64,000 bases of DNA from Litorivicinus sp. (lineage in GTDB: Bacteria; Pseudomonadota; Gammaproteobacteria; Pseudomonadales; Litorivicinaceae): positions 1-64,000 of the forward strand of contig JAOLBK010000010.1 of NCBI GenBank assembly GCA_028339155.1, written 5' to 3'. The notes under the pieces are model-generated. The model was given only the letters and a program-made list of their open reading frames with translations. It was not told the origin of the DNA and did no database searches. Numbering within the stretch: the first letter of the stretch is position 1; every line of letters begins with the position of its first letter. A program made the position numbers and the translations under genes. This document shows, piece after piece, positions 1-64,000 of the stretch.

Positions 1-242
1 TTCGCATCTCTGAACATTTGTATTAGTTTTTTAGTTGGCTCGATCGCAGCGTATGCATGCTCACCGCATCCTGATGGATTGATGTCCAGAAGCTCACGCA
101 CGGGTCGGTTTCCGCCTTTATATGATAAATTGTAAAGATCGATTAACAGCAAGCACGGTCTCTGGCCCAACTTGGGTGTCGTCTGATAATGACTGTACAT
201 CTTTTCGATGTCTTTATTAATGAACTGATCCCAGATTGGCAT
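1..242 (-). CDS. Isochorismatase-family cysteine hydrolase (N-terminal part)
   Basis: The first 80 codons of a leftward gene that runs off the window edge. ATG is at 240-242, with an AAGGA ribosome site about 9 nt upstream. The protein begins MPIWDQFINKD and contains RPCLLLIDLYN at about residues 29-39. This hydrophobic strand ending in Asp is typical of isochorismatase and N-carbamoylsarcosine amidase-like hydrolases, where that Asp belongs to the catalytic triad. The Lys and Cys of the triad would lie outside the window, so activity cannot be judged. It is probably an amidase of the leftward operon with the His-tailed protein and the GAPDH homologue. The family call rests on one motif region and is moderate. 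Confidence 0.55.
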   Translation of the reverse strand, partial: MPIWDQFINKDIEKMYSHYQTTPKLGQRPCLLLIDLYNLSYKGGNRPVRELLDINPSGCGEHAYAAIEPTKKLIQMFRDA

Positions 243-344
243 TAACTTTATCCTTAGTTTTTTACAGCATATCTTTCTTGTTGGCGCTGTCAGTTGATTA
301 GCCAGATTGTTTTGTTTTCTGGGCTACTCCTTTCGGGTATTAGG

Positions 345-776
345 CTAGTGATGATGATCGGGGTGTCCGTGCTCATGCCCTTGCCCATGCTGATGATCAG
401 AGGAATTGGTTGATTTTTGTTCGATGTCTCGCCCAAGGCTGAATCCTTCAAGAAATTTTGAAAGACCGATCCTTTGAAGTGTTCCGTCGTCAAGGAGTAG
501 TCCTGTAAGTAAGCCCGAAGCGAGCGCGTACACTTGTGCGATTTGCGCTATATTTTCCGGCTGGTCATTATCCGGATGATGCATGGTCAGAGATTTGGTC
601 ATAGTAAGTACGTGAGCCAGTAGCTCCCGATTACTTTGACTGGCATTCATCTGTGCCATTTCGGAGGCCCAGGTTTTGCTGGCGGGTATGCTGGGTGTGC
701 CGGTTGTTCGCATTGTTTCCGCTAGAAGCGATTCCACCGAGACGGGCCCGTTGTATTCATCGAGGTCACCACACAT
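345..776 (-). CDS. Unknown 143-aa protein with His-rich C-terminal tail
   Basis: I do not recognise the family. The body (residues 1-125) looks helical and soluble, with no signal peptide. The last 17 residues hold eight histidines (HQHGQGHEHGHPDHHH), resembling the metal-chelating tails of accessory proteins such as HypB, SlyD or UreE. It starts 18 bp downstream of the GAPDH-like gene on the same strand and is probably co-transcribed with it. A role in binding or storing nickel, zinc or cobalt is inference from composition alone. Confidence 0.6.
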   Translation of the reverse strand: MCGDLDEYNGPVSVESLLAETMRTTGTPSIPASKTWASEMAQMNASQSNRELLAHVLTMTKSLTMHHPDNDQPENIAQIAQVYALASGLLTGLLLDDGTLQRIGLSKFLEGFSLGRDIEQKSTNSSDHQHGQGHEHGHPDHHH

Positions 777-794
777 TTGAATTATCCTTTGTTG

Positions 795-1832
795 TTAATT
801 TTGATGGTTGAGTTTACTCGCTCGAGCCATGTCGAGCATTCTTTGTGCAAACGCGTATTCATTGTTGTACCAGGCACTAAGGAACAAAGTCATATTGCCG
901 ATCATCCGAATGGACGTAGCATCGACGACACAAGATCTTGGGTCTGTAAGGTAGTCACTGCTTACAAGCGGCTCTTGATCAATACCCAAAATGGATGTTG
1001 CAGTTGCCGAATCTGAAAGAGCTCCAATGACAATTTCTTCTGATGCTGGGTGTTTTAATTCCAGTGATAGGGTCACGTAGCTCGTGTGTGGTACCGGAGC
1101 GCGTACTGTTCTTCCTATAAATTTATCCTCCAAATGAGGGAACATTGTATAGATGAGGCCGGGTTGATCATGAGCGATAGGAATAAGATTTTGACTAGAT
1201 GAGCGAGACCATCGCAAATTTTTGCCAGGACGATCAAGACTTGGCTGGGTATTGGTGATGCTGTGGACGGATAAAAAAGTGCCTTGTGTGATCTGAAATG
1301 TGTCGTCTAAGCACTTTAATAGTGGAATTAGGCAGTTATTGAGGCACCCGGGATTAATTAATAGCCGGGACCTCTGCTTTAGAATCTGGGAGTCGTTGAC
1401 GCCGTAGATCCATGTATTTACTTCTTTGATCGTTTTTAATTGATCATTGTTTTGAGAGAATATAACAGTTTGGTTGAACCAGTCGTCGCGGTTCTCGATT
1501 ATCTCTTCGACAATCTTGTCACACCCTGAACATTCTAAAATGATGTCAGGATTGCATTCCTCGACTGCGTCACTTAATTTCGTGAAGAGTGGAATTTCTT
1601 GTTCGTTAGCAGCGACATAAAGGGAGCCTGATTTCCCTGTAACAGGTGCTGTTAAACGGCCGTAAGTCGAATCATTGTTGATTAAATAAGAAAATAATTC
1701 TGCGTTGGCCTCGACCTCGACCGCACCAACGAGTGTTGCTTTTTGATGAGGATTTTCGATCAGCTCCCTCGCTACAAGCCGCCCGATGCGTCCCAGTCCG
1801 ACAATCAATATCTTGCATTTTGATTCTTTCAT
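795..1832 (-). CDS. Glyceraldehyde-3-phosphate dehydrogenase family protein
   Basis: A 345-aa protein of GAPDH length. The Rossmann motif GLGRIGR is at residues 12-18, the putative catalytic Cys at 163 in PGCLNN, and the general-base His at 190 in HSITN. The family's C-terminal WYNNEY motif follows. The usual SCTTN catalytic signature is replaced by GCLNN, so the Cys is kept but its surroundings differ from glycolytic GapA; the substrate may be another phosphorylated or non-phosphorylated aldehyde. It is divergent from the cupin gene at 1943 and heads a leftward operon with the His-tailed protein and the hydrolase. No clear Shine-Dalgarno is visible before the ATG. Oxidation of an aldehyde in a catabolic route is inference. 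Confidence 0.75.
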   Translation of the reverse strand: MKESKCKILIVGLGRIGRLVARELIENPHQKATLVGAVEVEANAELFSYLINNDSTYGRLTAPVTGKSGSLYVAANEQEIPLFTKLSDAVEECNPDIILECSGCDKIVEEIIENRDDWFNQTVIFSQNNDQLKTIKEVNTWIYGVNDSQILKQRSRLLINPGCLNNCLIPLLKCLDDTFQITQGTFLSVHSITNTQPSLDRPGKNLRWSRSSSQNLIPIAHDQPGLIYTMFPHLEDKFIGRTVRAPVPHTSYVTLSLELKHPASEEIVIGALSDSATATSILGIDQEPLVSSDYLTDPRSCVVDATSIRMIGNMTLFLSAWYNNEYAFAQRMLDMARASKLNHQN

Positions 1833-1942
1833 GGGCGAGCCGTAGTCAGATGATCATGCCGCTAAACTAATTCGTTTTTGGACAAGGATAAAGGGTAATA
1901 GCACTATGAGTGTATAAAACGGGTGGATTGAAGGACTGAAAG

Positions 1943-2479
1943 ATGGTGCAGATGTATGTCGATAGGCTGGCCGATGAGCTGACGAAATCTTTGGACAAGT
2001 CTCCGAATTCGAGAGGTCTGATGAGCGAAGAGGGCACTGCGTTAGTGACGAAATTTGTTCAGGAACCCGGGGTTCGAGAGTGGTTAAATGGATTGGATAT
2101 TCTACAAAAAGTGAGGTTATGGGGAGCGGGAAAAGATGGACTGCAAGTTCTTCTTCATGGGGCTGAGACTGCAAAAAAAGGAGGTCCTCATGATCACGGT
2201 TCATCCTGGGCTCTGTATTATCAAGTAACCGGAATTACTGTGATGACGACTTATCGTCGAATGACAGGACTTGATGGGGAGCCGGGTGAGGCTGATTTAG
2301 AAGTATCTGGCGTTCAGGAATTAACTCCTGGAAATGCGATGTATTTTGGTCCGAATGTTATTCATTCGACGGAACATCCGAGCCCTCCGGCTCGCTGGAT
2401 TCGATTGACAGGTGTCGATTTAGACCACGCGACCCGGCTTCGTTTTAGTCTGGAGCGCAAAGAAGCGGTCCTTGATTGA
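1943..2479 (+). CDS. Cysteine-dioxygenase-like cupin protein
   Basis: A 178-aa single cupin. Residues 82-86 (PHDHG) supply two metal-binding His, followed by SSWALYYQVTG; a third candidate His is at 141 (NVIHSTEH). This HxH...H arrangement matches cysteine/thiol dioxygenase-type cupins that use non-haem Fe(II). It is the first gene of a rightward series and overlaps nothing; the next gene has its own ribosome site 35 bp downstream. The substrate could be a thiol or another small acid, and the protein sequence does not decide. It is divergent from the GAPDH homologue over a 110-bp promoter region. Confidence 0.7.
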   Translation: MVQMYVDRLADELTKSLDKSPNSRGLMSEEGTALVTKFVQEPGVREWLNGLDILQKVRLWGAGKDGLQVLLHGAETAKKGGPHDHGSSWALYYQVTGITVMTTYRRMTGLDGEPGEADLEVSGVQELTPGNAMYFGPNVIHSTEHPSPPARWIRLTGVDLDHATRLRFSLERKEAVLD

Positions 2480-2513
2480 AAATCAAATATTAAGTTTAAA
2501 AAGGAGTGTCAGA

Positions 2514-3365
2514 ATGAAGAGTTGTGTTGTGGGTATCGGAGCTATGGGCGTTGAAATGGCTCTGCATATCAAAAATAAAGGGCAGGATGTAATTGGTATT
2601 GATGTCAACTTAGAGCAGGTCGAGTCAGCTAAAAAACGCGGATTGCCATCTACTTTAGATCTCATTTCTGAAGTGCCGAATTGTGATGTATTTATCGTGA
2701 TCGTGGCAAGCGATGCTCAGTCTGCATCTGTAGTTGATCAGATTTTGGACAATAATCCAAAGCCGGGGTCGGCTATCGTGATCGCGGGAACGAATCATCC
2801 TGATACAATGAAGTCATTGTCAGATAAATGCGTTGCCAAGCAGATTCGATTGGTCGATGCCCCTGTAGTGTTTGGGATGCAAGGTGCCCGGGATGGTAAT
2901 CTTGCCAGTCTTTGTGGGGGAACTGCAGAAGACGTAGAATATGTCACGCCAGTACTGATGTGCTACAGCCGAGCAGTTCATCACGTGGGTGCAGTCGGCA
3001 CCGGTCAGCTTGCAAAGACGTGTAATAATATGATGCATTGGGCAGCTTGTTGCGCAAATTTTGAAGTCTTGGCGTTGGCTAAGCGGTATGGTGTTGATGC
3101 GCAGCGGATGAGGGAAATCTTGTTGCAGTGTCCTGCAAAAAATACGACGCTTGAGCGTTGGGACAATACGCGTTTCACCTGGCAAGAAAAGGACATGGAC
3201 GTTGCAATGGACCTTGCTCAAACTGCATCGCTTCCTCTACCTCTGTTTGGCACCATCGATCAGTTAGTCAAAATGTTTAAAGCCGATGATGTAAGCGCGC
3301 TATTATACGGAGAGAAAGCTCATTATTTGGGCGTTGAAATTTCTCCCTTGAATAATAATGATTAA
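2514..3365 (+). CDS. 3-hydroxyisobutyrate dehydrogenase-like NAD(P)-dependent oxidoreductase
   Basis: A 283-aa beta-hydroxyacid dehydrogenase. The N-terminal nucleotide-binding motif is GIGAMG; the conserved GTGQLAKTCNNMM segment near residue 160 carries the catalytic Lys. I chose ATG 2514 because AAGGAG at 2501-2506 sits at ideal spacing; an upstream in-frame codon at 2472 would overlap the cupin gene and lacks a site. The family oxidises 3-hydroxy acids or reduces semialdehydes and imines. Placed between a cupin and a LysR regulator, it probably acts in the same catabolic route as HyuAB. The substrate is unknown. A second family member is at 31320. Confidence 0.82.
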   Translation: MKSCVVGIGAMGVEMALHIKNKGQDVIGIDVNLEQVESAKKRGLPSTLDLISEVPNCDVFIVIVASDAQSASVVDQILDNNPKPGSAIVIAGTNHPDTMKSLSDKCVAKQIRLVDAPVVFGMQGARDGNLASLCGGTAEDVEYVTPVLMCYSRAVHHVGAVGTGQLAKTCNNMMHWAACCANFEVLALAKRYGVDAQRMREILLQCPAKNTTLERWDNTRFTWQEKDMDVAMDLAQTASLPLPLFGTIDQLVKMFKADDVSALLYGEKAHYLGVEISPLNNND

Positions 3366-3394
3366 TTTTAACCATAGATAAACCGGAGTTACCG

Positions 3395-4354
3395 TTGGAT
3401 ATAAAAAGCCTCAGGCTTTTCCTTGGCATTATTAAGCACCGAAGTATTACAAAAGCGTCCAGGCATCTGTACATCGCTCAGCCCGCTCTTGGGCTTTATC
3501 TTCGTCGGTTAGAAGATGAGTTAGGCGTCGAGTTAGTCACGCGGCATGCGAGGGGAGTCACACCAACAGCCGCTGGTCTTAAGTTGGCTGAGCATGCGGA
3601 ACGATTGCTGAATCAGATGTATTACATCAAGAATGAGTTGCAAAATCTGCGTGATACACCGTCCGGACCTGCGCTGGTCGGTTTGACTCATGGTACGGGC
3701 CAACTAATGGCGGCCAGCTTAGTAAAGCGGATCGCGATTGAGCACCCTGATATTGGGATCTGTCTGCGGGATTCGATCAGTGAATCCCTCGCGAAGATGT
3801 TAAATGATGGCCGTTTAGATCTCGCTCTCAGTTATGTGCCATCTGATGATCAGGACCTGCGTTTTAAGGCGATTGCTACCGAGTCCTTGTATCTGGTCTA
3901 CTGGAAAAATGCGGTTTTAGAGGCTGTTCCAGATGTCATTGAATTCAAAGATTTGGTTAATTATCCATTGATTCTTCCCACGGTTAAGTTTGAGTACCGT
4001 AGGCTAGTAGATAAATTCGCGGCGGAAATTGGAGTTGACCTAGATATTGTTCATGAGGTTGAGTCTGTGCAGCCGATTCGATATCTGATCCGAGAAGGGT
4101 TGGGCTTCTCGGTGGGTTCGATTGGTGCGGTTAAATGGGAAGTGGAGGAAGGTTACGTTGGCATCTCTAAGATTGTGAATCCGACACCTTATCGGACGCT
4201 ATACCTTGCAGAAAATATGAGCCGGCCGACGTCCAGGGCAGTAGAGGTGGTCAGAGACCAGCTACTTACGCTCGTTACTGAGGTCGCCCATGAATTTCCT
4301 GAAATCCTTTCTGTTGACGGATTCGACCTTGGTGATGAGGTGGAACAAGGATGA
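3395..4354 (+). CDS. LysR-family transcriptional regulator
   Basis: A 319-aa protein beginning MDIKSLRLFLGI with the LysR winged helix in residues 1-60 (SITKASRHLYIAQPALG is the recognition region) and an effector-binding domain from about 90 to 300. The start is TTG at 3395, preceded by CCGGAG at 3383-3388; no ATG fits. It lies on the same strand just upstream of hyuB/hyuA and the TauD gene and most likely regulates them or the genes before it. The effector is not deducible from sequence. LysR proteins usually bind upstream of the operon they control, so the 120-bp gap before hyuB is the first place to look. Confidence 0.9.
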   Translation: MDIKSLRLFLGIIKHRSITKASRHLYIAQPALGLYLRRLEDELGVELVTRHARGVTPTAAGLKLAEHAERLLNQMYYIKNELQNLRDTPSGPALVGLTHGTGQLMAASLVKRIAIEHPDIGICLRDSISESLAKMLNDGRLDLALSYVPSDDQDLRFKAIATESLYLVYWKNAVLEAVPDVIEFKDLVNYPLILPTVKFEYRRLVDKFAAEIGVDLDIVHEVESVQPIRYLIREGLGFSVGSIGAVKWEVEEGYVGISKIVNPTPYRTLYLAENMSRPTSRAVEVVRDQLLTLVTEVAHEFPEILSVDGFDLGDEVEQG

Positions 4355-4389
4355 CCCGACGGCCAGTATGTAAAAATGCTGGTAGACGT

Positions 4390-4404
4390 TTCGGGCATCC
4401 CGAA
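4390..4404 (+). terminator. Weak hairpin after the LysR gene
   Basis: Arms TTCGGG and CCCGAA are separated by CAT, 35 bp past the LysR stop. No T-run follows, so this is at most a weak or regulatory hairpin in the lysR-hyuB gap. Confidence 0.25.
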
Positions 4405-4477
4405 GAGTCGAAATTTATATTTCTTGGTATTGAGTAAATTTCACTACCCTAGTCTTAATATTTAGTGAGGGTATCTA

Positions 4478-6085
4478 GTGGTTGACTCAATTACAGAAGA
4501 AATCTTGAACGCATCGCTTGCGGGTGTGGTGAAACAGATGCAAGAGGCGCTCTTTAGGACCGGTTTTTCGACCATTATTCGTGAAAGTCATGACGCAAGT
4601 TGCGCTGTTCTCACTCCCGACGGACGCGTCGCCTCACAACACATTGTGTTACCTCTGCACTTGGGTGTCTTTCCAGTATCCGTCAGAGCAATAATTGAGG
4701 CTTATGGACCTACTGGGATAGAACCGGGCGACGCGTTCTTGATAAATCATCCGTACATCGGTGGAAGTCCACACGCCCCCGATATGTGTGTAATTGTTCC
4801 AGTCTTTATTGACCGGAATTTATCGTTTTTTGTTGCGAGTATCGCGCACAAGAGCGATATCGGCGGCCCGGTTCCGGGTAGTTGTTCCGGTAAAGCGACT
4901 GACATTTACAGTGAAGGCATGCATTTTCCAGCAATTCGGTTTGTCCAGAACGGGGTGGTCTCCGTTGAAGTCGAGTCAATTATTCGCACAAATAGTCGTA
5001 CACCGGATCTGGTCATGGGGGATATTCGTGGTCAATTAGGTTGCTGCCATGTTGGCTCCGGTCGATTGCAAGAACTGTCTGCAAAGTATGGTTATCGTAA
5101 ATTAGTCGATGCCATTGAACAGAGAATTGTGGCTGTTAAAAAAATCATTCACTCGGAGATTAGCTTATGGCCCGATCATGAAGCGGTTGGCGATCGATTG
5201 ATGGATGATGACGGAATCATAATTGGAGTCCCAATTAAGGTTGCGGTGGTTGTAAAAAAACAGGGATCAAATCTGAGTTTCGATTTTTCTGAGACTGCTG
5301 ATCAAGCAAAGGGTCCAATTAATATTCGACCATCACTAGTTAGGGCGGCTTGTGCTTATACTGTGATCGCGTCGATTGGTCGATCGATTACGGTCAACCA
5401 AGGAATTCTGGATGCGTTTGATGTGATAACGCGACCCGGCTCACTTCTAGAGCCTGAACTGCCTGCGCCGATGAATACTTACAACCCAACAGTTCATGCA
5501 GTGATTAATGCTGGCCTCGATGCGCTCGGACAAATTGCTCCTTCATCGCGCCGTGCAGATGGTTCGGATTCAAGATCACTTATCTTTGGATTTCAGCGCA
5601 AAAAGAATGCTCCAGGTTCAGCAATTTCGTATGAAATTTTCGCTGGGGGGTCTGGGGCAACTGCTGAAACTCCTGGTTTACCTGGTTGTCACGTAAATCA
5701 GACAAATGGACGGATTACGCCCATAGAAATTCTCGAGACCGAGTATCCATTGCGCATTCGCCAGTTTTCCGTACTAAAAGAGACTGGGGGCAAAGGTTCC
5801 TCTCAAGGCGGTGATGCCTTTCGGCGTGAATACGAATCATTGACCAACGGCACTCAATTTTCAATTCGGTCATCACGCCACCAGATTGCCCCAAGAGGAG
5901 TGAGTGGTGGTGAAGATGGCCGTCCTGGCCAGGCTATTTTGAATCCTGGTTCGGAGCAACGAGAATTAGCGTCGCGAGAGATTAATATCCCACTCGATGC
6001 GGGTGACATCGTCCGGCTTGATACACCAAGCGGCGGCGGGTGTGGTCAAGTTTTTAATATGCAACAAAAGACAGCTGAAGCTTAG
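4478..6085 (+). CDS. hyuB: Hydantoinase B / oxoprolinase family subunit HyuB
   Basis: A 535-aa protein of normal HyuB length. Typical blocks are present: IIRESHDASCAVLTPDG near the N terminus, the INHPYIGGSPHAPD segment, SFDFSETADQAKGPINIRP in the middle and the glycine-rich C-terminal LDTPSGGGCGQ. The GTG start at 4478 is preceded by GTGAGG. HyuB partners HyuA in ATP-dependent opening of cyclic imides, hydantoins or 5-oxoproline-like lactams, and related pairs form acetone or acetophenone carboxylases. The hyuA gene follows after 15 bp with its own AAGGAG, so the pair is an operon with the TauD gene. Cytosolic; exact substrate unknown. A second hyuB (44243-45805) stands without hyuA. Confidence 0.9.
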   Translation: MVDSITEEILNASLAGVVKQMQEALFRTGFSTIIRESHDASCAVLTPDGRVASQHIVLPLHLGVFPVSVRAIIEAYGPTGIEPGDAFLINHPYIGGSPHAPDMCVIVPVFIDRNLSFFVASIAHKSDIGGPVPGSCSGKATDIYSEGMHFPAIRFVQNGVVSVEVESIIRTNSRTPDLVMGDIRGQLGCCHVGSGRLQELSAKYGYRKLVDAIEQRIVAVKKIIHSEISLWPDHEAVGDRLMDDDGIIIGVPIKVAVVVKKQGSNLSFDFSETADQAKGPINIRPSLVRAACAYTVIASIGRSITVNQGILDAFDVITRPGSLLEPELPAPMNTYNPTVHAVINAGLDALGQIAPSSRRADGSDSRSLIFGFQRKKNAPGSAISYEIFAGGSGATAETPGLPGCHVNQTNGRITPIEILETEYPLRIRQFSVLKETGGKGSSQGGDAFRREYESLTNGTQFSIRSSRHQIAPRGVSGGEDGRPGQAILNPGSEQRELASREINIPLDAGDIVRLDTPSGGGCGQVFNMQQKTAEA

Positions 6086-6100
6086 TTAAGGAGTATTCGT

Positions 6101-8167
6101 ATGTTGGCAAAGGTCCAGATCGCTGTCGATACAGGCGGCACGTTTTCAGACTTTACCTATTTTGACGTTGCGGGTGATCTTCACTCGTTCAAGGTTCCCT
6201 CGACCCCTGAATCACCAGAAAAAGCGGTGATTAATGGGTTGAGAAAAATTATTGAGTCTGGAGTGGTAGCAGATGATGTAGAGATCTTTATTCATGGAAC
6301 TACGGTGGGAACAAATACGCTCTTACAGGAGCATGGCGGACGAACAGCACTCCTGATCACCGAGGGTTTTGATGCTGTTTACGAAGTTCAAGAGCAAGCA
6401 AGGCCGTATGGAAGTGAAATTTTTAATCTGAAATATCAGCGCCCAAAATTGCTTGTTGATAGATCTGATGTTGTCGAGATCCCTGAACGCATAGGATCTC
6501 AGGGCGAAGTAGTGCGCGGTCTCGATTTAGCAGAGGCGAGAAAACGTATTGAAGCCCTAAAGGGACAAGATATTGAGGCAATCGCTATTTGCTTTCTTTT
6601 TTCCTTTATTAATTCCGATCATGAAAAGGCTGTGCAAGCCATTGTTGAGGAAGTGCTTCCCGGAATCCCAGTGACTTTATCGAGTGGAATTTGCCCATTT
6701 ATTCGTGAGTACTATCGATTGTCTACGACCGTTATTAATGCATATCTAACGCCGAAGATGGATCGTTATTTGTCGGGTCTAGATAATGAGATGAGTGGCC
6801 TCGGAATCAAGACGAACAAGCGATATGTAATGCAGTCGAATGGCGGTGTTGCCTCTATTTCGAATACTGCGCGGCGGCCTGTATCGACTCTGATGTCGGG
6901 GCTGGCTGGTGGCGTCATGGCTTCCTTGAAAATCCTGGAGCAGGCTGGAATTTCTTCAGGTATCTCCTTTGACATGGGTGGAACCAGTTGTGATGTGGCG
7001 GTTTCTGAGGGCCGGTCGGCTGAAATTCGTGACCGCTTTGAAATTGATGGTCGTCACATTTGTCTTCCATCAGTCCAGGTAGAAACTCTGTCGGCTGGCG
7101 GTGGAACGTTGGCTTGGGTCGATGATTTATCACAGCTTCATGTTGGACCCGAGAGCGCTGGAGCTGTGCCCGGTCCGGTCGCTTATGGTCGTGGTGGTGA
7201 TACCCCAACCGTAACAGATTGTAATGTGGCGTTAGGTTATCTTGGTAATCGTGCTGAGGTTGCTGAACACCTGACGCTAGATGTTAGTGCGGCAAAAGCC
7301 GCCATTTCTGAGAAGTTAGCGATTCCCTTAGATTTAGATGAGGCCACAGCAGCTCTCGGCGTTCTTAAAGTAATTGATATTAAAATGAGTGAGGCAATTC
7401 GAGCACTTGCGACTAGTAAGGGATTGGATTTACGCGATTTTACTTTGGTCTCTTTTGGGGGTGCTGGACCTCTTCACTCGTCAAGGATTATGCGTGAATT
7501 AAATCTGAAACAAGTATTGGTCCCGGCCATGCCTGGGGTGACGTCTGCGCTTGGGCTTCTTGAGGCTGATGTAAGGCATGAATTTATCCGAACCAGGCCA
7601 AACGCATTAAATGATTTGCAGCCGTCTGACTTTTCCCAGACTCTTGGGAAGTTGAGAGCTGAGGCCATTGCTCAGCTCTCTGTGGATGGGTTCTCGGAAG
7701 AACAGATGCGGATGGAGATGCAACTGGATCTTCGGTATCAAGGCCAAGGCTATGAGCTTTCGGTGGATGTTGAAATGGACACCATCGATGTTGCATATAT
7801 ACGGAAGCAGTTTGATGCCATTCATGCCAAAAAGTTTGGCCATGCTGCACTCACGCAACCGGTAGAGTTGATGGCTTATCGAGTGATAGGGATAGGTGTT
7901 ACTGAACGTAAAAATTCAGCCTTTAATAAAGGACCGCTCAATTCATCAGAAGCATCGCAAGCAATTATTCGTGAAGCAGTATTTGATGTGGATGGTGTTC
8001 CAACCAAATTTGAACTGCCCGTTTGGCAACGAACTGATTTGAGTCAAGGAAGTAATTACGATGGTCCATTGGTCATTGAACAGGCTGATACAACGACGTT
8101 GATCGTCCCGGGACAGTATGTCTTCATTGACGATTTTGGAAACCTTATCGTTCGCGAAACCGATTAA
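6101..8167 (+). CDS. hyuA: Hydantoinase A / oxoprolinase family subunit HyuA
   Basis: A 688-aa protein with the actin-like ATPase fold of HyuA. VDTGGTFSDFTYFD near residue 9 is the phosphate-1 motif, FIHGTTVGTNTLLQ near 65 is characteristic, and FDMGGTSCDV near 290 is the second phosphate loop. The C-terminal region carries the usual FG..L......VE segment. With HyuB it should form an ATP-dependent hydrolase or carboxylase for a cyclic amide or ketone. The start ATG has AAGGAGT 8 nt upstream. It is followed after 30 bp by a TauD-type dioxygenase, also with a strong ribosome site, so the three genes are likely co-expressed. Confidence 0.92.
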   Translation: MLAKVQIAVDTGGTFSDFTYFDVAGDLHSFKVPSTPESPEKAVINGLRKIIESGVVADDVEIFIHGTTVGTNTLLQEHGGRTALLITEGFDAVYEVQEQARPYGSEIFNLKYQRPKLLVDRSDVVEIPERIGSQGEVVRGLDLAEARKRIEALKGQDIEAIAICFLFSFINSDHEKAVQAIVEEVLPGIPVTLSSGICPFIREYYRLSTTVINAYLTPKMDRYLSGLDNEMSGLGIKTNKRYVMQSNGGVASISNTARRPVSTLMSGLAGGVMASLKILEQAGISSGISFDMGGTSCDVAVSEGRSAEIRDRFEIDGRHICLPSVQVETLSAGGGTLAWVDDLSQLHVGPESAGAVPGPVAYGRGGDTPTVTDCNVALGYLGNRAEVAEHLTLDVSAAKAAISEKLAIPLDLDEATAALGVLKVIDIKMSEAIRALATSKGLDLRDFTLVSFGGAGPLHSSRIMRELNLKQVLVPAMPGVTSALGLLEADVRHEFIRTRPNALNDLQPSDFSQTLGKLRAEAIAQLSVDGFSEEQMRMEMQLDLRYQGQGYELSVDVEMDTIDVAYIRKQFDAIHAKKFGHAALTQPVELMAYRVIGIGVTERKNSAFNKGPLNSSEASQAIIREAVFDVDGVPTKFELPVWQRTDLSQGSNYDGPLVIEQADTTTLIVPGQYVFIDDFGNLIVRETD

Positions 8168-8197
8168 AAAAGAAAATAATTAGAAAGGAGTACCGTC

Positions 8198-9085
8198 ATG
8201 TCTATAGAAACAACTGCATTGTCGGGAGCACTTGGGGTTCGGATTTCGGGTGTTGACCTGAGTCAGCCCATGGATCATAAAACCGCGCAAGAGGTTTATG
8301 CGGCCTTTGTGCAGCACAAAGTGATCGCATTCTCGAATCAGTCGATATCATCGGCTGAACTGATCCAGTTTTCTAAATCATTTGGACCACTTGATATACA
8401 CAGTAACAGCGACTATCTGCTCGATGGATTTCCTGAAATACTCATTCTGTCTAATGATCTAAAGGATGGGCAGCCAATTGGCGTTGTCGATGCTGGTGTT
8501 GAGTGGCATTCAGATTTGTCATGGCAGTTGGATCCACCGTTAGGATCTATCCTGCACTGTTTAACAACACCAACGACTGGTGGACGAACGGGTTTTTTGA
8601 ATATGTCTGCAGCTTATCAACTGCTACCGAAATCATTGCAAGAGCGACTACTGTCTCTCGAGGGCAGTCATTGCGTGAGTAAATTAGTGAACTCACGGGT
8701 CACAATCTCTGAAAATCGTGTCAATGCTGCGGCTTTTTATGCAGAACAACTGAAGAAGCATCCTCCAGTCTCTCACCCAATGGTTTATGAACATCCGGAC
8801 ACGGGAGAGAAAATCTTATTCGCGAGCCCCCGGTTTACAATTGGGATTGACGGATTAGACGAGGAAGAAGGGCAATCACTCTTGGATGAGATTTTTGCAT
8901 ACTTTGACGACGAAACGATCCGTTACGATTATTCCTGGTCTGAAGGGGATATTGTTATGTGGGATAATCGAAGCGTGCTCCACTGCGCTCTTGGTGGTTA
9001 TCAATACCCAGATATTCGACTAATACATCGCACGACTGTCCTTTGTGACGATGCCACGAGACTTCGGCCCGTAGCATCGTTATAA
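8198..9085 (+). CDS. TauD/TfdA-family Fe(II)/2-oxoglutarate dioxygenase
   Basis: A 295-aa dioxygenase. The iron facial triad is visible as WHSD (HxD near residue 108) and the distal His in WDNRSVLHCA; the 2-oxoglutarate-binding Arg is in RLIHRTTV. TauD/TfdA enzymes hydroxylate aliphatic sulfonates, aryloxyacetates or carnitine-like compounds, often cleaving C-S or C-O bonds. The AGAAAGGAG site makes the ATG certain. It closes the lysR-hyuB-hyuA block. It converges on the class II aldolase gene. It is one of three TauD homologues in this window (others at 38185 and 57586), which are clearly diverged and probably have different substrates. Confidence 0.88.
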   Translation: MSIETTALSGALGVRISGVDLSQPMDHKTAQEVYAAFVQHKVIAFSNQSISSAELIQFSKSFGPLDIHSNSDYLLDGFPEILILSNDLKDGQPIGVVDAGVEWHSDLSWQLDPPLGSILHCLTTPTTGGRTGFLNMSAAYQLLPKSLQERLLSLEGSHCVSKLVNSRVTISENRVNAAAFYAEQLKKHPPVSHPMVYEHPDTGEKILFASPRFTIGIDGLDEEEGQSLLDEIFAYFDDETIRYDYSWSEGDIVMWDNRSVLHCALGGYQYPDIRLIHRTTVLCDDATRLRPVASL

Positions 9086-9100
9086 AGATATATTCGTGTC

Positions 9101-9856
9101 TTAAAATTCAGCCTTGTTAGGCTCGGCGTCGTACGCTCTGTCGGCACGCCGGGCCCAACGTTCCCAGGCACGCTCGATTGTAAATGAAGTTCGCGTACCA
9201 AGAATTTGCTCCACTTCTCCTTCGCTCAGAAAAGTGATGTCATCACCAGCGAGCATATGCGACTTCAACTGAATTTCAGCATTCATCTCAAGATAAACCG
9301 AGGCAAAAACAGCTAAACGAAGAGTTTCTGCAACGACCACGCATCCGTGTCCTCGCATCAAGGCCACTCGCTTATCGCCAAGAGCTTCAGCAAGGTCATA
9401 GCCCATGTCCATGCTTCGTACTAAGAGGTTTGTGTCACCGAATTTATCACGTGAATCCCAGACGGGAACATCACAACCCATGGACGCGCACATATGTAAA
9501 ATTGGTCTAATAGGTGTTTTTGTTACACCGAAGGGGATGACATTCATGCTGTGGTTGTGCACTACTGAATGTACATCAGGTCGTTGAGCGTATATCGCAC
9601 CATGAATATGTCTTTCGGCATAAGGAGAACGACCCTGCTGGTCGATCGCTTCACCATCAAGAGTGAATTCCATTAAATCATCACGTTCAATTCGCTCTGG
9701 AGCTCGTGACCTGGATACAAAGTATCGATCGTCTCGGTCTGGGTGCCGAATACTTACGTGGCCAAAAGCATCGCAAACGTTCTCTCTACCAAGAATACGG
9801 TTTGCGGTAACAAGCTCATCTAGCTTGGCTTCTAAATAACTATTTGGTTTGCTCAT
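9101..9856 (-). CDS. Class II aldolase/adducin family protein
   Basis: A 251-aa protein. Metal ligands of the fuculose-aldolase fold are visible: HNH in VHNHSMNV and the later His in RGHGCVVV. The start is ATG 9856 with AAGGA upstream; an in-frame ATG at 9919 would overlap the neighbouring hydroxylase gene and lacks a site. Members act as aldolases or decarboxylases on phospho- or carboxylated hydroxy-acids; in aromatic clusters they often process ring-cleavage or decarboxylation products. It is last in a leftward operon with the flavin hydroxylase, amidohydrolase and Rieske ferredoxin. A short stem near 9110-9123 followed by AATTTTAA on the minus strand may terminate it. Confidence 0.85.
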   Translation of the reverse strand: MSKPNSYLEAKLDELVTANRILGRENVCDAFGHVSIRHPDRDDRYFVSRSRAPERIERDDLMEFTLDGEAIDQQGRSPYAERHIHGAIYAQRPDVHSVVHNHSMNVIPFGVTKTPIRPILHMCASMGCDVPVWDSRDKFGDTNLLVRSMDMGYDLAEALGDKRVALMRGHGCVVVAETLRLAVFASVYLEMNAEIQLKSHMLAGDDITFLSEGEVEQILGTRTSFTIERAWERWARRADRAYDAEPNKAEF

Positions 9857-9866
9857 TTTATTATCC

Positions 9867-11492
9867 TTAACTTTTGCTGCGACCAAATCCAGTTGCGACT
9901 TGCGTGATTTCAAGTGCATTTGTTGGTTCGTAAGTTCCTCGCCAGGCGATGTGCATATCTGGCCTGAGTAGAATTAAATTGCATTCATACAGATCACGTA
10001 TTCGATCTGAGCTGATGTCAATTTCTGTAAATGGAATTCCTCGCGCTTCAAAAATTTCTCTAAATAATTTGGTCTCGAGTAAATCTGAACCAAGTTTTAG
10101 AAGTACGTAGGTTTCGGGTATAAGATCTTGTATTGGTTGACTATCCTTGACCCAACAATGCGGTAATCGCACGCCAGGCCAGGTTGTTGGGTTGTATTCA
10201 CCCACTCGTTGTTCGGGGCCACCGGGTATGTTGTCGATACATGGAGAGTCGATGTATCGATAACCAAGCTCGGCACCAATCATCCGATTACCTTTACGCT
10301 GCTCAGAGTCTGCAACTTCGAGCAGTGCCTTTTTTACAGCCTTTCCCGATTCTGAATCATCGAAAATCTCAGGAGACGACATTGCTCTCCATTTATGGCG
10401 CCCAATGTTAGCGTACCGTGAAGCTCCAACATTTCTTTCACCAACTTGGCGACGTTCAACTTCATAAGAGTCAAGAAGTTCAGGGCCTGCCCAGCCTTTA
10501 ATTGTTCCAGCTAGTTTCCAAGCGAGATCAAAGGCATCGCCGACGCCGGTATTCATGCCAAGGCCACCGGTGGGAATGACCAGGTGTACTGAGTCTCCGG
10601 CCAAGAAAACTCTGCGATCACGATACTTGTCAGCGAGGAGTAGGTTTTGATGCCATGGCGCGCAAGAAATCATTTCATACTTGACTGGGAAGCCGACCAC
10701 TTCTTCGAACTTTTTTTTCATCGACTCTGCATCGGGAGCGACCGCGTGCAAACTCCAGTGCTTTGTAGAGTCCTGCATAATCAAAAATGTGTGTTCGGTA
10801 TCTGCTCGATGATAATGACGGCCCTGTCCAGGACCATCACCAATCGGCAACTTATCGAATAGTTCTTCGCAATAAAATAAAGCTTGCTGAAGTTTTATGA
10901 TTCGTCCTTCGCCACGCAGTTTGATACCTAACTGCTTCCGGATAGGGCTTGATCCACCATCACAACCCACGAGATACGCACCCTCAAAATCGGCTAAAAC
11001 CCCATTTGAATCGCGCGTTGTTACAGTCACTTGATCATCGTTTTGTACAAATTTGACGAATTCGTGTCCAAATTTCACGTCTACACAATCAAGACTCTCA
11101 GCTACTTCTTTGAGTAAGGGCTCTAAGGTGTATTGAGAGATTAGTTGGTATGGTTCAAGCGCCATTGAAAGATCAGTGCAGGTAGAAATTTTTGCCTTGA
11201 ATTGGTCAATAGATGGATGCCTTTCGACCAAGAGAGGCGGCTTTGTTAGATCTTCAACAATGAATACGTCCATTGAGCAATCTGACCGAAGACCGGCTTT
11301 ACGAATAGGCTCAGACAAACCTATTCGTCGAAACATTTCCATTGAACGGGCGTTGCAACGTTCCATTTTGGGCAAAAACTGCGGCTTAGGATTTCTCTCC
11401 AAAAGGAGTGTTTGTATCCCTTGTCGACCCAGATTTATGGCTAAGGTCAAACCTACAGGACCCGCGCCGACGATAATGACACTCGGGTTCAT
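9867..11492 (-). CDS. FAD-dependent aromatic hydroxylase (PheA/TfdB family)
   Basis: A 541-aa flavoprotein monooxygenase. GAGPVGLTLA near residue 8 binds the ADP part of FAD; the middle DG motif lies in VGCDGGSSPIRKQLG; the GD motif is in VFLAGDSVHLVIPTGGLGMNTG. The C-terminal ~150 residues form the thioredoxin-like tail typical of phenol and 3-(3-hydroxyphenyl)propionate hydroxylases. It uses NAD(P)H and O2 to hydroxylate a phenolic acid. It sits 41 bp downstream of the amidohydrolase and 10 bp upstream of the class II aldolase, so an oxidation-hydrolysis-aldol sequence is plausible. The substrate is not decided. Confidence 0.87.
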   Translation of the reverse strand: MNPSVIIVGAGPVGLTLAINLGRQGIQTLLLERNPKPQFLPKMERCNARSMEMFRRIGLSEPIRKAGLRSDCSMDVFIVEDLTKPPLLVERHPSIDQFKAKISTCTDLSMALEPYQLISQYTLEPLLKEVAESLDCVDVKFGHEFVKFVQNDDQVTVTTRDSNGVLADFEGAYLVGCDGGSSPIRKQLGIKLRGEGRIIKLQQALFYCEELFDKLPIGDGPGQGRHYHRADTEHTFLIMQDSTKHWSLHAVAPDAESMKKKFEEVVGFPVKYEMISCAPWHQNLLLADKYRDRRVFLAGDSVHLVIPTGGLGMNTGVGDAFDLAWKLAGTIKGWAGPELLDSYEVERRQVGERNVGASRYANIGRHKWRAMSSPEIFDDSESGKAVKKALLEVADSEQRKGNRMIGAELGYRYIDSPCIDNIPGGPEQRVGEYNPTTWPGVRLPHCWVKDSQPIQDLIPETYVLLKLGSDLLETKLFREIFEARGIPFTEIDISSDRIRDLYECNLILLRPDMHIAWRGTYEPTNALEITQVATGFGRSKS

Positions 11493-11533
11493 TAATAATA
11501 ATCTCTTTTCATGAGTGAATAATTCAAACGTCT

Positions 11534-12553
11534 CTAGTCTTCAGAAATGCCCATCAGTTTGCAGGCATTGCGATAATAGATTTTTTCTTTGGCTGATTGG
11601 TCCATATCTATTGCATCGATAGCCCGAATGGTTTCTCGGATGTACATTGGTCCGCCCTCAGGATCAAATGGAGCATCCGAAGCAAAGACCACGCGATCTT
11701 CCCCAAAAAACTCAACAGCGTGCTCGATCGCTTTTTGAGAACCAAAACTCGCGGTATCAGCGTAAAAATCCTTGAAGTACTCGAGGTGGGGCTTCTTCAA
11801 GGCATCTTTTATGGCGCCCAGGTCTCTGTCGCTCGTACGCTTACCCATCTGATCCCATCCCGGTCCAACACGTCCCTCAAAGTAAGGAATCATGCCGCCG
11901 GCATGATGTGTGATGACATTAAGATTGGGATAGCGGTCAAATATTCCCGAGAACACGAGTCGTGCCATGGCGACGGAGGTTTCGTAAGGCCAGCCAAAAG
12001 TCCACCAAATCTCATATTCAGACCGATCCTCTGTTGGGTAGTCAGCAAATTTTTGACTCCGCGCTGGATGCATCCAGATTGCCTTTCCCGTTTCGTTCAT
12101 ATACGCGAAAAAAGGCTCAAAATCGGGATGATCAAGTGGCTTGCCTGCGATATTTGTATAGATCTGCATGCCGGCAGCACCAAGATCTTCAATCGCCCGT
12201 TTAGACTCAGAGACCATACCGTTTGGGTGGTTCATCGGAACGGTTCCTACAAAAGCGGGGAAACGTTCTGGATATTTTTCGCAGAGTTCTGCCATTGAAT
12301 CGGAGCCGATTTGACTTAGTTCGAGCGCTTTCTCAGGGTCCGCAATCTTCTCGAGAGGCGGCGATGCCAATGTAAGTACTTGTTGGTAACCATCACCAAA
12401 AGTATCCATGACCTCGAATCTCCGGTCGAGATTTGTGATCATTGGAACGGCTCCGCTTCGGAGTGTGATGTCTGTCATTTGACCAATATGACCGATTAAC
12501 GCGTCATAAAATTTGGTCGGCCAGATATGATTAAAAATGTCTACTTTACGCAT
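11534..12553 (-). CDS. Amidohydrolase 2 family (ACMSD-like decarboxylase/hydrolase)
   Basis: A 339-aa TIM-barrel amidohydrolase, beginning MRKVDIFNHIWP. The family motifs ITHHAGGMIP (metal His) and FASDAPFDPEGGP (catalytic Asp) are present in the second half. The first-strand HxH metal motif is altered to FNH, so one of the usual two ligands is missing; many relatives in aromatic clusters share this form. ACMSD-like enzymes decarboxylate or hydrate semialdehydes and aromatic acids. The gene is leftward, between the Rieske ferredoxin and the flavin hydroxylase. The reaction is likely non-oxidative decarboxylation or ring-fission product hydrolysis, by family inference. Confidence 0.85.
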   Translation of the reverse strand: MRKVDIFNHIWPTKFYDALIGHIGQMTDITLRSGAVPMITNLDRRFEVMDTFGDGYQQVLTLASPPLEKIADPEKALELSQIGSDSMAELCEKYPERFPAFVGTVPMNHPNGMVSESKRAIEDLGAAGMQIYTNIAGKPLDHPDFEPFFAYMNETGKAIWMHPARSQKFADYPTEDRSEYEIWWTFGWPYETSVAMARLVFSGIFDRYPNLNVITHHAGGMIPYFEGRVGPGWDQMGKRTSDRDLGAIKDALKKPHLEYFKDFYADTASFGSQKAIEHAVEFFGEDRVVFASDAPFDPEGGPMYIRETIRAIDAIDMDQSAKEKIYYRNACKLMGISED

Positions 12554-12579
12554 GAATTTATTCCCTTAAATACAGCTAG

Positions 12580-12891
12580 TTAATCATCTATTTCGATAAA
12601 TACTTTCCCATCTTTTCGGACCACAACATATGATTTGACGGGGTCCATGCATGGGGGTGCAGTAACTTCGCCAGTTCTGATATCGAAAGCCCCGTTGTGA
12701 AAGTCGCATTCGATGTTAAAATCTTCAAGATAACCTTCACTAAGAGAGCCAGGACCGTGACTGCACATGTCGTCAAGTGCATAAAAGTTATCTTCGACCC
12801 TAAAGAGGGCGATATCAGTACCATTTGCTGTGAAGCGAGATGCTTCGTTATGTGTTAAGTCTGTTTCTGAGCACAATTCTATGAGAGCCAT
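12580..12891 (-). CDS. Rieske-type [2Fe-2S] ferredoxin
   Basis: A 103-aa protein carrying a complete Rieske centre: CSHG near residue 43 and CDFHNG near 62 supply two Cys and two His ligands. Length fits the electron-transfer ferredoxins of three-component ring-hydroxylating oxygenases and not an oxygenase subunit. It is divergent from the Rieske oxygenase at 13003 across a 111-bp region holding a candidate operator, so the two are probably expressed together. It heads a leftward operon with amidohydrolase, flavin hydroxylase and aldolase. No reductase lies beside it; the reductase at 27154 is a candidate but carries its own ferredoxin domain. Confidence 0.93.
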   Translation of the reverse strand: MALIELCSETDLTHNEASRFTANGTDIALFRVEDNFYALDDMCSHGPGSLSEGYLEDFNIECDFHNGAFDIRTGEVTAPPCMDPVKSYVVVRKDGKVFIEIDD

Positions 12892-12909
12892 AATAAAAAA
12901 GAATTACCT

Positions 12910-12924
12910 TTAGATTTCTAAGTA
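12910..12924. promoter_or_regulatory. Candidate operator TTAG-N4-CTAA, copy 1
   Basis: TTAGATTTCTAAGTA lies 19 bp upstream of the ferredoxin start and 79 bp upstream of the oppositely oriented Rieske oxygenase. The same near-palindrome recurs at 21332, 27128 and 35507, each time in a promoter region. A MarR protein is the natural candidate ligand (inference). Confidence 0.5.
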
Positions 12925-13002
12925 CTATTATTCTAGCATGCTGTTGAGGGGCTGGGATTACACAACCAGACTTTTTTTGAATGAAAGGGATTAGGAATAG
13001 CT

Positions 13003-14289
13003 ATGCTTTCTCAAGATGATAATGATCTATTAACTCAAACTGGCCCAGGCACGCCAATGGGTGAGGTATTCCGTCGGAACTGGTTGCCGATACTAATATC
13101 GAGTGAGCTGCCAGGGAATGATTGTCCGCCGGTTCGCGTTCAAGTTCTTTCAGAACGATTGATCGCTTTTAGAGATTCCGACGGCAAGCTTGGATTGGTC
13201 GATGAGTTTTGCGCTCATCGAGGGATTTCGCTTTGGTTTGGCCGGAATGAAGAGGGCGGAATCCGTTGTCCTTATCATGGTTGGAAATATGACGTAGAGG
13301 GAAATTGTACCGAGATTCCGTCGGAGTCAGCAGATAGTGGTTTGTGCGATAAGATCAAGTTGACTGCGTATCCAATGATTGAGAAAGGTGGCGTAATTTG
13401 GGTGTATATGGGGCCGAAAGAGCTGACTCCGCCAGAACCGGAGTGGGAATTTATTTGTGTTCCTGCTGAGAATACTTTCTCGTCAAAGCGCATTCAGGAA
13501 TGCAATTGGCTGCAAGCGATGGAGGGTGGTATTGACTCGTCACACGTCTCATTCTTGCACCGCTTTACAATGAATAAAGACCCGTTATTCAAAGGGGCTA
13601 AGGGAAATCAGTACAATCTGAAAGATTCAAAGCCGGCCTTTGAAGTGAAGCAGGTCGATGGTGGGCTCTTGATCGGTGCGCGAAGAAATGCCGATGACGA
13701 AAATTATTATTGGCGAGTAACACCGTTTATTGCGCCAACGTTTACGATGATCCCGCCGCGAGGCGATCACCCCGTTCATGGGCATTTCTGGGTGCCGATT
13801 GACGACCATACGAATATGTCTTGGAGTTACGACTATCATCCGGCTCGGGCGCTGAGTGCTGATGAACGAGCGGCAATGGAGCGTGGAGAAGGTATTCATG
13901 TGCCCTATATTCCAGGCACATTCAGGCCACTCCAAAACAAAGAGAATGACTATTTAATGGATCGTGATGCCCAGAAAAATGGGGGTAGTTACAGCGGTAT
14001 TGACGGATTTGCGATGCAGGATGCGTCGGTCCAGGAATCGATGGGGCCTATTGTTGACCGAACCAAAGAGAATCTAGTCTCTACGGATAACGGAATTATC
14101 ATGGCACGTAAGGTTCTCAAGCGAGCGGCACTAAATCTTCGGGATAAGGGAATTCAGCCGCCAGGAGTTGATCCAGAGCATCAAAAGATTCGCTCAGTGG
14201 CTAAGTTGATCCCGAAAAGTGAGGATTTTTTAGAATCTGCAGCTGATGACTTTAAGGTTAAGCCAGGCATTCGTCAGACGTCCGTATGA
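13003..14289 (+). CDS. Rieske non-haem iron oxygenase, phthalate-4,5-dioxygenase-like
   Basis: A 428-aa oxygenase alpha subunit. The Rieske centre is CAHRG near residue 68 and CPYHGW near 87; the mononuclear iron motif is the HxxxxH in IDSSHVSFLH near 184. The layout is that of phthalate 4,5-dioxygenase and 3-chlorobenzoate dioxygenase, which use no beta subunit. It should hydroxylate or O-demethylate an aromatic acid with electrons from a ferredoxin or reductase. The start is ATG with an AAAGG site. The downstream unknown gene overlaps by 4 bp (ATGA). A second paralogue is at 25800. Confidence 0.92.
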   Translation: MLSQDDNDLLTQTGPGTPMGEVFRRNWLPILISSELPGNDCPPVRVQVLSERLIAFRDSDGKLGLVDEFCAHRGISLWFGRNEEGGIRCPYHGWKYDVEGNCTEIPSESADSGLCDKIKLTAYPMIEKGGVIWVYMGPKELTPPEPEWEFICVPAENTFSSKRIQECNWLQAMEGGIDSSHVSFLHRFTMNKDPLFKGAKGNQYNLKDSKPAFEVKQVDGGLLIGARRNADDENYYWRVTPFIAPTFTMIPPRGDHPVHGHFWVPIDDHTNMSWSYDYHPARALSADERAAMERGEGIHVPYIPGTFRPLQNKENDYLMDRDAQKNGGSYSGIDGFAMQDASVQESMGPIVDRTKENLVSTDNGIIMARKVLKRAALNLRDKGIQPPGVDPEHQKIRSVAKLIPKSEDFLESAADDFKVKPGIRQTSV

Positions 14290-14801
14290 CCGAGTCAATC
14301 GTTTCCCCTGATCAAGGTGGAAGGTGCGCGGAAAGGCATTCCGCGCAGGCATTGACGTATCGGATTCAAAAGCCTAACAGTCACCCACGTTCGTATGCGT
14401 TTGTTGTTCATGATGAGTGCAGAGGCTTGTTTGAAAGTCTTCTGCCTGCGAGTTCTGATATTGGCTCATCGAAGGATTTGGTTTATGTGTCAGGTCTTGG
14501 ATTTGCTGGGATTGATGAACTCTTCGCTCATGACTCACCGGATTTTCTGACGCTGCTGTGTCCCGCAAGTCCCTGCGATGCGGAGAGTTTTTCTTTAGTC
14601 ATTCGCCGGCTTTCTTCATGGATGAGTGAGCGCTTTGTGACCACTGTACTGTGGACGCAGGGAAGTGATCCTTCTTCATCAGCCTCCAGCGCACCCAAGT
14701 TAATTGAAGATCTCAGAGCGATCTCTTCGCAAGTCGTGTGGGTTGATGGGCCTTCAGATCTGCAAGAGATCTTGAAGGCGCTGAGAATACCTGTTTGGTG
14801 A
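14286..14801 (+). CDS. Unknown 171-aa protein coupled to the Rieske oxygenase
   Basis: Not recognised. Its ATG overlaps the Rieske oxygenase stop (ATGA), which argues for translational coupling and for a role with the oxygenase. The protein is soluble, without signal peptide or membrane segment. Patterns such as LVYVSGLGFAGIDELFAH and ITALWTQG-like hydrophobic strands suggest an alternating alpha/beta fold, but no nucleotide-binding motif is visible. It converges with the dienelactone hydrolase gene (2 bp apart). A chaperone-like, regulatory or electron-transfer-docking role is speculation. Confidence 0.65.
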   Translation: MTESIVSPDQGGRCAERHSAQALTYRIQKPNSHPRSYAFVVHDECRGLFESLLPASSDIGSSKDLVYVSGLGFAGIDELFAHDSPDFLTLLCPASPCDAESFSLVIRRLSSWMSERFVTTVLWTQGSDPSSSASSAPKLIEDLRAISSQVVWVDGPSDLQEILKALRIPVW

Positions 14802-14802
14802 G

Positions 14803-15450
14803 TTACTTTTGATCGAATACGTTTATCAAAAAGTCTTTTGTCCGATCAAATGCGAGTTCTGCCGAAGGTCCGTGATAACGATCTTCGCGTGAGTCATTGA
14901 AAAACGCATGTCCTGCATCAGTATAGATGTAATGAGTAAAGTCGATGCGATTCGTTTCGAGGTCACTGAGGTACTTTTCACGGCCCGCGTTGATCCTTTC
15001 GTCATTTTCTGCGTAGTGCAACTGCAGCGGAGCTTTGATTTTTTCAACAAGGCCATCGGCAGGTGCGCTACCGTAAAACATGATGACGCCTTTTAGATTG
15101 CTTAGTTGGGTTGCACAGTGATTGACCACGCCGCCACCCCAGCAGAAGCCTAGGATAGCTGTCCCAGTATCTGGCTGAAGGGTTTCTAGTGTCTTAATCC
15201 AGTGTGCAGTAGTTTCTGTCACGTGGTCACGGCTAATTGATTTAATGGCCGCAATATTGTCATCTGCGTCAGCGACTGATCCGCCAACGGGTGACAAATA
15301 ATCTGGGGCAATCGTATTCAGTCCAATCGCGGCAAACCGATTCGTAACATCGCGAATGTGGTCATCTAGCCCGCGATTTTCGTGGACAATAATAAGATTG
15401 CCGATTGCTGGGCGATCTCCGTGGACGGCTATATGAGCTTTGTGTTCCAT
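14803..15450 (-). CDS. Dienelactone hydrolase family protein
   Basis: A 215-aa alpha/beta hydrolase of dienelactone hydrolase size. The nucleophile elbow is GFCWGGG (Cys), with the acid in ENDERI and the base in GHAFF, the canonical Cys-Asp-His triad of carboxymethylenebutenolidase. An N-terminal IVHENRGLDDH segment carries the family's conserved Glu. Such enzymes hydrolyse dienelactones from chlorocatechol or protoanemonin routes, and other small lactones. It is on the minus strand, 13 bp upstream of the first half-permease gene. Function on a lactone in the same aromatic pathway is inference. Confidence 0.88.
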   Translation of the reverse strand: MEHKAHIAVHGDRPAIGNLIIVHENRGLDDHIRDVTNRFAAIGLNTIAPDYLSPVGGSVADADDNIAAIKSISRDHVTETTAHWIKTLETLQPDTGTAILGFCWGGGVVNHCATQLSNLKGVIMFYGSAPADGLVEKIKAPLQLHYAENDERINAGREKYLSDLETNRIDFTHYIYTDAGHAFFNDSREDRYHGPSAELAFDRTKDFLINVFDQK

Positions 15451-15463
15451 AAATTATCTCTCC

Positions 15464-15952
15464 TTATGAGATCAGATGTGTGACATAACCTGCAATAAAA
15501 GGGATTGGTAGGGCCACGGTGCATCGCACCAGTAAAAACTTTGACCCAGCTAGATGTATCTCGTAAATAAGAATCCGATGGATTGCAAAAATACACCATG
15601 CTGTGATGAATGCCACTAACGCAGCGGGTGCTGCGCCGGATCCTGCGAGTGTCGCAGCTGTTGTGAATGCAATCGCAGGCCCGGCCGGGACAAGCATTCC
15701 TGCGATGCCCCCAATAAAAATTGGGGTGATTCCTGCGTCGGCTCCAAGATATTCCGAGATTAAAGCGGACGGAATAATTTGCAACAAAAAGCCGGTCCCG
15801 ATCACAACAAGAACCATGCGTGGTAGGAACTGAATCATTTGTTTTTTAAATCTAGCGTAGGCGCGATTGAGTGACCCATCGCCGCGTTTTCCTGCCTTGT
15901 AACCAAGAACAAACAAAAGAGCTAATAGAATTAGTAGTGATGGACTGATCAT
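15464..15952 (-). CDS. Small four-helix membrane protein, half-permease B
   Basis: A 162-aa integral membrane protein with four to five hydrophobic segments. It contains VPAGPAIAF and the block FITAWCIFAIHRILIYEI. The 228/186-aa neighbour has the equivalents TPGGPSSSF and YITAWSMLGVQRILIWDI, so the two are paralogous halves. The layout recalls permeases of the YraQ/ArsP-like or nucleoside-gate type, each half carrying one copy of the P-x-G-P and T-A-W blocks. Its ATG overlaps the partner's stop (15949-15952), so the pair is coupled. Likely a heterodimeric carrier for a substrate or product; the solute is unknown. Confidence 0.72.
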   Translation of the reverse strand: MISPSLLILLALLFVLGYKAGKRGDGSLNRAYARFKKQMIQFLPRMVLVVIGTGFLLQIIPSALISEYLGADAGITPIFIGGIAGMLVPAGPAIAFTTAATLAGSGAAPAALVAFITAWCIFAIHRILIYEIHLAGSKFLLVRCTVALPIPFIAGYVTHLIS

Positions 15953-16509
15953 TTAATACTCGCCGACTGCGCCTTACCGAAAATCCAGCCAGCTAAAAGA
16001 CCGGCGAAAGCGGGCAGCCAAAAACTAGCAATAAACCTGAAGCCAGCTTGCTCGGCACCCATTAAAGGGATATCCCAGATTAGTATTCTTTGAACTCCAA
16101 GCATTGACCATGCTGTGATGTACGTGATTCCGACCACATACCCCAAACCACTCGACAAAAATAAATTTAAAATTGAAAAAGAACTAGAGGGTCCGCCCGG
16201 TGTAACCGCACCTAGTATTGTAGCGTAAACGAGTTTGACCCATCCCTTACGGTTTTGGATCGCTGCCTTGAGTTTATCAGCATCAAGAATTACCCAAAGA
16301 AGAGAGGCCACGCCGAGTGCCATCGTTATTCGAGGCAGCATGCCGGTGAGCATGTGAGCCTGCACGTCAAGTGCGTCAGAAAACCCTTCGGGCCCTTTTT
16401 CAGAAAAACAATAAGCTCCAGTTGCCACGCAGAACAATCCATACGCCATCAATTCAATGATCTGTTTTTTCGATTTCTTCTTAGGAGTGGGTTCGGCTTT
16501 TTCTGTCAT
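15949..16509 (-). CDS. Small membrane protein, half-permease A
   Basis: The chosen start is ATG 16509 (MTEKAEPTPKKKSKK), giving 186 aa; an upstream in-frame ATG at 16635 would add a 42-residue extension lying in the divergent promoter with the cupin gene. A basic N-terminal stretch is followed by four to five membrane helices. TPGGPSSSFS and the YITAWSMLGVQRILIW block match the partner gene at 15464. The Shine-Dalgarno is weak (AAGAAA). It is the first gene of a leftward unit with half-permease B and probably the dienelactone hydrolase. The start is the least certain part of this entry. Confidence 0.65.
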   Translation of the reverse strand: MTEKAEPTPKKKSKKQIIELMAYGLFCVATGAYCFSEKGPEGFSDALDVQAHMLTGMLPRITMALGVASLLWVILDADKLKAAIQNRKGWVKLVYATILGAVTPGGPSSSFSILNLFLSSGLGYVVGITYITAWSMLGVQRILIWDIPLMGAEQAGFRFIASFWLPAFAGLLAGWIFGKAQSASIK

Positions 16510-16670
16510 GAACGATTTCTTTGTTGTGATCTTAGATATACATATACGCTTTGATACCAGATTGTTCATTATAAGAAGTGAAAGGATTTCGTTATGGGAC
16601 TGGATCGGATTTGCTAGAAGATTCATTGAGGGCATTCGCGTAAGATCGGTGAAACTTTGGGAGAATTCTG

Positions 16671-17237
16671 ATGACAGAAAAAACTGACTTGGTAGCAGGC
16701 GGCTCGGATGGCGAGGTTGTCTGGGAACGTTGGCAGAAAAAAAGGGTTTTTGTAAGAGCTCTTGAGGGTACTTACGGAGAATTAGTATCAGAACTTTTCG
16801 AGCAACCCCGTATTTACAGAACTCCAGATATGGAGTGGAAAGGGGGCCCGCAGAATTTTGGTAAGAAAGTCATTAACCCCCAGGCAGCTAAAGTTTCGCA
16901 ATCAATCGAAACGCATATTGATGTATATGCACCGGGTGGTTACGGGCAGAAGCATGGTCATATGAACTCGGCGGTTTTCTTTGTATTAAAGGGTAAGGGT
17001 TACGATGTTCATGATGGCCGTCGTATTGATTGGGAAGCAGGCGATGCTTTAATTGTTGAGAATGGTTGTGTTCACCAACATTTCAATAGTGATCCTGATG
17101 GTGAGTCGATTGTTCTGATCATGAAGGCAAAGCCGTTATTTTTGTTCATGCACATGATTTTTCAGAAGATGGTCGATTATCCGCCTAAGACTCCGGTACC
17201 TGGGCACGAAGATTACGTACCACCAACAAATATTTGA
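16671..17237 (+). CDS. Single-domain cupin protein (first of pair)
   Basis: A 188-aa cupin. GGYGQKHGHMNSAVFFVLKG near residue 90 provides candidate His ligands and VHQHFN near 130 provides another; the double-stranded beta helix spans about 75-155. The C terminus ends GHEDYVPP. The neighbour at 17249 shares this plan and ends GFEEYWVPP, indicating duplication. Cupins of this type include gentisate- and 3-hydroxyanthranilate-type dioxygenases and isomerases, so ring cleavage is possible but unproven. ATG follows GGAGAA. The second cupin starts 12 bp after the stop. Confidence 0.78.
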   Translation: MTEKTDLVAGGSDGEVVWERWQKKRVFVRALEGTYGELVSELFEQPRIYRTPDMEWKGGPQNFGKKVINPQAAKVSQSIETHIDVYAPGGYGQKHGHMNSAVFFVLKGKGYDVHDGRRIDWEAGDALIVENGCVHQHFNSDPDGESIVLIMKAKPLFLFMHMIFQKMVDYPPKTPVPGHEDYVPPTNI

Positions 17238-17248
17238 GAGGGCGAGAG

Positions 17249-17824
17249 ATGTTTGTAGATCCAACAGAGCGGGCGCGCTCTAAAAATGAATCGCTAGATG
17301 CTGACTTTTACAAGCAAGCATTAGAAGCTTCAAAAGAGTTTCGTGAAGAGTATGTGAAGCGAAAAAATATTGTGAAATCCAATGAAATGCCAATGGAGCG
17401 TTCAGCGGATGGATTAATAAAGCATATTATTCGTGAAGAGATGGACACCAAAGAATGCTGTCTTGATTTGTACATGCAGTTTATTGCTTCGGGTAAAGCG
17501 ACTGGTACCAGTCGTCATATATCTGAAGAGGTTGCTTTCGTGATCGAGGGTGAGGGTTACGATCATCACTTTGATGTTAATTTCCATTGCGCTGATGAGT
17601 TCATTTGGGAATGGGAAACGACGCCAAAGGTGTTTGAGTGGAAGGCCGGTGATTTTATCTACATCCCCCCTTACTGCGCACACAAGCGGTTTAACACGTC
17701 TGACAGCGAAGCTCGGATCGTTGTCATGAATAGTCGTATGACTAGGTTAATGGGCTTTGATTGGTTTGATCAACTAGAGCCAGCCGAAGGATTCGAAGAG
17801 TATTGGGTACCGCCCAAAGATTAG
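17249..17824 (+). CDS. Single-domain cupin protein (second of pair)
   Basis: A 191-aa cupin from ATG 17249; GAGAGGGCGAG lies at good spacing. A TTG at 17234 overlapping the previous stop (TTGA) would extend it by five residues. TSRHISEEVAFVIEGEG near residue 95 carries His and Glu ligands, and CAHKRFN near 140 gives another His. The N-terminal 60 residues are helical. Like its neighbour it ends in a Y-x-VPP motif. The pair resembles the two halves of the 369-aa bicupin at 37079, and may form a heterodimer equivalent to it (inference). The cistron is closed by the terminator at 17837. Confidence 0.78.
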   Translation: MFVDPTERARSKNESLDADFYKQALEASKEFREEYVKRKNIVKSNEMPMERSADGLIKHIIREEMDTKECCLDLYMQFIASGKATGTSRHISEEVAFVIEGEGYDHHFDVNFHCADEFIWEWETTPKVFEWKAGDFIYIPPYCAHKRFNTSDSEARIVVMNSRMTRLMGFDWFDQLEPAEGFEEYWVPPKD

Positions 17825-17836
17825 GGTAAAAATAGG

Positions 17837-17870
17837 CCGCCTTCTCTGCTTGTTTGCGAGAGGGCGGTTT
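17837..17870 (+). terminator. Rho-independent terminator (bidirectional)
   Basis: A 10-bp stem (CCGCCTTCTC with GAGAGGGCGG, one G-U pair) with an 11-nt loop starts 13 bp after the cupin stop. TTT follows on the plus strand and a longer T-run (CCTATTTTTACCC) on the minus strand, so it can also end the leftward small gene at 17893. Confidence 0.75.
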
Positions 17871-17892
17871 GCTGAAAAAGGCCCGTTTGACT

Positions 17893-18069
17893 CTACGAGT
17901 ACTGGTTAAGAACTTTCACTGTTTTTTCAAGGCGAGTTTCCGGATCGCTTTCACTATCAAACGTATCTCTCAAATCCATTGCTAACTGAATTGTTTTGGA
18001 CATTGTTGCGAACCAACTTTTCTGGTGTCCGAACAGGCCTGCAGTGATTGGTGCTACAAATACGCTCAT
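17893..18069 (-). CDS. 58-aa small protein of unknown function
   Basis: ATG at 18067-18069 is preceded by AAAGGACGG at ideal spacing, and the frame closes with TAG at 17893-17895. The product begins MSVFVAPITAGLFGHQKSW and ends VLNQYS. It is charged and helical in its second half (MDLRDTFDSESDPETRLEKT), with no signal peptide. It lies downstream of the decarboxylase-like gene on the same strand and upstream of a terminator, as the last member of the tauE-marR-SDR-decarboxylase unit. I recognise no family. The ribosome site and operon placement argue that it is real. Confidence 0.55.
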   Translation of the reverse strand: MSVFVAPITAGLFGHQKSWFATMSKTIQLAMDLRDTFDSESDPETRLEKTVKVLNQYS

Positions 18070-18151
18070 AAATTCCGTCCTTTCAAATTAAATTCTTGGT
18101 ATTAGACTTAAGTATATGATGCGCAGCCGTAATTAGCAATAATATTGTGTA

Positions 18152-18188
18152 TATAAGGAACGCAAATGGCTTATTTATGTTCCTTATA
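18152..18188. repeat. 10-bp inverted repeat between decarboxylase and small gene
   Basis: TATAAGGAAC and GTTCCTTATA are perfect arms separated by 17 bp. It lies 19 bp past the decarboxylase-like stop and 83 bp before the small gene's start. No T-run follows on either strand, so an operator or RNA-processing hairpin is as likely as a terminator. Confidence 0.45.
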
Positions 18189-18206
18189 GTTACACTTTTT
18201 GCGTGG

Positions 18207-19196
18207 TCAGAGTGAGTATGATTCCATTGATGATGGATGAAACAATTCTGATGCATTAAGTTTTTTCGTCGAAAGCCCTTGTTCGTGGTGATAGCGAAGA
18301 AAAGTGTCTATTACGTGTTGGTTCTCAGAAAAACCATACGTCCAGAGTTCGGGGCCTAGGTTTTGCCTTACGTAATCGATTTGCTCATCCAGCATCGGCA
18401 GCGTCATTTTGCTTGCTGAGGTATCAAGAATTGCTTCTAGTGCGATTTCCCGGGCTTGCTCAAACGCTTTGTATAATGAAGCAGGCAACCATGGGTATTG
18501 TTCGACCAGAGTTTTCTTAATGCCAAGCACATGCATGATCGGGAAAATCTGGGTGTCGTTGTAATACTTGGCAACTTCGCCAAATGTGTCCGGGAATAAT
18601 CGCCCGTAATTACTGTTGGAATAAAAGTCTCCGGGAGGCCTTGGCCCGATCAAACCGTCTATTTCGCCGTCTTTCATTAGTTGATTAAGCGTTTTTCCTT
18701 CAGGTGCTTCCTGGTAGTCCAGCCCTTCGGGTAGTTTGACCTTAATTTTTTCAGGTCGTTTTGGGTCAAATAGACCACCGCGTATCCAATGGACGTCAGT
18801 TTGCGGGACTTGGTAGTAATCTTCCAGAATCCCTCTTACCCAGACATTCGCCGTGAGTTGATATTCGGTAACTCCGAGCGTTTTCCCTTTTAAATCGGCT
18901 GGTTGTTTAATTCCGGCATCATTTCGAATGAAGACAGCGGAATGTCTGAAGGATCTTGATAAGAAAACAGGAACCGCGATGTAGGGAAAGTCGGGATTCC
19001 CTGCGCCGACGCAATAGGAAGAAAAGGATAGTTCGCAGACATCAAATGATTGGTATCTAAAGGCCCTATAAAACATCTCTTCAGGTGAGAAAAAAAGATG
19101 GTTTGGATCAACACCCTCAATTTGCACTCGACCATCAGAAATTGGCCTGGTCCGATCATAATTACCAGTAGCGATTGTAAGATTAATTTTTGACAT
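18207..19196 (-). CDS. 4,5-dihydroxyphthalate decarboxylase-like protein (PBP2 fold)
   Basis: A 329-aa protein without signal peptide. It matches the family of Pseudomonas 4,5-dihydroxyphthalate decarboxylase (Pht5), which has the type 2 periplasmic-binding fold. Recognisable parts are TIATGNYDRTRPISDG at the N terminus, FRHSAVFIRND near 95 and DLKGKTLGV near 110. It overlaps the SDR gene by 14 bp. A paralogue lies 2.2 kb away on the plus strand (21405). It should decarboxylate a dihydroxy-dicarboxylate to protocatechuate or a similar acid, though the fold also serves as a ligand-binding protein. The annotation as an enzyme is by family. Confidence 0.82.
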   Translation of the reverse strand: MSKINLTIATGNYDRTRPISDGRVQIEGVDPNHLFFSPEEMFYRAFRYQSFDVCELSFSSYCVGAGNPDFPYIAVPVFLSRSFRHSAVFIRNDAGIKQPADLKGKTLGVTEYQLTANVWVRGILEDYYQVPQTDVHWIRGGLFDPKRPEKIKVKLPEGLDYQEAPEGKTLNQLMKDGEIDGLIGPRPPGDFYSNSNYGRLFPDTFGEVAKYYNDTQIFPIMHVLGIKKTLVEQYPWLPASLYKAFEQAREIALEAILDTSASKMTLPMLDEQIDYVRQNLGPELWTYGFSENQHVIDTFLRYHHEQGLSTKKLNASELFHPSSMESYSL

Positions 19197-19995
19197 CGTG
19201 TTTCCCTCCGTTGTCAGATTCTAAAAGTTCTATTTCCGCCCAATCCCGGATTGCAGTCACGCCATTATCTACTTTAAGATCAATGCCTTGAATCGATTGG
19301 TTGGTTGGGGATGCTAGAAACCACGCAGCCGCAGCCACTTCGTCTGGTTTTGTGATTCTGCTGACTAGTTTGCGGTTGCTCACGCTTCGTGACTGAAAAG
19401 CGGTTCGAAATAGAGGCGTTAGTCGTGTTTCAACAGATGACGGGCTAACAGAATTGTACCGAACGAGTTGCTGACTTGCCGCCATCATCTGGGTCCATGC
19501 AATCAAAATTTCTTTTGATAATTCATACGCGCGTGCTGGTGTCATGGGAGCGCTTTGGATTAGGTTTTGAAGGTCTGTACTGGTATTGCATTTCAGATAG
19601 CTGCGGATCTCTCGGTAGTTACTCTTCCAGCCCGCGCCCGCCCGCGAAGCGATCGTTGTGACTGAACTGTTCGGAGATAATTTTTCGTTCAGTCTCGTGG
19701 TGAGTAGCTTAGTACCAAGCCAGTTGATATTTAATATGTCTAGCTGGTTGTCGTTTTGAGGTGCGATTCCAGCACAATTGATGAGTCCGTTAATTGACTT
19801 GGGAAGTGACTCGGCCGCTTTTTCTATGGAGTCTACGTCCATTAGATCTAGGTAAATAAAACGTTCGGAGTCCATTGATTGCCTATCCATCATGAATACT
19901 TGATGCCCATGCGACTCGATCAGTTGGTGGATCGCCATGCCTATTCCGTTTGCTGCGCCGGTGACGACAAAATTGAGAGCTTTAGTCTGTTTCAT
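19183..19995 (-). CDS. Short-chain dehydrogenase/reductase (SDR)
   Basis: A 270-aa SDR. TGAANGIGMAIHQL near the N terminus is the cofactor loop, INCAGIAP the NNAG equivalent, and YELSK the YxxxK catalytic pair; the Ser of the triad is probably in TIASRAGAG. This layout resembles coniferyl-alcohol- and 3-alpha-hydroxysteroid-type dehydrogenases. It overlaps marR upstream by 4 bp and the decarboxylase-like gene by 14 bp, so all three are one operon. A cis-dihydrodiol or alcohol dehydrogenation between the Rieske oxygenase and decarboxylase steps is a fitting role, by inference. Confidence 0.88.
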   Translation of the reverse strand: MKQTKALNFVVTGAANGIGMAIHQLIESHGHQVFMMDRQSMDSERFIYLDLMDVDSIEKAAESLPKSINGLINCAGIAPQNDNQLDILNINWLGTKLLTTRLNEKLSPNSSVTTIASRAGAGWKSNYREIRSYLKCNTSTDLQNLIQSAPMTPARAYELSKEILIAWTQMMAASQQLVRYNSVSPSSVETRLTPLFRTAFQSRSVSNRKLVSRITKPDEVAAAAWFLASPTNQSIQGIDLKVDNGVTAIRDWAEIELLESDNGGKHDVKN

Positions 19996-20453
19996 TGGTC
20001 ATCCGTGTGTAAGCTATGGCTCAATTTCCCGAGAAGATTGCGGAGCTGCTCGGTTTCCGTGTCTGAAAAGTTCTGTAGAGCCTTGTTATTGACTGCTTTT
20101 GCGAGAGGAATAAGGACGGATTCTAGTTTTTTTCCTTTTGGGGTGAGTGTCACAATCATCTTCCTTCGATCCCCCACATCTCTTTGTCTTTGCACCAATT
20201 CGAGACTTTCCATGCCTGCTAGTGCTGTAAACGTGGTGGACTCTTTCATTCCAACCGCCATCGCCAGTTCGCGCTGAGTAATGCCGTCTTGTTCCCACAA
20301 TACTCGAAGAAAGTGGTACTGCCCGAGTAGAATTCCGTACGGAGCAATGTCCTTTTGAAGCGTTCGACTGAACTGCCTGGTCAAATCGCGGATTAGATAA
20401 GCGATTGATTGTTCTGTTGAAAATTTCGAATTTTTCCTCGATTTTTGAGTCAT
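19992..20453 (-). CDS. MarR-family transcriptional regulator
   Basis: A 153-aa winged-helix protein. RELAMAVGMKESTTFTALAGM forms the recognition helix region and DRRKMIVTLTPKGKK the wing that defines MarR proteins. It is placed inside an operon for an aromatic pathway (tauE upstream, SDR and decarboxylase downstream), the usual setting for a repressor released by a phenolic acid. Four copies of TTAGRTNNCTAA in the window, one ahead of the operon at 21332, are candidate binding sites. Direct linkage of this protein to those sites is inference. Confidence 0.92.
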   Translation of the reverse strand: MTQKSRKNSKFSTEQSIAYLIRDLTRQFSRTLQKDIAPYGILLGQYHFLRVLWEQDGITQRELAMAVGMKESTTFTALAGMESLELVQRQRDVGDRRKMIVTLTPKGKKLESVLIPLAKAVNNKALQNFSDTETEQLRNLLGKLSHSLHTDDQ

Positions 20454-20484
20454 GCTAATTCTGCGTCAGATTTCATAAGTGTCT

Positions 20485-21255
20485 TCAAAATAAGTTGATT
20501 GCTGATTGGTAGATTAATGACAGGGCAACAGACCCAAGTGTCAGCATAACCGCTCGTTCGAATAGGTTCTCGGAAATTACTGAGCGCAGGCGTTCACCAT
20601 AGTAAACGCCTGTCAGCATTGGAAGGCAGATTGCTGCAGACCCAGCAAGTTGTTGCCAAGTGAACGCGTCTAGTACGGCCAGCCCCCCGTACATGGGTAT
20701 AAAGCCTCCGAGATAGAGAAAGGCAATCACTCTTACGAAGTCATCTTTTTTTAAGTTCTCGAGAGACGATAAATACAGCACTAAAAGTGGTCCCACAAAG
20801 GATGTCGTTCCTCCGACAAAGCCAGCCACTAAGCCGCCAAATGGCCCGAAGTAACCTTCCTGAGCAGATGGGATACGGAGTTTTAGCTTGAAAATGCGTA
20901 GGCAAACATTGCAAATAACGATTAGACCTAAGCCCAGTTTTAATAGGTCAGTATTAGCAGATACTAGTATTTGAACTCCGATAACAACGCCAGCAATTTG
21001 AAACAGCCCAAGAGGCCAAAATCGAGAGAAGTATTGTTTAAATGGCTTGTTTAATTTTGCCTGATAAATATTCGAAAATAGAACGGGAACTGCCATCAGG
21101 GGAATTACTGCAAGCAGCGGCATGAAGAGGGCGAGCAGCGGTGTTGCAAAGATTGGCATACCGAAGCCGAGAAATCCTTTAATCATTCCCCCAATAAAAA
21201 CGATCAGAGCAATAATGAGTAATGATTCTGTAGAGAGTGCAAATATTTCAGGCAT
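20485..21255 (-). CDS. TauE/SafE-family membrane permease
   Basis: A 256-aa membrane protein with about seven to eight helices and the family signatures GMIKGFLGFGMPIFATPLL near the N terminus and AGFVGGTTSFVGPLLVLYL in the middle. TauE/SafE proteins export sulfite, sulfoacetate or other organic anions. It is the first gene of the leftward unit with marR, SDR and the decarboxylase-like gene. The sequence before ATG is A-rich with no clear Shine-Dalgarno. A second member is at 45947. In this context it may move an aromatic acid or pathway by-product. Confidence 0.87.
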   Translation of the reverse strand: MPEIFALSTESLLIIALIVFIGGMIKGFLGFGMPIFATPLLALFMPLLAVIPLMAVPVLFSNIYQAKLNKPFKQYFSRFWPLGLFQIAGVVIGVQILVSANTDLLKLGLGLIVICNVCLRIFKLKLRIPSAQEGYFGPFGGLVAGFVGGTTSFVGPLLVLYLSSLENLKKDDFVRVIAFLYLGGFIPMYGGLAVLDAFTWQQLAGSAAICLPMLTGVYYGERLRSVISENLFERAVMLTLGSVALSLIYQSAINLF

Positions 21256-21331
21256 TTTTTTTGCTTTTTATATAAGTTTGAACTGAGTGCCTGACAACTT
21301 TGCCCGCAACCAAAAGAATTCATGTTGACGA

Positions 21332-21346
21332 TTAGATACCTAAGTA
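21332..21346. promoter_or_regulatory. Candidate operator TTAG-N4-CTAA, copy 2
   Basis: TTAGATACCTAAGTA lies in the divergent region between tauE (starts 21255) and the decarboxylase-like gene (starts 21405). It is flanked by TTGACG (21325) and CGTCAA (21351), a further outer inverted repeat. This site faces the operon that encodes the MarR protein, so autoregulation is likely if MarR is the ligand. Confidence 0.55.
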
Positions 21347-21404
21347 GTAGCGTCAAGCAAGTGATTAATCTGCAAAACAAAAAATATAATTCGCAAGGAC
21401 AAGT

Positions 21405-22391
21405 ATGTTAGATCTCACCTTCGCGTGTCATGACTATGACCACGTCAGAGATATTTTTAGCCCAGACGTGGTTACCGAGGGCATTCGACTCAATCAATTA
21501 AAGCTTCAAGTGGAAGAAATTTTTTTCCGTTTTATAAAGTTTGGTGAGTTTGAGATTTCGGAACATTCTTTTGCCAAATACGTCAGTTTAAAATCAAAGG
21601 GATTGGCAAAAGGAACCGCTATTCCTGTATTTCCTTCGCGAGTATTTCGCCATTCAGCGATTTATGTGCGTTCTGATTCGCCTATTAAATCGCCCTCAGA
21701 TCTGGAAGGGAAACGTATCGGGATTCCTGAATGGGGGCAAACTGCAGGTGTTTACGTGCGCGGAGCATTGGCAGACCAGTTCGGCGTCGATCTGGGCTCG
21801 ATTGAATGGATTCAGTCCGGAGTACACCAGCCAGGGCGCGCTGAAAAAGTAAAATTCAATCTTCCTGATTGGGCCAACGTGACACCCAATACTGAAAAAA
21901 ATCTTAATGAATTATTGCTTAGTGGTGCGGTTGATGCGGTCATTACAGCGCATCCAATTCAGTCTTTCAAAGACGGTGATTCAAGAGTCAAGCGAATGTT
22001 CGAAGATCCTCGGGAAATTGAGATGGAGTATTTTGATTTGACGGGCTGCTTTCCAATTATGCATACCATCGTAATCCGAAATGACATCCTTGAGAGCGCT
22101 CCTTGGGTCGCTCAAACCGTGTTCAAAGGTCTGGATCAGGCACGACAACGGTGCGTTAATCGGTTGCGTGATGCGACGGCCTCAGCCGTGCCGATGCCAT
22201 GGATATTTGCCGCGTTACAGGATTCGAAGAAATTGTACGGTGAGCATGACTTTTGGTCGTACGGAATTGAAGCGAATCGTGCGACCCTGGAAACCTTCGC
22301 TCGCTACTGTTATCAGCAGGGCGTCGCTGATCGTTTGATGGGCCCGGAAGACCTTTTTTTCCCAAACACTTTTGAATCTTTTAAGGTTTAA
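21405..22391 (+). CDS. 4,5-dihydroxyphthalate decarboxylase-like protein, second copy
   Basis: A 328-aa paralogue of the protein at 18207. Shared features are FRHSAIYVRSD near residue 85, DLEGKRIGIPEW near 105 and the VYVRGAL segment; identity is clear but not high. No signal peptide is seen, so it is cytosolic. It starts a plus-strand operon with the fused TRAP permease (2 bp downstream) and the TAXI binding protein. Since TAXI systems already have their own binding protein, this copy is more likely enzymatic. Its divergence from the neighbour suggests a related but different substrate. Confidence 0.82.
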   Translation: MLDLTFACHDYDHVRDIFSPDVVTEGIRLNQLKLQVEEIFFRFIKFGEFEISEHSFAKYVSLKSKGLAKGTAIPVFPSRVFRHSAIYVRSDSPIKSPSDLEGKRIGIPEWGQTAGVYVRGALADQFGVDLGSIEWIQSGVHQPGRAEKVKFNLPDWANVTPNTEKNLNELLLSGAVDAVITAHPIQSFKDGDSRVKRMFEDPREIEMEYFDLTGCFPIMHTIVIRNDILESAPWVAQTVFKGLDQARQRCVNRLRDATASAVPMPWIFAALQDSKKLYGEHDFWSYGIEANRATLETFARYCYQQGVADRLMGPEDLFFPNTFESFKV

Positions 22392-22393
22392 TC

Positions 22394-24322
22394 ATGAATT
22401 TAGGTGGTTTATTTAGCTCTGGAGTTTCCAGAAATCCGACTGGCTTGGTTGGTTATTTACTAACTGGTTACGGCGCATTATTTATGGCTTGGTCGGTGTA
22501 TGCGGCCGTGTTCGCAAAACTTGATGCATTAGTTTTGGTCACGTTATTTTTATCTTTTATGCTGGTCTTGGTGTTTTCGACGATCTCCGCAAGCTCGGTT
22601 AGGTCGGATGACAACACGGAGACGGTGGCAGTAATCGATTACCTTTTGATCGCTTTGAGTATCTCTTGTGGTGTTTATTTTGGAATTAATTCTGAAGCAA
22701 TTGCGACCCGAATTACGTTACTTGATCCACTGACTCAATACGATGTTGGATTTGCTTCTTTGCTGATTGTTTTGTGCTTGGAAGTTTGTCGTCGGACTGT
22801 CGGATTAATGCTGACTGTAATTGTCGCTTTATTCATGGCTTACAACCTGTATGGCCACGTACTGCCGAACCCGTTTTCACATGGGTACATTAGTTACGAG
22901 CATTTTTTAGACATTATGATCTTTACGACTGATGGTCTATTCGGCACGCCACTTCGAGTCGCAGCTACTTATGTGTTGCTGTTCGTTTTGTTTGGTACGT
23001 TTCTCGCTAATGCTGGAGGTGGTGAATTCTTCAATGATTTGGCGGCATCGGTCGCGGGTGCAAAGGTCGGTGGACCTGCTAAAATTGCTGTTGTTTCTTC
23101 GGGCCTTTATGGAACGATCTCAGGCAGTCCGACGTCCGATGTAGTCACCACAGGATCGATCACGATTCCGATGATGAAGAAGATTGGTTATCCGGCTGTT
23201 GTTGCTGGTGGTGTTGAGGTTGCTGCGTCAACGGGTGGTAGTATTTTGCCTCCAGTTATGGGGTCTGCTGCTTTTATTATGGCTGAATACACTGGAATCC
23301 CGTACCTCGATATTGTGATTGCGTCCACGATTCCGGCTCTACTTTATTATTTTTCGGTCTATTCCCAAGTCCACTTTACATCGGTTCGACTGGGTCTGAA
23401 GGGGCTTGACAAGGACGCGGTACCACCACTTAGTCAGACATTAAAAAATGGGGGTTTATTTTTAATACCCCTGGGGGCAATCGTGTGGGCCCTTATAGAA
23501 GGCTATAGCCCAACTTTTGTTGCATTGTTCGGTGCAGTTGGCGTCATTGGAATTTCGTTTTTGAGAGCATCGACGCGTATGTCGGCTCGGGATGTTGTTA
23601 ATACTTTGTCTGAAACGGCCCGTAGAATGGCTCCGGTTGTGGGTGCTTGTACTGCAGCGGGATTCGTTATTGGTGGAATTACCATGACTGGATTAGCTGC
23701 AAAGCTGTCTGCGCTTGTATTTTTAATGACGGGGAATATGGTTTGGTTGACCCTTGTCGTTGCAGCGATTATGACAATAATTCTTGGTATGGGTATGCCA
23801 ACCGTTAGCTCCTATATTCTAGCTGCAGTTCTGATTGGTCCATTGCTGATCAAACTGGGTATTCCTGAAATGTCTGCGCATTTATTTCTTCTGTATTACG
23901 CGGTTCTTAGTGCGATTACACCGCCGGTTGCGGTTGCTGCTTTTGCGGCGGCGTCGATTGCCAATGCTAATCCAATGCAGATCTCATTTAAGGGCGTCCA
24001 GTTTGCGATCGGCGCATTCCTTTTACCGTTCTTTTTTATTCTTGATGCCGGTTTGTTGGGTGAAGGCTCGGTGATCGATGTTGTTTGGGCCACTGTTCGG
24101 GCAGCACTTGCATTTTTGATTATATCGATGGCTGTTGCGGGATGTTTTGTTCGGGCCTTGAGTGCGATTCAGCGTATTACTTGTTTGATCGTGGTGTTCG
24201 CAATTTTGGCGCCCATTATTTGGGTCCAAGTACTAGGATTTATCGCGGGAATACTGGGTTTGTTTTTACTCAACCGTGAGCAGCGTAAGAGTATCGAGTA
24301 CGAGAGTGTAACGGGGCATTAG
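22394..24322 (+). CDS. TAXI-TRAP transporter fused permease (DctQM)
   Basis: A 642-aa multi-spanning protein. An N-terminal part of about 200 residues corresponds to the small DctQ subunit, followed by the large DctM domain with GLYGTISGSPTSDVVTTGS and GMPTVSSYILAAVL. These blocks are typical of TRAP permeases that work with TAXI-type binding proteins. It begins 2 bp after the decarboxylase-like gene and precedes the TAXI binding protein by 25 bp. The transporter imports an organic acid using a sodium or proton gradient. Roughly sixteen hydrophobic segments are visible by eye. Confidence 0.93.
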   Translation: MNLGGLFSSGVSRNPTGLVGYLLTGYGALFMAWSVYAAVFAKLDALVLVTLFLSFMLVLVFSTISASSVRSDDNTETVAVIDYLLIALSISCGVYFGINSEAIATRITLLDPLTQYDVGFASLLIVLCLEVCRRTVGLMLTVIVALFMAYNLYGHVLPNPFSHGYISYEHFLDIMIFTTDGLFGTPLRVAATYVLLFVLFGTFLANAGGGEFFNDLAASVAGAKVGGPAKIAVVSSGLYGTISGSPTSDVVTTGSITIPMMKKIGYPAVVAGGVEVAASTGGSILPPVMGSAAFIMAEYTGIPYLDIVIASTIPALLYYFSVYSQVHFTSVRLGLKGLDKDAVPPLSQTLKNGGLFLIPLGAIVWALIEGYSPTFVALFGAVGVIGISFLRASTRMSARDVVNTLSETARRMAPVVGACTAAGFVIGGITMTGLAAKLSALVFLMTGNMVWLTLVVAAIMTIILGMGMPTVSSYILAAVLIGPLLIKLGIPEMSAHLFLLYYAVLSAITPPVAVAAFAAASIANANPMQISFKGVQFAIGAFLLPFFFILDAGLLGEGSVIDVVWATVRAALAFLIISMAVAGCFVRALSAIQRITCLIVVFAILAPIIWVQVLGFIAGILGLFLLNREQRKSIEYESVTGH

Positions 24323-24347
24323 GCCTTATAAAAAAGAGGGTAAATTC

Positions 24348-25340
24348 ATGATAAATATAAGTAAATCATTTAAGTCGGCCGTTTTTGGTTTGACCGTTGC
24401 GGTCTGTGCTAGCACGGCTATCGCGCAAGACGGTTATGTAATGGCTGGTGCAAGTCCTGGTGGCTTGTGGTCGTTGTTGGGTGCGGGTGTTGATAAGGCG
24501 ATGCGTGCGAGTCACCCAGAAGCAACTGTCACCTACCAAACCTCTGGCGGTGGTTTTGCTAACGCAGTGCAGGTCTCTTCAAAGAAGGTTGATTTTGGTC
24601 TCATGCATGATGCGGAAGCAAAGATTGCTGCCACAGGTGGTGCCCCTTTCAAGTCACCGATTAAAGATATTCGTGCATTGGCGGTGATGTATAACTTTGC
24701 CGCGTTTCATCCGATGATTACTAAAGATTTTGCGGATAAGTACGGGGTTAATAGTTTTGAAGACCTCGCGGCCAAAAAGCCACCAGTCCGATTGATACTG
24801 AACAAGCGAGGAAATATCGCGCACAACCAGGCGGTCGAGGTGTTGGCAGCCTACGGCATTAGCCTAGACGATATTAAGGCTTGGGGTGGAAGCATCCAGT
24901 ACTCAGGGTCGAAAGGATCTGTTGAATTGATGAAAAATCGGCAAGCGGATTTTGTGGCGAACAACATCTTTGTAGGCCATTCCTCAATCCGTGAAGTGCT
25001 GAATTCGATGCCAATGGTACTGCTTCCTCTGACGCAAGCCATTAGAGATAAGGTCAGTGGTTCGATGGGTACTGGTCAAATGACTATCCCAGCGAAGGCG
25101 TACGATATCTTAAAAGGTGATCTTCCAACCTTGGCTTTGACAGCTATGTTAGTCGTTCATGCGGACACGTCAGATGCTGAGGTGTACAAAATAACAAAGG
25201 CATTGGTTAAGAATGTTGGTGAGATTCAGAGTGCTCACAAAGCAATGCGTTCGCTAAATCCTGCGATGATGGTGAAACAGAATGCGATTGCGTTTCACCC
25301 AGGCGCAGTTAAGGCATACAAAGAAGCTGGGTTAATGTAA
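24348..25340 (+). CDS. TAXI-family TRAP solute-binding protein
   Basis: A 330-aa periplasmic binding protein. A signal peptide covers about residues 1-26, ending in STAIAQ. GASPGGLWSLLGAGV and TYQTSGGGFANAVQV are the characteristic N-terminal ligand-site blocks. It follows the fused permease in the same operon. The last ~25 codons are duplicated in decayed form about 406 bp downstream (copy 2, 25672). A strong bidirectional hairpin follows at 25352. The ligand is probably an aromatic or dicarboxylic acid related to the decarboxylase next door, by context. Confidence 0.92.
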   Translation: MINISKSFKSAVFGLTVAVCASTAIAQDGYVMAGASPGGLWSLLGAGVDKAMRASHPEATVTYQTSGGGFANAVQVSSKKVDFGLMHDAEAKIAATGGAPFKSPIKDIRALAVMYNFAAFHPMITKDFADKYGVNSFEDLAAKKPPVRLILNKRGNIAHNQAVEVLAAYGISLDDIKAWGGSIQYSGSKGSVELMKNRQADFVANNIFVGHSSIREVLNSMPMVLLPLTQAIRDKVSGSMGTGQMTIPAKAYDILKGDLPTLALTAMLVVHADTSDAEVYKITKALVKNVGEIQSAHKAMRSLNPAMMVKQNAIAFHPGAVKAYKEAGLM

Positions 25341-25351
25341 CTCGTTTTGGA

Positions 25352-25390
25352 GCCTCTCTAAGCTCTCAGTAGCTTAGAGAGGCTCATTTT
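25352..25390. terminator. Bidirectional rho-independent terminator
   Basis: A perfect 13-bp stem (25352-25364 with 25371-25383) and 6-nt loop lie 11 bp after the TAXI stop. TCATTTT follows on the plus strand and TCCAAAACGAG on the minus strand. A degenerate second copy is at 25757-25790 within copy 2 of the duplication. Confidence 0.75.
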
Positions 25391-25590
25391 CTGCTACCTG
25401 CGTCACCAACCAATGTGCAGTTATTATGTTCTTTGCTGTACACGCCTTCATCTGACCGAATCCAAATGTGGCGTATTGATTCTGATCCCATCCCAGTTAA
25501 TGAATTTCTGGCGAAAACAGTGTTCGCCACATCCATCATTAATTTCTGAATGTTAAATCCCATTATATGAAGTGCACAACTTGTCATGGC
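25384..25590 (-). pseudogene. Relic of a Rieske oxygenase C-terminus
   Basis: Reading leftward, about 55 codons align with the last residues of the oxygenase at 25800. Common residues include KLM-D-A-T, then IRS-EGV--KE. The relic has a different, longer end (GDAGSRK) and no upstream catalytic domain. The frame is still open to 25704 but the sequence beyond about 25590 is not Rieske-like. It is a leftover of an ancestral duplication and deletion, not a working gene. Confidence 0.65.
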
Positions 25591-25671
25591 GGCCAATTGG
25601 AGGCTACAGCCTGACCTAAGCTGCATTGCCGGCCGCCGTTGCAATGATTGCAGATTCATTCCTGAATTTTG

Positions 25672-25993
25672 AAGATGTTGAAGCAGGATGAGATTACGTT
25701 GCATCCTGGCGCAGTTAGGGCATGCAAAGAAGGTGATCTAATGTGTCTTGTTTCGTAATCTCTCTAAGCTGTGAATAACTTAGAGAGGTTGATGTTCCGC
25801 TATGCACGGCACAATGTGCGCCAATCTGTTTCTTTGGTGTGCACGCCCTCATATGACCTAATTTGAACGTGAGAGAGTGATTTTGGCCCTGTTCCAATGG
25901 CTGGATCTCCAGCGAGAATAGTTTTGGCCGCATCCACCATTAATTTTCTGAATTCGACAACCGCCTGATCTGAGGCACCCAACTTGTCAGTGG
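25672..25993. repeat. Diverged tandem duplication, copy 2
   Basis: The left part (25672-25740) is a relic of the TAXI gene's last ~20 codons, the middle (25757-25790) a degenerate terminator hairpin and the right part (25800-25993) is the genuine end of the Rieske oxygenase. Together with copy 1 it shows that the gene-end/terminator/gene-end junction was duplicated. Confidence 0.7.
25757..25790. terminator. Second bidirectional terminator hairpin, degenerate copy
   Basis: A 14-nt arm AATCTCTCTAAGCT pairs imperfectly with AACTTAGAGAGGTT, allowing G-U pairs, around loop GTGAAT. It lies 10 bp past the Rieske oxygenase stop at 25800 and probably ends that minus-strand gene. Confidence 0.55.
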
Positions 25994-27059
25994 TTCGATT
26001 AACAACCGTTCCCATCGATACCCACATAATGACATCCTGGTTCGGAATTCCTGGAACACCCGTAAAGTTACCGTTTTTCATAGCCTCACGGTCTTGAAGA
26101 AAGCGGTTGTGGGGCTGTCTTTTCGAGAGCCAGTTATTGTCAAGGTCGACACCAACGACGGCATGATTAAATTGTCGCCACTCGTCGGTATCTGGACATG
26201 TTTCTCCGCCCCACGCGATGAAATTGAGCATTGATGTGGAATCATCGACTGGAACGACTACCGTCGTCACGTTGTAACTAGAGTTGGGCGGGATTAAGCA
26301 CGTGAAGGGTGCGATAAATTCAGTGATTCTAAAGTAATCATTTACATTAGCTTGTTTTATCGGGTGACGGATCGCCGCGTAATGAAAGCCGTAGTCTGTT
26401 CTTTCGACCTGTAACCGGGGTGATCGATCTGTGGATGGGCGATACCATGCCTTGTTGTCTGCAGCCGCAGCTTCGACTCGAGCGGGTAACATGTCGGACG
26501 AGTGAAGACTTGATGAGTGAGACGAATCAATCTGGCCTTCCATGATTTGTGCCCAATTAGCTGGAATTCGCATTCGAGTCACTGATACTTTCGTGTCTTC
26601 TTTCGGAGCAAATGCTGGCGGTTCAAATGTGGATTCTTTGCTCGGATCGCCAAGCCATGCCCACACAAAACTGCCCCATTCTCTTGTTGGGTACGCTTTG
26701 TGAAGCACTTTGTTAATTAACTGACTTCCCTCAGGTTCTGAAGGCATTTCGGTGCAGTGACCAGACGTGTCAAATTTCCAGCCGTGATACAAGCAAACGA
26801 GACCGCAATTCTCACTTCGGCCATACAGTAATGAGGCATGACGGTGCGGGCACAGCTCGTCAAGGAGACCGACGTTTCCGTTACTGTCCCTGAACGCAAC
26901 TAATCGCTCGCCAAAGACCTCGACCAAAAGGGGAGTGCAATCTGCCTCCGGAAGCTCTTCGATTAGACACACAGGAACCCAGTGCTGTCGCATGAGTTGC
27001 CCCATCGGTGCATCACCAGTAACTTTAGTTAGCAGCTCGTTTTCTTCGATCGTTAACAT
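25800..27059 (-). CDS. Rieske non-haem iron oxygenase, second phthalate-dioxygenase-like subunit
   Basis: A 419-aa oxygenase. The Rieske centre is CPHRH near residue 70 and CLYHGW near 89; the iron motif is in IDSSHSSSLH near 177. It is clearly related to the oxygenase at 13003 but well diverged. It is divergent from a phthalate-dioxygenase-type reductase at 27154, and the pair probably forms a complete two-component system. ATG 27059 is preceded by GGAGAA. Its final ~190 bp lie in copy 2 of the local duplication. The substrate is probably an aromatic acid imported by the TAXI system. Confidence 0.92.
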   Translation of the reverse strand: MLTIEENELLTKVTGDAPMGQLMRQHWVPVCLIEELPEADCTPLLVEVFGERLVAFRDSNGNVGLLDELCPHRHASLLYGRSENCGLVCLYHGWKFDTSGHCTEMPSEPEGSQLINKVLHKAYPTREWGSFVWAWLGDPSKESTFEPPAFAPKEDTKVSVTRMRIPANWAQIMEGQIDSSHSSSLHSSDMLPARVEAAAADNKAWYRPSTDRSPRLQVERTDYGFHYAAIRHPIKQANVNDYFRITEFIAPFTCLIPPNSSYNVTTVVVPVDDSTSMLNFIAWGGETCPDTDEWRQFNHAVVGVDLDNNWLSKRQPHNRFLQDREAMKNGNFTGVPGIPNQDVIMWVSMGTVVNRTTDKLGASDQAVVEFRKLMVDAAKTILAGDPAIGTGPKSLSHVQIRSYEGVHTKETDWRTLCRA

Positions 27060-27127
27060 TATTCTTCTCCTAGCGCCATCGGTAGTTTCTGAATCCGGTA
27101 GCTACTTGATCAATGAGTCAGTAAAGC

Positions 27128-27142
27128 TTAGATTACTAATTA
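27128..27142. promoter_or_regulatory. Candidate operator TTAG-N4-CTAA, copy 3
   Basis: TTAGATTACTAATTA lies 12 bp before the reductase start (27154) and 69 bp before the divergent oxygenase start (27059). Binding here would block initiation of both. It differs from copies 1 and 2 only in the spacer and one flanking base. Confidence 0.5.
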
Positions 27143-27153
27143 TATTTGTTTAG

Positions 27154-28116
27154 ATGCCGAAATCAATGATTGATGACAAACCACTCCGACTAGTAATTGC
27201 TTCAAAAACCGTGGTCGCCGAAGATATTTGCGAATTTACTCTCGCATCTATGGATGGCGGTAGCCTCCCTGAGTTTGATCCGGGTGCCCACGTGACGATA
27301 GAAACCCCGCATGGATCTAGTAGACGATATTCGCTGATTAATGCTGGGGTTGCGCCAAACAAATACGTTATTGCCGTTAAGAAAGAACTAAACTCACGGG
27401 GTGGTTCACGATCAATGCATGACAATCTTCAGGCAGGTTCTGAGATCTCCGTGTGGCCCCCTGAGAATAGTTTTCCACTTGCTGACGCTTCGCGATATTT
27501 GTTTATCGCTGGGGGTATTGGCATTACCCCGATTCTTGCAATGGCCAATCACTGCGTCGAAACCGGTCAAGAATTTGACATTATTTATTGTGCGCGAAGT
27601 GCAGAGTCAGCCGCCTACCATGAGACGATAGCGAGCCAATTCGGTGATCGTGTCATCATTCATTTGGATGGCGGAGACCCGGAAAAAGCCTATGATTTTT
27701 GGGATTGGTTTGTGACGCCGAGTAATGTGCACGTTTATTGTTGTGGGCCAAAACCACTCATGGAAGAGGTAAAGGCAGTTAGTGGACATTGGCCGAGTAA
27801 GAATATTCATTTTGAGGATTTCAAGCCTGTTGAGGCGGTGGGCCAGGATGCAGAGGCATTTGAAGTTCGATTGACTTCGACGGGCCAGACGTTTCAGGTT
27901 GAAGGGAATCAATCGATACTGGAGACTCTGCGAAGCGGTGGAGTCAGGGTCCCGAGTTCTTGTGAAAGTGGATCATGCGGTTCATGTCGCATGAAACTCG
28001 TTTCTGGAAAAGTGATTCATCGTGATTTTGTTTTGACATCAAGCGAATACGCATCGGCGCTTATGGTTTGTGTTTCTCGAGGAGATGGTCTCATTGAAAT
28101 CGACTTTGAAAGTTGA
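27154..28116 (+). CDS. Phthalate-dioxygenase-type reductase (FMN, NAD, [2Fe-2S])
   Basis: A 320-aa three-domain reductase. Residues 1-105 are the flavin barrel (RRYSLINAG), 106-225 the NAD domain (AGGIGITPILAM), and 235-320 a plant-type ferredoxin with CESGSCGSC plus a distal Cys in MVCVSRG. This order is that of phthalate dioxygenase reductase and vanillate demethylase reductase. It transfers electrons from NADH to the Rieske oxygenase encoded divergently. The Gfo/Idh/MocA gene overlaps its 3' end by about 23 bp. No strong ribosome site is seen before its ATG, which follows TTTAG. Confidence 0.92.
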   Translation: MPKSMIDDKPLRLVIASKTVVAEDICEFTLASMDGGSLPEFDPGAHVTIETPHGSSRRYSLINAGVAPNKYVIAVKKELNSRGGSRSMHDNLQAGSEISVWPPENSFPLADASRYLFIAGGIGITPILAMANHCVETGQEFDIIYCARSAESAAYHETIASQFGDRVIIHLDGGDPEKAYDFWDWFVTPSNVHVYCCGPKPLMEEVKAVSGHWPSKNIHFEDFKPVEAVGQDAEAFEVRLTSTGQTFQVEGNQSILETLRSGGVRVPSSCESGSCGSCRMKLVSGKVIHRDFVLTSSEYASALMVCVSRGDGLIEIDFES

Positions 28117-29284
28117 TGATCCAATTCGATTGGGTGTGGTCGGGCTGGGCCGAGGGTTCAGTCTTTCAGCCCCCAGTCTTCTTGAAGATCCGCATGTCTC
28201 GGTGGTTGCTGCCTCGGCGCCTAGGCAGGAATCTCGCGACTCATTTCAGAAACAGTTTGGTGGTCAGGCCTATGCCAGGTACGAAGATTTGCTGGCAGAT
28301 AATCAGGTCGAAGCGATTCATGTGGTAACGCCGCATGGGTTGCACGCAGAAATGATCGAGCAGGCAGCCGCCGCAAAAAAACACCTTCTCGTGGATAAGC
28401 CGCTATCGATCCAGCTTGAGGACGGGTTGCGCGCGATCAAGGCCTGCAAAAAATATCAGTCAACGCTATTAATTGGTCCGTGTCATTCATTTGATCGGCA
28501 GATTCTTGATGTCTCGGACTGGATTCGATCCGGTGAATTCGGGCCAGTATTGGCTGTGCAAGCCATGAATTATACGGATTTCATGTACCGCCCAAGACGA
28601 CCAGAAGAATTTGATACGTCGGCGGGTGGTGGTGTGCTTTTTTCACAGGGCGCTCATCAGATTGATATTGTTCGCCTTCTTTGTGGTGGGATGGTGTCAC
28701 AAGTTTTCGCGGTCACCGGCCATTGGGATCCGTCACGACAAGGCGAGCATTCGTATCAAGCCATTCTTAAGTTCGAGTCTGGTGCCACAGCCCAATGCAC
28801 ATATTCTGGTTTTGCGCATTTCGACTCGGATGAATGGCAGGATTGGGTGAGTGAGACGGGATTTCAAAAAGATCCTGACCAATACGCAAAGGCCAGGAAG
28901 CTCCTGTCGGAGTCAACAGATGATGAAATAACGCTGAAGCGTGGCCGAACGTTTGGGGCCAATGATTTGAGCCCGATTCCGCCATTTAATGAGCATTTTG
29001 GTCCGTTACTCGTTCAGTGCCAAAAAGCAGATCTTCGGGTCACCGCGCAAGGTGTTCATGTGTACGCAGACTTAGATCGATCCTTTCGTGATGTGCCTGT
29101 CAAGATTTCTGCCCGGGCCCCAGTTTTTGAGGCTCTGTATTCTGCGATTCGCCGCGGCACCTCGCCAGTTCAAACAGGTGACTGGAGTCTTGCGACGTTA
29201 GAAATTTGTCATCTGATCATCGAGTCAGCACGGCTTGGTGAGGCCGTGAGGCCGAAGTTGCAGGTACCCACGCCCTCACTATAA
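28094..29284 (+). CDS. Gfo/Idh/MocA-family oxidoreductase
   Basis: A 396-aa protein with an N-terminal Rossmann fold (GVVGLGRG near residue 13) and the EKP-type motif present as VDKPLS near 101. The reading frame also offers GTG 28070 and ATG 28085, but GAGGAG at 28079-28084 abuts the ATG and fits TTG 28094 with 9-nt spacing. It overlaps the reductase gene. Family members oxidise sugars, inositols or, in phthalate clusters, cis-dihydrodiols; 4,5-dihydrophthalate dehydrogenase (Pht4/OphB) is of this family. That role fits the neighbouring Rieske system very well, though it is inferred. Confidence 0.82.
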   Translation: MKSTLKVDDPIRLGVVGLGRGFSLSAPSLLEDPHVSVVAASAPRQESRDSFQKQFGGQAYARYEDLLADNQVEAIHVVTPHGLHAEMIEQAAAAKKHLLVDKPLSIQLEDGLRAIKACKKYQSTLLIGPCHSFDRQILDVSDWIRSGEFGPVLAVQAMNYTDFMYRPRRPEEFDTSAGGGVLFSQGAHQIDIVRLLCGGMVSQVFAVTGHWDPSRQGEHSYQAILKFESGATAQCTYSGFAHFDSDEWQDWVSETGFQKDPDQYAKARKLLSESTDDEITLKRGRTFGANDLSPIPPFNEHFGPLLVQCQKADLRVTAQGVHVYADLDRSFRDVPVKISARAPVFEALYSAIRRGTSPVQTGDWSLATLEICHLIIESARLGEAVRPKLQVPTPSL

Positions 29285-29296
29285 AAGGATCTAAAC

Positions 29297-30148
29297 ATGA
29301 ATATCGAATTGCCTAGCATTCTTTTCTCTGAGGATGTGCAGAGGAGTTTACGGGAAGATTTGGGCCGGGCAGGTGACTTGTCGACGCTCGCAACGATTGG
29401 TGCAGATCAAATGGCTGATGCTGCATTTGTTGCACGTGAGGGTGGTGTTGTTTGTGGTTTAGTGCACGCGCAAAAAGCGTTCGAATTAATTGACCCGGCT
29501 CTTAAATTCGAAATCTTAATGCCTGATGGTTCGATCGTGAGTCCGGGCGATGCGGTTGCGCGAGTGACCGGTCGTGCCAGACCGATCTTATTCGCTGAGC
29601 GTACTGCTTTGAATTTTGCCTGTCATTTGTCGGGGATCGCAACGATGACGGCCCGGTACGTTTCCGAAATTGCACACACGCATGCTCGGATGTGTTGTAC
29701 GCGGAAGACAATTCCTGGAATGCGAACATCACAAAAATATGCCGTTCGATGCGGTGGTGGTTGGAATCACCGGTTTGGATTAGACGATGCAATTTTGATC
29801 AAAGACAACCACATCGCGGTCGCTGGTGGTATTGAAGCAGCGCTGCGAGGCGCGAATGCGTTTGCCGGCCATTTGGTTAAAATCGAGATTGAGGTGGATA
29901 CCTTGTCCCAGCTAGATGAGGCGCTAACCCATGGTGCTGATTGTATTTTGCTGGACAATTTTGAGACTGCATCACTAATTGAGGCAGTCCAATTAACAGC
30001 AGGCAGGGCTAAGCTGGAGGCCTCAGGTGGCGTAAGGCTGAGCTCGGTCAGGGAAATTGCTGAAACGGGTGTGGATTATATTTCTTCGTCTCAGCTTACG
30101 ATGTCTGCTGAAACGTTTGATATTGGTCTTGATATCGCAGTGAGTTGA
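29297..30148 (+). CDS. nadC: Nicotinate-nucleotide pyrophosphorylase (NadC/ModD family)
   Basis: A 283-aa protein with the full QPRTase core: CTRKTIPGMRTSQKYAV near residue 135, GGGWNHRFGLDDAILIKDNH near 153. Quinolinate phosphoribosyltransferase converts quinolinate and PRPP to nicotinate mononucleotide and CO2; ModD is a close relative in molybdate loci. It starts 12 bp after the Gfo/Idh/MocA gene with AAAAGGA, in an operon with OCD and HIBADH-like genes. Such a place in a catabolic operon is unusual. It may act on an aromatic dicarboxylate intermediate or be a captured biosynthetic gene. NadC versus ModD cannot be decided here. Confidence 0.8.
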   Translation: MNIELPSILFSEDVQRSLREDLGRAGDLSTLATIGADQMADAAFVAREGGVVCGLVHAQKAFELIDPALKFEILMPDGSIVSPGDAVARVTGRARPILFAERTALNFACHLSGIATMTARYVSEIAHTHARMCCTRKTIPGMRTSQKYAVRCGGGWNHRFGLDDAILIKDNHIAVAGGIEAALRGANAFAGHLVKIEIEVDTLSQLDEALTHGADCILLDNFETASLIEAVQLTAGRAKLEASGGVRLSSVREIAETGVDYISSSQLTMSAETFDIGLDIAVS

Positions 30149-30157
30149 GAGGATTCG

Positions 30158-31255
30158 ATGAAATTAATTAATAATCAGGATGTCGCTTCGTTGGTCAAAA
30201 TGGACGAGATTATCGATGCATTAGAAAATGCGTATCGTGCATTTTTCGATGGGAGGGCTGTTTGCAGACCACGTATTGATATCGAGATCCCAGGACAGCG
30301 TTCGGATGCGCTGTATCGATGGGGATCGATGGAAGGTGGCATGCTGGGCGGTTACTTTGCGATTCGATGCAAGTCGGACATGATTTTTCATGAGGAAAAA
30401 GAAGGTCTAATTACGCAAGAAAAGTATTGCGTTGAACCGGGCACGTTTTGTGGATTTATTCTCTTATTCTCAATTGAAAATGGCGAGCCTCTGGCCTTAA
30501 TTAATGATGGTGTCATCCAGCACATGAGAGTGGCAGCCGATGGCGCGATTGGGATTAAGTACGCGAGTCGTCCTGATGCTAAGCACATTGGTTTGTTGGG
30601 CTCGGGTGGGATGGCTCGGGATCATCTGCGGGCGGCCGTCTGTGTTCGTGATATTACGTCGGTTTCTGTTTACAGCCCTACGCGTGAAAATCGTGAACGT
30701 TTTGCGGATGAAATGTCGAAAGAATTGGGTGTGCGGGTTATGCCTATGGATACGCCTGAGAAAGCAGTCCAGGGTGCTGACATTTTGATGGGGTGTACGG
30801 ATTCGGCGATACCAGTCATTAAGCCCGAATACCTTGAGCCGGGCCAGCATGTCATCAATATTGGTGGTGGTGGTGGTATTCCGTCAGAAATTCAGTCTCA
30901 AATCACTCGTTTTCTAAGATTTGGAAATACTGAATCACCCGTTGGTTGGGAAGATCAAAAGTTTGATGATGAGCATTTGACGTGGAGGACGCGGGCCGGC
31001 TTCTCTGACTCGATGCGTCCATCGAAAAAGCGTGCCCACCGAGAAATGGGAAGTAGTCGACTGACTTATTTATCCAGCATCATGAGCGATGAGCCATTTG
31101 CGCGAAGCACAAGCGATATCACCTATTCAGAACGCGGTAATTTACAGGGCAATCAGTTTCATGCGGTGGCCGGACTTGTTTATGAAAAGTCGATTGCTGC
31201 GGGTCGTGGTTTCGAAATTCCGACGAGTTATTTTTTGCAAGATATTCGCAACTGA
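30158..31255 (+). CDS. Ornithine cyclodeaminase/mu-crystallin family protein
   Basis: A 365-aa protein. MRVAADGAIGIKYAS near residue 122 is the substrate-side motif and GLLGSGGMARDHL near 147 the NAD-binding loop. The family includes ornithine cyclodeaminase, alanine dehydrogenase and imine (pyrroline/piperideine-2-carboxylate) reductases. It follows nadC by 9 bp, with GAGAGG as the ribosome site. A second, diverged member is at 39630. Reduction or deamination of a cyclic imino acid is a reasonable role; the substrate is unknown. Confidence 0.87.
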   Translation: MKLINNQDVASLVKMDEIIDALENAYRAFFDGRAVCRPRIDIEIPGQRSDALYRWGSMEGGMLGGYFAIRCKSDMIFHEEKEGLITQEKYCVEPGTFCGFILLFSIENGEPLALINDGVIQHMRVAADGAIGIKYASRPDAKHIGLLGSGGMARDHLRAAVCVRDITSVSVYSPTRENRERFADEMSKELGVRVMPMDTPEKAVQGADILMGCTDSAIPVIKPEYLEPGQHVINIGGGGGIPSEIQSQITRFLRFGNTESPVGWEDQKFDDEHLTWRTRAGFSDSMRPSKKRAHREMGSSRLTYLSSIMSDEPFARSTSDITYSERGNLQGNQFHAVAGLVYEKSIAAGRGFEIPTSYFLQDIRN

Positions 31256-31319
31256 TCAACCTGATCGGGCTGTGACTGAGTGGTGATGACTTAAAAAATC
31301 GTTAACAGGGGTGATGTAA

Positions 31320-32156
31320 ATGTTGCGTGCGGGCTTTATAGGAATGGGCCGGATGGGCAAGCTGATGGCGTCTCGGCTTGAGGGTCACTGTGTTGTGTCC
31401 GGGACGGACGTCATTCCATCAGTGAAGGATGGTGTTGAGGCGGCCGGGATCGCTTGGTGTGATTCGATTCAGGAATTAACGCGATGTTCTGATGTTATTT
31501 TTGTGGTGGTCGGTTCTGAGGATGATGTGACGTCCGTTGTTTTTGATGCTGAAGGAGTGCTTGCGAGTGCGGACAACCGCAAGATTTTGGTTGTCTGTGC
31601 GACGGTCAGACCGTCATACATGCAGGCCTTATCAGAACGAATTTCGCGAGAGTCATTGATTCGTTTGCTGGATTGTCCGCTCGCTCGTGGTGAGTCTGCG
31701 GCGGCCAACGGCGAATTGCTGATTTTTGTCGGTGGCGACAAAACCGTCCTCAGCGAGGTTGAGCCCATGCTCCACCGTTTAGCCTCAGACATTGAATGGC
31801 TTGGGCCGCCGGGTTCAGGACAAGTCGGAAAAATGATCAATAATTATCTCTTGTGGTCCTGTTTAACGGCCTCGGTTGAGGGACTTGATCTTGGCGAGCG
31901 GTTTGGAGTTGACCGAGAGAAATTACGCATGGTTCTTGAAAAAAGCAGTGGCGCCAACTGGGCAATGAGCACAAGGGCCGATGAAAGACCTGCTCTTTGG
32001 GCTGAAAAGGATATGGCCTTGTTTCTTCAGGAAGCCGATCGAGTTCGGATGCCCGTGCCGATCGCTGGTCAGATCAGAGAATCAATTAAAGCGTTCAAGT
32101 TAGGGCGGGATCTTCCCAAGGCTCCAACAGGCCATGATTATTTGTTTCCTGACTAG
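31320..32156 (+). CDS. 3-hydroxyisobutyrate dehydrogenase-like oxidoreductase, second copy
   Basis: A 278-aa beta-hydroxyacid dehydrogenase. GFIGMGRMGK near residue 5 is the dinucleotide motif and GSGQVGKMINNYL near 165 contains the catalytic Lys. It follows the OCD gene after 64 bp with AGGGGTGAT upstream of ATG, and precedes the TctAB fusion. It is diverged from the copy at 2514. It would oxidise a hydroxy acid or reduce a semialdehyde in the route fed by the tripartite transporter. Confidence 0.85.
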   Translation: MLRAGFIGMGRMGKLMASRLEGHCVVSGTDVIPSVKDGVEAAGIAWCDSIQELTRCSDVIFVVVGSEDDVTSVVFDAEGVLASADNRKILVVCATVRPSYMQALSERISRESLIRLLDCPLARGESAAANGELLIFVGGDKTVLSEVEPMLHRLASDIEWLGPPGSGQVGKMINNYLLWSCLTASVEGLDLGERFGVDREKLRMVLEKSSGANWAMSTRADERPALWAEKDMALFLQEADRVRMPVPIAGQIRESIKAFKLGRDLPKAPTGHDYLFPD

Positions 32157-32264
32157 AACAGCTTTGCGTCGAGGTCCAAACGGAACTGCTATTTCTTAAT
32201 CGCTTTAATCGAAGATCAGCACATGCTAGCTTGCACTTAACGGATTTATTACAGGTTATTTGCA

Positions 32265-34298
32265 GTGGAAGTCTCTTTATTAGACGTCGCGTTTTCGGCT
32301 CTTGGTGTACTGATGGACCCGGAGCGATTATTTTATCTCGGTTTTGGTACGTTAATTGGATTGGCACTCGGAATTATGCCGGGCGTTGGCGGCGTTGCTG
32401 GTCTTGCTTTACTGCTGCCATTTACTTTTAATTTGGATGCTTACTCGGCCTTTGCATTTATGCTGGGACTTGGTGCGGTGACGTCCACCAGTGACACGAT
32501 TCCTGCCGTACTGTTTGGCGTACCTGGAACATCGGCATCCCAGGCGACGGTCCTCGATGGGCACAGCATGGCTAAAAATGGTGAGGCTGGTCGTGCCCTG
32601 AGTGCGGCGTATGCGGCGTCATTGATCGGTGGCTTGTGGGGTGCCTTTTTGCTGGGGCTGACCATCCCAGTGCTTCGGCCGATCCTCATGGCCATCAATT
32701 CCCCCGAATTACTTGCCTTTTCGATCTTTGGAATTTCAATGGTGTCTGCGTTGTCGGGATCGATGCCGTTGCGTGGACTGACGATGGCAGGACTTGGAAT
32801 CCTCTTGTCGATGGTTGGTGGCGATCCGACCACGGGCCAGGACCGTTGGACACTTGATACACTCTATCTACTGGATGATTTACCGCTACTTCCTGTCGCA
32901 CTGGGTCTGTTCGCGTTGCCAGAAATTTGTGATGTGGCTGCAAGACGAACAGCAATTTCGGAAACCAGCAAACACAATTTAAAAGATGGCATGGTCGCCG
33001 GTTTGAAGGACGTGTTGGAGAATTGGTGGCTTGTTGCGAAGTGTGGGTCGTTAGGCGCCATGATTGGTGCAATTCCTGGCCTCGGGTCGGCCGTGGTTGA
33101 CTGGATTGCTTACGGGTACGCGGCCAAGACGTGTAAAGGCGCTGAAAAAACATTCGGAAAAGGAGATGTTCGTGGTGTGATCGCGCCGGAGAGTGCGAAC
33201 AATGCGAAAGAGGGTGGATCACTGGTTCCGACGATTGCGTTTGGTGTGCCAGGATCGGCCTCGATGGCCTTGCTACTAGGCGGGTTCATGATCCATGGCC
33301 TAGAGCCTGGCAAATCAATGGTCACCACGAACCTAGAAGTCACGTACGCGATGGTGTGGTCAATTGCGTTGGCAAATATTTTGGGCGCGGGTCTGTGTTT
33401 TGCGTTTAGTGGCCAGTTTGCAAAAATTGCGACACTTCGTTACACGTTGGTCATTCCTGGCGTTATTTGCATCATGATGGTGGGTGCGTATCAAGCATCC
33501 GCTGATTGGGGTGATCTCGCTACTTTGCTGATTTTTGGCTCTGTTGGCTGGGTGATGAAGCACTTGCGATGGCCTCGACCACCGCTCATTCTTGGCTTTG
33601 TTCTTGGCGGCATTATTGAAGATTATATGCGCATTTCATATCAGCTTTATGAGTGGAGTTGGATGCTTAAGCCGATCTGTTTCGTGATGTTGTCGTTGGC
33701 TGCGATTAGTTTGTTTCAGCCACTTTTCAAGAAGATTTTCTTTAAAAAAGACGGTGCCCAATTGTTGAAATTTTCGCCGGCTGTCTTTAAGAACGTTGAT
33801 TTCTTTCCGATCGCAGTGATTACCCTCTTGTTATGGACGCTGTGGCAGACATTTTCTTGGGATTTTGAATCCCAAGGAGCGCCGCAGGTGATTGTTCTAG
33901 TCACACTTGCGTGTGTGGTCACTACCTTTGTCCTGACCATTTTCAATAGGCCAGTAAACCAAACCGTTAATGACGAAGATGGTGTGTTGGATCTGGCTGT
34001 GGATCTTGGAAAGATCGGGCGAGCCGCGTACAACATCAGAGTATTGGAGTTCTTTGGTTGGTTGGTTGGCTTTATTGCGGTCTGGGCGTTTGGTGGAATT
34101 TTGCTTTCGGCAATAGCGTTTGTGATTGGCTATATGCGATTCAGAGGCCGCGAATCATGGAAGGCAACCCTGATTTACATGATGGCTATTACGGGTTTGA
34201 TTTATTTTGTGTTTGACCAGGGATTTCACATTACGTGGCCGGTAACGGTTCTTGGAACGTATTTTCCAATATTGCATGACGTGATTCCAACCATGTAA
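32265..34298 (+). CDS. tctA: Tripartite tricarboxylate transporter, fused TctA-TctB
   Basis: A 677-aa membrane protein. Residues 1-500 are TctA, with GIMPGVGGVAGLALLLPFT and DTIPAVLFGVPGTSASQATV in the N half and the matching GVPGSASMALLLGGF in the C half. About 170 further residues with four helices correspond to the small TctB subunit (the end carries FHITWPVTVLGTYF). The start is GTG 32265. TctC follows at 34410. The system imports a di- or tricarboxylate. The fusion of A and B is shared by the copy at 50310 and is unusual, since they are normally separate genes. Confidence 0.92.
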   Translation: MEVSLLDVAFSALGVLMDPERLFYLGFGTLIGLALGIMPGVGGVAGLALLLPFTFNLDAYSAFAFMLGLGAVTSTSDTIPAVLFGVPGTSASQATVLDGHSMAKNGEAGRALSAAYAASLIGGLWGAFLLGLTIPVLRPILMAINSPELLAFSIFGISMVSALSGSMPLRGLTMAGLGILLSMVGGDPTTGQDRWTLDTLYLLDDLPLLPVALGLFALPEICDVAARRTAISETSKHNLKDGMVAGLKDVLENWWLVAKCGSLGAMIGAIPGLGSAVVDWIAYGYAAKTCKGAEKTFGKGDVRGVIAPESANNAKEGGSLVPTIAFGVPGSASMALLLGGFMIHGLEPGKSMVTTNLEVTYAMVWSIALANILGAGLCFAFSGQFAKIATLRYTLVIPGVICIMMVGAYQASADWGDLATLLIFGSVGWVMKHLRWPRPPLILGFVLGGIIEDYMRISYQLYEWSWMLKPICFVMLSLAAISLFQPLFKKIFFKKDGAQLLKFSPAVFKNVDFFPIAVITLLLWTLWQTFSWDFESQGAPQVIVLVTLACVVTTFVLTIFNRPVNQTVNDEDGVLDLAVDLGKIGRAAYNIRVLEFFGWLVGFIAVWAFGGILLSAIAFVIGYMRFRGRESWKATLIYMMAITGLIYFVFDQGFHITWPVTVLGTYFPILHDVIPTM

Positions 34299-34409
34299 GA
34301 AAGACGTTGATGCAAGGCAACCGAGATTAAATCCGTATGAGCGCACGGTTACAATTAGCGCTGAATTATCTAGTCTGTATAGGCAGGCTTTAACAAACGA
34401 GGAAATATA

Positions 34410-35441
34410 ATGAAAAAACTTCTCCAGACAGCGGCTATTGGCGTTGCATATGCGGTTGCATCAGTTGGTGCACAAGCGAATGTACATGCCAATCAAGTGG
34501 CTGATTTTTACAAAGGCAAGGATATCGAGCTACGGATCGGTTACAAGCCAGGTGGTGGATATGACAATTACGCGCGCTTGTTAGCGAGACATATTGGAAA
34601 GCACATTCCAGGAAATCCGAACGTGATTCCTAAAAATATGCCTGGTGCAGGAAGTGTTAAACTCACAAACTATTTATGGGAAGGCGCGCCGCAGGACGGC
34701 ACAGTCATTGGCGCAATTTCGCGTGGTGCTCCATTTGAGCCATTGCTTGGTAACTCCAAAGCTAAGTTTTCTGCAGACCAGTTCACGTGGCTTGGATCTG
34801 CAAACAACGAGGTTTCAATTTGCGCCACGGTTAAGCGGACCGGGATCAAGTCATGGACAGACTTGAAGTCTCAGACCGTAACAACTGGCGGTAACGGCAG
34901 TGGTTCTGATACGGATCAGTTTCCAAAGCTTCTGAACGCTGTTCTTGGAACAAAGTTTAAAGTTGTTGGTCCTTATGGCGGCGGTTCTGACATCGTAAAG
35001 GGCATGATTGCTGGTGAGCTAGATGCTCGTTGTGGTTGGTCATGGTCATCGATCAAGTCAAAAAACAAGGAACTGCTTGCGAGTGGAGACTTGGTCTTGT
35101 TGATGCAAATGTCGACAGAAAAGCATCCAGACCTGCCAAACGTGCCTTTGGTTATGGATCTAACAAAAGACAAAGAGTCTTTGCAGATTCTGAACTTAAT
35201 GTTTGCAAGACAAGGTCTTGGTCGTCCATACGTTGCGCCTCCTGGCGTCCCCGCAAAGCGTGCTAAGGCGTTGCAAGATGCCTTCATGAAGACAATGTCA
35301 GATCCTGAGTTTTTAGCTGAGGCTAAAAAGGGCGGCGTTAACTTGTCTCCGATCTCAGGTGAGCGTGTGGCCGAGTTAGTTGCAGCGGCTTACAAGACCC
35401 CTAAGGCGGTAATCGCGCGTACTATTGACGCGATTCGTTAA
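34410..35441 (+). CDS. tctC: Tripartite tricarboxylate transporter receptor, TctC/Bug family
   Basis: A 343-aa periplasmic receptor with a signal peptide of about 23 residues (cleavage near GAQA). VADFYKGKDIELRIGYKPGG and HIPGNPNVIPKNMPGAGS are the family's ligand loops. It is the partner of the TctAB fusion 112 bp upstream. A strong terminator follows at 35450. The ligand is likely a carboxylated compound used by the surrounding enzymes. The gene ends the transporter cistron; the eutA-like gene after it appears to have its own promoter. Confidence 0.93.
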   Translation: MKKLLQTAAIGVAYAVASVGAQANVHANQVADFYKGKDIELRIGYKPGGGYDNYARLLARHIGKHIPGNPNVIPKNMPGAGSVKLTNYLWEGAPQDGTVIGAISRGAPFEPLLGNSKAKFSADQFTWLGSANNEVSICATVKRTGIKSWTDLKSQTVTTGGNGSGSDTDQFPKLLNAVLGTKFKVVGPYGGGSDIVKGMIAGELDARCGWSWSSIKSKNKELLASGDLVLLMQMSTEKHPDLPNVPLVMDLTKDKESLQILNLMFARQGLGRPYVAPPGVPAKRAKALQDAFMKTMSDPEFLAEAKKGGVNLSPISGERVAELVAAAYKTPKAVIARTIDAIR

Positions 35442-35449
35442 CCGTCCTA

Positions 35450-35495
35450 AAAAGGGGATGTTTTTAGGCTGATTGCCTGACATCCCCTTTTATTT
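35450..35495 (+). terminator. Strong rho-independent terminator after tctC
   Basis: AAAAGGGGATGT pairs perfectly with ACATCCCCTTTT (12 bp) around an 18-nt loop, followed by ATTTT. It starts 9 bp past the tctC stop and would end transcription before eutA. Confidence 0.88.
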
Positions 35496-35506
35496 TCGAA
35501 ATTCAA

Positions 35507-35521
35507 TTAGGTATCTAAGTG
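35507..35521. promoter_or_regulatory. Candidate operator TTAG-N4-CTAA, copy 4
   Basis: TTAGGTATCTAAGTG lies between the tctC terminator and the GTG start of the eutA-like gene (35539). It is almost the reverse complement of copy 2, which fits a near-palindromic operator. Its position supports a promoter here and the downstream start for eutA. Confidence 0.5.
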
Positions 35522-35538
35522 ATAAAGGTTACAAGCAA

Positions 35539-37053
35539 GTGTTGAAGCTCCATGACGGTCATCACCATCATCCCTCCAGTGTGGGACAGCAGGCTAACGC
35601 TGACTCAATTTGGGAGCAGGAACACATCGAATTAGTGACGGTTGGCATTGATATCGGTTCGTCAACGTCGCACCTTATTTTTGCTAAGATTCACCTGCAA
35701 CGCAAAACACAATCACTGTCCAGTCGTTATGAAGTGATTAGTCGTGAAATCTTGTGGGAATCTGAAATTCAATTCACGCCATTTCTGGCATCAGGTCTGA
35801 TCGATTCTGATGCCCTTGGTCTGTTTATCAAGAATGCATACGCACAGGCAGGACTGGCGCCCACAGATATCGACAGTGGTGCCGTGATTCTCACTGGGGA
35901 GGCGATCAAACGCTCGAATGCCAGACTCATTAATGAGCTGTTCGCCAAAGATGCTGGGAAATTTGTGTGCGCAACGGCAGGTCATCGACTTGAGTGCGTA
36001 CTTGCAGCGCACGGATCAGGCGCAACAGCAATGTCGAAGTCACGGAAACAGCCAGTACTTCATGTCGATATTGGTGGTGGCACGACCAAACTTGCGCTGA
36101 TTGATGACGGGCGCGTTGTATCGGTTGCCGCGTATGCGATTGGCGGACGATTAATCGCGTCTGCAGACGGTGCGGTTTGGGACCGAGCGGATCAGGCCGC
36201 GATTGATACGGCATTGGATATTGGTGCAGTGCTCGACGAAGATCAGATGCAGTCACCGGAATTACGGCTTCAGATTACTGAGCGACTTGCTCAAGTCTTG
36301 TCAGGGGTTATTTTGCGGGCGTCTCCAGACTTGCTAACGCAAAAATTAGCATTAACAGAGCCCTTGAGTTGGTCAGTTGAGCCGACGATTATCAGTTTCT
36401 CCGGTGGCGTGTCTGAATATATTTATGGTCGAGAGACACGTTCTTTGGGCGATATCGCAATGGACTTGGGAGGATTGATTTCTCGATCCCTAACCAGCGA
36501 GTTGGATGGCTTTGATCTGGTTCCTGTCTCCCACGGAATTCGCGCCACAGTGATTGGAGCGTCCCAGTTTACGGTCCAGGTCAGTGGAAAGACAATCTAT
36601 GGCGAAAGCTTGGAACACCTCCCCTTGAGGAATGTTCCGGTCATTAACCCGGACTTGGATTTGGCAAGAGATCGTCTTGATCGTAAGGAATTGTCTGATC
36701 TAATCTCGAGTGCGTGTTTGATGCGCGACCTTGATCCAAAAGAGACACTTGCGCTCGCCTTTGTGTGGGGCGGAATGCCATTGTACGAACGGTTGGCAAC
36801 AGTCGCGGGTGCGATTGTTGATAGCTTTTGTAAATCGCCACGAGAAAATCCACTGATTATTGTGATTGATGGCGATGTTGGGCGCTTGATTGGTAAAATT
36901 CTTGTTGATGAATTGGGCGTTTCGAACGTTTTATCATTGGATGGCGTTCTTTTATCAGATCTCGATTATATCGATGTGGGCGAAATGATTTCTCCACCCG
37001 GTGTCATTCCAATTGTCATCAAATCATTAATTTTTGACGCAGAACAAAGTTAA
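35539..37053 (+). CDS. eutA: EutA-family (ethanolamine ammonia-lyase reactivase) ASKHA protein
   Basis: A 504-aa protein from GTG 35539 (MLKLHDGHHHHPSS). A TTG at 35473 would start inside the terminator stem, so I reject it. GIDIGSSTSHLIFAKIHL near residue 35 and VDIGGGTTKLALIDDGR near 180 are the two phosphate motifs; DSGAVILTGEAIKR and SFSGGVSEYIYG also match EutA. EutA reactivates adenosylcobalamin-dependent ethanolamine ammonia-lyase. No EutB or EutC is in the window. It is followed by a bicupin and a TauD gene. It may serve another cobalamin enzyme or a diverged function. Confidence 0.85.
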   Translation: MLKLHDGHHHHPSSVGQQANADSIWEQEHIELVTVGIDIGSSTSHLIFAKIHLQRKTQSLSSRYEVISREILWESEIQFTPFLASGLIDSDALGLFIKNAYAQAGLAPTDIDSGAVILTGEAIKRSNARLINELFAKDAGKFVCATAGHRLECVLAAHGSGATAMSKSRKQPVLHVDIGGGTTKLALIDDGRVVSVAAYAIGGRLIASADGAVWDRADQAAIDTALDIGAVLDEDQMQSPELRLQITERLAQVLSGVILRASPDLLTQKLALTEPLSWSVEPTIISFSGGVSEYIYGRETRSLGDIAMDLGGLISRSLTSELDGFDLVPVSHGIRATVIGASQFTVQVSGKTIYGESLEHLPLRNVPVINPDLDLARDRLDRKELSDLISSACLMRDLDPKETLALAFVWGGMPLYERLATVAGAIVDSFCKSPRENPLIIVIDGDVGRLIGKILVDELGVSNVLSLDGVLLSDLDYIDVGEMISPPGVIPIVIKSLIFDAEQS

Positions 37054-37078
37054 GTAATTACATAAAAGGAGTAGTGCT

Positions 37079-38188
37079 ATGTCGGTCGGTGAGCCGCGTT
37101 ATGGGGTAGACCCTTACCTTGAGTGGGTTGGCAGGGAAGGTGTTCCTGTTGTTGAAGATATTGGGATCGATTTGTTCTCAGTGCCGGTTGCGAATTGGGC
37201 GCGGTTTGGTTGTAAAGGTGCTGCCGTCCATTTGACCGGTCGTGGTGATTTTTCAAGCATGTTTTTGTTTGAGCTTGAGAAAGGCGGTTCAACGAGTCCT
37301 CAGCAGCATCTGTTCGAAGAGGTGGTGTATGTATTGGAAGGGAATGGTTCGACTCAGATTGAGCTGGCCAATGGCCAAACACACTTATTTGAGTGGTCTC
37401 CACGCAGTCTGTTTGCTATTCCTCTGAATGCTAAGTACCGCCATTTTAACGGCAGTGGGCAGAACAGGGCCTTACTAGTCAGCACGACGAATTGCCCAAC
37501 GATTATGAATCTATTTCACGATGAAACGTTTGTATTTAAGAATACTTATGATTTCTCAGGACGTGCCGGAAAGGATGGTTACTTCACGGGCGACGGTGAT
37601 TTCCATGAAATTCGTCAGGGCAATCATATGTGGGAAACCAATTTCGTGCCTGACCTTGGAGAGATCGAACTCCAGTCATGGGGCGATCGTGGTGCCGGCG
37701 GATCAAACATCATGTTCGTACTCGCGGATGGCGTCATGCACGCACACATCTCAGAAATGCCAGTCGGAACGTACAAGAAAGGCCACAAGCATGGGCCTGG
37801 ATTCCATGTAATGTGTGTGACGGGTCATGGGTATTCAATGCTGTGGCGTGAAGGTGACAAGGACCTCAAGCGGGTCGACTGGAAGCATGGTGTTGTATTC
37901 CCGCCAGCCGATCAGGAGTTCCATCAGCACTTTAATACGTCAACGAATCCAGCACGTTACCTGGCAACAGGCATTGGTGGTACGCGGTATCCGTTCACAA
38001 CGGCTAACCGTCGTTCTTTGCTGGGCCTAAAGCCCGGTGAGAAGGGTGCGGTGTCAACCAGCTTGAAAGAGGGTGGTGATCAAATCGAGTACGAAGACCA
38101 AAACCCAGAAGTTCATCGCGTCTGGTTGGAAGAGATGAAAAAGAATGGTGTCGAAGCGAAAATGGAAAAATTCATTCCGACGTCATGA
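37079..38188 (+). CDS. Bicupin protein, gentisate-dioxygenase-like
   Basis: A 369-aa protein with two cupin domains. The first has HLFEEVVYVLEG near residue 80, the second GHKHGPGFHVMCVTGHG near 235 with a downstream FHQHFN near 280. Gentisate and 1-hydroxy-2-naphthoate dioxygenases share this two-domain plan. AAAGGAG lies before ATG, and the TauD gene overlaps its stop by 4 bp. The second domain keeps the stronger set of His ligands; the first keeps His, Glu and Glu. Ring cleavage of a hydroxylated aromatic acid is plausible but not shown. Confidence 0.82.
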   Translation: MSVGEPRYGVDPYLEWVGREGVPVVEDIGIDLFSVPVANWARFGCKGAAVHLTGRGDFSSMFLFELEKGGSTSPQQHLFEEVVYVLEGNGSTQIELANGQTHLFEWSPRSLFAIPLNAKYRHFNGSGQNRALLVSTTNCPTIMNLFHDETFVFKNTYDFSGRAGKDGYFTGDGDFHEIRQGNHMWETNFVPDLGEIELQSWGDRGAGGSNIMFVLADGVMHAHISEMPVGTYKKGHKHGPGFHVMCVTGHGYSMLWREGDKDLKRVDWKHGVVFPPADQEFHQHFNTSTNPARYLATGIGGTRYPFTTANRRSLLGLKPGEKGAVSTSLKEGGDQIEYEDQNPEVHRVWLEEMKKNGVEAKMEKFIPTS

Positions 38189-39027
38189 GTGGGCTCGTCA
38201 TCGATCCAATCTGTCCTGAGTTCGGCGCGCGTGTAATCGACGCCGATCTTCAGGATTTAAACGCCGATTGTGTTCGCGATCTTAACGCGGCGCTTGACCG
38301 TTATGGGGTCTTGGTATTTCCAAATCAGAAGCTGTCTGAGGCAGATCAGATCAGCTTCGCGAAGGTTTTTGGAACGCCCTCCGAGCGGTCTCGGCCGGCT
38401 GATCGTCGAGCTGAGCAGTCTGAGTACGCGCATTTGATTGGATTGGTCACAAATGTTCGTGAAAATGGCGAACCAATTGGGTCATTGCCTGATGGTGAGA
38501 TGTGGCTCCATCATGATGGATGCTTTATTGACGAGCCTTATCGGGCCACGCTGTTGTATGCGCTGCATGTCACAAGCACAGGTGGTGAAACTCGATTCGT
38601 TGATATGAGGCAGGTCTATCGGGATCTGCCGATTGAGATTCAGTCTGAATTGATTGGTAAGACAGCAGTTCATCAATTCGATTACCGAAATATAAATGCC
38701 CGCCCACAATCGATTCCCTCCAGTGGTTCGGCTCGGGAAGCAGAGCACCCGGTCGTGATTAAACACCCCAGAACGTCAGAGCCTGCGCTTTATGTGAATC
38801 CGTTGTGTACGATTCAATTTTCGGATGCGCCGAATGATGATTTATTGGATCATCTTTTCTCCGCGATTGAAGAAAATGCAGCAACTTTCCACCACCGTTG
38901 GTCGGTGGATGATCTTGTGATCTGGGATAACTGGTCTTCATGCCATGCGCGTTCTGATTTTCCGGCTGCAGAAAAGCGAATGCTCCGCCGTTGCATCATC
39001 AAGGGTTGCGCACTCGACGCGCACTAA
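38185..39027 (+). CDS. TauD/TfdA-family Fe(II)/2-oxoglutarate dioxygenase
   Basis: A 280-aa dioxygenase whose ATG overlaps the bicupin stop (ATGA). The facial triad is visible as WLHHDGCF (HxD) and WDNWSSCHARSD (distal His); RRCIIKG near the end carries the 2-oxoglutarate Arg. It is distinct in sequence from the copies at 8198 and 57586. Translational coupling to the bicupin suggests sequential oxidation steps. An inverted repeat with AT-rich loop at 39048-39082 lies after the stop. Confidence 0.87.
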   Translation: MSGLVIDPICPEFGARVIDADLQDLNADCVRDLNAALDRYGVLVFPNQKLSEADQISFAKVFGTPSERSRPADRRAEQSEYAHLIGLVTNVRENGEPIGSLPDGEMWLHHDGCFIDEPYRATLLYALHVTSTGGETRFVDMRQVYRDLPIEIQSELIGKTAVHQFDYRNINARPQSIPSSGSAREAEHPVVIKHPRTSEPALYVNPLCTIQFSDAPNDDLLDHLFSAIEENAATFHHRWSVDDLVIWDNWSSCHARSDFPAAEKRMLRRCIIKGCALDAH

Positions 39028-39047
39028 CTAGCGAGGGTTGTCTGAAT

Positions 39048-39082
39048 GAAAGAATTGAATAAATTCGTTTACTCATTCTTTC
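39048..39082. repeat. Inverted repeat between tauD-like gene and arsC
   Basis: GAAAGAAT and ATTCTTTC are 8-bp arms with a 19-nt AT-rich spacer, in the convergent gap. It could be a weak bidirectional terminator. Confidence 0.35.
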
Positions 39083-39121
39083 TGATTATCAAACGAGTAG
39101 ATCAATCTAAGGCTTAACTAG

Positions 39122-39514
39122 CTAAATAATTTCGACGCCCTTCTCAGAAATCCATGGGCTTTTCGGGAATGCGTCGAGTATGTCTGTCACGCTACTCAGT
39201 GGACGGCACAAGTATGTACCTCTAGGCGTTACCACGATCGGACGCTCGACAAGGATGGGATCCGCAAGCATCGACTCAATAATCTCGGCGTTTGTTGGTT
39301 GGGGGCTTTGCTTTTTCATGTCTGCTTGGGCATTGGGTCTGAGCATCTCAAACGGCGTTTTATCTAACGCGGATGACAACTGCTGGATGAGTTCTTTAGT
39401 CCAGCCAGACTGAAGATATTCTATAATCACTGGATCAAATCCGGCATCCTTACAAAAGCGTACGGTATCGCGAGAGGTGCTGCAGTTTGGATTGTGATAA
39501 ATAGTGATAGCCAT
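39122..39514 (-). CDS. arsC: ArsC-family arsenate reductase (glutaredoxin type)
   Basis: A 130-aa protein. YHNPNCSTSRDTVRF near residue 5 holds the catalytic Cys of the thioredoxin-fold ArsC, and RPIVVTPRGTYLCRP near 95 supplies the Arg residues that bind arsenate. It reduces arsenate to arsenite with glutaredoxin and glutathione, or belongs to the close YffB/ArsC-like group of unknown role. No arsR, arsB or acr3 gene is near, so it is an orphan. It is convergent with the TauD gene. Confidence 0.87.
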   Translation of the reverse strand: MAITIYHNPNCSTSRDTVRFCKDAGFDPVIIEYLQSGWTKELIQQLSSALDKTPFEMLRPNAQADMKKQSPQPTNAEIIESMLADPILVERPIVVTPRGTYLCRPLSSVTDILDAFPKSPWISEKGVEII

Positions 39515-39629
39515 TGACTGAGATCTCCAGATTCAATGTATTAAACGAACAGGTTTCAATTTTACGCGAGTTTTCAGGCAACCTGCCTTTTTTATTCCAG
39601 AAAAACGAAGACATAATAAAGGAAATACC

Positions 39630-40700
39630 ATGACGCTGATCCTATCAAACGAAGACATTACCTCAGTCCTTTCGATCAAAGACTGTATCGACGACTTGGA
39701 GGCGGCGTATCTGGATCTGGATCAGGGGATTGCGGTCACGCGACAGCGCTCCGACACGCTCGTTCCGAGTGGCGATCGAATTTATGGCTTAAAAACAATG
39801 GACGGGATCGCGCCGTCGGCAGGTGTTGGTGCGGTCCGAATTAACTCAGATATTGTGACGTGGCCCTCGGTCGGGGACACCATCCGCCGGGTTAAAGTGC
39901 CGGCCGCACCAAATAATCGTTATACCGGATTAGTCTTATTGTTTTCGATCGAAACCGGACAACCATTGGCGATTATGCCTGATGGTGTGATCCAACGAAT
40001 GCGTGTTGGTGCGACCAGTGCGATTGGCGCTAATTTACTGGCCAACCAGGGTGTTCAGGAAGTTGCTGTGCTTGGATCTGGGTGGCAGGCAGGTGCGCAG
40101 GTACTTGCGATTTGTGCGGCCCGTCCAGAGATTCAAACGGTCCGTTGTTTTAGTCCCAATCGCGACAATTGCGAGGCCTTTGTTCGAGAAATGTCTGACC
40201 AGGTCTCGGCTCGTATCATTGCTTGCCGCGATTCAAAGGAAGCGATTCAGGGTGCGGGTATTGTGTTGTGCGCGACCAATGCAATTGAGCCGGTTTTTCA
40301 AGAGGATTGGTTTGAGACTGGGATGCACATTGGCTCGATTAAGATGTCAGAAATCACCCCAGATGCATTAACAAAAGCAGACGCAGTCGTGATGCATCTT
40401 GGTCATGGTGCCCCATTACTGACAAAGGCCGCCGGTCTGGAAGTGCCTGATCATAGCCAGGGACGGGGCTGGGAAATGCGTGATCGCTATGATTTTAGCG
40501 AATGCCTGACGCTGCCGAGCCTGGTTGCAGGTCGTGAAGTCCCCCGCAAGTCGCCAACGGATCGCACCTGTTTTGTGAATGACTTGGGTCTAGGACTTCA
40601 GTTCGCGGTGGTTGCTGCACGGTGTTTGAAGGAAGCCGAAAAGAAGGGCCTTGGCCACGAATTACCGACTGATTGGTTTACCGAGAAAGAGCATCCCTAA
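39630..40700 (+). CDS. Ornithine cyclodeaminase/mu-crystallin family protein, second copy
   Basis: A 356-aa protein. MRVGATSAIGANLLA near residue 117 and AVLGSGWQAGAQVL near 141 are the substrate and NAD motifs, nearer to the family consensus than the copy at 30158. AAAGGAAA precedes ATG. It stands alone on the plus strand, converging with the glutathione transferase gene. Possible reactions are ornithine cyclodeamination, alanine dehydrogenation or cyclic imine reduction. The pair of OCD genes 9 kb apart suggests nitrogen-bearing substrates. Confidence 0.87.
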   Translation: MTLILSNEDITSVLSIKDCIDDLEAAYLDLDQGIAVTRQRSDTLVPSGDRIYGLKTMDGIAPSAGVGAVRINSDIVTWPSVGDTIRRVKVPAAPNNRYTGLVLLFSIETGQPLAIMPDGVIQRMRVGATSAIGANLLANQGVQEVAVLGSGWQAGAQVLAICAARPEIQTVRCFSPNRDNCEAFVREMSDQVSARIIACRDSKEAIQGAGIVLCATNAIEPVFQEDWFETGMHIGSIKMSEITPDALTKADAVVMHLGHGAPLLTKAAGLEVPDHSQGRGWEMRDRYDFSECLTLPSLVAGREVPRKSPTDRTCFVNDLGLGLQFAVVAARCLKEAEKKGLGHELPTDWFTEKEHP

Positions 40701-40715
40701 TCAGTCGCAGATGGC

Positions 40716-41306
40716 TTAGCCTGAGATCTTTGTTTGTTGCATTGATGGCCGTTCCTTGAATTCTTGGAACCATTTGTGGATTCTAGGGAATTCGGCTTCC
40801 CATGGTTGTTCTGGGAATCGAACATATAGCCAGTCCATTGTGCACCCAAGACCAATCGTCACGAGCGAAATCTCGGATTCAAAATCAGCCCAATTGGCGT
40901 TGATATGCGTAATGCTTCGTTTGATTTTATCGAACTGAAACCATGCCGCCTTTTCTTGTGGCGGCTCTTGACCCAACAACTTACGCATTTGGGAGCCGGC
41001 GTCACTGGTCTGGTTCAGTTGGGACAATCGTGTCCGGTATTCCCATTGAGAAATGTTGTTTGGTTGTCCCCATCCCGGTTTGAATTGACCGACTAGGTAG
41101 TCACAAATAACCAGTGAATCAAAAATGGCCGATCCGTCATCCAGTTTTAAGGTCGGTACTTTTCCGATCGGATTGAGGCGCCACAGGTCTTTGGATTCTC
41201 GTGGGCTTACTGCGGTGACTTGAATCATTGATTCGATGCCAAGTTCAATTGCAAGAACCCGAACACGGCGTGCGTAGGGTGAAGTCAGTGAGCAGATTAA
41301 TTCCAT
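40716..41306 (-). CDS. Glutathione S-transferase family protein
   Basis: A 196-aa protein. The N-terminal thioredoxin-like domain has TSPYARRVRV near residue 8 (Ser at the usual catalytic position), NPIGKVPTL with the cis-Pro near 45, and a helical C-terminal domain. Glutathione transferases in aromatic clusters perform isomerisation (maleylpyruvate), dehalogenation or beta-etherase reactions. It lies upstream of the second TAXI-TRAP unit on the same strand (72 bp apart) but may be independent. The substrate is unknown. Confidence 0.87.
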   Translation of the reverse strand: MELICSLTSPYARRVRVLAIELGIESMIQVTAVSPRESKDLWRLNPIGKVPTLKLDDGSAIFDSLVICDYLVGQFKPGWGQPNNISQWEYRTRLSQLNQTSDAGSQMRKLLGQEPPQEKAAWFQFDKIKRSITHINANWADFESEISLVTIGLGCTMDWLYVRFPEQPWEAEFPRIHKWFQEFKERPSMQQTKISG

Positions 41307-41377
41307 GTATTACCTCATGGCCCGATCGACGATATGCTTCGATTTAGTCTGGGCCAGTTATTTTTAGTATATCCATA

Positions 41378-43255
41378 TCAAATAAGAATTTTTTGCGATC
41401 CACGCCAGATCAGAAGTCCAATAATTAGAGCCAAGCCGGACGCGGTGGCATTGATTAAATGATCTGGCCATGCGCAGCCAATCGCGACAAGTGCGCTCAA
41501 GGCGCGTAATGAGTGCGATACCCAACTGATTCGGTACGCTTCAAGAGCAATTGAACCAAAGATTACAGCAATAATTGCGAGACCAACATCAATTAAGATT
41601 AAATTAATTGGCCCTTGGAGTAATAGTGTTGGCTTGTAGGCGAATAAAAAAGGCACGATAAATGCCACAAAGGCAACCCTGGTCGCGTACATCGCCGTCT
41701 TCATGACCGGCGATTTTGCAATGCCTGCGGCTGCGATTGAGGCCAGTGCGTCGGGTGGTGTGAGCACGGCCAGTGAGGCGTAATACATCACGAAAAAATG
41801 GGCAACAATTAGCGCGACCTCTGGCGGCAGTCCGTCGGCTTTTAAGAACCCAATAACGACAGGAATCGTGACCGCAATCTGAACGATGTAGCTTACAGAG
41901 GGTGGCACGCCCAATCCAAGGATGATCGAAATCATCATCGTCAGAAGGAGTCCGCTGAAAAGACCAATCGCGAGTGAATTGATTTCCTGAGCCACGCTGA
42001 GACTCAGCCCCGTCATCTCGAAGACGCCAATCACCATGCCGGCAACGGCGGTGGTAATCGCAACAAAGGAAATGCCCTTTGCTGCTGAATACAGGGCATT
42101 TGCAATATCTTTGAGGCCCATTCCTGTGTTTGGTCGGAGCCAGCTCAGTACAATGACCGCAATGGTTGCGTAAGACACCGCGTATTGTGGTGAAAATCCC
42201 TCGACCAAAAAACCAATCAGTACAAAGATTGGCAATATCAAATGTCCACGACCAATAATCATACGTTTAATACTGTCTGTGCGGTCGGACACGCCACCTA
42301 TATTGTGTCGAACCGCGGTCCAGTGGACGGCAAGAAAAATACCTAGGAAATAGAGAAGTGCGGGAACAATAGCGACAGCCGCAATAGTCAGATAAGGAAT
42401 GCCGGTGTATTGAGCCATGAGGAATGCAATCGCGCCCATAATCGGCGGCATCAGAATCCCACCGGTTGAGGCCGCGGCCTCAATGGCACCTGCCCAATGC
42501 CTTGGATAACCGGTCTTGATCATGAGTGGGATCGTGAGTGTGCCGGTAGTCATGACGTTGGCCGGAGCACTTCCAGAGATCGTCCCCGTAAAGGCGCTCG
42601 CCACAACCGAGACCTTCGCCGGTCCGCCACGGTAATGACCAACTGCATAATTGGCAAGGTCGATGATGAGTCGACCCAGTCCGGATTGCTCCATGAACGC
42701 CCCGAAAATAATAAACAGCGCAATGTAGCTTGCGGAGACACTGAGCGGGATGCCAAACGCACCGGCAAAGGTCAGGAACTGAACGTCGGCCAATAGACCC
42801 AGTGAATAGCCCTGGTGCTTGAGTACGCCGGGTAGGTCTGGAACGAAGCAATACAAAAACAACACACCAACAATGACTGGCAATGCGATTCCAATTGCTC
42901 TTCGACAAAGTTCGAGAATTCCGATAACAAAAAGGCAACCCAAGATAAGTTCTGTGGTTGTGAGTGGCGACACGAATTCAAAACGTTCAGCCGCTAAATA
43001 GTCTTTATGAAAGATTTTCCACGCAATGGTCGCAATGACCAGGCACGTGACCAGGATAAGACCGAGTTTACTTGTTTCTTTGTTGGTCGATCTGAGTGAT
43101 TCGATGCAGAAAAAAGCGGCGCCCAAGAGCAGGTGAATCCCTCGTTGTATGGATGCATCAAAGGTCCCAAAGAGACCGGTGTAGATATGAAATATGCCGA
43201 GGCTAATCGCCAGGGCATACCCCAATAAAAAAAGTAAATCGATCGACCGATTCAC
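41378..43255 (-). CDS. TAXI-TRAP transporter fused permease, second copy
   Basis: A 625-aa multi-spanning permease. AFTGTISGSAPANVMTTGT and LGLGVPPSVSYIVQIAVT are the family's substrate-loop blocks, and the first ~200 residues stand for the fused small subunit. It is 3 bp downstream of the TAXI binding protein on the minus strand, and the hyuB gene lies upstream of both. It is diverged from the copy at 22394. The operon order is hyuB, TAXI receptor, permease. Confidence 0.92.
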   Translation of the reverse strand: MNRSIDLLFLLGYALAISLGIFHIYTGLFGTFDASIQRGIHLLLGAAFFCIESLRSTNKETSKLGLILVTCLVIATIAWKIFHKDYLAAERFEFVSPLTTTELILGCLFVIGILELCRRAIGIALPVIVGVLFLYCFVPDLPGVLKHQGYSLGLLADVQFLTFAGAFGIPLSVSASYIALFIIFGAFMEQSGLGRLIIDLANYAVGHYRGGPAKVSVVASAFTGTISGSAPANVMTTGTLTIPLMIKTGYPRHWAGAIEAAASTGGILMPPIMGAIAFLMAQYTGIPYLTIAAVAIVPALLYFLGIFLAVHWTAVRHNIGGVSDRTDSIKRMIIGRGHLILPIFVLIGFLVEGFSPQYAVSYATIAVIVLSWLRPNTGMGLKDIANALYSAAKGISFVAITTAVAGMVIGVFEMTGLSLSVAQEINSLAIGLFSGLLLTMMISIILGLGVPPSVSYIVQIAVTIPVVIGFLKADGLPPEVALIVAHFFVMYYASLAVLTPPDALASIAAAGIAKSPVMKTAMYATRVAFVAFIVPFLFAYKPTLLLQGPINLILIDVGLAIIAVIFGSIALEAYRISWVSHSLRALSALVAIGCAWPDHLINATASGLALIIGLLIWRGSQKILI

Positions 43256-43258
43256 GCT

Positions 43259-44206
43259 TTATTTGATCCAGCCTTGCTCACGAAAGTATTTGGCAGATCC
43301 AGGATGCAGCGGAATGCCGACATCCAAAGCCAGTTGATTCAGCTTCAATACACTCAACGAACGCTCTGATGCGGCGACTTTTTCAAAGTTTTCAGCAACC
43401 GCTTTGGTCACCGCGTAGGCGGCTTCGTTACTCATCGTTTTACCATTGGCGATAATTATGTTGGGGTATGAAACGGTTTCGACGGTATTTTTTAGCTTTC
43501 GGTACGCGCTTGGATCAGCCGGCCACGTTGATAAGTAAAAGCTTGGATTTTCGGCAATAAGCGTGGACTGTGTTTTTGCGTTCAGGGGGACCAGTCTTAC
43601 TTCTCTAGACGTCGCGAGATCGATGAAGGGGGCATAGAGATCGGACGGGGTATTGATGATCGCATCGATATTTCCATCCTTGAGTTGCTGTACCGCATCG
43701 TTTGGTTTCAGCGTTTGTGCGTTAATCGTGATGCCATCCATTTTCAGGATTTTCTTAGCCATCGTGTTAATGGTCCAGCCGTTTGGGCCAATACTGACTT
43801 TTTTTCCTTCCAAGTCTTTGAAGCTTTTGATGTCGGAATCATTCCTGACAATTGTTGTGATTTTAAATCCGTGTAGGGCAAATAATTGTGTGATATTGCC
43901 ATATGCTTCCTTATATGGCTTTTCACCTTTAAGTCCTGAAACAGCGCTCGGCGATAGTGTGATCGCCAGTTCAGCTTGGCCCATACCAATGGCAGCAACG
44001 TTACTGGTTCCACCACCAGGCTTGAGAGTGACTGAATTGAACTGAGGTAGCGACTCAATAACCTGCGCAATGGCCACGGTAATGGGGTACTGGGATCCAC
44101 CTTGACGTCCAGTAGCAAGTGTTAGGTCCTGTGCGATGGCTACTTGAGAAGCCAATAATATTCCGAGAAAAACTCCGGAAAAAACTGTTTTTATTATAGA
44201 TTTCAT
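43259..44206 (-). CDS. TAXI-family TRAP solute-binding protein, second copy
   Basis: A 315-aa periplasmic receptor with a signal peptide of about 25 residues (cleavage near QVAIAQ). LATGRQGGSQYPITVAIAQV and LKPGGGTSNVAAIGMGQAEL are the ligand-site blocks. It is directly upstream of its permease (3 bp) and 36 bp downstream of hyuB. The AAGGAAAA site before ATG is good. Sequence similarity to the receptor at 24348 is only at family level. Confidence 0.92.
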   Translation of the reverse strand: MKSIIKTVFSGVFLGILLASQVAIAQDLTLATGRQGGSQYPITVAIAQVIESLPQFNSVTLKPGGGTSNVAAIGMGQAELAITLSPSAVSGLKGEKPYKEAYGNITQLFALHGFKITTIVRNDSDIKSFKDLEGKKVSIGPNGWTINTMAKKILKMDGITINAQTLKPNDAVQQLKDGNIDAIINTPSDLYAPFIDLATSREVRLVPLNAKTQSTLIAENPSFYLSTWPADPSAYRKLKNTVETVSYPNIIIANGKTMSNEAAYAVTKAVAENFEKVAASERSLSVLKLNQLALDVGIPLHPGSAKYFREQGWIK

Positions 44207-44242
44207 ATAATTTTCCTTTTTTATTGTTTGATTTAGTCAGTT

Positions 44243-45805
44243 CTATGCGTAGCCACCCCCACCAGGTGTCTCGATAATTAGAGTGCCTCCCTGAGGAAGG
44301 TCGACCCCGGATTCCATGGTCGCAAGGACCCGTACTCCATTCTCGGATCTGATCTCACAATGACCGGTTTGGGCAGCGCCACCATTGCCTGCACCTGCGG
44401 GTGCAATCACGTGCTTGCTTGATCTTAGGGTCACGCCGGCCTTTCCCTGTAGTTGGGTATAACGTCTCCGAAAGCCATTACCACCTTTGTGTGTCCCGCT
44501 GCCGCCTGATTCTCTAAGTACTGAAAATTCTTCGACCCTGACTGGGAACTCGGTTTCAATCATTTCTAATGATCCGATCTTTCCATTGGTCTGATTGCAG
44601 TGACACCCGGTTAGGCCCTGATAATCCAGCATGGCACCCGTGCCACCGGCAAGCAGCTCATACTGAATCAGCGTCGATCCATTGAGTGAGTGGGCAAGGG
44701 TAATAGCTCGTCCACCACCACCATCAGCACGTGCGAGTTCTGGATTCGCGCGACTCATGGCATCGAATATGGCTTCAATGACGGCATGCATGACCGTGTT
44801 GTAACTATTGACCGGTGCCGGGAAGTGCGGATCGACGATGGATCCTTTTCGTGTCGTAATCGTGAACGCATCGATCACGCCTTGATTGATTTCGAGTGAC
44901 CGAGAGGCAAGTGCTAACACGACATAGGCACAACAGGCATTGAGGAGGTGAGGGCGTATATTGACAGGCCCAACCCCTTGATCGTCTGATTCTCTGAAAT
45001 CAAATTGAATCGATGGGCCCATTTTTTTCACTTTGACTCGAATCCCGATGGGGGTATCTCTGCGAACGCCGTCGTGATCAATAAAGCGTTCGCCCGATTC
45101 CTCGAAATCAGGCAATAGCCTTAGTGTTTCCTGAATACCATGCTTCGTTTTTGTTCGTTGGTGAGTAAAACTCGAATCGGTTTGCTCGCGTCCGTAACGT
45201 GTGAATAAGTTTGAGACTCGTTGCGCACCCAGTACGCCGACGCCTGCTTGACCAACAAGATCACCCATGACCAGGACCGGCGTACGTGAGTTGGCGGAAA
45301 TCAAGGTTTCGACGGCGGCATTGAGCTCGCCCCGCACATAGAGTTTGACGGGAGGGATGTGTAAGCCCTCTGAATACATATCAGGCGCCGTCGCGGGACA
45401 ACTTCCTGCTGCTGGTCCACCGATATCTGATTTATGCGCAATGCTTGCGGTAAACGCAACCAATTGATCGTTGAAAAATACCGGTGATACCACAGCAAAG
45501 TCAGGATTATGCGGACTGCCACCTTCCCAAGGTGAGTTGCTGACATAGCAATCGCCGGGTTCAATTTGTTCTTTTGGGAAGCGATTGAGTACACCCTCAA
45601 TCACGGCTGGAAATGCCCCGACATGAATCGGCAGCACGACTTTTTGCGCAGCAAGTGCACCCTCTGCGGTCAGTATCGCGCAACTTGCGTCGTGACTCTC
45701 TCGAATGATGGCCGAATATCCCGACCGAAATAGGCCCGCCTGCATGTCATCAACGATGCCTCGTGCCATTGCGCCAATGATTTCATTGTCGAATACTGAA
45801 CTCAT
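44243..45805 (-). CDS. hyuB: Hydantoinase B / oxoprolinase family subunit, without HyuA
   Basis: A 520-aa HyuB homologue. IIRESHDASCAILTAEG, SNSPWEGGSPHNPDF and the C-terminal TPGGGGYA blocks are intact. It is first in a minus-strand operon with the TAXI-TRAP genes. No hyuA homologue is adjacent; the only hyuA here is at 6101, beside its own hyuB. It may borrow that subunit or use one encoded elsewhere. The imported solute could be a hydantoin, imide or lactam, by context. Confidence 0.88.
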   Translation of the reverse strand: MSSVFDNEIIGAMARGIVDDMQAGLFRSGYSAIIRESHDASCAILTAEGALAAQKVVLPIHVGAFPAVIEGVLNRFPKEQIEPGDCYVSNSPWEGGSPHNPDFAVVSPVFFNDQLVAFTASIAHKSDIGGPAAGSCPATAPDMYSEGLHIPPVKLYVRGELNAAVETLISANSRTPVLVMGDLVGQAGVGVLGAQRVSNLFTRYGREQTDSSFTHQRTKTKHGIQETLRLLPDFEESGERFIDHDGVRRDTPIGIRVKVKKMGPSIQFDFRESDDQGVGPVNIRPHLLNACCAYVVLALASRSLEINQGVIDAFTITTRKGSIVDPHFPAPVNSYNTVMHAVIEAIFDAMSRANPELARADGGGGRAITLAHSLNGSTLIQYELLAGGTGAMLDYQGLTGCHCNQTNGKIGSLEMIETEFPVRVEEFSVLRESGGSGTHKGGNGFRRRYTQLQGKAGVTLRSSKHVIAPAGAGNGGAAQTGHCEIRSENGVRVLATMESGVDLPQGGTLIIETPGGGGYA

Positions 45806-45946
45806 GTATTTATACTCCAGCCATCAAATCGATCGTTCCAATTCGGTGATCCACTATAAAACGTTGAATTCGTCAGAATCGTTTTGTTGGCCATACAATT
45901 TGCATTCTCCAGTGAGCTGATCTCGCTCTTAGCAGGCCTTTTATGG

Positions 45947-46690
45947 TTAGATTCCAAGAAGCAATTTGAGACCGAGGACACTCATGATCAACATAATAAA
46001 CTGATCGAACCGTTTTTTAGAAATAGCGTCTCCGATTTTCTGACCGATCCACATGCCAATCCCGAGCGGGATCAATGTGAGTGTACTTAAGTAGGCAAGA
46101 TGAAATGTCATCAGTTCTGCTTGAATGAGCCATAAAAACTGACCAAGTCCCATCGCGATAAAGTACACACTAATACCAAATATAAATGCTGATTTTTCGA
46201 GTGCGATGGACGAGAGGTACATTAAAATGACCGGTGCTGAGACCCCGGTCGTACCGCCTGTGAGTCCTGATAGAAAACCTGCAGGCCCAGCCATTCGGCG
46301 AGCTGTATTGTCCGATAATGTAATTTTTTTGAGGAAGCGAATCAGTATGTAGACCAGCAAAACGAGGCCAAGTATTTGAGCCAAAATTGAAGGATCAACA
46401 GAGTCTAGGATGAAAATACCCACGCCAGAGCCAACAATGGCCCATACACACAGTGGTATCAGATTGACTTCATTATTCCACTGCTTTCGATATCGCCAGA
46501 CCTGATAAATATTGGGCACAACACTCGGTATTGCGATCAATACAATGGCCAGCACAATATTGGTTAAGTCAGCGATTACGGGGACTGCGATGACCGGCAC
46601 CCCGATACCAGAAATGCCCTTACAGAGTCCCCCAAATATGAATGCAAAAACAATAAGAGCCAATCCAGTCTGGCTAAGTTCAATCTCCAT
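45947..46690 (-). CDS. TauE/SafE-family membrane permease, second copy
   Basis: A 247-aa protein with seven to eight helices. FIFGGLCKGISGIGVPVIAV near the N terminus and AGFLSGLTGGTTGVSAPVIL in the middle are the two family repeats. It is 141 bp upstream of hyuB on the same strand and may be co-transcribed with it. It exports sulfite or organic anions in characterised relatives. The copy at 20485 is diverged. Confidence 0.87.
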   Translation of the reverse strand: MEIELSQTGLALIVFAFIFGGLCKGISGIGVPVIAVPVIADLTNIVLAIVLIAIPSVVPNIYQVWRYRKQWNNEVNLIPLCVWAIVGSGVGIFILDSVDPSILAQILGLVLLVYILIRFLKKITLSDNTARRMAGPAGFLSGLTGGTTGVSAPVILMYLSSIALEKSAFIFGISVYFIAMGLGQFLWLIQAELMTFHLAYLSTLTLIPLGIGMWIGQKIGDAISKKRFDQFIMLIMSVLGLKLLLGI

Positions 46691-46746
46691 GTACCCTCGC
46701 GGTTTGAGTTAATTTTGCGCAGTGGCTAGAAAAGCACAGTAAGTAC

Positions 46747-46775
46747 GGGCCGTCCAAACAATGATTTGACGGCCC
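46747..46775. repeat. GC-rich 8-bp hairpin upstream of tauE and ALDH
   Basis: GGGCCGTC and GACGGCCC pair perfectly around 13 nt. It lies in the divergent 337-bp gap between tauE and the aldehyde dehydrogenase gene, so it is more likely an operator or 5'-UTR element than a terminator. Apart from this and the promoter at 46952 I see nothing else in the gap. Confidence 0.4.
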
Positions 46776-46951
46776 CCATACAATCTCAAGTTCGTTGGCC
46801 TTGATAATTCTTGTTCCGTGAAACCTTGAATGAGTGGTCAGGCCTTGTTTGGCGTGAATTTTCTCATGATCATTCGTAGTAAAGTGGATTCGATCTGATG
46901 TTGAAAGATTAGAGATTCATTGGTGTTGTATGCAATTGAGAGCGAACGACG

Positions 46952-46979
46952 TTGACAGAATGCTCCCGTAAAATAACTA
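46952..46979 (+). promoter_or_regulatory. Probable sigma-70 promoter for the ALDH operon
   Basis: A perfect -35 TTGACA is followed after 16 bp by TAACTA, with a start site expected near 46987 and the ALDH ATG at 47028. GGAG lies before that ATG. The -10 is a weak match to TATAAT. Confidence 0.5.
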
Positions 46980-47027
46980 TCGAGGAAAAATAATTACTTA
47001 CCTCATAGAAAAATAATGGAGTAGAAA

Positions 47028-48518
47028 ATGCCTGCGAATACCTATATTAAAGGAAAAATGCTCATTAATGGTGAGCTGGTTGAGTCAGTTTCCGGTCAAC
47101 GATTTGATAGCCTCAATCCAGCCACTGAAGAAATCATTGGATCTGCGCCGCTTGCCAATGTGGATGATGTTGACATTGCATTCAAGGCAGCCGAGCGAGC
47201 TCAGGCCGAATGGGCTGAGACTGATATGGGTCACCGTATCAAAGTAATGACGGCATTCGCTGAGGCGCTTGAGGCACGTACCGACGAAATTGCGGAGCTT
47301 GAGGTACGAGATACGGGCAACACAATCAAACCGATGCGGCAGGATGTTGTTACTGCTGCCGACAGGATTCGACTTTATGCGGGCCTAGGGTATGAGTTAA
47401 AAGGTGAAACGATCCCAGCCACCGCGTCTGGCCTCCACATTACGATGAGAGAACCATACGGAGTTGTCGGGCGAATTATTCCCTTCAATCATCCGATTGG
47501 ATTTGCGGCGTCTCGTCTGGCGCCAGCACTGATTGCCGGAAACGCGATTCTAATTAAGCCACCCGAGCAAAGTCCGCTGTCTGCATGTATTTTGGCTGAG
47601 ATATGTAAGGACCATTTTCCACCAGGCCTTGTTAATATACTGACCGGCGAAGGCGCGACTGGTGATGCAATTGTTCGGCATCCTGGCATTAAGCGGATTG
47701 CATTTATTGGTTCTGTACCAACTGGAATGAAGATTCAACACAGTGCGTCTGAAGTAGCGGTTAAAAATATATCCCTTGAATTGGGTGGCAAGAATCCATT
47801 AATTGCCTGTCCTGATGCTGATGTTGATCAAGTAGCGACTGCGGCAATCCGAGGAATGAATTTCGCGTGGCAAGGTCAGTCCTGTGGATCGACCAGCCGG
47901 ATATTGCTTCATGAAAGTTTGCATGACGCAGTTGTTGAGAAAATGGTCGCTAAGCTTGAGTCAATGTCGATTGGTAATCCACTGGATCCAGCGATTGATA
48001 TGGGGCCAATGAATTCACGCAAACAATACGACCGTGTGATGTCTCTGATTGAAACTGCGAAGTCTGAGGGTGCGGAGTGTTTGGTCGGCGGAGGGCGTCC
48101 TCAGGGCAAGGCCTATGAAAAAGGCTACTGGATACAACCAACGTTATTCCGTGGTGTGAACACAGATATGACGATTGCAAAAACAGAAGTGTTTGGGCCG
48201 GTCGTGAGTATCTTTAAATGGACTCATATTGAGGACGCGATACGGATTGCGAATGACGTTGAGTATGGTCTTACTGCAGCGATTTACACACAAGACTTTG
48301 AAGCAGCCATGTACCTTTCTAAGAAAGTGAATGTGGGCTATGTTTGGATCAATGGAACCAATACACATTTTAGAAATGTGCCCTATGGCGGATTTAAGAA
48401 CAGTGGTATCGGCAGGGAAGAGGGACTTGATGAGCTTCTGAGCTATACCGAACTTAAAGCGATTAATTGGACACCGTCAACGTCATCCGCAGCGGGCTCA
48501 GCATGGAGGCAAAAGTGA
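47028..48518 (+). CDS. NAD(P)-dependent aldehyde dehydrogenase
   Basis: A 496-aa ALDH of normal length. PFNHP near residue 150 holds the conserved Asn, FIGSVPTG near 225 the nucleotide loop, ELGGKNP near 248 the general-base Glu, and WQGQSCGS near 280 the catalytic Cys. It oxidises an aldehyde to the acid. The ThDP enzyme gene overlaps its stop (GTGA), so the decarboxylase product is probably its substrate, as in benzoylformate to benzaldehyde to benzoate. The coupling is visible; the substrate is inferred. Confidence 0.93.
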   Translation: MPANTYIKGKMLINGELVESVSGQRFDSLNPATEEIIGSAPLANVDDVDIAFKAAERAQAEWAETDMGHRIKVMTAFAEALEARTDEIAELEVRDTGNTIKPMRQDVVTAADRIRLYAGLGYELKGETIPATASGLHITMREPYGVVGRIIPFNHPIGFAASRLAPALIAGNAILIKPPEQSPLSACILAEICKDHFPPGLVNILTGEGATGDAIVRHPGIKRIAFIGSVPTGMKIQHSASEVAVKNISLELGGKNPLIACPDADVDQVATAAIRGMNFAWQGQSCGSTSRILLHESLHDAVVEKMVAKLESMSIGNPLDPAIDMGPMNSRKQYDRVMSLIETAKSEGAECLVGGGRPQGKAYEKGYWIQPTLFRGVNTDMTIAKTEVFGPVVSIFKWTHIEDAIRIANDVEYGLTAAIYTQDFEAAMYLSKKVNVGYVWINGTNTHFRNVPYGGFKNSGIGREEGLDELLSYTELKAINWTPSTSSAAGSAWRQK

Positions 48519-50305
48519 GTAATAAAAAACAACGTCTAACGGATATAGACATACCTGCCAATGTTGACTCGGAAATCGGATTTGGCAGTGATGTCGCTGC
48601 GCAAATGTTGAGACGCCTGAGTATTCCTTACATTGCGCTCAATCCTGGTGCGAGCTACCGAGGTTTGCACGACAGCTTGGTGAATCATTTGGGAAACCAT
48701 GAGCCAGAGATGCTGATGTGTCTTCACGAAGAGCACGCGGTTGCAATCGCTCAAGGATATGCAAAGGCTGGTGGTGAGCCGATGGCGGTTGCACTCCACA
48801 GTAACGTGGGTCTAATGCACGGAACAATGGCTATTTTTAATGCTTGGTGTGATCGACAGCCTATGCTGATCATGGGTGCGACCGGGCCAGTCGACGCAGC
48901 GTTGCGGAGGCCATGGATTGATTGGCTTCATACCGCGCAAGACCAAGGTGCATTGGTTCGAAATTATGTGAAATATGACGATCAACCGGGATCGATTGAG
49001 GCGATTCCTGAATCAATGCTGAGGGCTTGGCAACAGGCTGGTACCAGTCCTTGCGGTCCGACCTATGTGTGCCTTGATGCAGCAATCCAAGAAGACTCTG
49101 TTGATCAAGCCATCGATTTTCCTGATGAGACAAGATTTAGGCCGGCTCCTCCGGTTGGACCGAGTATCGAATCATTGAATTCATTGGTTGAATTACTTCA
49201 GACCGCTAAAAATCCAGTCTTCCTGATGGGACGTGGTGGATTTTCGCAGTCGGATTGGGATGCACGAGTGTCTCTGGCTGAGTTGACCCAGGGAAAAATG
49301 CTGACAGATTTAAAAACCCATTCTGTGGTCCCAACCGACCATCCCTTGCATGTCGGAGAGCCCTTCAATAAATTGGGAGAGGACGGACGTCAGGCCATTA
49401 AAGAGGCTGATTTAATTGTAAGCCTTGGATGGGTTGATTTGGGAGGCGTTATTCGTCAGTCGCTGGGTTCGGCCCCGGTATCTGCCTCAGTAGTTCATAT
49501 CAGTCAGGATATGCATCTGCATAATGGTTGGGGCCGTGAAACGTTCCAGTTACCACCGACTGATCTTCTAATTGTTGCTGATCCGGATGAAACCTTGCGC
49601 GCTTTGGCGGCTCGGTTAGATCTGAAAAAACCAGTCAGCCGAGATCGGGCACCTCTGCCAGAGTTTCCAGAATCGACATCTCACCTCAATTTGACGGATG
49701 TGGCTCGTGAATTAAAGAGCTCACTGGGTGATCAAAAGGTTACGTTTGCCGCACTTGCGAGAGCATGGCCGACTGAATATTGGCCCTTCGTGGATTCCTT
49801 GTCGTATCTTGGCAAAGATGGCGGCGGTGGGGTCGGGTCGGGTCCTGGGTTGTGCGTTGGTGCAGCGCTTAAGCTCAAAGACGAGGACCGATTCGTTGTG
49901 GGAATCATCGGTGACGGTGATTGCTTGATGGGGATTAATGCGTTTTGGACGGCTGCTCGATATCAGCTACCCGTATTGATCGTGGTTGGCAATAATCGAA
50001 GTTATTACAATGATGAGCTCCACCAGGAAGGTGTTGCTAAGCATCGTGGACGGGACACCAAAAACCGATGGATTGGACAAACAATCGATCATCCGGCTCC
50101 AGATATCTCGAGTATTGCCAGAGGTCTTGGCGTCGATTCAATTGGCCCGATCAAAGACCAAAGTGCGCTCGCGGATGCGATCAAAAAGGGTGTTGAAGTT
50201 GTCAGAAGTGGAAAGCCATTTTTGATTGATGTTCATATCGATCCTGGCCACGGACGGGAGTTAACAGAGTCAATGGCAGAGCGTTCGTTAGCTCAGAAGA
50301 GTTAA
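48515..50305 (+). CDS. Thiamine diphosphate-dependent 2-oxoacid decarboxylase-like enzyme
   Basis: A 596-aa protein from GTG 48515; GGAGG at 48505-48509 makes this start better than TTG 48467. LHEEHAVAIAQGYAKAGG near residue 75 carries the catalytic Glu, and GDGDCLMGINAFW ending in VVGNNRSYYND is the ThDP motif (GDG...NN) near 480. The family includes benzoylformate decarboxylase, acetolactate synthase and related lyases. It overlaps the ALDH gene and precedes the TctAB fusion by 4 bp, forming one operon for uptake, decarboxylation and aldehyde oxidation. Confidence 0.9.
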   Translation: MSNKKQRLTDIDIPANVDSEIGFGSDVAAQMLRRLSIPYIALNPGASYRGLHDSLVNHLGNHEPEMLMCLHEEHAVAIAQGYAKAGGEPMAVALHSNVGLMHGTMAIFNAWCDRQPMLIMGATGPVDAALRRPWIDWLHTAQDQGALVRNYVKYDDQPGSIEAIPESMLRAWQQAGTSPCGPTYVCLDAAIQEDSVDQAIDFPDETRFRPAPPVGPSIESLNSLVELLQTAKNPVFLMGRGGFSQSDWDARVSLAELTQGKMLTDLKTHSVVPTDHPLHVGEPFNKLGEDGRQAIKEADLIVSLGWVDLGGVIRQSLGSAPVSASVVHISQDMHLHNGWGRETFQLPPTDLLIVADPDETLRALAARLDLKKPVSRDRAPLPEFPESTSHLNLTDVARELKSSLGDQKVTFAALARAWPTEYWPFVDSLSYLGKDGGGGVGSGPGLCVGAALKLKDEDRFVVGIIGDGDCLMGINAFWTAARYQLPVLIVVGNNRSYYNDELHQEGVAKHRGRDTKNRWIGQTIDHPAPDISSIARGLGVDSIGPIKDQSALADAIKKGVEVVRSGKPFLIDVHIDPGHGRELTESMAERSLAQKS

Positions 50306-50309
50306 TCAC

Positions 50310-52343
50310 ATGGATGGTGTATCACTGACATCAGCGGCTTGGGATGCGATGCTTAGCATCGCCGAACCCGAGCGTCTCTTATTTCTCGTGGGTGGGGTCT
50401 TGTTCGGGCTGGTTCTGGGAGTAATTCCAGGACTCAGCGGTTTGATTGGGCTGTCTTTACTATTGCCGTTCACATACAGCATGGAGCCTCTGGCTGCGAT
50501 TGCGATGTTAATTGGTCTGATGTCTGTGACAACGACATCAGATACGATTCCGGCCGTACTTTTTGGTGTTCCTGGGACCGTGGGATCGGCGGCGACAGTT
50601 TTGGATGGGCACCCGATGGCAAAGCAAGGCCTTTCTCGAAAGGCCTTTGGAGCGGCTTTCTCGGCGTCTGTGTTTGGTGGCTTGTTCGGCGCTTTTTTAC
50701 TTGGAATGAGTATCCCCGTTCTGCGGCCTCTGATCCTGATGGTGGGAACGCCAGAACTACTTGCGTGTTGTATTTTTGGTTTGTCTTTAGTTGCTGCCTT
50801 ATCGGGTGGCAATGCATTTAAAGGATTGGCTGCTGTTTGTCTTGGCTTGTTGATTGCGATGATCGGCGAGGACTCACAAGATGGTGAGCTTCGCTGGACC
50901 TTTGATACGATTTATCTCTGGGATGGTATTCCTGTTGTCCCGATTGCCCTTGGGCTCTTCGCCATTCCAGAACTTGCAGATCTCTTGATTCGAAGATCGT
51001 CTGTCGTCAGGGAGGAATTTCGGTCTGTTGTTTCCAGTCAGTTGGATGGTTTAAAGGCAGTTCTTAATAACAAATGGCTTGTAATTCGGTGTTCAACGAT
51101 TGGCTCATTACTTGGAGCCGTTCCGGGAATTGGTGCGGCAGTCATTGATTGGATCGCGTATGGGCACGCGGCTAAAACGGAAAAGGGTGCATCTGAAACG
51201 TTTGGAACAGGTGACGTTCGTGGCGTGATTGCGTCTGAGAGTTCTAATAATGCCAAAGAAGGTGGTGCCTTAGTGCCTACCATTGCCTTTGGAGTGCCTG
51301 GTTCGGCCTCGATGGCGCTTCTGCTTGGCGCATTTACCGTGCATGGGGTGGTTCCTGGTCCCGACATGCTAACTAAAGACCTCAACATTACTTACGCAAT
51401 TGTGTGGAGTGTGGCGCTTGCCAATATTATCGGTGCTGGACTTTGTTTTGTGGGGGCTGGCTGGCTCGCGAAGTTGGCGCTTGTCCGTTCAACACTCCTC
51501 GTGCCATTGGTGTTGGGAATCGCATTTATTGGTGCATTTCAAGGTCAAAAAGCGTGGGGTGATCTCTATGTGATGCTCGGCGCAGGGGCCTTTGGATTTC
51601 TAATGAAGCGATTCGGGTGGCCACGTCCACCCGTAATACTTGGGTTTGTGCTCGGAGCATTGGTTGAGCGTTATTCATTTATCTCAGTTCTACGTTATGA
51701 CTTCGAGTGGTTGCTTCGTCCTGGCGTTATGGTGTTGCTAGCATTTTCGGCCTACGTCATTTTTGCGGATCCTCTCAAACGATTATACAAGTCACTGTCT
51801 GATTCGTCTTCACAGCCTAAGGAATCCTCTAAAAAGTCCATATCAATCCATTGGAACGTAAAGCAATTAACTTTTACTTGCGTCTTTGGCTGTCTGTTCG
51901 TCTATGGCGGATTGACTGCTTCAGAATGGACCTCTGGAGCTGCTATGTTTCCCTCATTTGTATCATGGGTAGGGTTAGTGGCCGTGGCTTTCGTAGTGCT
52001 GTCAAGTCTCTGCTATCCAGAGCCAGCAGACACGGACGAGGCACTGTCTGGATTCAGTCGCCAGCAGTTAGCAAGCCGTGCGTTTGGTTTCTTCGCTTGG
52101 GCAGCGCTGTACCTGGTGCTCTCAAATATTGTCGGTATGCTGCTGGCATTGCCTGTTCTCGTCTTTGGTTTGATGTATCAGCAGGGCAAAGAATCATTGA
52201 TAACGAGTTTGAAGGGTGCAGTGTTACTGTTTATCGGATCGTTCATCTTGTTTCATGTGATACTCAGGGTGCCCTGGCCGACCGCATTTCTTGGCGAGCT
52301 ATTGCCGTCCTTTAGAGAATACTGGATCACAAAAATCTTTTGA
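50310..52343 (+). CDS. tctA: Tripartite tricarboxylate transporter, fused TctA-TctB, second copy
   Basis: A 677-aa membrane protein with the same architecture as the copy at 32265. GVIPGLSGLIGLSLLLPFT, DTIPAVLFGVPGTVGSAAT and GVPGSASMALLLGAF are the TctA blocks; the last ~150 residues with four helices equal TctB. It starts 4 bp after the ThDP gene. Its likely receptor is the TctC at 53630, which is on the opposite strand. A perfect palindrome follows its stop. Confidence 0.92.
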   Translation: MDGVSLTSAAWDAMLSIAEPERLLFLVGGVLFGLVLGVIPGLSGLIGLSLLLPFTYSMEPLAAIAMLIGLMSVTTTSDTIPAVLFGVPGTVGSAATVLDGHPMAKQGLSRKAFGAAFSASVFGGLFGAFLLGMSIPVLRPLILMVGTPELLACCIFGLSLVAALSGGNAFKGLAAVCLGLLIAMIGEDSQDGELRWTFDTIYLWDGIPVVPIALGLFAIPELADLLIRRSSVVREEFRSVVSSQLDGLKAVLNNKWLVIRCSTIGSLLGAVPGIGAAVIDWIAYGHAAKTEKGASETFGTGDVRGVIASESSNNAKEGGALVPTIAFGVPGSASMALLLGAFTVHGVVPGPDMLTKDLNITYAIVWSVALANIIGAGLCFVGAGWLAKLALVRSTLLVPLVLGIAFIGAFQGQKAWGDLYVMLGAGAFGFLMKRFGWPRPPVILGFVLGALVERYSFISVLRYDFEWLLRPGVMVLLAFSAYVIFADPLKRLYKSLSDSSSQPKESSKKSISIHWNVKQLTFTCVFGCLFVYGGLTASEWTSGAAMFPSFVSWVGLVAVAFVVLSSLCYPEPADTDEALSGFSRQQLASRAFGFFAWAALYLVLSNIVGMLLALPVLVFGLMYQQGKESLITSLKGAVLLFIGSFILFHVILRVPWPTAFLGELLPSFREYWITKIF

Positions 52344-52350
52344 TTACCGA

Positions 52351-52374
52351 TACGCCCAGTAATTACTGGGCGTA
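52351..52374. repeat. Perfect 24-bp palindrome after the TctAB fusion
   Basis: TACGCCCAGTAA is followed directly by its reverse complement, 7 bp past the tctA stop. The next bases are TTCGAG, so there is no T-run; it may stabilise the mRNA end or block RNases rather than terminate. Confidence 0.55.
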
Positions 52375-52530
52375 TTCGAGTTAGATACAGCAAATAATAG
52401 ACGTGTTTTCGGGACTGAAAGTGGTTCTTGGGTTGAATGCTTTGTTTGGCTATTCAATATCTATTTGATCTGTCGAGATTCTGGTGTAACGTTGAGTTAT
52501 CAGAAGCTGAAATTAAAAGGAGGTGATCCA

Positions 52531-52605
52531 ATGTCTAGTGAAATGTGTTCAATCTTAGGAGATTTTGGTTTTGTTTATGAGTCTTGGGCTAGTGCCCGAG
52601 CTTGA
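52531..52605 (+). CDS. 24-aa peptide with an extended Shine-Dalgarno sequence
   Basis: ATG 52531 to TGA 52605. The peptide begins MSSEMCSILGDF and ends ESWASARA, with one Cys and one Trp. It is preceded by AAGGAGGTGATCCAA (52518-52532), complementary to the terminal 15 bases of a typical 16S rRNA (TTGGATCACCTCCTT). Two terminators follow within 125 bp. A weak promoter (TTGATC at 52465, TAACGT at 52487) could drive it alone. It may be a small secreted or modified peptide, a regulatory minigene or a non-coding RNA. I do not recognise the peptide. Confidence 0.45.
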   Translation: MSSEMCSILGDFGFVYESWASARA

Positions 52606-52655
52606 GACGATTCCAGCGTAAGCGAGTAATCGACTAAGATTGCCATCTCGCGAAG

Positions 52656-52679
52656 GGGGAGCCAGTGGCTCCCCTTTTT
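52656..52679 (+). terminator. Strong terminator after the 24-aa ORF
   Basis: GGGGAGCC pairs with GGCTCCCC around AGT, followed by TTTTTA. It ends 74 bp past the peptide stop. Confidence 0.85.
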
Positions 52680-52700
52680 ATTTGCCCAAGATCTATAGTC

Positions 52701-52727
52701 TGACCAGTTCTGGTCATATTTTTTTAC
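52701..52727 (+). terminator. Second tandem terminator
   Basis: TGACCA and TGGTCA pair around GTTC, followed by TATTTTTTT. Two consecutive plus-strand terminators guard against read-through into the convergent solute-binding gene. Confidence 0.75.
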
Positions 52728-52780
52728 AACGACTTTGATGTTAGGCAGTAATTCGTTCTTTGAGAGCAATCAAAAGTGAA

Positions 52781-53521
52781 TTAAAAAGCTTCATAAACGT
52801 TGGCACCATTGATCTTGTGCTTCTCAATCAGTTGATGGATTAACCCCGACTTCAGAGCATCCATCATAAATCGCTGCAGCAATACTTGTGCTGCTTCAGG
52901 CCGAGATCTTGGAATCCCCATCGCTTGTTGGATCGTCATGAAGCTTTTTTCAAATATTTTCAAGTCTTCGTATTTTTTGATGTCTTCTTCTAATTGCTGG
53001 CGGACCCCGGCGGCTACCAAAGCTTCAGATTTTACAAAGTATTCGACGACCGTTGGTGAGGTCGGCGCACGCACAATACTTGCATGTTTCAATGTGCGCG
53101 TTAGGTACAGGTCGTAGGCACTGCCTTTTCCAACCACCACCGAAATATGGTTCTGATCAACCTGGTCGTTCTCGGTGATTTTTGATGTCTTATGAGTGAG
53201 GTAGCAACCTTCAATCAGGATGTACGGCGTGCTAAAAAAAATGTGCGAAGCACGTTTAGGATCGAGCGCGAAAAATCCAAAATCTGCATCTTCATTCGTT
53301 ACTACTTTTACGGCTTCTCCTGCCGACTCTAACGGAATGAGTTCAAGCTCGAGCCCGATTTGCGCGGCTAGTGATTTGGCCAGATCGACCGAAATACCGT
53401 CAACATCGGTCTTGTGAGCGTTCCAGGTAGCTAGGATTGGATTTCCAACATTAATTGTTGTTCTGAGCCTGCCAAGCGGCGCAATGCTTTTGATTTCTTC
53501 TGGTCTGGATGTTAGCGGCAT
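52781..53521 (-). CDS. Amino-acid-type solute-binding-fold protein without signal peptide
   Basis: A 246-aa protein matching ABC-type polar amino-acid receptors (PBPb): TTINVGNPILATWNA, VDGISVDLAKSLAAQIGLEL and DADFGFFALDPKRASHIFFS. No signal peptide is visible at the N terminus (MPLTSRPEEIKS), and no ABC permease or ATPase is near. It may be a cytosolic binding protein or enzyme of the cyclohexadienyl-dehydratase-like type. It is convergent with the plus-strand unit and follows tctC on the same strand after 108 bp. The role is unclear. Confidence 0.78.
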   Translation of the reverse strand: MPLTSRPEEIKSIAPLGRLRTTINVGNPILATWNAHKTDVDGISVDLAKSLAAQIGLELELIPLESAGEAVKVVTNEDADFGFFALDPKRASHIFFSTPYILIEGCYLTHKTSKITENDQVDQNHISVVVGKGSAYDLYLTRTLKHASIVRAPTSPTVVEYFVKSEALVAAGVRQQLEEDIKKYEDLKIFEKSFMTIQQAMGIPRSRPEAAQVLLQRFMMDALKSGLIHQLIEKHKINGANVYEAF

Positions 53522-53577
53522 CCTGTTGTCTCCGGCAGGTGGTTCATTCTGAGGATTTAAGATTTGATTTGATCAAT

Positions 53578-53610
53578 CTGTGGGGAGCGACGTTGCGCCA
53601 CTTCCCACAG
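53578..53610 (-). terminator. Hairpin after tctC (minus strand)
   Basis: CTGTGGGGAG pairs with CTTCCCACAG (one G-U) around a 13-nt loop, 20 bp past the tctC stop. T-content after it on the minus strand is low, so it may attenuate rather than end transcription toward the binding-fold gene. Confidence 0.5.
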
Positions 53611-53629
53611 GTGATTTATTTATTTTAAA

Positions 53630-54649
53630 TTACTTCTTTTTCTTGAACATTGCATTGAGCTCAGCCACCACATTTTTTGGTGTTGAGTACACAGTTTTAA
53701 CGACTGCAGCAACTTGTTCAGGTGTCCGTGTTCTGATCACTAATTTCATCTTCTTGGCGTCTGCCTGAAAGATTGGATCCGCAATCATATCAACGAAGGC
53801 TTTTTTGACTGCCTTGAGTCGATCAGCAGGGACATCCCCATGAACATAAAATGCTTGGCCAATTTTCAGAGGACCCTCTAAGAAATTGAGCATTTGCTTT
53901 TCGGCTTCGGTTTTCATGTACGAGGCAGCTTCCGGCACATTTACAAGATCCGGGTGTGCTTCACCCATTCTGAAAACGTACTTGATTTTGCCATCACGGA
54001 CCCAGTCTGGATTCGTTGACAGAAATCCTTCGTAGTAGTTACCCCGTCCATCGATTTCCCCACTTTCCATGGCAATATTCATTTTGCCGCCACTTTTGTA
54101 GCCCGGAATAACCTTGAGTTTTGCACCCGTGACTTTGGATAGAAAGAATGGATATTGGTAAGAACTACCACCCACTCCAGATGCACCAAATGTCACTTCC
54201 GCGTTTTTCATTTTGTCGAGAGTGTCTGCTTTGACGGTATTCCAGACGACTCCTACATATGGCCGCACGGCGATTGAGCCCAGCCAATTCACGGTATCAA
54301 AGGAAAACGTTACTTTGTCCGAGATTAGCGGTACGACTAATGATGAGGGGTGTAACTCAGCAATAACCACGCCTGACTTGGGCGCTGCGTTTTGCACGTA
54401 ATTAGCCGCTTTTTTGCCGCCACCGCCCCCACGATCCTCGACTACTACGTCTGGATTGCCAGGGATGTGTCGTCCGATATGGTTTGAGACCAATAAAGCG
54501 TATTTGTAGATTGAGCCACCGACACCCGATGGTGAAACGACAGATACTGTCTTGCCTTTATAAAAATCAGCCACTGCGTCTGCGTGCGCAAATCCAACAG
54601 TTGTAATACTGAGGGTTAGAGCAGAAACGGCCAGGATATTTTTAATCAT
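53630..54649 (-). CDS. tctC: Tripartite tricarboxylate transporter receptor, TctC/Bug family, second copy
   Basis: A 339-aa periplasmic receptor. A signal peptide of about 23 residues ends near FAHADA. VADFYKGKTVSVVSPSGVGG and HIPGNPDVVVEDRGGGGGKK are the family loops. It is probably the receptor for the TctAB fusion at 50310, though transcribed toward it from the opposite strand. AGGAGG lies before ATG. It is divergent from the alpha/beta hydrolase at 54838. Confidence 0.92.
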   Translation of the reverse strand: MIKNILAVSALTLSITTVGFAHADAVADFYKGKTVSVVSPSGVGGSIYKYALLVSNHIGRHIPGNPDVVVEDRGGGGGKKAANYVQNAAPKSGVVIAELHPSSLVVPLISDKVTFSFDTVNWLGSIAVRPYVGVVWNTVKADTLDKMKNAEVTFGASGVGGSSYQYPFFLSKVTGAKLKVIPGYKSGGKMNIAMESGEIDGRGNYYEGFLSTNPDWVRDGKIKYVFRMGEAHPDLVNVPEAASYMKTEAEKQMLNFLEGPLKIGQAFYVHGDVPADRLKAVKKAFVDMIADPIFQADAKKMKLVIRTRTPEQVAAVVKTVYSTPKNVVAELNAMFKKKK

Positions 54650-54837
54650 AGAAACCTCCTGAGTTATTATTATTCATTGAGTACATGGGAGATGAGCAGC
54701 GAAGTCAACTTCCTTCCAGATTGACTCAAACCAGATCTAATATGTTTTTGCTATTGGTTGTGGCTGACTCTGAGCTGAAGATCAGTACAATTAGATCGTG
54801 CTTCTTGAGTTTTAGTGGTTGAGTAGAGAGAACGTTT

Positions 54838-55536
54838 ATGGCCCAGGCAATTATCAGTATTCCAGGACTCTTGTCTGATCGGCGCGTATTTGAGCCGTGT
54901 AGTGAATTTTTAAGCGATTACTCATGGACTCATTTTCAACGGTCTGATGAGTGTTCTTTGTCCCAATGGGGCTCTGAGGTCGCATCAAGTGCAGATGTGC
55001 CTTCGATTTTTTTTGGTCATTCCATGGGTGCTCGGGTTGCGCTCGAAGCATGGCGTTTGGCGCCAGATCGATGTTCGGGTCTGATTCTTGCTGATTTTGG
55101 TGTGGATGGATTGGTTACAGAACAAGAGCGTGCAGGTCGGAACAGGCGGGTGCGTATCGCAAGTGAGGTGGGCATGAAGGCATTAATTGATGACTGGCTA
55201 AGGCCGATGGTTGCGCCTAGTTTTGTGCAAAATCCAGGATTTTCTGTGCTATCGGATATGCTATTGAATGAGAACTCGAAGTCACACGAGCGCCAGATTC
55301 AAGCCTTACTCGATCGTCCGGATGCTGCCACTTATCTTGGGTCGATTAATATTCCTGTGTTGCTTCTTGTTGGGGAAGACGATGCGTGGAGTCCCGTCGC
55401 ACAACATAAGGCGATTGCCGATGAGTTGGCTTGTTCGCAATTAACTGTTATCGAAGGTGCGGGACACTTTTTGCCGTTTGAGAAACCTTACGAGGTGGCT
55501 CAGGTGATCGAACGCTGGGTCAGTCAATATTTATAA
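54838..55536 (+). CDS. Alpha/beta hydrolase
   Basis: A 232-aa hydrolase. The nucleophile elbow is GHSMGARVAL near residue 61, with the acid in VGEDDAW and the His in GAGHFLPFEKP. It belongs to the esterase/lactonase type with a small lid. It precedes mobA by 89 bp on the same strand, so it may release hydroxybenzoates from esters or act on enol-lactones. A weak ribosome site (AGAGAGAACG) precedes ATG. Confidence 0.87.
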   Translation: MAQAIISIPGLLSDRRVFEPCSEFLSDYSWTHFQRSDECSLSQWGSEVASSADVPSIFFGHSMGARVALEAWRLAPDRCSGLILADFGVDGLVTEQERAGRNRRVRIASEVGMKALIDDWLRPMVAPSFVQNPGFSVLSDMLLNENSKSHERQIQALLDRPDAATYLGSINIPVLLLVGEDDAWSPVAQHKAIADELACSQLTVIEGAGHFLPFEKPYEVAQVIERWVSQYL

Positions 55537-55625
55537 AGTTCTGCCGGTAATGCGAGTGATTGGTACGGGGATGCGCTAGTGGTGGTGCGTCTGAATAATT
55601 TTAGAGAAACGAACGGTTAAGAGTT

Positions 55626-57569
55626 ATGCAATTTTTTTTAAATGGTTTTAATCCCGGCAATCCGGATGTGGAAGGTGCTTCCTCTTCCCGAGAAACGCAA
55701 TCGATAGGACGAGAATTTCTCCCCGCAGAGGTTGACGTTTTGATTATTGGTTGCGGTCCGGCGGGATTGACGCTTGCTGCTCAGTTATCGTATTTCAATG
55801 ATATTAAGGTGGCGATTGTTGATGTGAAATCGGGCCCATTAAAGGTCGGACAAGCGGATGGGGTGGCGTGTCGCTCGATGGAGATGTTCGAGGCTTTTGG
55901 ATTTAGTCATAAAGTGTCTCGAGAAGCTTATTGGGTCAATGAGACTGCCTTTTGGGGACCGGGTACCTCTGATTCCAGCCATATTGAACGAAGTCGAACC
56001 ATTCAGGATGTTGAGGATGGGCTGTCAGAATTTCCTCATGTGATCTTGAATCAGGCCCGGGTCCATGATTTTTATCTTGAGCGGATGTTAAATTCGAGTA
56101 ATCGGATGATCCCATACTACAACCGTGAATTAATCGATTTAAAAGCCGAACCGAATGGTCTGTCAAACCAGAATTGGGTCTCAGCAACGGTCCGGAATAA
56201 CAATTCCGAGCGGGCGCCAGACGAACACATCAAAGCCCGTTATGTGGTTGGCTGTGATGGTGCTAGAAGTGCCGTCCGCCGCTTGATCGGGTCCGAGCTG
56301 AAAGGCGATTCGGCGAACCAAGCATGGGGCGTTATGGATCTATTGGCCGTAACCGATTTCCCAGATGTTCGAAAAAAGGTGGTGATTCATTCTGCTGAGC
56401 AAGGCAATGCAATCATCATTCCTCGTGAAGGTGGATATATGTTTCGCATTTATGTCGAGATGGACAAATTAAACCCAAACGAGCGTGTTGCGGACAAGCA
56501 ATTTGATGAGCACGATGTGATTGAGCGCGCCAATCGAATCATGGCGCCTTATAAGCTTGATGTAAAAGAAGTCGCGTGGTGGTCTGTGTATGAAATTGGC
56601 CAGCGTTTGACCGATAGCTTTGATAATTTATCGTCTACAACCTCGGGCGATCATTTTCCAAACGTATTCATTGCCGGTGATGCTTGCCATACCCATAGTC
56701 CGAAGGCTGGGCAGGGCATGAATACATCAATGGCCGATGCATTCAACTTGGGCTGGAAGCTGGCTCACGTATTGGGTCGAGAGGCATCCCCAGAACTATT
56801 GTCTACCTATTCTTGTGAGCGGCAGAGTGTGGCTCAAATATTAATCGATTTTGATCGTGAGTTCGCAAAAATGGCGAGTGCGCGGCCAGCGTCGTCTGAT
56901 TCAGGCGATGGCAGTTCGGTAGACCACGAGAGATTTCAGGAATATTTTCAGAAACATGGCCGATTTACTGCTGGAACAGCCATTGAGTATGGTCCGTCGC
57001 TAATTTCCGATCTGGAATCTCGCCAGGACTTGGCTCAGGGGTTCGTTATTGGTACGCGTTTTCACTCTGCACCAGTAATTCGAGTGTTCGATGCGAAGCC
57101 GGTTCATCTTGCTCATACAGTTAAAGCAGACGGCCGTTGGCGATTGTTTGCATTTTCAGATCCAGTGACGAAAAGTGGCCAGCCATCAGAAAAAATAAGT
57201 GCCTTGTGCCAGTTTTTAACAGACGATCCAAAGTCACCTCTGAATCGGTATGCGGTTGGTAGTGATATCGATTCTGTGATCGATGTGAGGGCAGTATTTC
57301 AAGAGCCTCATATGAGTTTGGATACGATGTCTATGCCAGAAATATTGAGACCTCAAAAAGGTAGGTATGGTCTCATTGACTACGAGAAGATATTCTCTGT
57401 TGATTACAAATTGGGTGATGATATTTTTGAAATGCGCCAATTGAATAAAGAGCAGGGTTGCATCGTAATCGTTCGTCCTGATCAATACGTCTCTGCAATT
57501 TATCCATTAGATGCATTTAATGATCTTGCTGAATTTTTTGCTCGATTCATGCTTGAGAAGGTCGATTAG
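55626..57569 (+). CDS. mobA: 3-hydroxybenzoate 4-monooxygenase (MobA-type)
   Basis: A 647-aa flavin hydroxylase that matches Comamonas testosteroni MobA over its whole length as I recall it: start MQFFLNGFNPGNPD, then GCGPAGLTLAAQL (FAD), GQADGVACRSMEMFEAF, SEFPHVILNQARVHD, and FIAGDACHTHSPKAGQGMN. The C-terminal ~170 residues form the thioredoxin-like tail (RPDQYVSAIYPLD). It converts 3-hydroxybenzoate to protocatechuate with NADPH and O2. The adjacent TauD and MetE-like genes may feed or drain it. Confidence 0.92.
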   Translation: MQFFLNGFNPGNPDVEGASSSRETQSIGREFLPAEVDVLIIGCGPAGLTLAAQLSYFNDIKVAIVDVKSGPLKVGQADGVACRSMEMFEAFGFSHKVSREAYWVNETAFWGPGTSDSSHIERSRTIQDVEDGLSEFPHVILNQARVHDFYLERMLNSSNRMIPYYNRELIDLKAEPNGLSNQNWVSATVRNNNSERAPDEHIKARYVVGCDGARSAVRRLIGSELKGDSANQAWGVMDLLAVTDFPDVRKKVVIHSAEQGNAIIIPREGGYMFRIYVEMDKLNPNERVADKQFDEHDVIERANRIMAPYKLDVKEVAWWSVYEIGQRLTDSFDNLSSTTSGDHFPNVFIAGDACHTHSPKAGQGMNTSMADAFNLGWKLAHVLGREASPELLSTYSCERQSVAQILIDFDREFAKMASARPASSDSGDGSSVDHERFQEYFQKHGRFTAGTAIEYGPSLISDLESRQDLAQGFVIGTRFHSAPVIRVFDAKPVHLAHTVKADGRWRLFAFSDPVTKSGQPSEKISALCQFLTDDPKSPLNRYAVGSDIDSVIDVRAVFQEPHMSLDTMSMPEILRPQKGRYGLIDYEKIFSVDYKLGDDIFEMRQLNKEQGCIVIVRPDQYVSAIYPLDAFNDLAEFFARFMLEKVD

Positions 57570-57585
57570 AGGTCGCGGGGCTGTA

Positions 57586-58512
57586 ATGATGGATATTATT
57601 GACGACAAGCAACCATACCGAAATACACCGATAATTGGTGATTTGATCCGTACACGACCACTCGCGGCGGCGATGGGTGGAGAGGTGTTGGATGTTCAGC
57701 TTCATGAGCTCACGGATGATGGGTTTCATGAATTAGAACAGGCTCTTTTTCATCATAAAATGATTTTTCTCCGTGATCAGCACTTAAACTTGGATGATCA
57801 AGAGCGTCTCACGCTGCGCTTTGGAGACTTTGGAACTGATGCCTACACCAAAGGACTTCCAGGTCATCCAGAGATCCAGCCAGTGATCAAAGAGGCCAAT
57901 ACAAAATCTAAAATGGTGTTTGGCGGCGGCTGGCACACTGATTCACCGTTTCTTGCAGAGCCTCCCTCCATTAGTATTTTGCACGGAACGGAAATTCCGG
58001 CCTACGGGGGGGATACCCTTTGGTACAACTCAGTCCTTGCGTACGAGGGGTTATCCTCAACAATGCAATCATTGCTGAATCATTTACGGGTTCATATGTC
58101 GGCTCGAAATGTGGTTGATAGCATGCGCAAGGTCGCCCAGGACACAAAGGGAATGGCGGCGATGAGTGATATGGATCTGGACCTGGATATTGAGTCAATG
58201 GTTCGGGGTAGTATTCACCCTATGGTCCGGAAACACCCGGAATCTGGTGAGGTAGCTCTGTACTGTGATGGGGTCTATGCCATTGGCATTGATGGGATGA
58301 CTGACCATGAAGCCAGGCCGTTATTACAATGGATCGTTTCGCACATTACTCAAGAGATATTCACATGCCGATTGAGATGGGAGCCGCATACTGTAGCGAT
58401 CTGGGACAATCGAGTTTGTTTGCATCGTGCGTTTAATGATTACGATGGATTCCGAAGGGAAATGCTTCGAACCACAGTGAAAGGTGAAGTCCCTATCCCG
58501 GCGTTCGCCTGA
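57586..58512 (+). CDS. TauD/TfdA-family Fe(II)/2-oxoglutarate dioxygenase
   Basis: A 308-aa dioxygenase from ATG 57586 (or 57589), just after the mobA stop; an upstream in-frame ATG at 57511 lies inside mobA and is rejected. WHTDSPF (HxD), WDNRVCLHRAF and RTTVKG give the facial triad and 2-oxoglutarate Arg. It follows mobA by 16 bp and is probably co-expressed. It may hydroxylate a methoxy or side-chain substrate before MobA. Confidence 0.87.
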   Translation: MMDIIDDKQPYRNTPIIGDLIRTRPLAAAMGGEVLDVQLHELTDDGFHELEQALFHHKMIFLRDQHLNLDDQERLTLRFGDFGTDAYTKGLPGHPEIQPVIKEANTKSKMVFGGGWHTDSPFLAEPPSISILHGTEIPAYGGDTLWYNSVLAYEGLSSTMQSLLNHLRVHMSARNVVDSMRKVAQDTKGMAAMSDMDLDLDIESMVRGSIHPMVRKHPESGEVALYCDGVYAIGIDGMTDHEARPLLQWIVSHITQEIFTCRLRWEPHTVAIWDNRVCLHRAFNDYDGFRREMLRTTVKGEVPIPAFA

Positions 58513-58570
58513 TTCGGATCAGTTGTGGACTGATTTAATATTCGTATATTTTTGGATAAAGAGGAATTTT

Positions 58571-59686
58571 ATGAATAATCCAAAACGCCCCCTTTTTCGG
58601 GCTGACCACGTCGGCAGCTTACTCCGCCCCGACCCTGTGAAGCAGGCTCGTCAAGCATTTTATGAGAATAAGACGATTGATGCGTCGGTACTTGAAGCAG
58701 CTGAAAATGAAGCCGTCATCGATCTTGTGAAGTTGCAAGAATCTGTTGGTTTGCAGGTAGTGACTGATGGGGAAGCGAGACGGTCATTTTGGCACTACGA
58801 CTTTATGGGAGCCTTGGATGGTTTTGATCTCGAGGATCGCTCAGAGGGCGTTGCTTTTGCGGGTGTTCAATTAAGGCCCGTATTTCCTGTGGTCCGTGAC
58901 CATGTCGATTTTCCAGATAATCATCCGATGCTTGATCACTTTAAATATTTGGCGGCCCACACAAAAGTGACGCCAAAAATATCTATTCCTGGACCGAGCT
59001 GCTGTCATTTTCGAGTGGCACCGGAGGATATTGCGCCTGCCGCTTATCGCGATGCTGAGTTATATACCGCTGATCTGGCTTCTGCTTATAAAAAAGCAGT
59101 GAATGCCTTTTATGATGCGGGTTGCCGTTATTTGCAGATGGATGACATCTTTTTTGCGTACCTATGTGATCCAAAGCATCGAGCTGACAAGGAAGCATTG
59201 GGTCAAGATCCTGATTGGCTGATTCATCGATATGCCTGGATGATGAATGAAGCGATTAAAGATCGCCCTGATGACATGGTGATTGGCATGCACATGTGCC
59301 GAGGTAATTTCCGTTCGACGCATGCGGCGGAGGGTAGTTATGATCAGGTGGCTGATGCTGTATTTAATGAGACTGGAGTCGATGTTTTCTTCATGGAGTA
59401 TGACACTGATCGTGCGGGTGGTCTTGAGCCACTAAAGTTTTTGTCGAAAGGACATCAGCGTGTGATGGCGGGTTTCGTCACTACGAAAACGGGTGATCTC
59501 GAAACGCTGGATGATCTCAAAGTCCGCTTCGATGAGGCCTCGAAATATGCTGATATGGATCAATTGGGCATCGCACCTCAGTGTGGTTTTGCATCTACTG
59601 AGGAAGGCAATGCGATTACGGTCGATGATCAGCGTCGAAAGCTTGAGTTAGTCGCGCGTTGCGCCGAGGATCTTTGGTCGGATTGA
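58571..59686 (+). CDS. Cobalamin-independent methionine synthase-like (MetE C-domain) protein
   Basis: A 371-aa protein from ATG 58571, with AGAGGAA upstream. It matches only the catalytic C-terminal half of MetE. RADHVGSLLRP is the N-terminal hallmark, HMCRGNF holds the His and Cys zinc ligands and PQCGFAS the second Cys; a Glu in EYDTDRAGG could be the fourth ligand. Full MetE is about 750 aa, so this is a core-only enzyme, like those used as methyl- or alkyl-transferases in catabolism. Next to mobA, transfer of a methyl from a methoxyaromatic is a fitting guess. Confidence 0.87.
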   Translation: MNNPKRPLFRADHVGSLLRPDPVKQARQAFYENKTIDASVLEAAENEAVIDLVKLQESVGLQVVTDGEARRSFWHYDFMGALDGFDLEDRSEGVAFAGVQLRPVFPVVRDHVDFPDNHPMLDHFKYLAAHTKVTPKISIPGPSCCHFRVAPEDIAPAAYRDAELYTADLASAYKKAVNAFYDAGCRYLQMDDIFFAYLCDPKHRADKEALGQDPDWLIHRYAWMMNEAIKDRPDDMVIGMHMCRGNFRSTHAAEGSYDQVADAVFNETGVDVFFMEYDTDRAGGLEPLKFLSKGHQRVMAGFVTTKTGDLETLDDLKVRFDEASKYADMDQLGIAPQCGFASTEEGNAITVDDQRRKLELVARCAEDLWSD

Positions 59687-59692
59687 GTGGTC

Positions 59693-59715
59693 TGACCGGA
59701 GTATTACCCCGGTCA
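59693..59715. terminator. Short hairpin between MetE-like and aldolase genes
   Basis: TGACCGG and CCGGTCA pair around a 9-nt loop in the convergent gap, overlapping the aldolase stop. ATTCTTT follows on the plus strand. Probably a weak bidirectional terminator. Confidence 0.45.
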
Positions 59716-60516
59716 TTCTTTCCATGTCGGATCAAGTTGATCGATCTGTCTGACTAATGCAGGCCATTCGGGATGCCTGATCTTTGCCCCGGCTTGTGCG
59801 TCCCCACCCTCGAACTGCTGGCGTGTTTTCCGCATCACATCTGGAGAAATCTGATTAATCTTTCCGGCAGCCATTGCGCGTAATTGAACATCCGCGTTCC
59901 GAATAAATGCTTGATGGCGAATGAATGCCCATGCGCAACTATCACCTGCGGTTAGTAGGCCGTGATTTTTTAGAACCAAGGTATGATTTTTCTCACCCAA
60001 TGCATCTTCGATTCGAGGTGCTTCAGATCCGTCAAGAACGATGCCTTCATAGTCATGATAACCAACGCGTTCGAAAAATTGGCAGCCTTCTTGTGTAACG
60101 GGAATGACATCCGTATCTGTTGCGCACAGTGCCTGGGAGTAGGGCTCATGGGTGTGCAGGACACAATGTAAATCTGGCCTGGCCTTGTGAACTGCTGAGT
60201 GAATTACGTAGCCGGCCTGATTAACGGACCATTCACTTTCAGAATATGAATTTCCGTCGAGATCAATGCGGATCAGATCTGACGCTCGAATTTCGTCGTA
60301 TCTAAGACCGAACGGATTGATCAAGAGGTGATCGGTGTTTGGTATTCGAAGGGTGATGTGATTGTAAACTACGGACGTCCAGCCATACATGCAGACCATT
60401 CGATAACATGCCGCGAGATCAAGCCGTGCAGACCACTCGTCCTGAGTAATTCCCGAAGGTGCGGGCGTTAGTGTCGTTTGAAAGCGTACATTTTCGACCT
60501 GGGTGTAAGCATTCAT
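59713..60516 (-). CDS. Class II aldolase/adducin family protein, second copy
   Basis: A 267-aa protein. LHTHEPYSQAL near residue 120 gives the HxH pair and LKNHGLLTAGD near 190 the third His. It is 18 bp downstream of pobA on the same strand. In relatives this fold cleaves hydroxy-oxo acids or decarboxylates hydroxybenzoates. It is diverged from the copy at 9101. A step after protocatechuate cleavage is possible but the enzyme that would make its substrate is not visible. Confidence 0.87.
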   Translation of the reverse strand: MNAYTQVENVRFQTTLTPAPSGITQDEWSARLDLAACYRMVCMYGWTSVVYNHITLRIPNTDHLLINPFGLRYDEIRASDLIRIDLDGNSYSESEWSVNQAGYVIHSAVHKARPDLHCVLHTHEPYSQALCATDTDVIPVTQEGCQFFERVGYHDYEGIVLDGSEAPRIEDALGEKNHTLVLKNHGLLTAGDSCAWAFIRHQAFIRNADVQLRAMAAGKINQISPDVMRKTRQQFEGGDAQAGAKIRHPEWPALVRQIDQLDPTWKE

Positions 60517-60534
60517 ATCGTGTCTCTGCTCTTC

Positions 60535-61716
60535 TTAATAAGGAAGTCCAACATAATTTTCTGCAAGCGCTCTCTGAAAGTCCGGAGATTCGCATAAAAA
60601 CTGAAATTCTGCACGACGCATTTTCTCAGCAAATCGATCTTCTTCGTCAAATTTGTGAAGCAGCGACGTCATCCACCAACTAAAACGTTCTGCTTTCCAT
60701 ATTCGGGCCAGTGCCCGGTCTGAATAACCTGTCAATTCAGATTCGTCATTTTTAGAAAAGTATTGAACGAGCGCATTGGATAGATAAAAAATATCAGAAA
60801 ATGCCAAGTTCAGGCCTTTTGCGCCTGTTGGTGGAACGATATGACCCGCATCCCCAGCAATAAAAATTCTTTGGTGGGACAGCGGTTCGCAAACAAAGCT
60901 CCTGAGTGGAGCGATCGATTTCTCAATGGATGGGCCTATTTCTAAGGATTGAGCGATTTGTGATGGCAGTCTTTCCTTAAGGGTCGCCCAAAATCGTTCG
61001 TCCGACCAATCGTCAGTCCTGTCGTTTGTTGGACATTGCACGTAGTAACGCGACAGGTTTGCATTACGCATCGAGCACATCGCAAAACCATTTTCATGGC
61101 TTGAATATATTATTTCGTGGTCAGCCGGCTTGGTCTCTGAAAGAACGCCAAGCCAGCCAAAAGGGTATATCCGCTCGAATTCTTGTCGAATATCGACCGG
61201 GATAGCCTGTCTGGAAATTCCCCTGTACCCATCGCAACCAGCAACGAATTTTGCCTCAATATCAAACGCACACTCTGGACTGACACCGGTGACCTTGACG
61301 TGATCGCTGCTGAGTGTGATTGCCGTATCATCTCCGGCATTTTCGATGATTTGGGTGTTGTCAGAAATGACCGCGTGGTAAAGGTCTTTTGTCACCTCGG
61401 TTTGCCCGTAAACGGTGACTCCTTTGCCCATCAATTTCTGTAAATCAATTCTGAGCTCGCGATCACCATAGGTGATTTGGAATCCATCGTGACGAAGGCC
61501 TTCTGAGGATACGCGTGTACCAACTTCAGCTCGTCGCATCATGTTGACACTGCCTTGCTCGAGAACTCCCGCCCTTATTCGGCTGAGTACGTGCGTGATG
61601 GATTGACGCTCGACGATCACTGAGCTGATGCCCTTAAGTTTCAGTAATCTTGATAGTAGGAGTCCTGATGGACCGGACCCAATAATGGCGACATCAGTTT
61701 TTAGCGTCAGTTTCAA
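60535..61716 (-). CDS. pobA: 4-hydroxybenzoate 3-monooxygenase (PobA)
   Basis: A 393-aa flavin hydroxylase of PobA length. GSGPSGLLLSRLLKLKG near residue 13 binds FAD, LSRIRAGVLEQGS near 44 is the PobA-specific block and FIAGDAGHIVPPTGAKG near 280 the GD motif. It converts 4-hydroxybenzoate to protocatechuate with NADPH and O2. The MFS carrier gene overlaps its start by 4 bp, so the transporter is translated first and PobA after it. Confidence 0.93.
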   Translation of the reverse strand: MKLTLKTDVAIIGSGPSGLLLSRLLKLKGISSVIVERQSITHVLSRIRAGVLEQGSVNMMRRAEVGTRVSSEGLRHDGFQITYGDRELRIDLQKLMGKGVTVYGQTEVTKDLYHAVISDNTQIIENAGDDTAITLSSDHVKVTGVSPECAFDIEAKFVAGCDGYRGISRQAIPVDIRQEFERIYPFGWLGVLSETKPADHEIIYSSHENGFAMCSMRNANLSRYYVQCPTNDRTDDWSDERFWATLKERLPSQIAQSLEIGPSIEKSIAPLRSFVCEPLSHQRIFIAGDAGHIVPPTGAKGLNLAFSDIFYLSNALVQYFSKNDESELTGYSDRALARIWKAERFSWWMTSLLHKFDEEDRFAEKMRRAEFQFLCESPDFQRALAENYVGLPY

Positions 61717-62918
61717 GCAGGTCTCCAGGTCAAAAAGTTAATCGTACGTATTCGGCTGTACACAATTAAAAGTACGATAACGGAAGCGGCGATTAAAATA
61801 TATCCGGCAGCTTGCCAGTTCTGGAAATATTCGACGGCCCAACCGGTTAGCGATGGCCCGAAAAGAATGCCTGCGCCCTGAACTTGGAGCATCAAACCGT
61901 TGAAGGCCGGGATATCTGATTTTTCAGATGCTAGTTTGCTGATCAGTACAAATGCTGCAGAAGGCGTCAAGCTCGTAAATAAAGCACCAATTAAAATACC
62001 TGATAATCTGACCACATCAGGAATTGATGGCATGAACAAGAGTATTGCGATTAGTGGTACTGCAAGGAAATGAATATTTATTAAAACGTGGGGCTTTATT
62101 CCCCGATGAATTGCGTAGCCTGAGATAAAGTTCCCAAAGACATTTAGTAAGCAAAAGCCTGCAATCGTTAGCGAGATCACCGTAAATGATAGGCCGAGTT
62201 CGCTAGTTCCATAGATTGGAATAAACTGTAAGATAACGTGAAATACCAGTGAGTGTACGGCAAAGATACAGCCAATCCAGATGAGTGGAGTGGTTCGGAT
62301 CGTACGCTCTAATTTGGATTGATCTAGTTTAAATCGGATCGGTTCTTGGTCGCTGGGGATCCAGATAAGGGCCGCGATTAGGCAGGCTATGGAAAAGCCA
62401 ACAGAGAACCACCACAAACCTCTCCATCCATAGTCCGGAATTAATAAAGGCGCTAACAGAAAGCTCATGGCCGTTCCGAAGGGCATGAAGGCCGCCCATG
62501 CACCCGTGTACTTTGCCCGCGATGTCTCGCTTGTAAACATTGATACGGTTGTGGGGCCAGCGATCATCATAATAATCAGGCCAATACCCTCGAATGCACG
62601 TCCAATGATTAAAAATTGATAATCATCTGAGCTGAGTGATAAAAGACTTCCGCTTGCTGAGAGCAACATGGCTAAGCAGATTAGACGTTTGACACCAATT
62701 CCTGGCATCAGATTGCCTACAAAAATACCAATAAAGATTGTTAGTAGTGTGAATGTCGATGCCAAAATTCCAGCCTCGGTCAACGACATCGAGAATTCAT
62801 TGATCAATGAATTCATTGATGGGCCGAGCTTTGCAATATGAATGCCGCAAACGGCGCCGCAAAAGACGATAATTATCGTAATAAACCATTGTTTTCTTTG
62901 GCTGAAAAAATAATCCAT
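61713..62918 (-). CDS. Major facilitator superfamily transporter
   Basis: A 401-aa twelve-helix protein. The loop after helix 2 (GNLMPGIGVKRL) is a loose version of the MFS motif A, and the GIHIAKLGPSM start is hydrophobic. It is the first gene of a leftward operon with pobA and the class II aldolase, so 4-hydroxybenzoate or a related acid is the likely solute. It is divergent from the DctP gene at 63150 over a 231-bp promoter region in which I see no strong motif. Confidence 0.85.
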   Translation of the reverse strand: MDYFFSQRKQWFITIIIVFCGAVCGIHIAKLGPSMNSLINEFSMSLTEAGILASTFTLLTIFIGIFVGNLMPGIGVKRLICLAMLLSASGSLLSLSSDDYQFLIIGRAFEGIGLIIMMIAGPTTVSMFTSETSRAKYTGAWAAFMPFGTAMSFLLAPLLIPDYGWRGLWWFSVGFSIACLIAALIWIPSDQEPIRFKLDQSKLERTIRTTPLIWIGCIFAVHSLVFHVILQFIPIYGTSELGLSFTVISLTIAGFCLLNVFGNFISGYAIHRGIKPHVLINIHFLAVPLIAILLFMPSIPDVVRLSGILIGALFTSLTPSAAFVLISKLASEKSDIPAFNGLMLQVQGAGILFGPSLTGWAVEYFQNWQAAGYILIAASVIVLLIVYSRIRTINFLTWRPA

Positions 62919-63149
62919 TTGCTTCTCGTTTGATTGCTACTTTTACTAATGAAAAACGCTCTTCTGGGATAAAAATAACCTCTTTATTGGTCGGGTTATC
63001 TAGGCGACGTTTATCTCATTTTTGTCGTAGTCGATGATTAATTATGAAGCTAAACCAGGCGGGAAATAACGTTTTTTGGTATAACTACAATCTAATTGGT
63101 AACTTAATTGTCAATATTAACTCTACAAAGAGAATTGGAGAAAACAATA

Positions 63150-64000
63150 ATGATTGTAGGTAAGAAAATTATTGGTGGTCTTACTGGACTGCTCGGGGCA
63201 TGTGTTTTGAGTTCGGCAGTCTATGCGGCTGACTATAATCTCAAATTGCATCACTTATTAAGCCCTAAATCACTTGCTCATACTGCGATGCTGGTCCCCT
63301 GGGTCAAGCAAATAGAGGATAAGACAGGTGGCAGAGTTAAAATTGAAATTTATCCTGCAATGTCCTTGGGTGGTAAGCCGCCACAGCTCATTAAGCAAGC
63401 TCGTGATGGTGTAGTTGATATCGTGTGGACGGTTAATGGTTATACGCCTGGGCTATTCCCTCGAACAGAGGTTTTTGAATTGCCTTTTATTCATACGAAC
63501 AATCCTAAAGCAACAAATCTAGCGATGTATGAGATGTTCGATGAGTACCTTGCTGACGAATATAAGGGTACGAAGGTTATGTTTTTGCATGTCCATCAAG
63601 GACAAGCATTTCATATGGTAGATAAATTAATTCGCACACCTGCTGACGTTGCTGGTATGAAATTACGTATACCTACCCGCACAGGTTCTTGGGTAATTGA
63701 AGCATTGGGTGCAGCGCCAACTGCTATGCCTGTTCCTGCTTTACCGCAGGCATTGTCTAAGAAAGTAGTCGATGGGGCATTAATTCCTTGGGAAATTATT
63801 CCTCCATTGAAGTTACAAGAGTTGACCAAGTATCAGATTGAGGGATACAAAGGTGCCCGCTTCGGAACGACTACGTTCCAGGTCACGATGAATCAGAAAA
63901 CTTGGAATTCTTTGCCTGCTGATATCCAAAAGGCGATTGATGAAGTTAATTCAGAAGCTTGGGCTGCTGAAGTTGGTGAGATCTGGACTAACTCAGACAA
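63150..64000 (+). CDS. TRAP transporter solute-binding protein, DctP family (3' truncated)
   Basis: The first 283 codons of a receptor that runs off the window. MIVGKKIIGGLTGLLGAC starts a signal peptide that ends near AVYAAD. HHLLSPKSLAHTAMLVPWV, EIYPAMSLGGKPPQLIKQA and KLRIPTRTGSWVIEALGAAP are DctP signatures, including the Arg that binds the carboxylate. GGAG lies 12 nt before ATG. Its permease genes should be to the right. The solute is probably another carboxylic acid. Confidence 0.9.
   Translation, partial: MIVGKKIIGGLTGLLGACVLSSAVYAADYNLKLHHLLSPKSLAHTAMLVPWVKQIEDKTGGRVKIEIYPAMSLGGKPPQLIKQARDGVVDIVWTVNGYTPGLFPRTEVFELPFIHTNNPKATNLAMYEMFDEYLADEYKGTKVMFLHVHQGQAFHMVDKLIRTPADVAGMKLRIPTRTGSWVIEALGAAPTAMPVPALPQALSKKVVDGALIPWEIIPPLKLQELTKYQIEGYKGARFGTTTFQVTMNQKTWNSLPADIQKAIDEVNSEAWAAEVGEIWTNSD

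Follow-up and report, generated by a model that had tools for sequence, protein, structure and literature searches.

In the 64,000-nucleotide stretch of Litorivicinus sp. DNA analysed here (the window), four putative operators, O1–O4, very probably serve an autoregulated MarR repressor encoded at 19992–20453, which would be released by a phthalate-type acid or intermediate and would control four blocks of catabolic genes. The proposed control circuit is well supported and fairly ordinary in kind. An earlier note had suggested a MarR regulon over these four blocks, and this is the best-supported reading of the sequence because the sites have the MarR/SlyA form, one of them lies in the gap before the marR operon, the junctions at which they occur are conserved, motif and marR co-occur in the family, and diverged MarR homologues are accompanied by sites of the same type. 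The pathway type (phthalate-type) and the nadC gene, both absent from that note, were found here.

The sites are exact plus-strand matches to TTAGRTNNCTAAKT at 12910, 21332, 27128 and 35507, as had been claimed; a further match at 35505 on the minus strand means that the fourth site fits both strands. The regulator gene, which had been assigned to the second block, lies there in a tauE-marR operon beside O2.

12910..12923, no strand: putative operator O1, TTAGATTTCTAAGT, divergent gap between ferredoxin (minus) and Rieske oxygenase 1 (plus)
21332..21345, no strand: putative operator O2, TTAGATACCTAAGT, divergent gap between tauE-marR-SDR-decarboxylase (minus) and decarboxylase paralogue-TRAP (plus)
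27128..27141, no strand: putative operator O3, TTAGATTACTAATT, divergent gap between phthalate-dioxygenase-like oxygenase (minus) and reductase operon (plus)
27150..27161, no strand: candidate weaker operator O3b, TTAGATGCCGAA, two mismatches, 22 bp from O3, read by eye
35507..35520, no strand: putative operator O4, TTAGGTATCTAAGT, upstream of the eutA-cupin-tauD operon
19992..20453, minus strand: MarR-family regulator, proposed repressor of O1–O4 (PF01047, 5e-14)

TTAG-N4-CTAA occurs in the window at exactly these four places. Its mean in 100 dinucleotide-preserving shuffles was 0.48, a little below the earlier expectation of roughly one in 64 kb, and none of the 100 reached four; the mean for the 14-mer TTAGRTNNCTAAKT was 0.00. 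A whole-genome scan, which the earlier note had recommended, found no match to the 14-mer outside the cluster, the four places being the only ones in the 1.88 Mb assembly. Nor is the motif equally frequent in coding DNA, as the regulon's refutation would have required: among 36 match rows over 25 genomes, three lie outside clusters, two of them coding (G003:C27 and G006:C73) and one in a gap (G010:C2). The 12-mer core TTAG-N4-CTAA is found at 17 places in the assembly, 13 of them outside the four sites, and with 17 sites placed at random the probability that some four share a 22.6 kb stretch is P = 0.013; core clustering by itself is evidence of modest weight.

All four sites lie upstream of likely gene starts, in keeping with the promoter gaps first described, except that O4 falls inside the longest mechanical EutA ORF (TTG 35473), upstream of the likely start at GTG 35539 or TTG 35542. 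When 3328 dyads were counted without bias in 15 intergenic gaps within the cluster, TTAG-N4-CTAA came first (four seen, 0.05 expected); across the whole 30 kb, coding DNA included, it came 17th. The gap list for this count used 35552 as the eutA start; with a start at about 35539, O4 is still in a gap. Gap position is weak evidence alone: stop codons are part of the core, and of the 13 unrelated core sites 8 likewise fall outside every ORF of 80 amino acids or more. On the latter count the argument from intergenic position to function was dropped. A weight matrix trained only on 34 sites from relatives, with the present genome's own sites left out, scored the four sites at 18.3–25.2; no other place in the window exceeded 7.1, and the genome's remaining 13 core sites reached 9.1 at most; therefore no wider regulon is claimed in this genome.

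A MarR orthologue is present in 12 of 25 family genomes, this one included. Among the 24 relatives, the 14-mer occurs in all 11 that are MarR-positive and in one of 13 that are MarR-negative (Fisher P 1e-5); the lone exception is G007, in which the cluster contig stops just before marR. The exact core is found at the orthologous junctions, within diverged flanks, in 13/13 (O2), 12/12 (O3), 8/8 (O4) and 6/8 (O1) of the genomes examined. The genomes in these alignments were picked for having the core, and a later check of the missing junctions that could be reached brought O1 down to 6/8. O1 is the least constant of the four sites, with one mismatch in G006 and no counterpart found in G011, while TTGACGATTAGATAYCTAAGT at O2 varies at one base across 13/13 genomes. 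Such comparative sequence data are strong evidence for the four sites as putative operators. G009 (L147 4902) also has a core site between cupin and decarboxylase genes, for which there is no counterpart among the sites described here. That the four are chance palindromes in A+T-rich gaps has next to no probability: the genome does hold 17 core sites, many of them in gaps, but orthologous junctions conserve the motif and the motif is associated with MarR. Genome uniqueness, dyad rank, shuffles, conservation and matrix scores together rule chance out.

The cluster MarR is a winged helix-turn-helix protein (PF01047, 52.4 bits, cut-off 24.6), and, as is typical of the MarR family, a short palindrome, O2, lies in the gap before its own tauE-marR operon. 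The operator form is SlyA-like. SlyA, a MarR-family protein of Salmonella and E. coli, has the consensus TTAGCAAGCTAA, one copy of which precedes slyA; the arms and spacing TTAG-N4-CTAA, the winged-helix MarR protein and the site upstream of its own gene are shared with the present system (PMC5797941, in excerpt). The differences are the operator centre, a local catabolic regulon in place of the SlyA one, and the protein itself, which at 29.1 bits against a cut-off of 120 for the NCBIfam SlyA model is not a SlyA equivalog or orthologue.

Because marR always accompanies the cluster in the genus, co-occurrence there cannot separate MarR from another cluster-linked regulator; only loci in other families distinguish MarR from the alternatives. 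These informative loci are few, and L045, L046 and L048 are much alike. These three, G131 and G194 all have a MarR homologue beside phthalate genes. In L045 and L046 TTAG-N4-CTAA lies in the interval from oxygenase to reductase, and in L048 just upstream of the oxygenase, where the locus ends. In G131 it stands before the reductase and before the oxygenase, and in G194 after the second marR. G238 shares the gene order but has no MarR match at E <= 1e-18, and its 8.7 kb contain no core site, exact or with one mismatch. The same search was negative in 17 kb at L047, a Burkholderiales locus that shows no phthalate genes and whose MarR has a similar recognition helix at 40% identity; no exact core site was found in the 15–20 kb at the MarR homologues of G115, G144 and G218. 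The other-family sites score from -0.5 to 16.0 on the matrix, their centre and flanks differing from those of the genus, and in the pooled loci TTAG-N4-CTAA ranks second of 3328 dyads.

Binding of the motif by another cluster-linked regulator, above all the LysR-type gene at 3395–4354, is quite improbable. G003, G015 and G018 keep this gene, typed as LysR, next to the cluster, but no homologue of it was seen in L045, L046, L048, L104 or L108, where motif and MarR are both present (the loci cover 7–16 kb). LysR sites have the form T-N11-A, and the short symmetric TTAG-N4-CTAA is of the MarR/SlyA form, unlike these. A MarR paralogue encoded outside the cluster is still less credible as the binding protein; two further PF01047 matches exceed the cut-off (C12:52190 and C30:60155), but neither has a core site within 7 kb, and it is the cluster MarR that the motif tracks across relatives.

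It is also conceivable, though we consider it unlikely, that the cluster MarR binds these operators to activate, whether exclusively, in part or alongside repression. Some MarR-family proteins do activate (PMC5797941, PMC9613470, in excerpt), and the promoter scan gave O1, O2 and O4 no strong consensus promoter: none was reported in the O1 gap or the O4 region, and the two weak promoters of the O2 gap (9 of 12) do not overlap O2. Against activation, the one good match of the promoter scan, TTGATT-16-TATAAT on the minus strand (27166–27139), has its expected transcription start overlapped by O3, and by eye O1 (between TTACCT and TATTAT hexamers) and O2 each lie in a -35/-10 spacer, as would suit promoter occlusion. 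Repressors are, moreover, the majority of characterised MarR-family regulators (PMC9613470, in excerpt). A terminator-like hairpin (35443–35460) lies upstream of O4. O3b, possibly a second, weaker operator, overlaps the -35/-10 spacer of the minus-strand promoter at O3; TTAGATATCGAA is present there in 8 of 12 genomes, with variants in G000 and G007 and none in G009 and G011, and O3b was outside the top 14 places in the scan with the relatives' matrix.

The genes around the four sites are as follows.

9101..9919, minus strand: class II aldolase/adducin family (best NCBIfam match PhtC, below cut-off)
9867..11492, minus strand: FAD aromatic hydroxylase
11534..12553, minus strand: Amidohydrolase 2 family, possible decarboxylase (PF04909)
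12580..12891, minus strand: Rieske ferredoxin (PF00355)
13003..14289, plus strand: isophthalate dioxygenase-like Rieske oxygenase, RO1 (PDB 9ina, 465 bits)
18207..19196, minus strand: 4,5-dihydroxyphthalate decarboxylase-like (PDB 9jp7, 389 bits, full length)
19183..19995, minus strand: SDR dehydrogenase, marR operon
20485..21255, minus strand: TauE/SafE-like transporter, first gene of marR operon
21405..22391, plus strand: 4,5-dihydroxyphthalate decarboxylase paralogue (PDB 9jp7, 228 bits)
22394..24322, plus strand: TRAP transporter DctM
24348..25340, plus strand: NMT1-like (TAXI type) solute-binding protein (PF16868)
25800..27059, minus strand: phthalate 4,5-dioxygenase-like Rieske oxygenase, RO2 (PDB 7fjl, 554 bits)
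27154..28116, start more likely 27166, plus strand: phthalate dioxygenase reductase-like (PDB 2pia, 288 bits, residues 7–311 of 320)
28070..29284, plus strand: dihydrodiol dehydrogenase-like, Gfo/Idh/MocA family (PDB 7wzd '4,5-dihydroxyphthalate dehydrogenase', 349 bits)
29297..30148, plus strand: quinolinate phosphoribosyltransferase, nadC (TIGR00078, 312.5 bits, cut-off 198.4)
30158..31255, plus strand: ornithine cyclodeaminase-like
35473..37053, start likely 35539 or 35542, plus strand: EutA-like protein (PF06277)
37079..38188, plus strand: cupin protein (PF07883)
38185..39027, plus strand: TauD/TfdA-family dioxygenase (PF02668)

Together these genes appear to make up a complete phthalate 4,5-dioxygenase pathway, with the oxygenase, a 2pia-type reductase, a Gfo/Idh/MocA dehydrogenase and two decarboxylase paralogues, and activity on phthalate is predicted by homology. 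RO2 has all of the PDO-KF1 residues S182, R207, R244, I256 and F280, of which S182, R207 and R244 contact phthalate. The residues of RO1 were compared by eye on one alignment with an inferred numbering offset, and no substrate is assigned from them. For the gene at 21405, the Pfam/NCBIfam reading as a transporter binding protein was given up in favour of the decarboxylase paralogue that PDB 9jp7 indicates.

We infer MarR binding, the sign of its action and the identity of its ligand as follows. A MarR dimer would occupy each TTAG-N4-CTAA, within or next to the promoters, and hold off four transcription regions: the ferredoxin and oxygenase 1; its own tauE-marR operon, with autoregulation via O2, and the decarboxylase-TRAP operon that diverges from it; the phthalate-dioxygenase-like oxygenase and the divergent reductase-dehydrogenase-nadC operon; and eutA-cupin-tauD. 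Binding of a phthalate-type aromatic acid or pathway intermediate would cause MarR to leave the DNA, with joint induction of quinolinate phosphoribosyltransferase and of the functions for uptake, ring dihydroxylation and decarboxylation.

MarR genes are known beside phthalate clusters (PMC6051330, PMC9604089, PMC5031561, in excerpt). In Sphingobium yanoikuyae SHJ, the MarR of phtR-phtCB-phtAa-phtD is assigned to phthalate regulation, and, as here, the MarR-family gene stands beside genes for 4,5-dihydroxyphthalate decarboxylase, dehydrogenase, phthalate 4,5-dioxygenase and quinolinate phosphoribosyltransferase; the likeness is by description, and in the excerpt regulation is by annotation, in one cluster with no operator given, in contrast to the four operators and further blocks here (PMC6051330). 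The marine Thalassospira phdK-pht cluster likewise has Pht3, Pht2, Pht4, Pht5, a TRAP transporter and a MarR-family gene; its excerpt mentions no operator, second oxygenase or eutA-cupin-tauD block (PMC9604089). OphR is a table entry as the MarR gene of a phthalate cluster (PMC5031561, in excerpt), and none of these three excerpts gives an operator for such a MarR. A literature search, at the level of titles and abstract openings, named none either. The excerpt of PMC6362181 contains an author's name only and no phthalate-cluster MarR; a search for marine SAR116 bacteria and phthalate found no paper. By description, the present proposal resembles MarR_73/IadR of the Variovorax auxin (iad) locus, a MarR repressor of aromatic acid catabolism released by a carboxylate-bearing substrate, but there the substrate is indole-3-acetate and a single site lies between iadR and iadA, compared to four operators here (PMC9613470, in excerpt).

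The presence of nadC inside a cluster under proposed MarR control is unusual. It is the only copy found in this genome (88% complete), belongs to an operon under this putative regulation, and groups with an in-cluster copy from another family. A single copy is also found in G011 (99% complete) and G018 (98% complete), while G131 and G194, which also have an in-cluster nadC-type gene, both have two copies. OphE of Burkholderia cepacia DBO1 is a quinolinate phosphoribosyltransferase linked to growth on phthalate (cited in PMC6051330, in excerpt). The likeness lies in a nadC-type enzyme inside a phthalate cluster and tied to phthalate catabolism; here no second copy accompanies it as a housekeeping nadC. 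The OphE of strain DBO1, from the 1999 work of Chang and Zylstra, is reportedly a second copy. A tentative reading, short of probable, is that, in those members of the genus that bear the cluster, the housekeeping nadC has given way to the phthalate-operon type; the sole quinolinate phosphoribosyltransferase would then be MarR-controlled, and de novo NAD synthesis would be tied to a phthalate-like substrate and protected from inhibition by it. Such a displacement, if true, would call for a leaky or dual-acting MarR or for a further nadC promoter.

An unnamed run of catabolic genes thus becomes one testable regulon with a defined putative operator and a predicted pathway. To the known association of MarR genes with phthalate clusters, the operator sequence and the four-site layout add testability of the regulation, for example as a phthalate biosensor, and the lone in-operon nadC makes the question of metabolic wiring directly testable.

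The 14-mer TTAGRTNNCTAAKT, built on the core TTAG-N4-CTAA, matches exactly at all four places that the earlier note had claimed: O1 (12910, ferredoxin/oxygenase), O2 (21332, tauE-marR operon/decarboxylase-TRAP), O3 (27128, oxygenase/reductase-nadC operon) and O4 (35507, eutA-cupin-tauD), the last of which matches on both strands. Across 100 shuffled windows the 14-mer averaged 0.00 occurrences and TTAG-N4-CTAA averaged 0.48, and none of the 100 reached four. The whole-genome scan that the note had proposed gave no further match to the 14-mer in the organism's own assembly (1,884,018 bases, 34 contigs, 87.8% complete). The 12-mer core occurs there at 17 places, including O1–O4; the probability that four of 17 randomly placed sites fall within some 22.6 kb stretch is 0.013. 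The four sites do lie in promoter gaps, but 8 of the 13 other core sites likewise fall outside any ORF of 80 aa or more, so gap position by itself is no evidence. An unbiased count covered all 256 half-sites with spacers of 0–12 (3328 dyads). TTAG-N4-CTAA comes first when the count is confined to 15 cluster gaps (4 seen, 0.05 expected); over the whole 30 kb its rank is 17th. A weight matrix trained on 34 sites from relatives scores O1–O4 at 18.3–25.2, the next place in the window at 7.1 and the 13 other core sites at 9.1 or less.

The genes beside these sites resemble those of phthalate catabolism:

13003–14289, isophthalate dioxygenase-like oxygenase (nearest structure 9ina, 465 bits)
18207–19196, 4,5-dihydroxyphthalate decarboxylase-like (9jp7, 389 bits)
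19992–20453 (−), MarR, the proposed repressor
21405–22391, 4,5-dihydroxyphthalate decarboxylase-like (9jp7, 228 bits)
25800–27059, phthalate dioxygenase-like oxygenase (best solved structure 7fjl, Comamonas KF1, which we take to be PDO-KF1; 554 bits)
27154–28116, phthalate dioxygenase reductase-like (2pia, 288 bits)
28070–29284, 4,5-dihydroxyphthalate dehydrogenase-like, as the entry names it (7wzd, 349 bits)
29297–30148, nadC, quinolinate phosphoribosyltransferase (above the curated cut-off), in the third block

The remaining genes encode TRAP and Tct transporters, an FAD hydroxylase, a class II aldolase, an amidohydrolase, and EutA-like, cupin and TauD proteins. In the oxygenase at 25800–27059, S182, R207, R244, I256 and F280, the residues named for PDO-KF1 in an excerpt of PMC12445078, are all present. 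The same paper identifies 9ina as isophthalate dioxygenase and describes a V178A/F249H double mutant of this enzyme with a broader substrate range. By eye, the oxygenase at 13003–14289 keeps the two carboxylate-contacting residues and has Arg where that structure has F249. Its substrate may differ from that of the solved enzyme. In nature the pathway may act on phthalate or on a different aromatic dicarboxylate. The EutA-like gene shares an operon with the cupin and TauD-type dioxygenase genes (35473–39027), and ethanolamine lyase genes were not seen among the neighbours examined. Hydantoinase A/B-like genes flank the regulon at 4478–8167 and 44243–45805, and close to them are genes for TauD and for TRAP and Tct transporters; neither stretch showed an exact core site.

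Within the family, a MarR orthologue (E <= 1e-15) is encoded by 12 of 25 genomes, own included. The 14-mer is found in 13: all 12 of these and G007, whose contig stops just past tauE, before the expected start of marR. It is absent from the other 12, of which nine contain the reversed control pattern. With the own genome excluded, the 14-mer occurs in 11/11 genomes with MarR vs 1/13 without (Fisher P 1e-5; the genomes are related and are not 24 independent events). An exact core was present at the O2 junction in 13/13 genomes with contigs examined there, at O3 in 12/12, at O4 in 8/8 and at O1 in 6/8; at the O1 junction, G006 has one mismatch and the site was not found in G011. The O2 stretch TTGACGATTAGATAYCTAAGT has one variable base across 13 genomes, while the remainder of the gap has diverged. 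Among 36 match rows for the 14-mer in family genomes, 33 fall in clusters and three elsewhere, two of the latter inside coding frames. An extra core site, TTAGTTAGCTAA, lies between the second cupin gene and the decarboxylase gene in G009 (locus L147, 4902); none of the own sites corresponds to it.

Loci outside the family allow the role of MarR to be told apart from that of the other cluster genes. A scan of genome contigs yielded seven (L045–L051). In L045 (Marinovum MAG), L046 (SAR116 MAG) and L048 (Alphaproteobacteria MAG), which closely resemble one another, MarR is 38–39% identical, the oxygenase adjoins marR, and TTAGATATCTAA lies just upstream of the oxygenase, in the oxygenase/reductase gap in L045 and L046 and at the locus end in L048. 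A second core site precedes the aldolase-marR genes in L046 and L048. L049 and L051 (Sporosarcina) each carry one core site, which lies ~130 bases upstream of their MarR match; the L047 (Burkholderiales) and L050 loci showed no exact core site. Across 369 genomes of the class, MarR matches (E <= 1e-18) occur in seven, own included, and the oxygenase (E <= 1e-90) in four: own, G131, G194 and G238. In G131 and G194 the MarR match has phthalate genes next to it and core sites lie in gaps: G131 has one ahead of the reductase and one ahead of the oxygenase (a third is inside a nearby 114-aa frame), and in G194 the second marR is followed by one. G238 retains the gene order (TRAP, oxygenase / reductase, dehydrogenase, decarboxylase), has no MarR match at E <= 1e-18, and shows no core site on its 8.7 kb contig with one mismatch allowed; it is one natural control (n=1). 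In G115, G144 and G218, core sites were not found in the 15–20 kb around the MarR homologues, nor was the oxygenase at E <= 1e-90. TTAG-N4-CTAA ranks first of 3328 dyads in G131 alone and second in the pooled loci L045, L048, L104 and L108 (7 seen, 0.43 expected). The sites outside the family have the arms seen in the genus but differ from it in their centre and flanks, and their matrix scores range from -0.5 to 16.0. In G145, where the MarR homologue is diverged, two TTAG-N4-CTAA sites 18 bp apart (L109, 7074–7103) lie ~500 bases upstream of that gene; G+C content in this stretch is 68%.

The SlyA consensus TTAGCAAGCTAA (excerpt of PMC5797941) has the same arms and spacing as the window operator, but by the curated SlyA model the window MarR is not SlyA. 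O3 overlaps the site where transcription is expected to start from a TTGATT-16-TATAAT promoter directed at the oxygenase, and by eye O1 and O2 sit between -35-like and -10-like hexamers; this is the layout typical of promoter occlusion. A promoter scan picked up two weak promoters next to O2, and at O1 and O4 it reported nothing. A weaker candidate half-operator (27150–27161), 22 bp from O3, overlaps the -35/-10 spacer of the oxygenase promoter; it reads TTAGATATCGAA in 8 of 12 aligned genomes, varies in the own genome and G007, and is absent in G009 and G011. Binding, regulatory sign and ligand are inferences: MarR is predicted to occupy the operators and occlude the promoters, with a phthalate-type acid as the likely signal, by analogy with MarR_73 of the auxin locus, which is released by its carboxylate ligand (excerpt of PMC9613470).

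That MarR accompanies phthalate genes is already known from earlier reports. In Sphingobium yanoikuyae SHJ the MarR gene phtR neighbours genes for a decarboxylase, a dehydrogenase, a dioxygenase and quinolinate phosphoribosyltransferase (PMC6051330); the pht cluster of marine Thalassospira strains includes TRAP and MarR genes (PMC9604089); and OphR is tabulated as MarR family (PMC5031561). The first two clusters are likened to the window by their described gene content, and the excerpts of the three reports give no operator for MarR of phthalate clusters. The four-site observation is real and the earlier note's reading of a MarR regulon across four catabolic blocks is sound; the sites, their conservation, the association with MarR and the pathway homology are shown. 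The multi-operator layout and the in-cluster nadC add to its interest; the published MarR-phthalate clusters lessen it.

The nadC gene is the only copy found in the own genome, where nadA is located elsewhere. The in-cluster copy is the single nadC found in 10 of 13 cluster-bearing family genomes, own included (two of the ten are 98–99% complete). G004 and G009 have nadC on another contig than the cluster, and in G006 it was not found. Two copies, one of them in the cluster, occur in each of G131 and G194, whose clusters belong to other families; the four genomes that have MarR and lack the oxygenase carry a single copy. In a tree of 24 nadC sequences, the in-cluster copies of the genus and the G194 in-cluster copy, a long branch, fall on the same side of a branch with support 99/99, which sets them off from the copies of family members that lack the cluster; the G131 in-cluster copy groups with its second copy. 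The own nadC is 51% identical to the G194 in-cluster copy, 41–48% to seven other copies of other families and 38–43% to those of the six cluster-less family members compared. In Burkholderia cepacia DBO1, phthalate reportedly inhibits quinolinate phosphoribosyltransferase as a quinolinate analogue, and ophE is said to be a second copy. Such an enzyme boosts growth on phthalate in this strain and is not a pathway member (cited in an excerpt of PMC6051330). The in-cluster nadC seems to have replaced the housekeeping nadC, and if O3 marks the sole source of transcription, NAD synthesis would hinge on a catabolic repressor.
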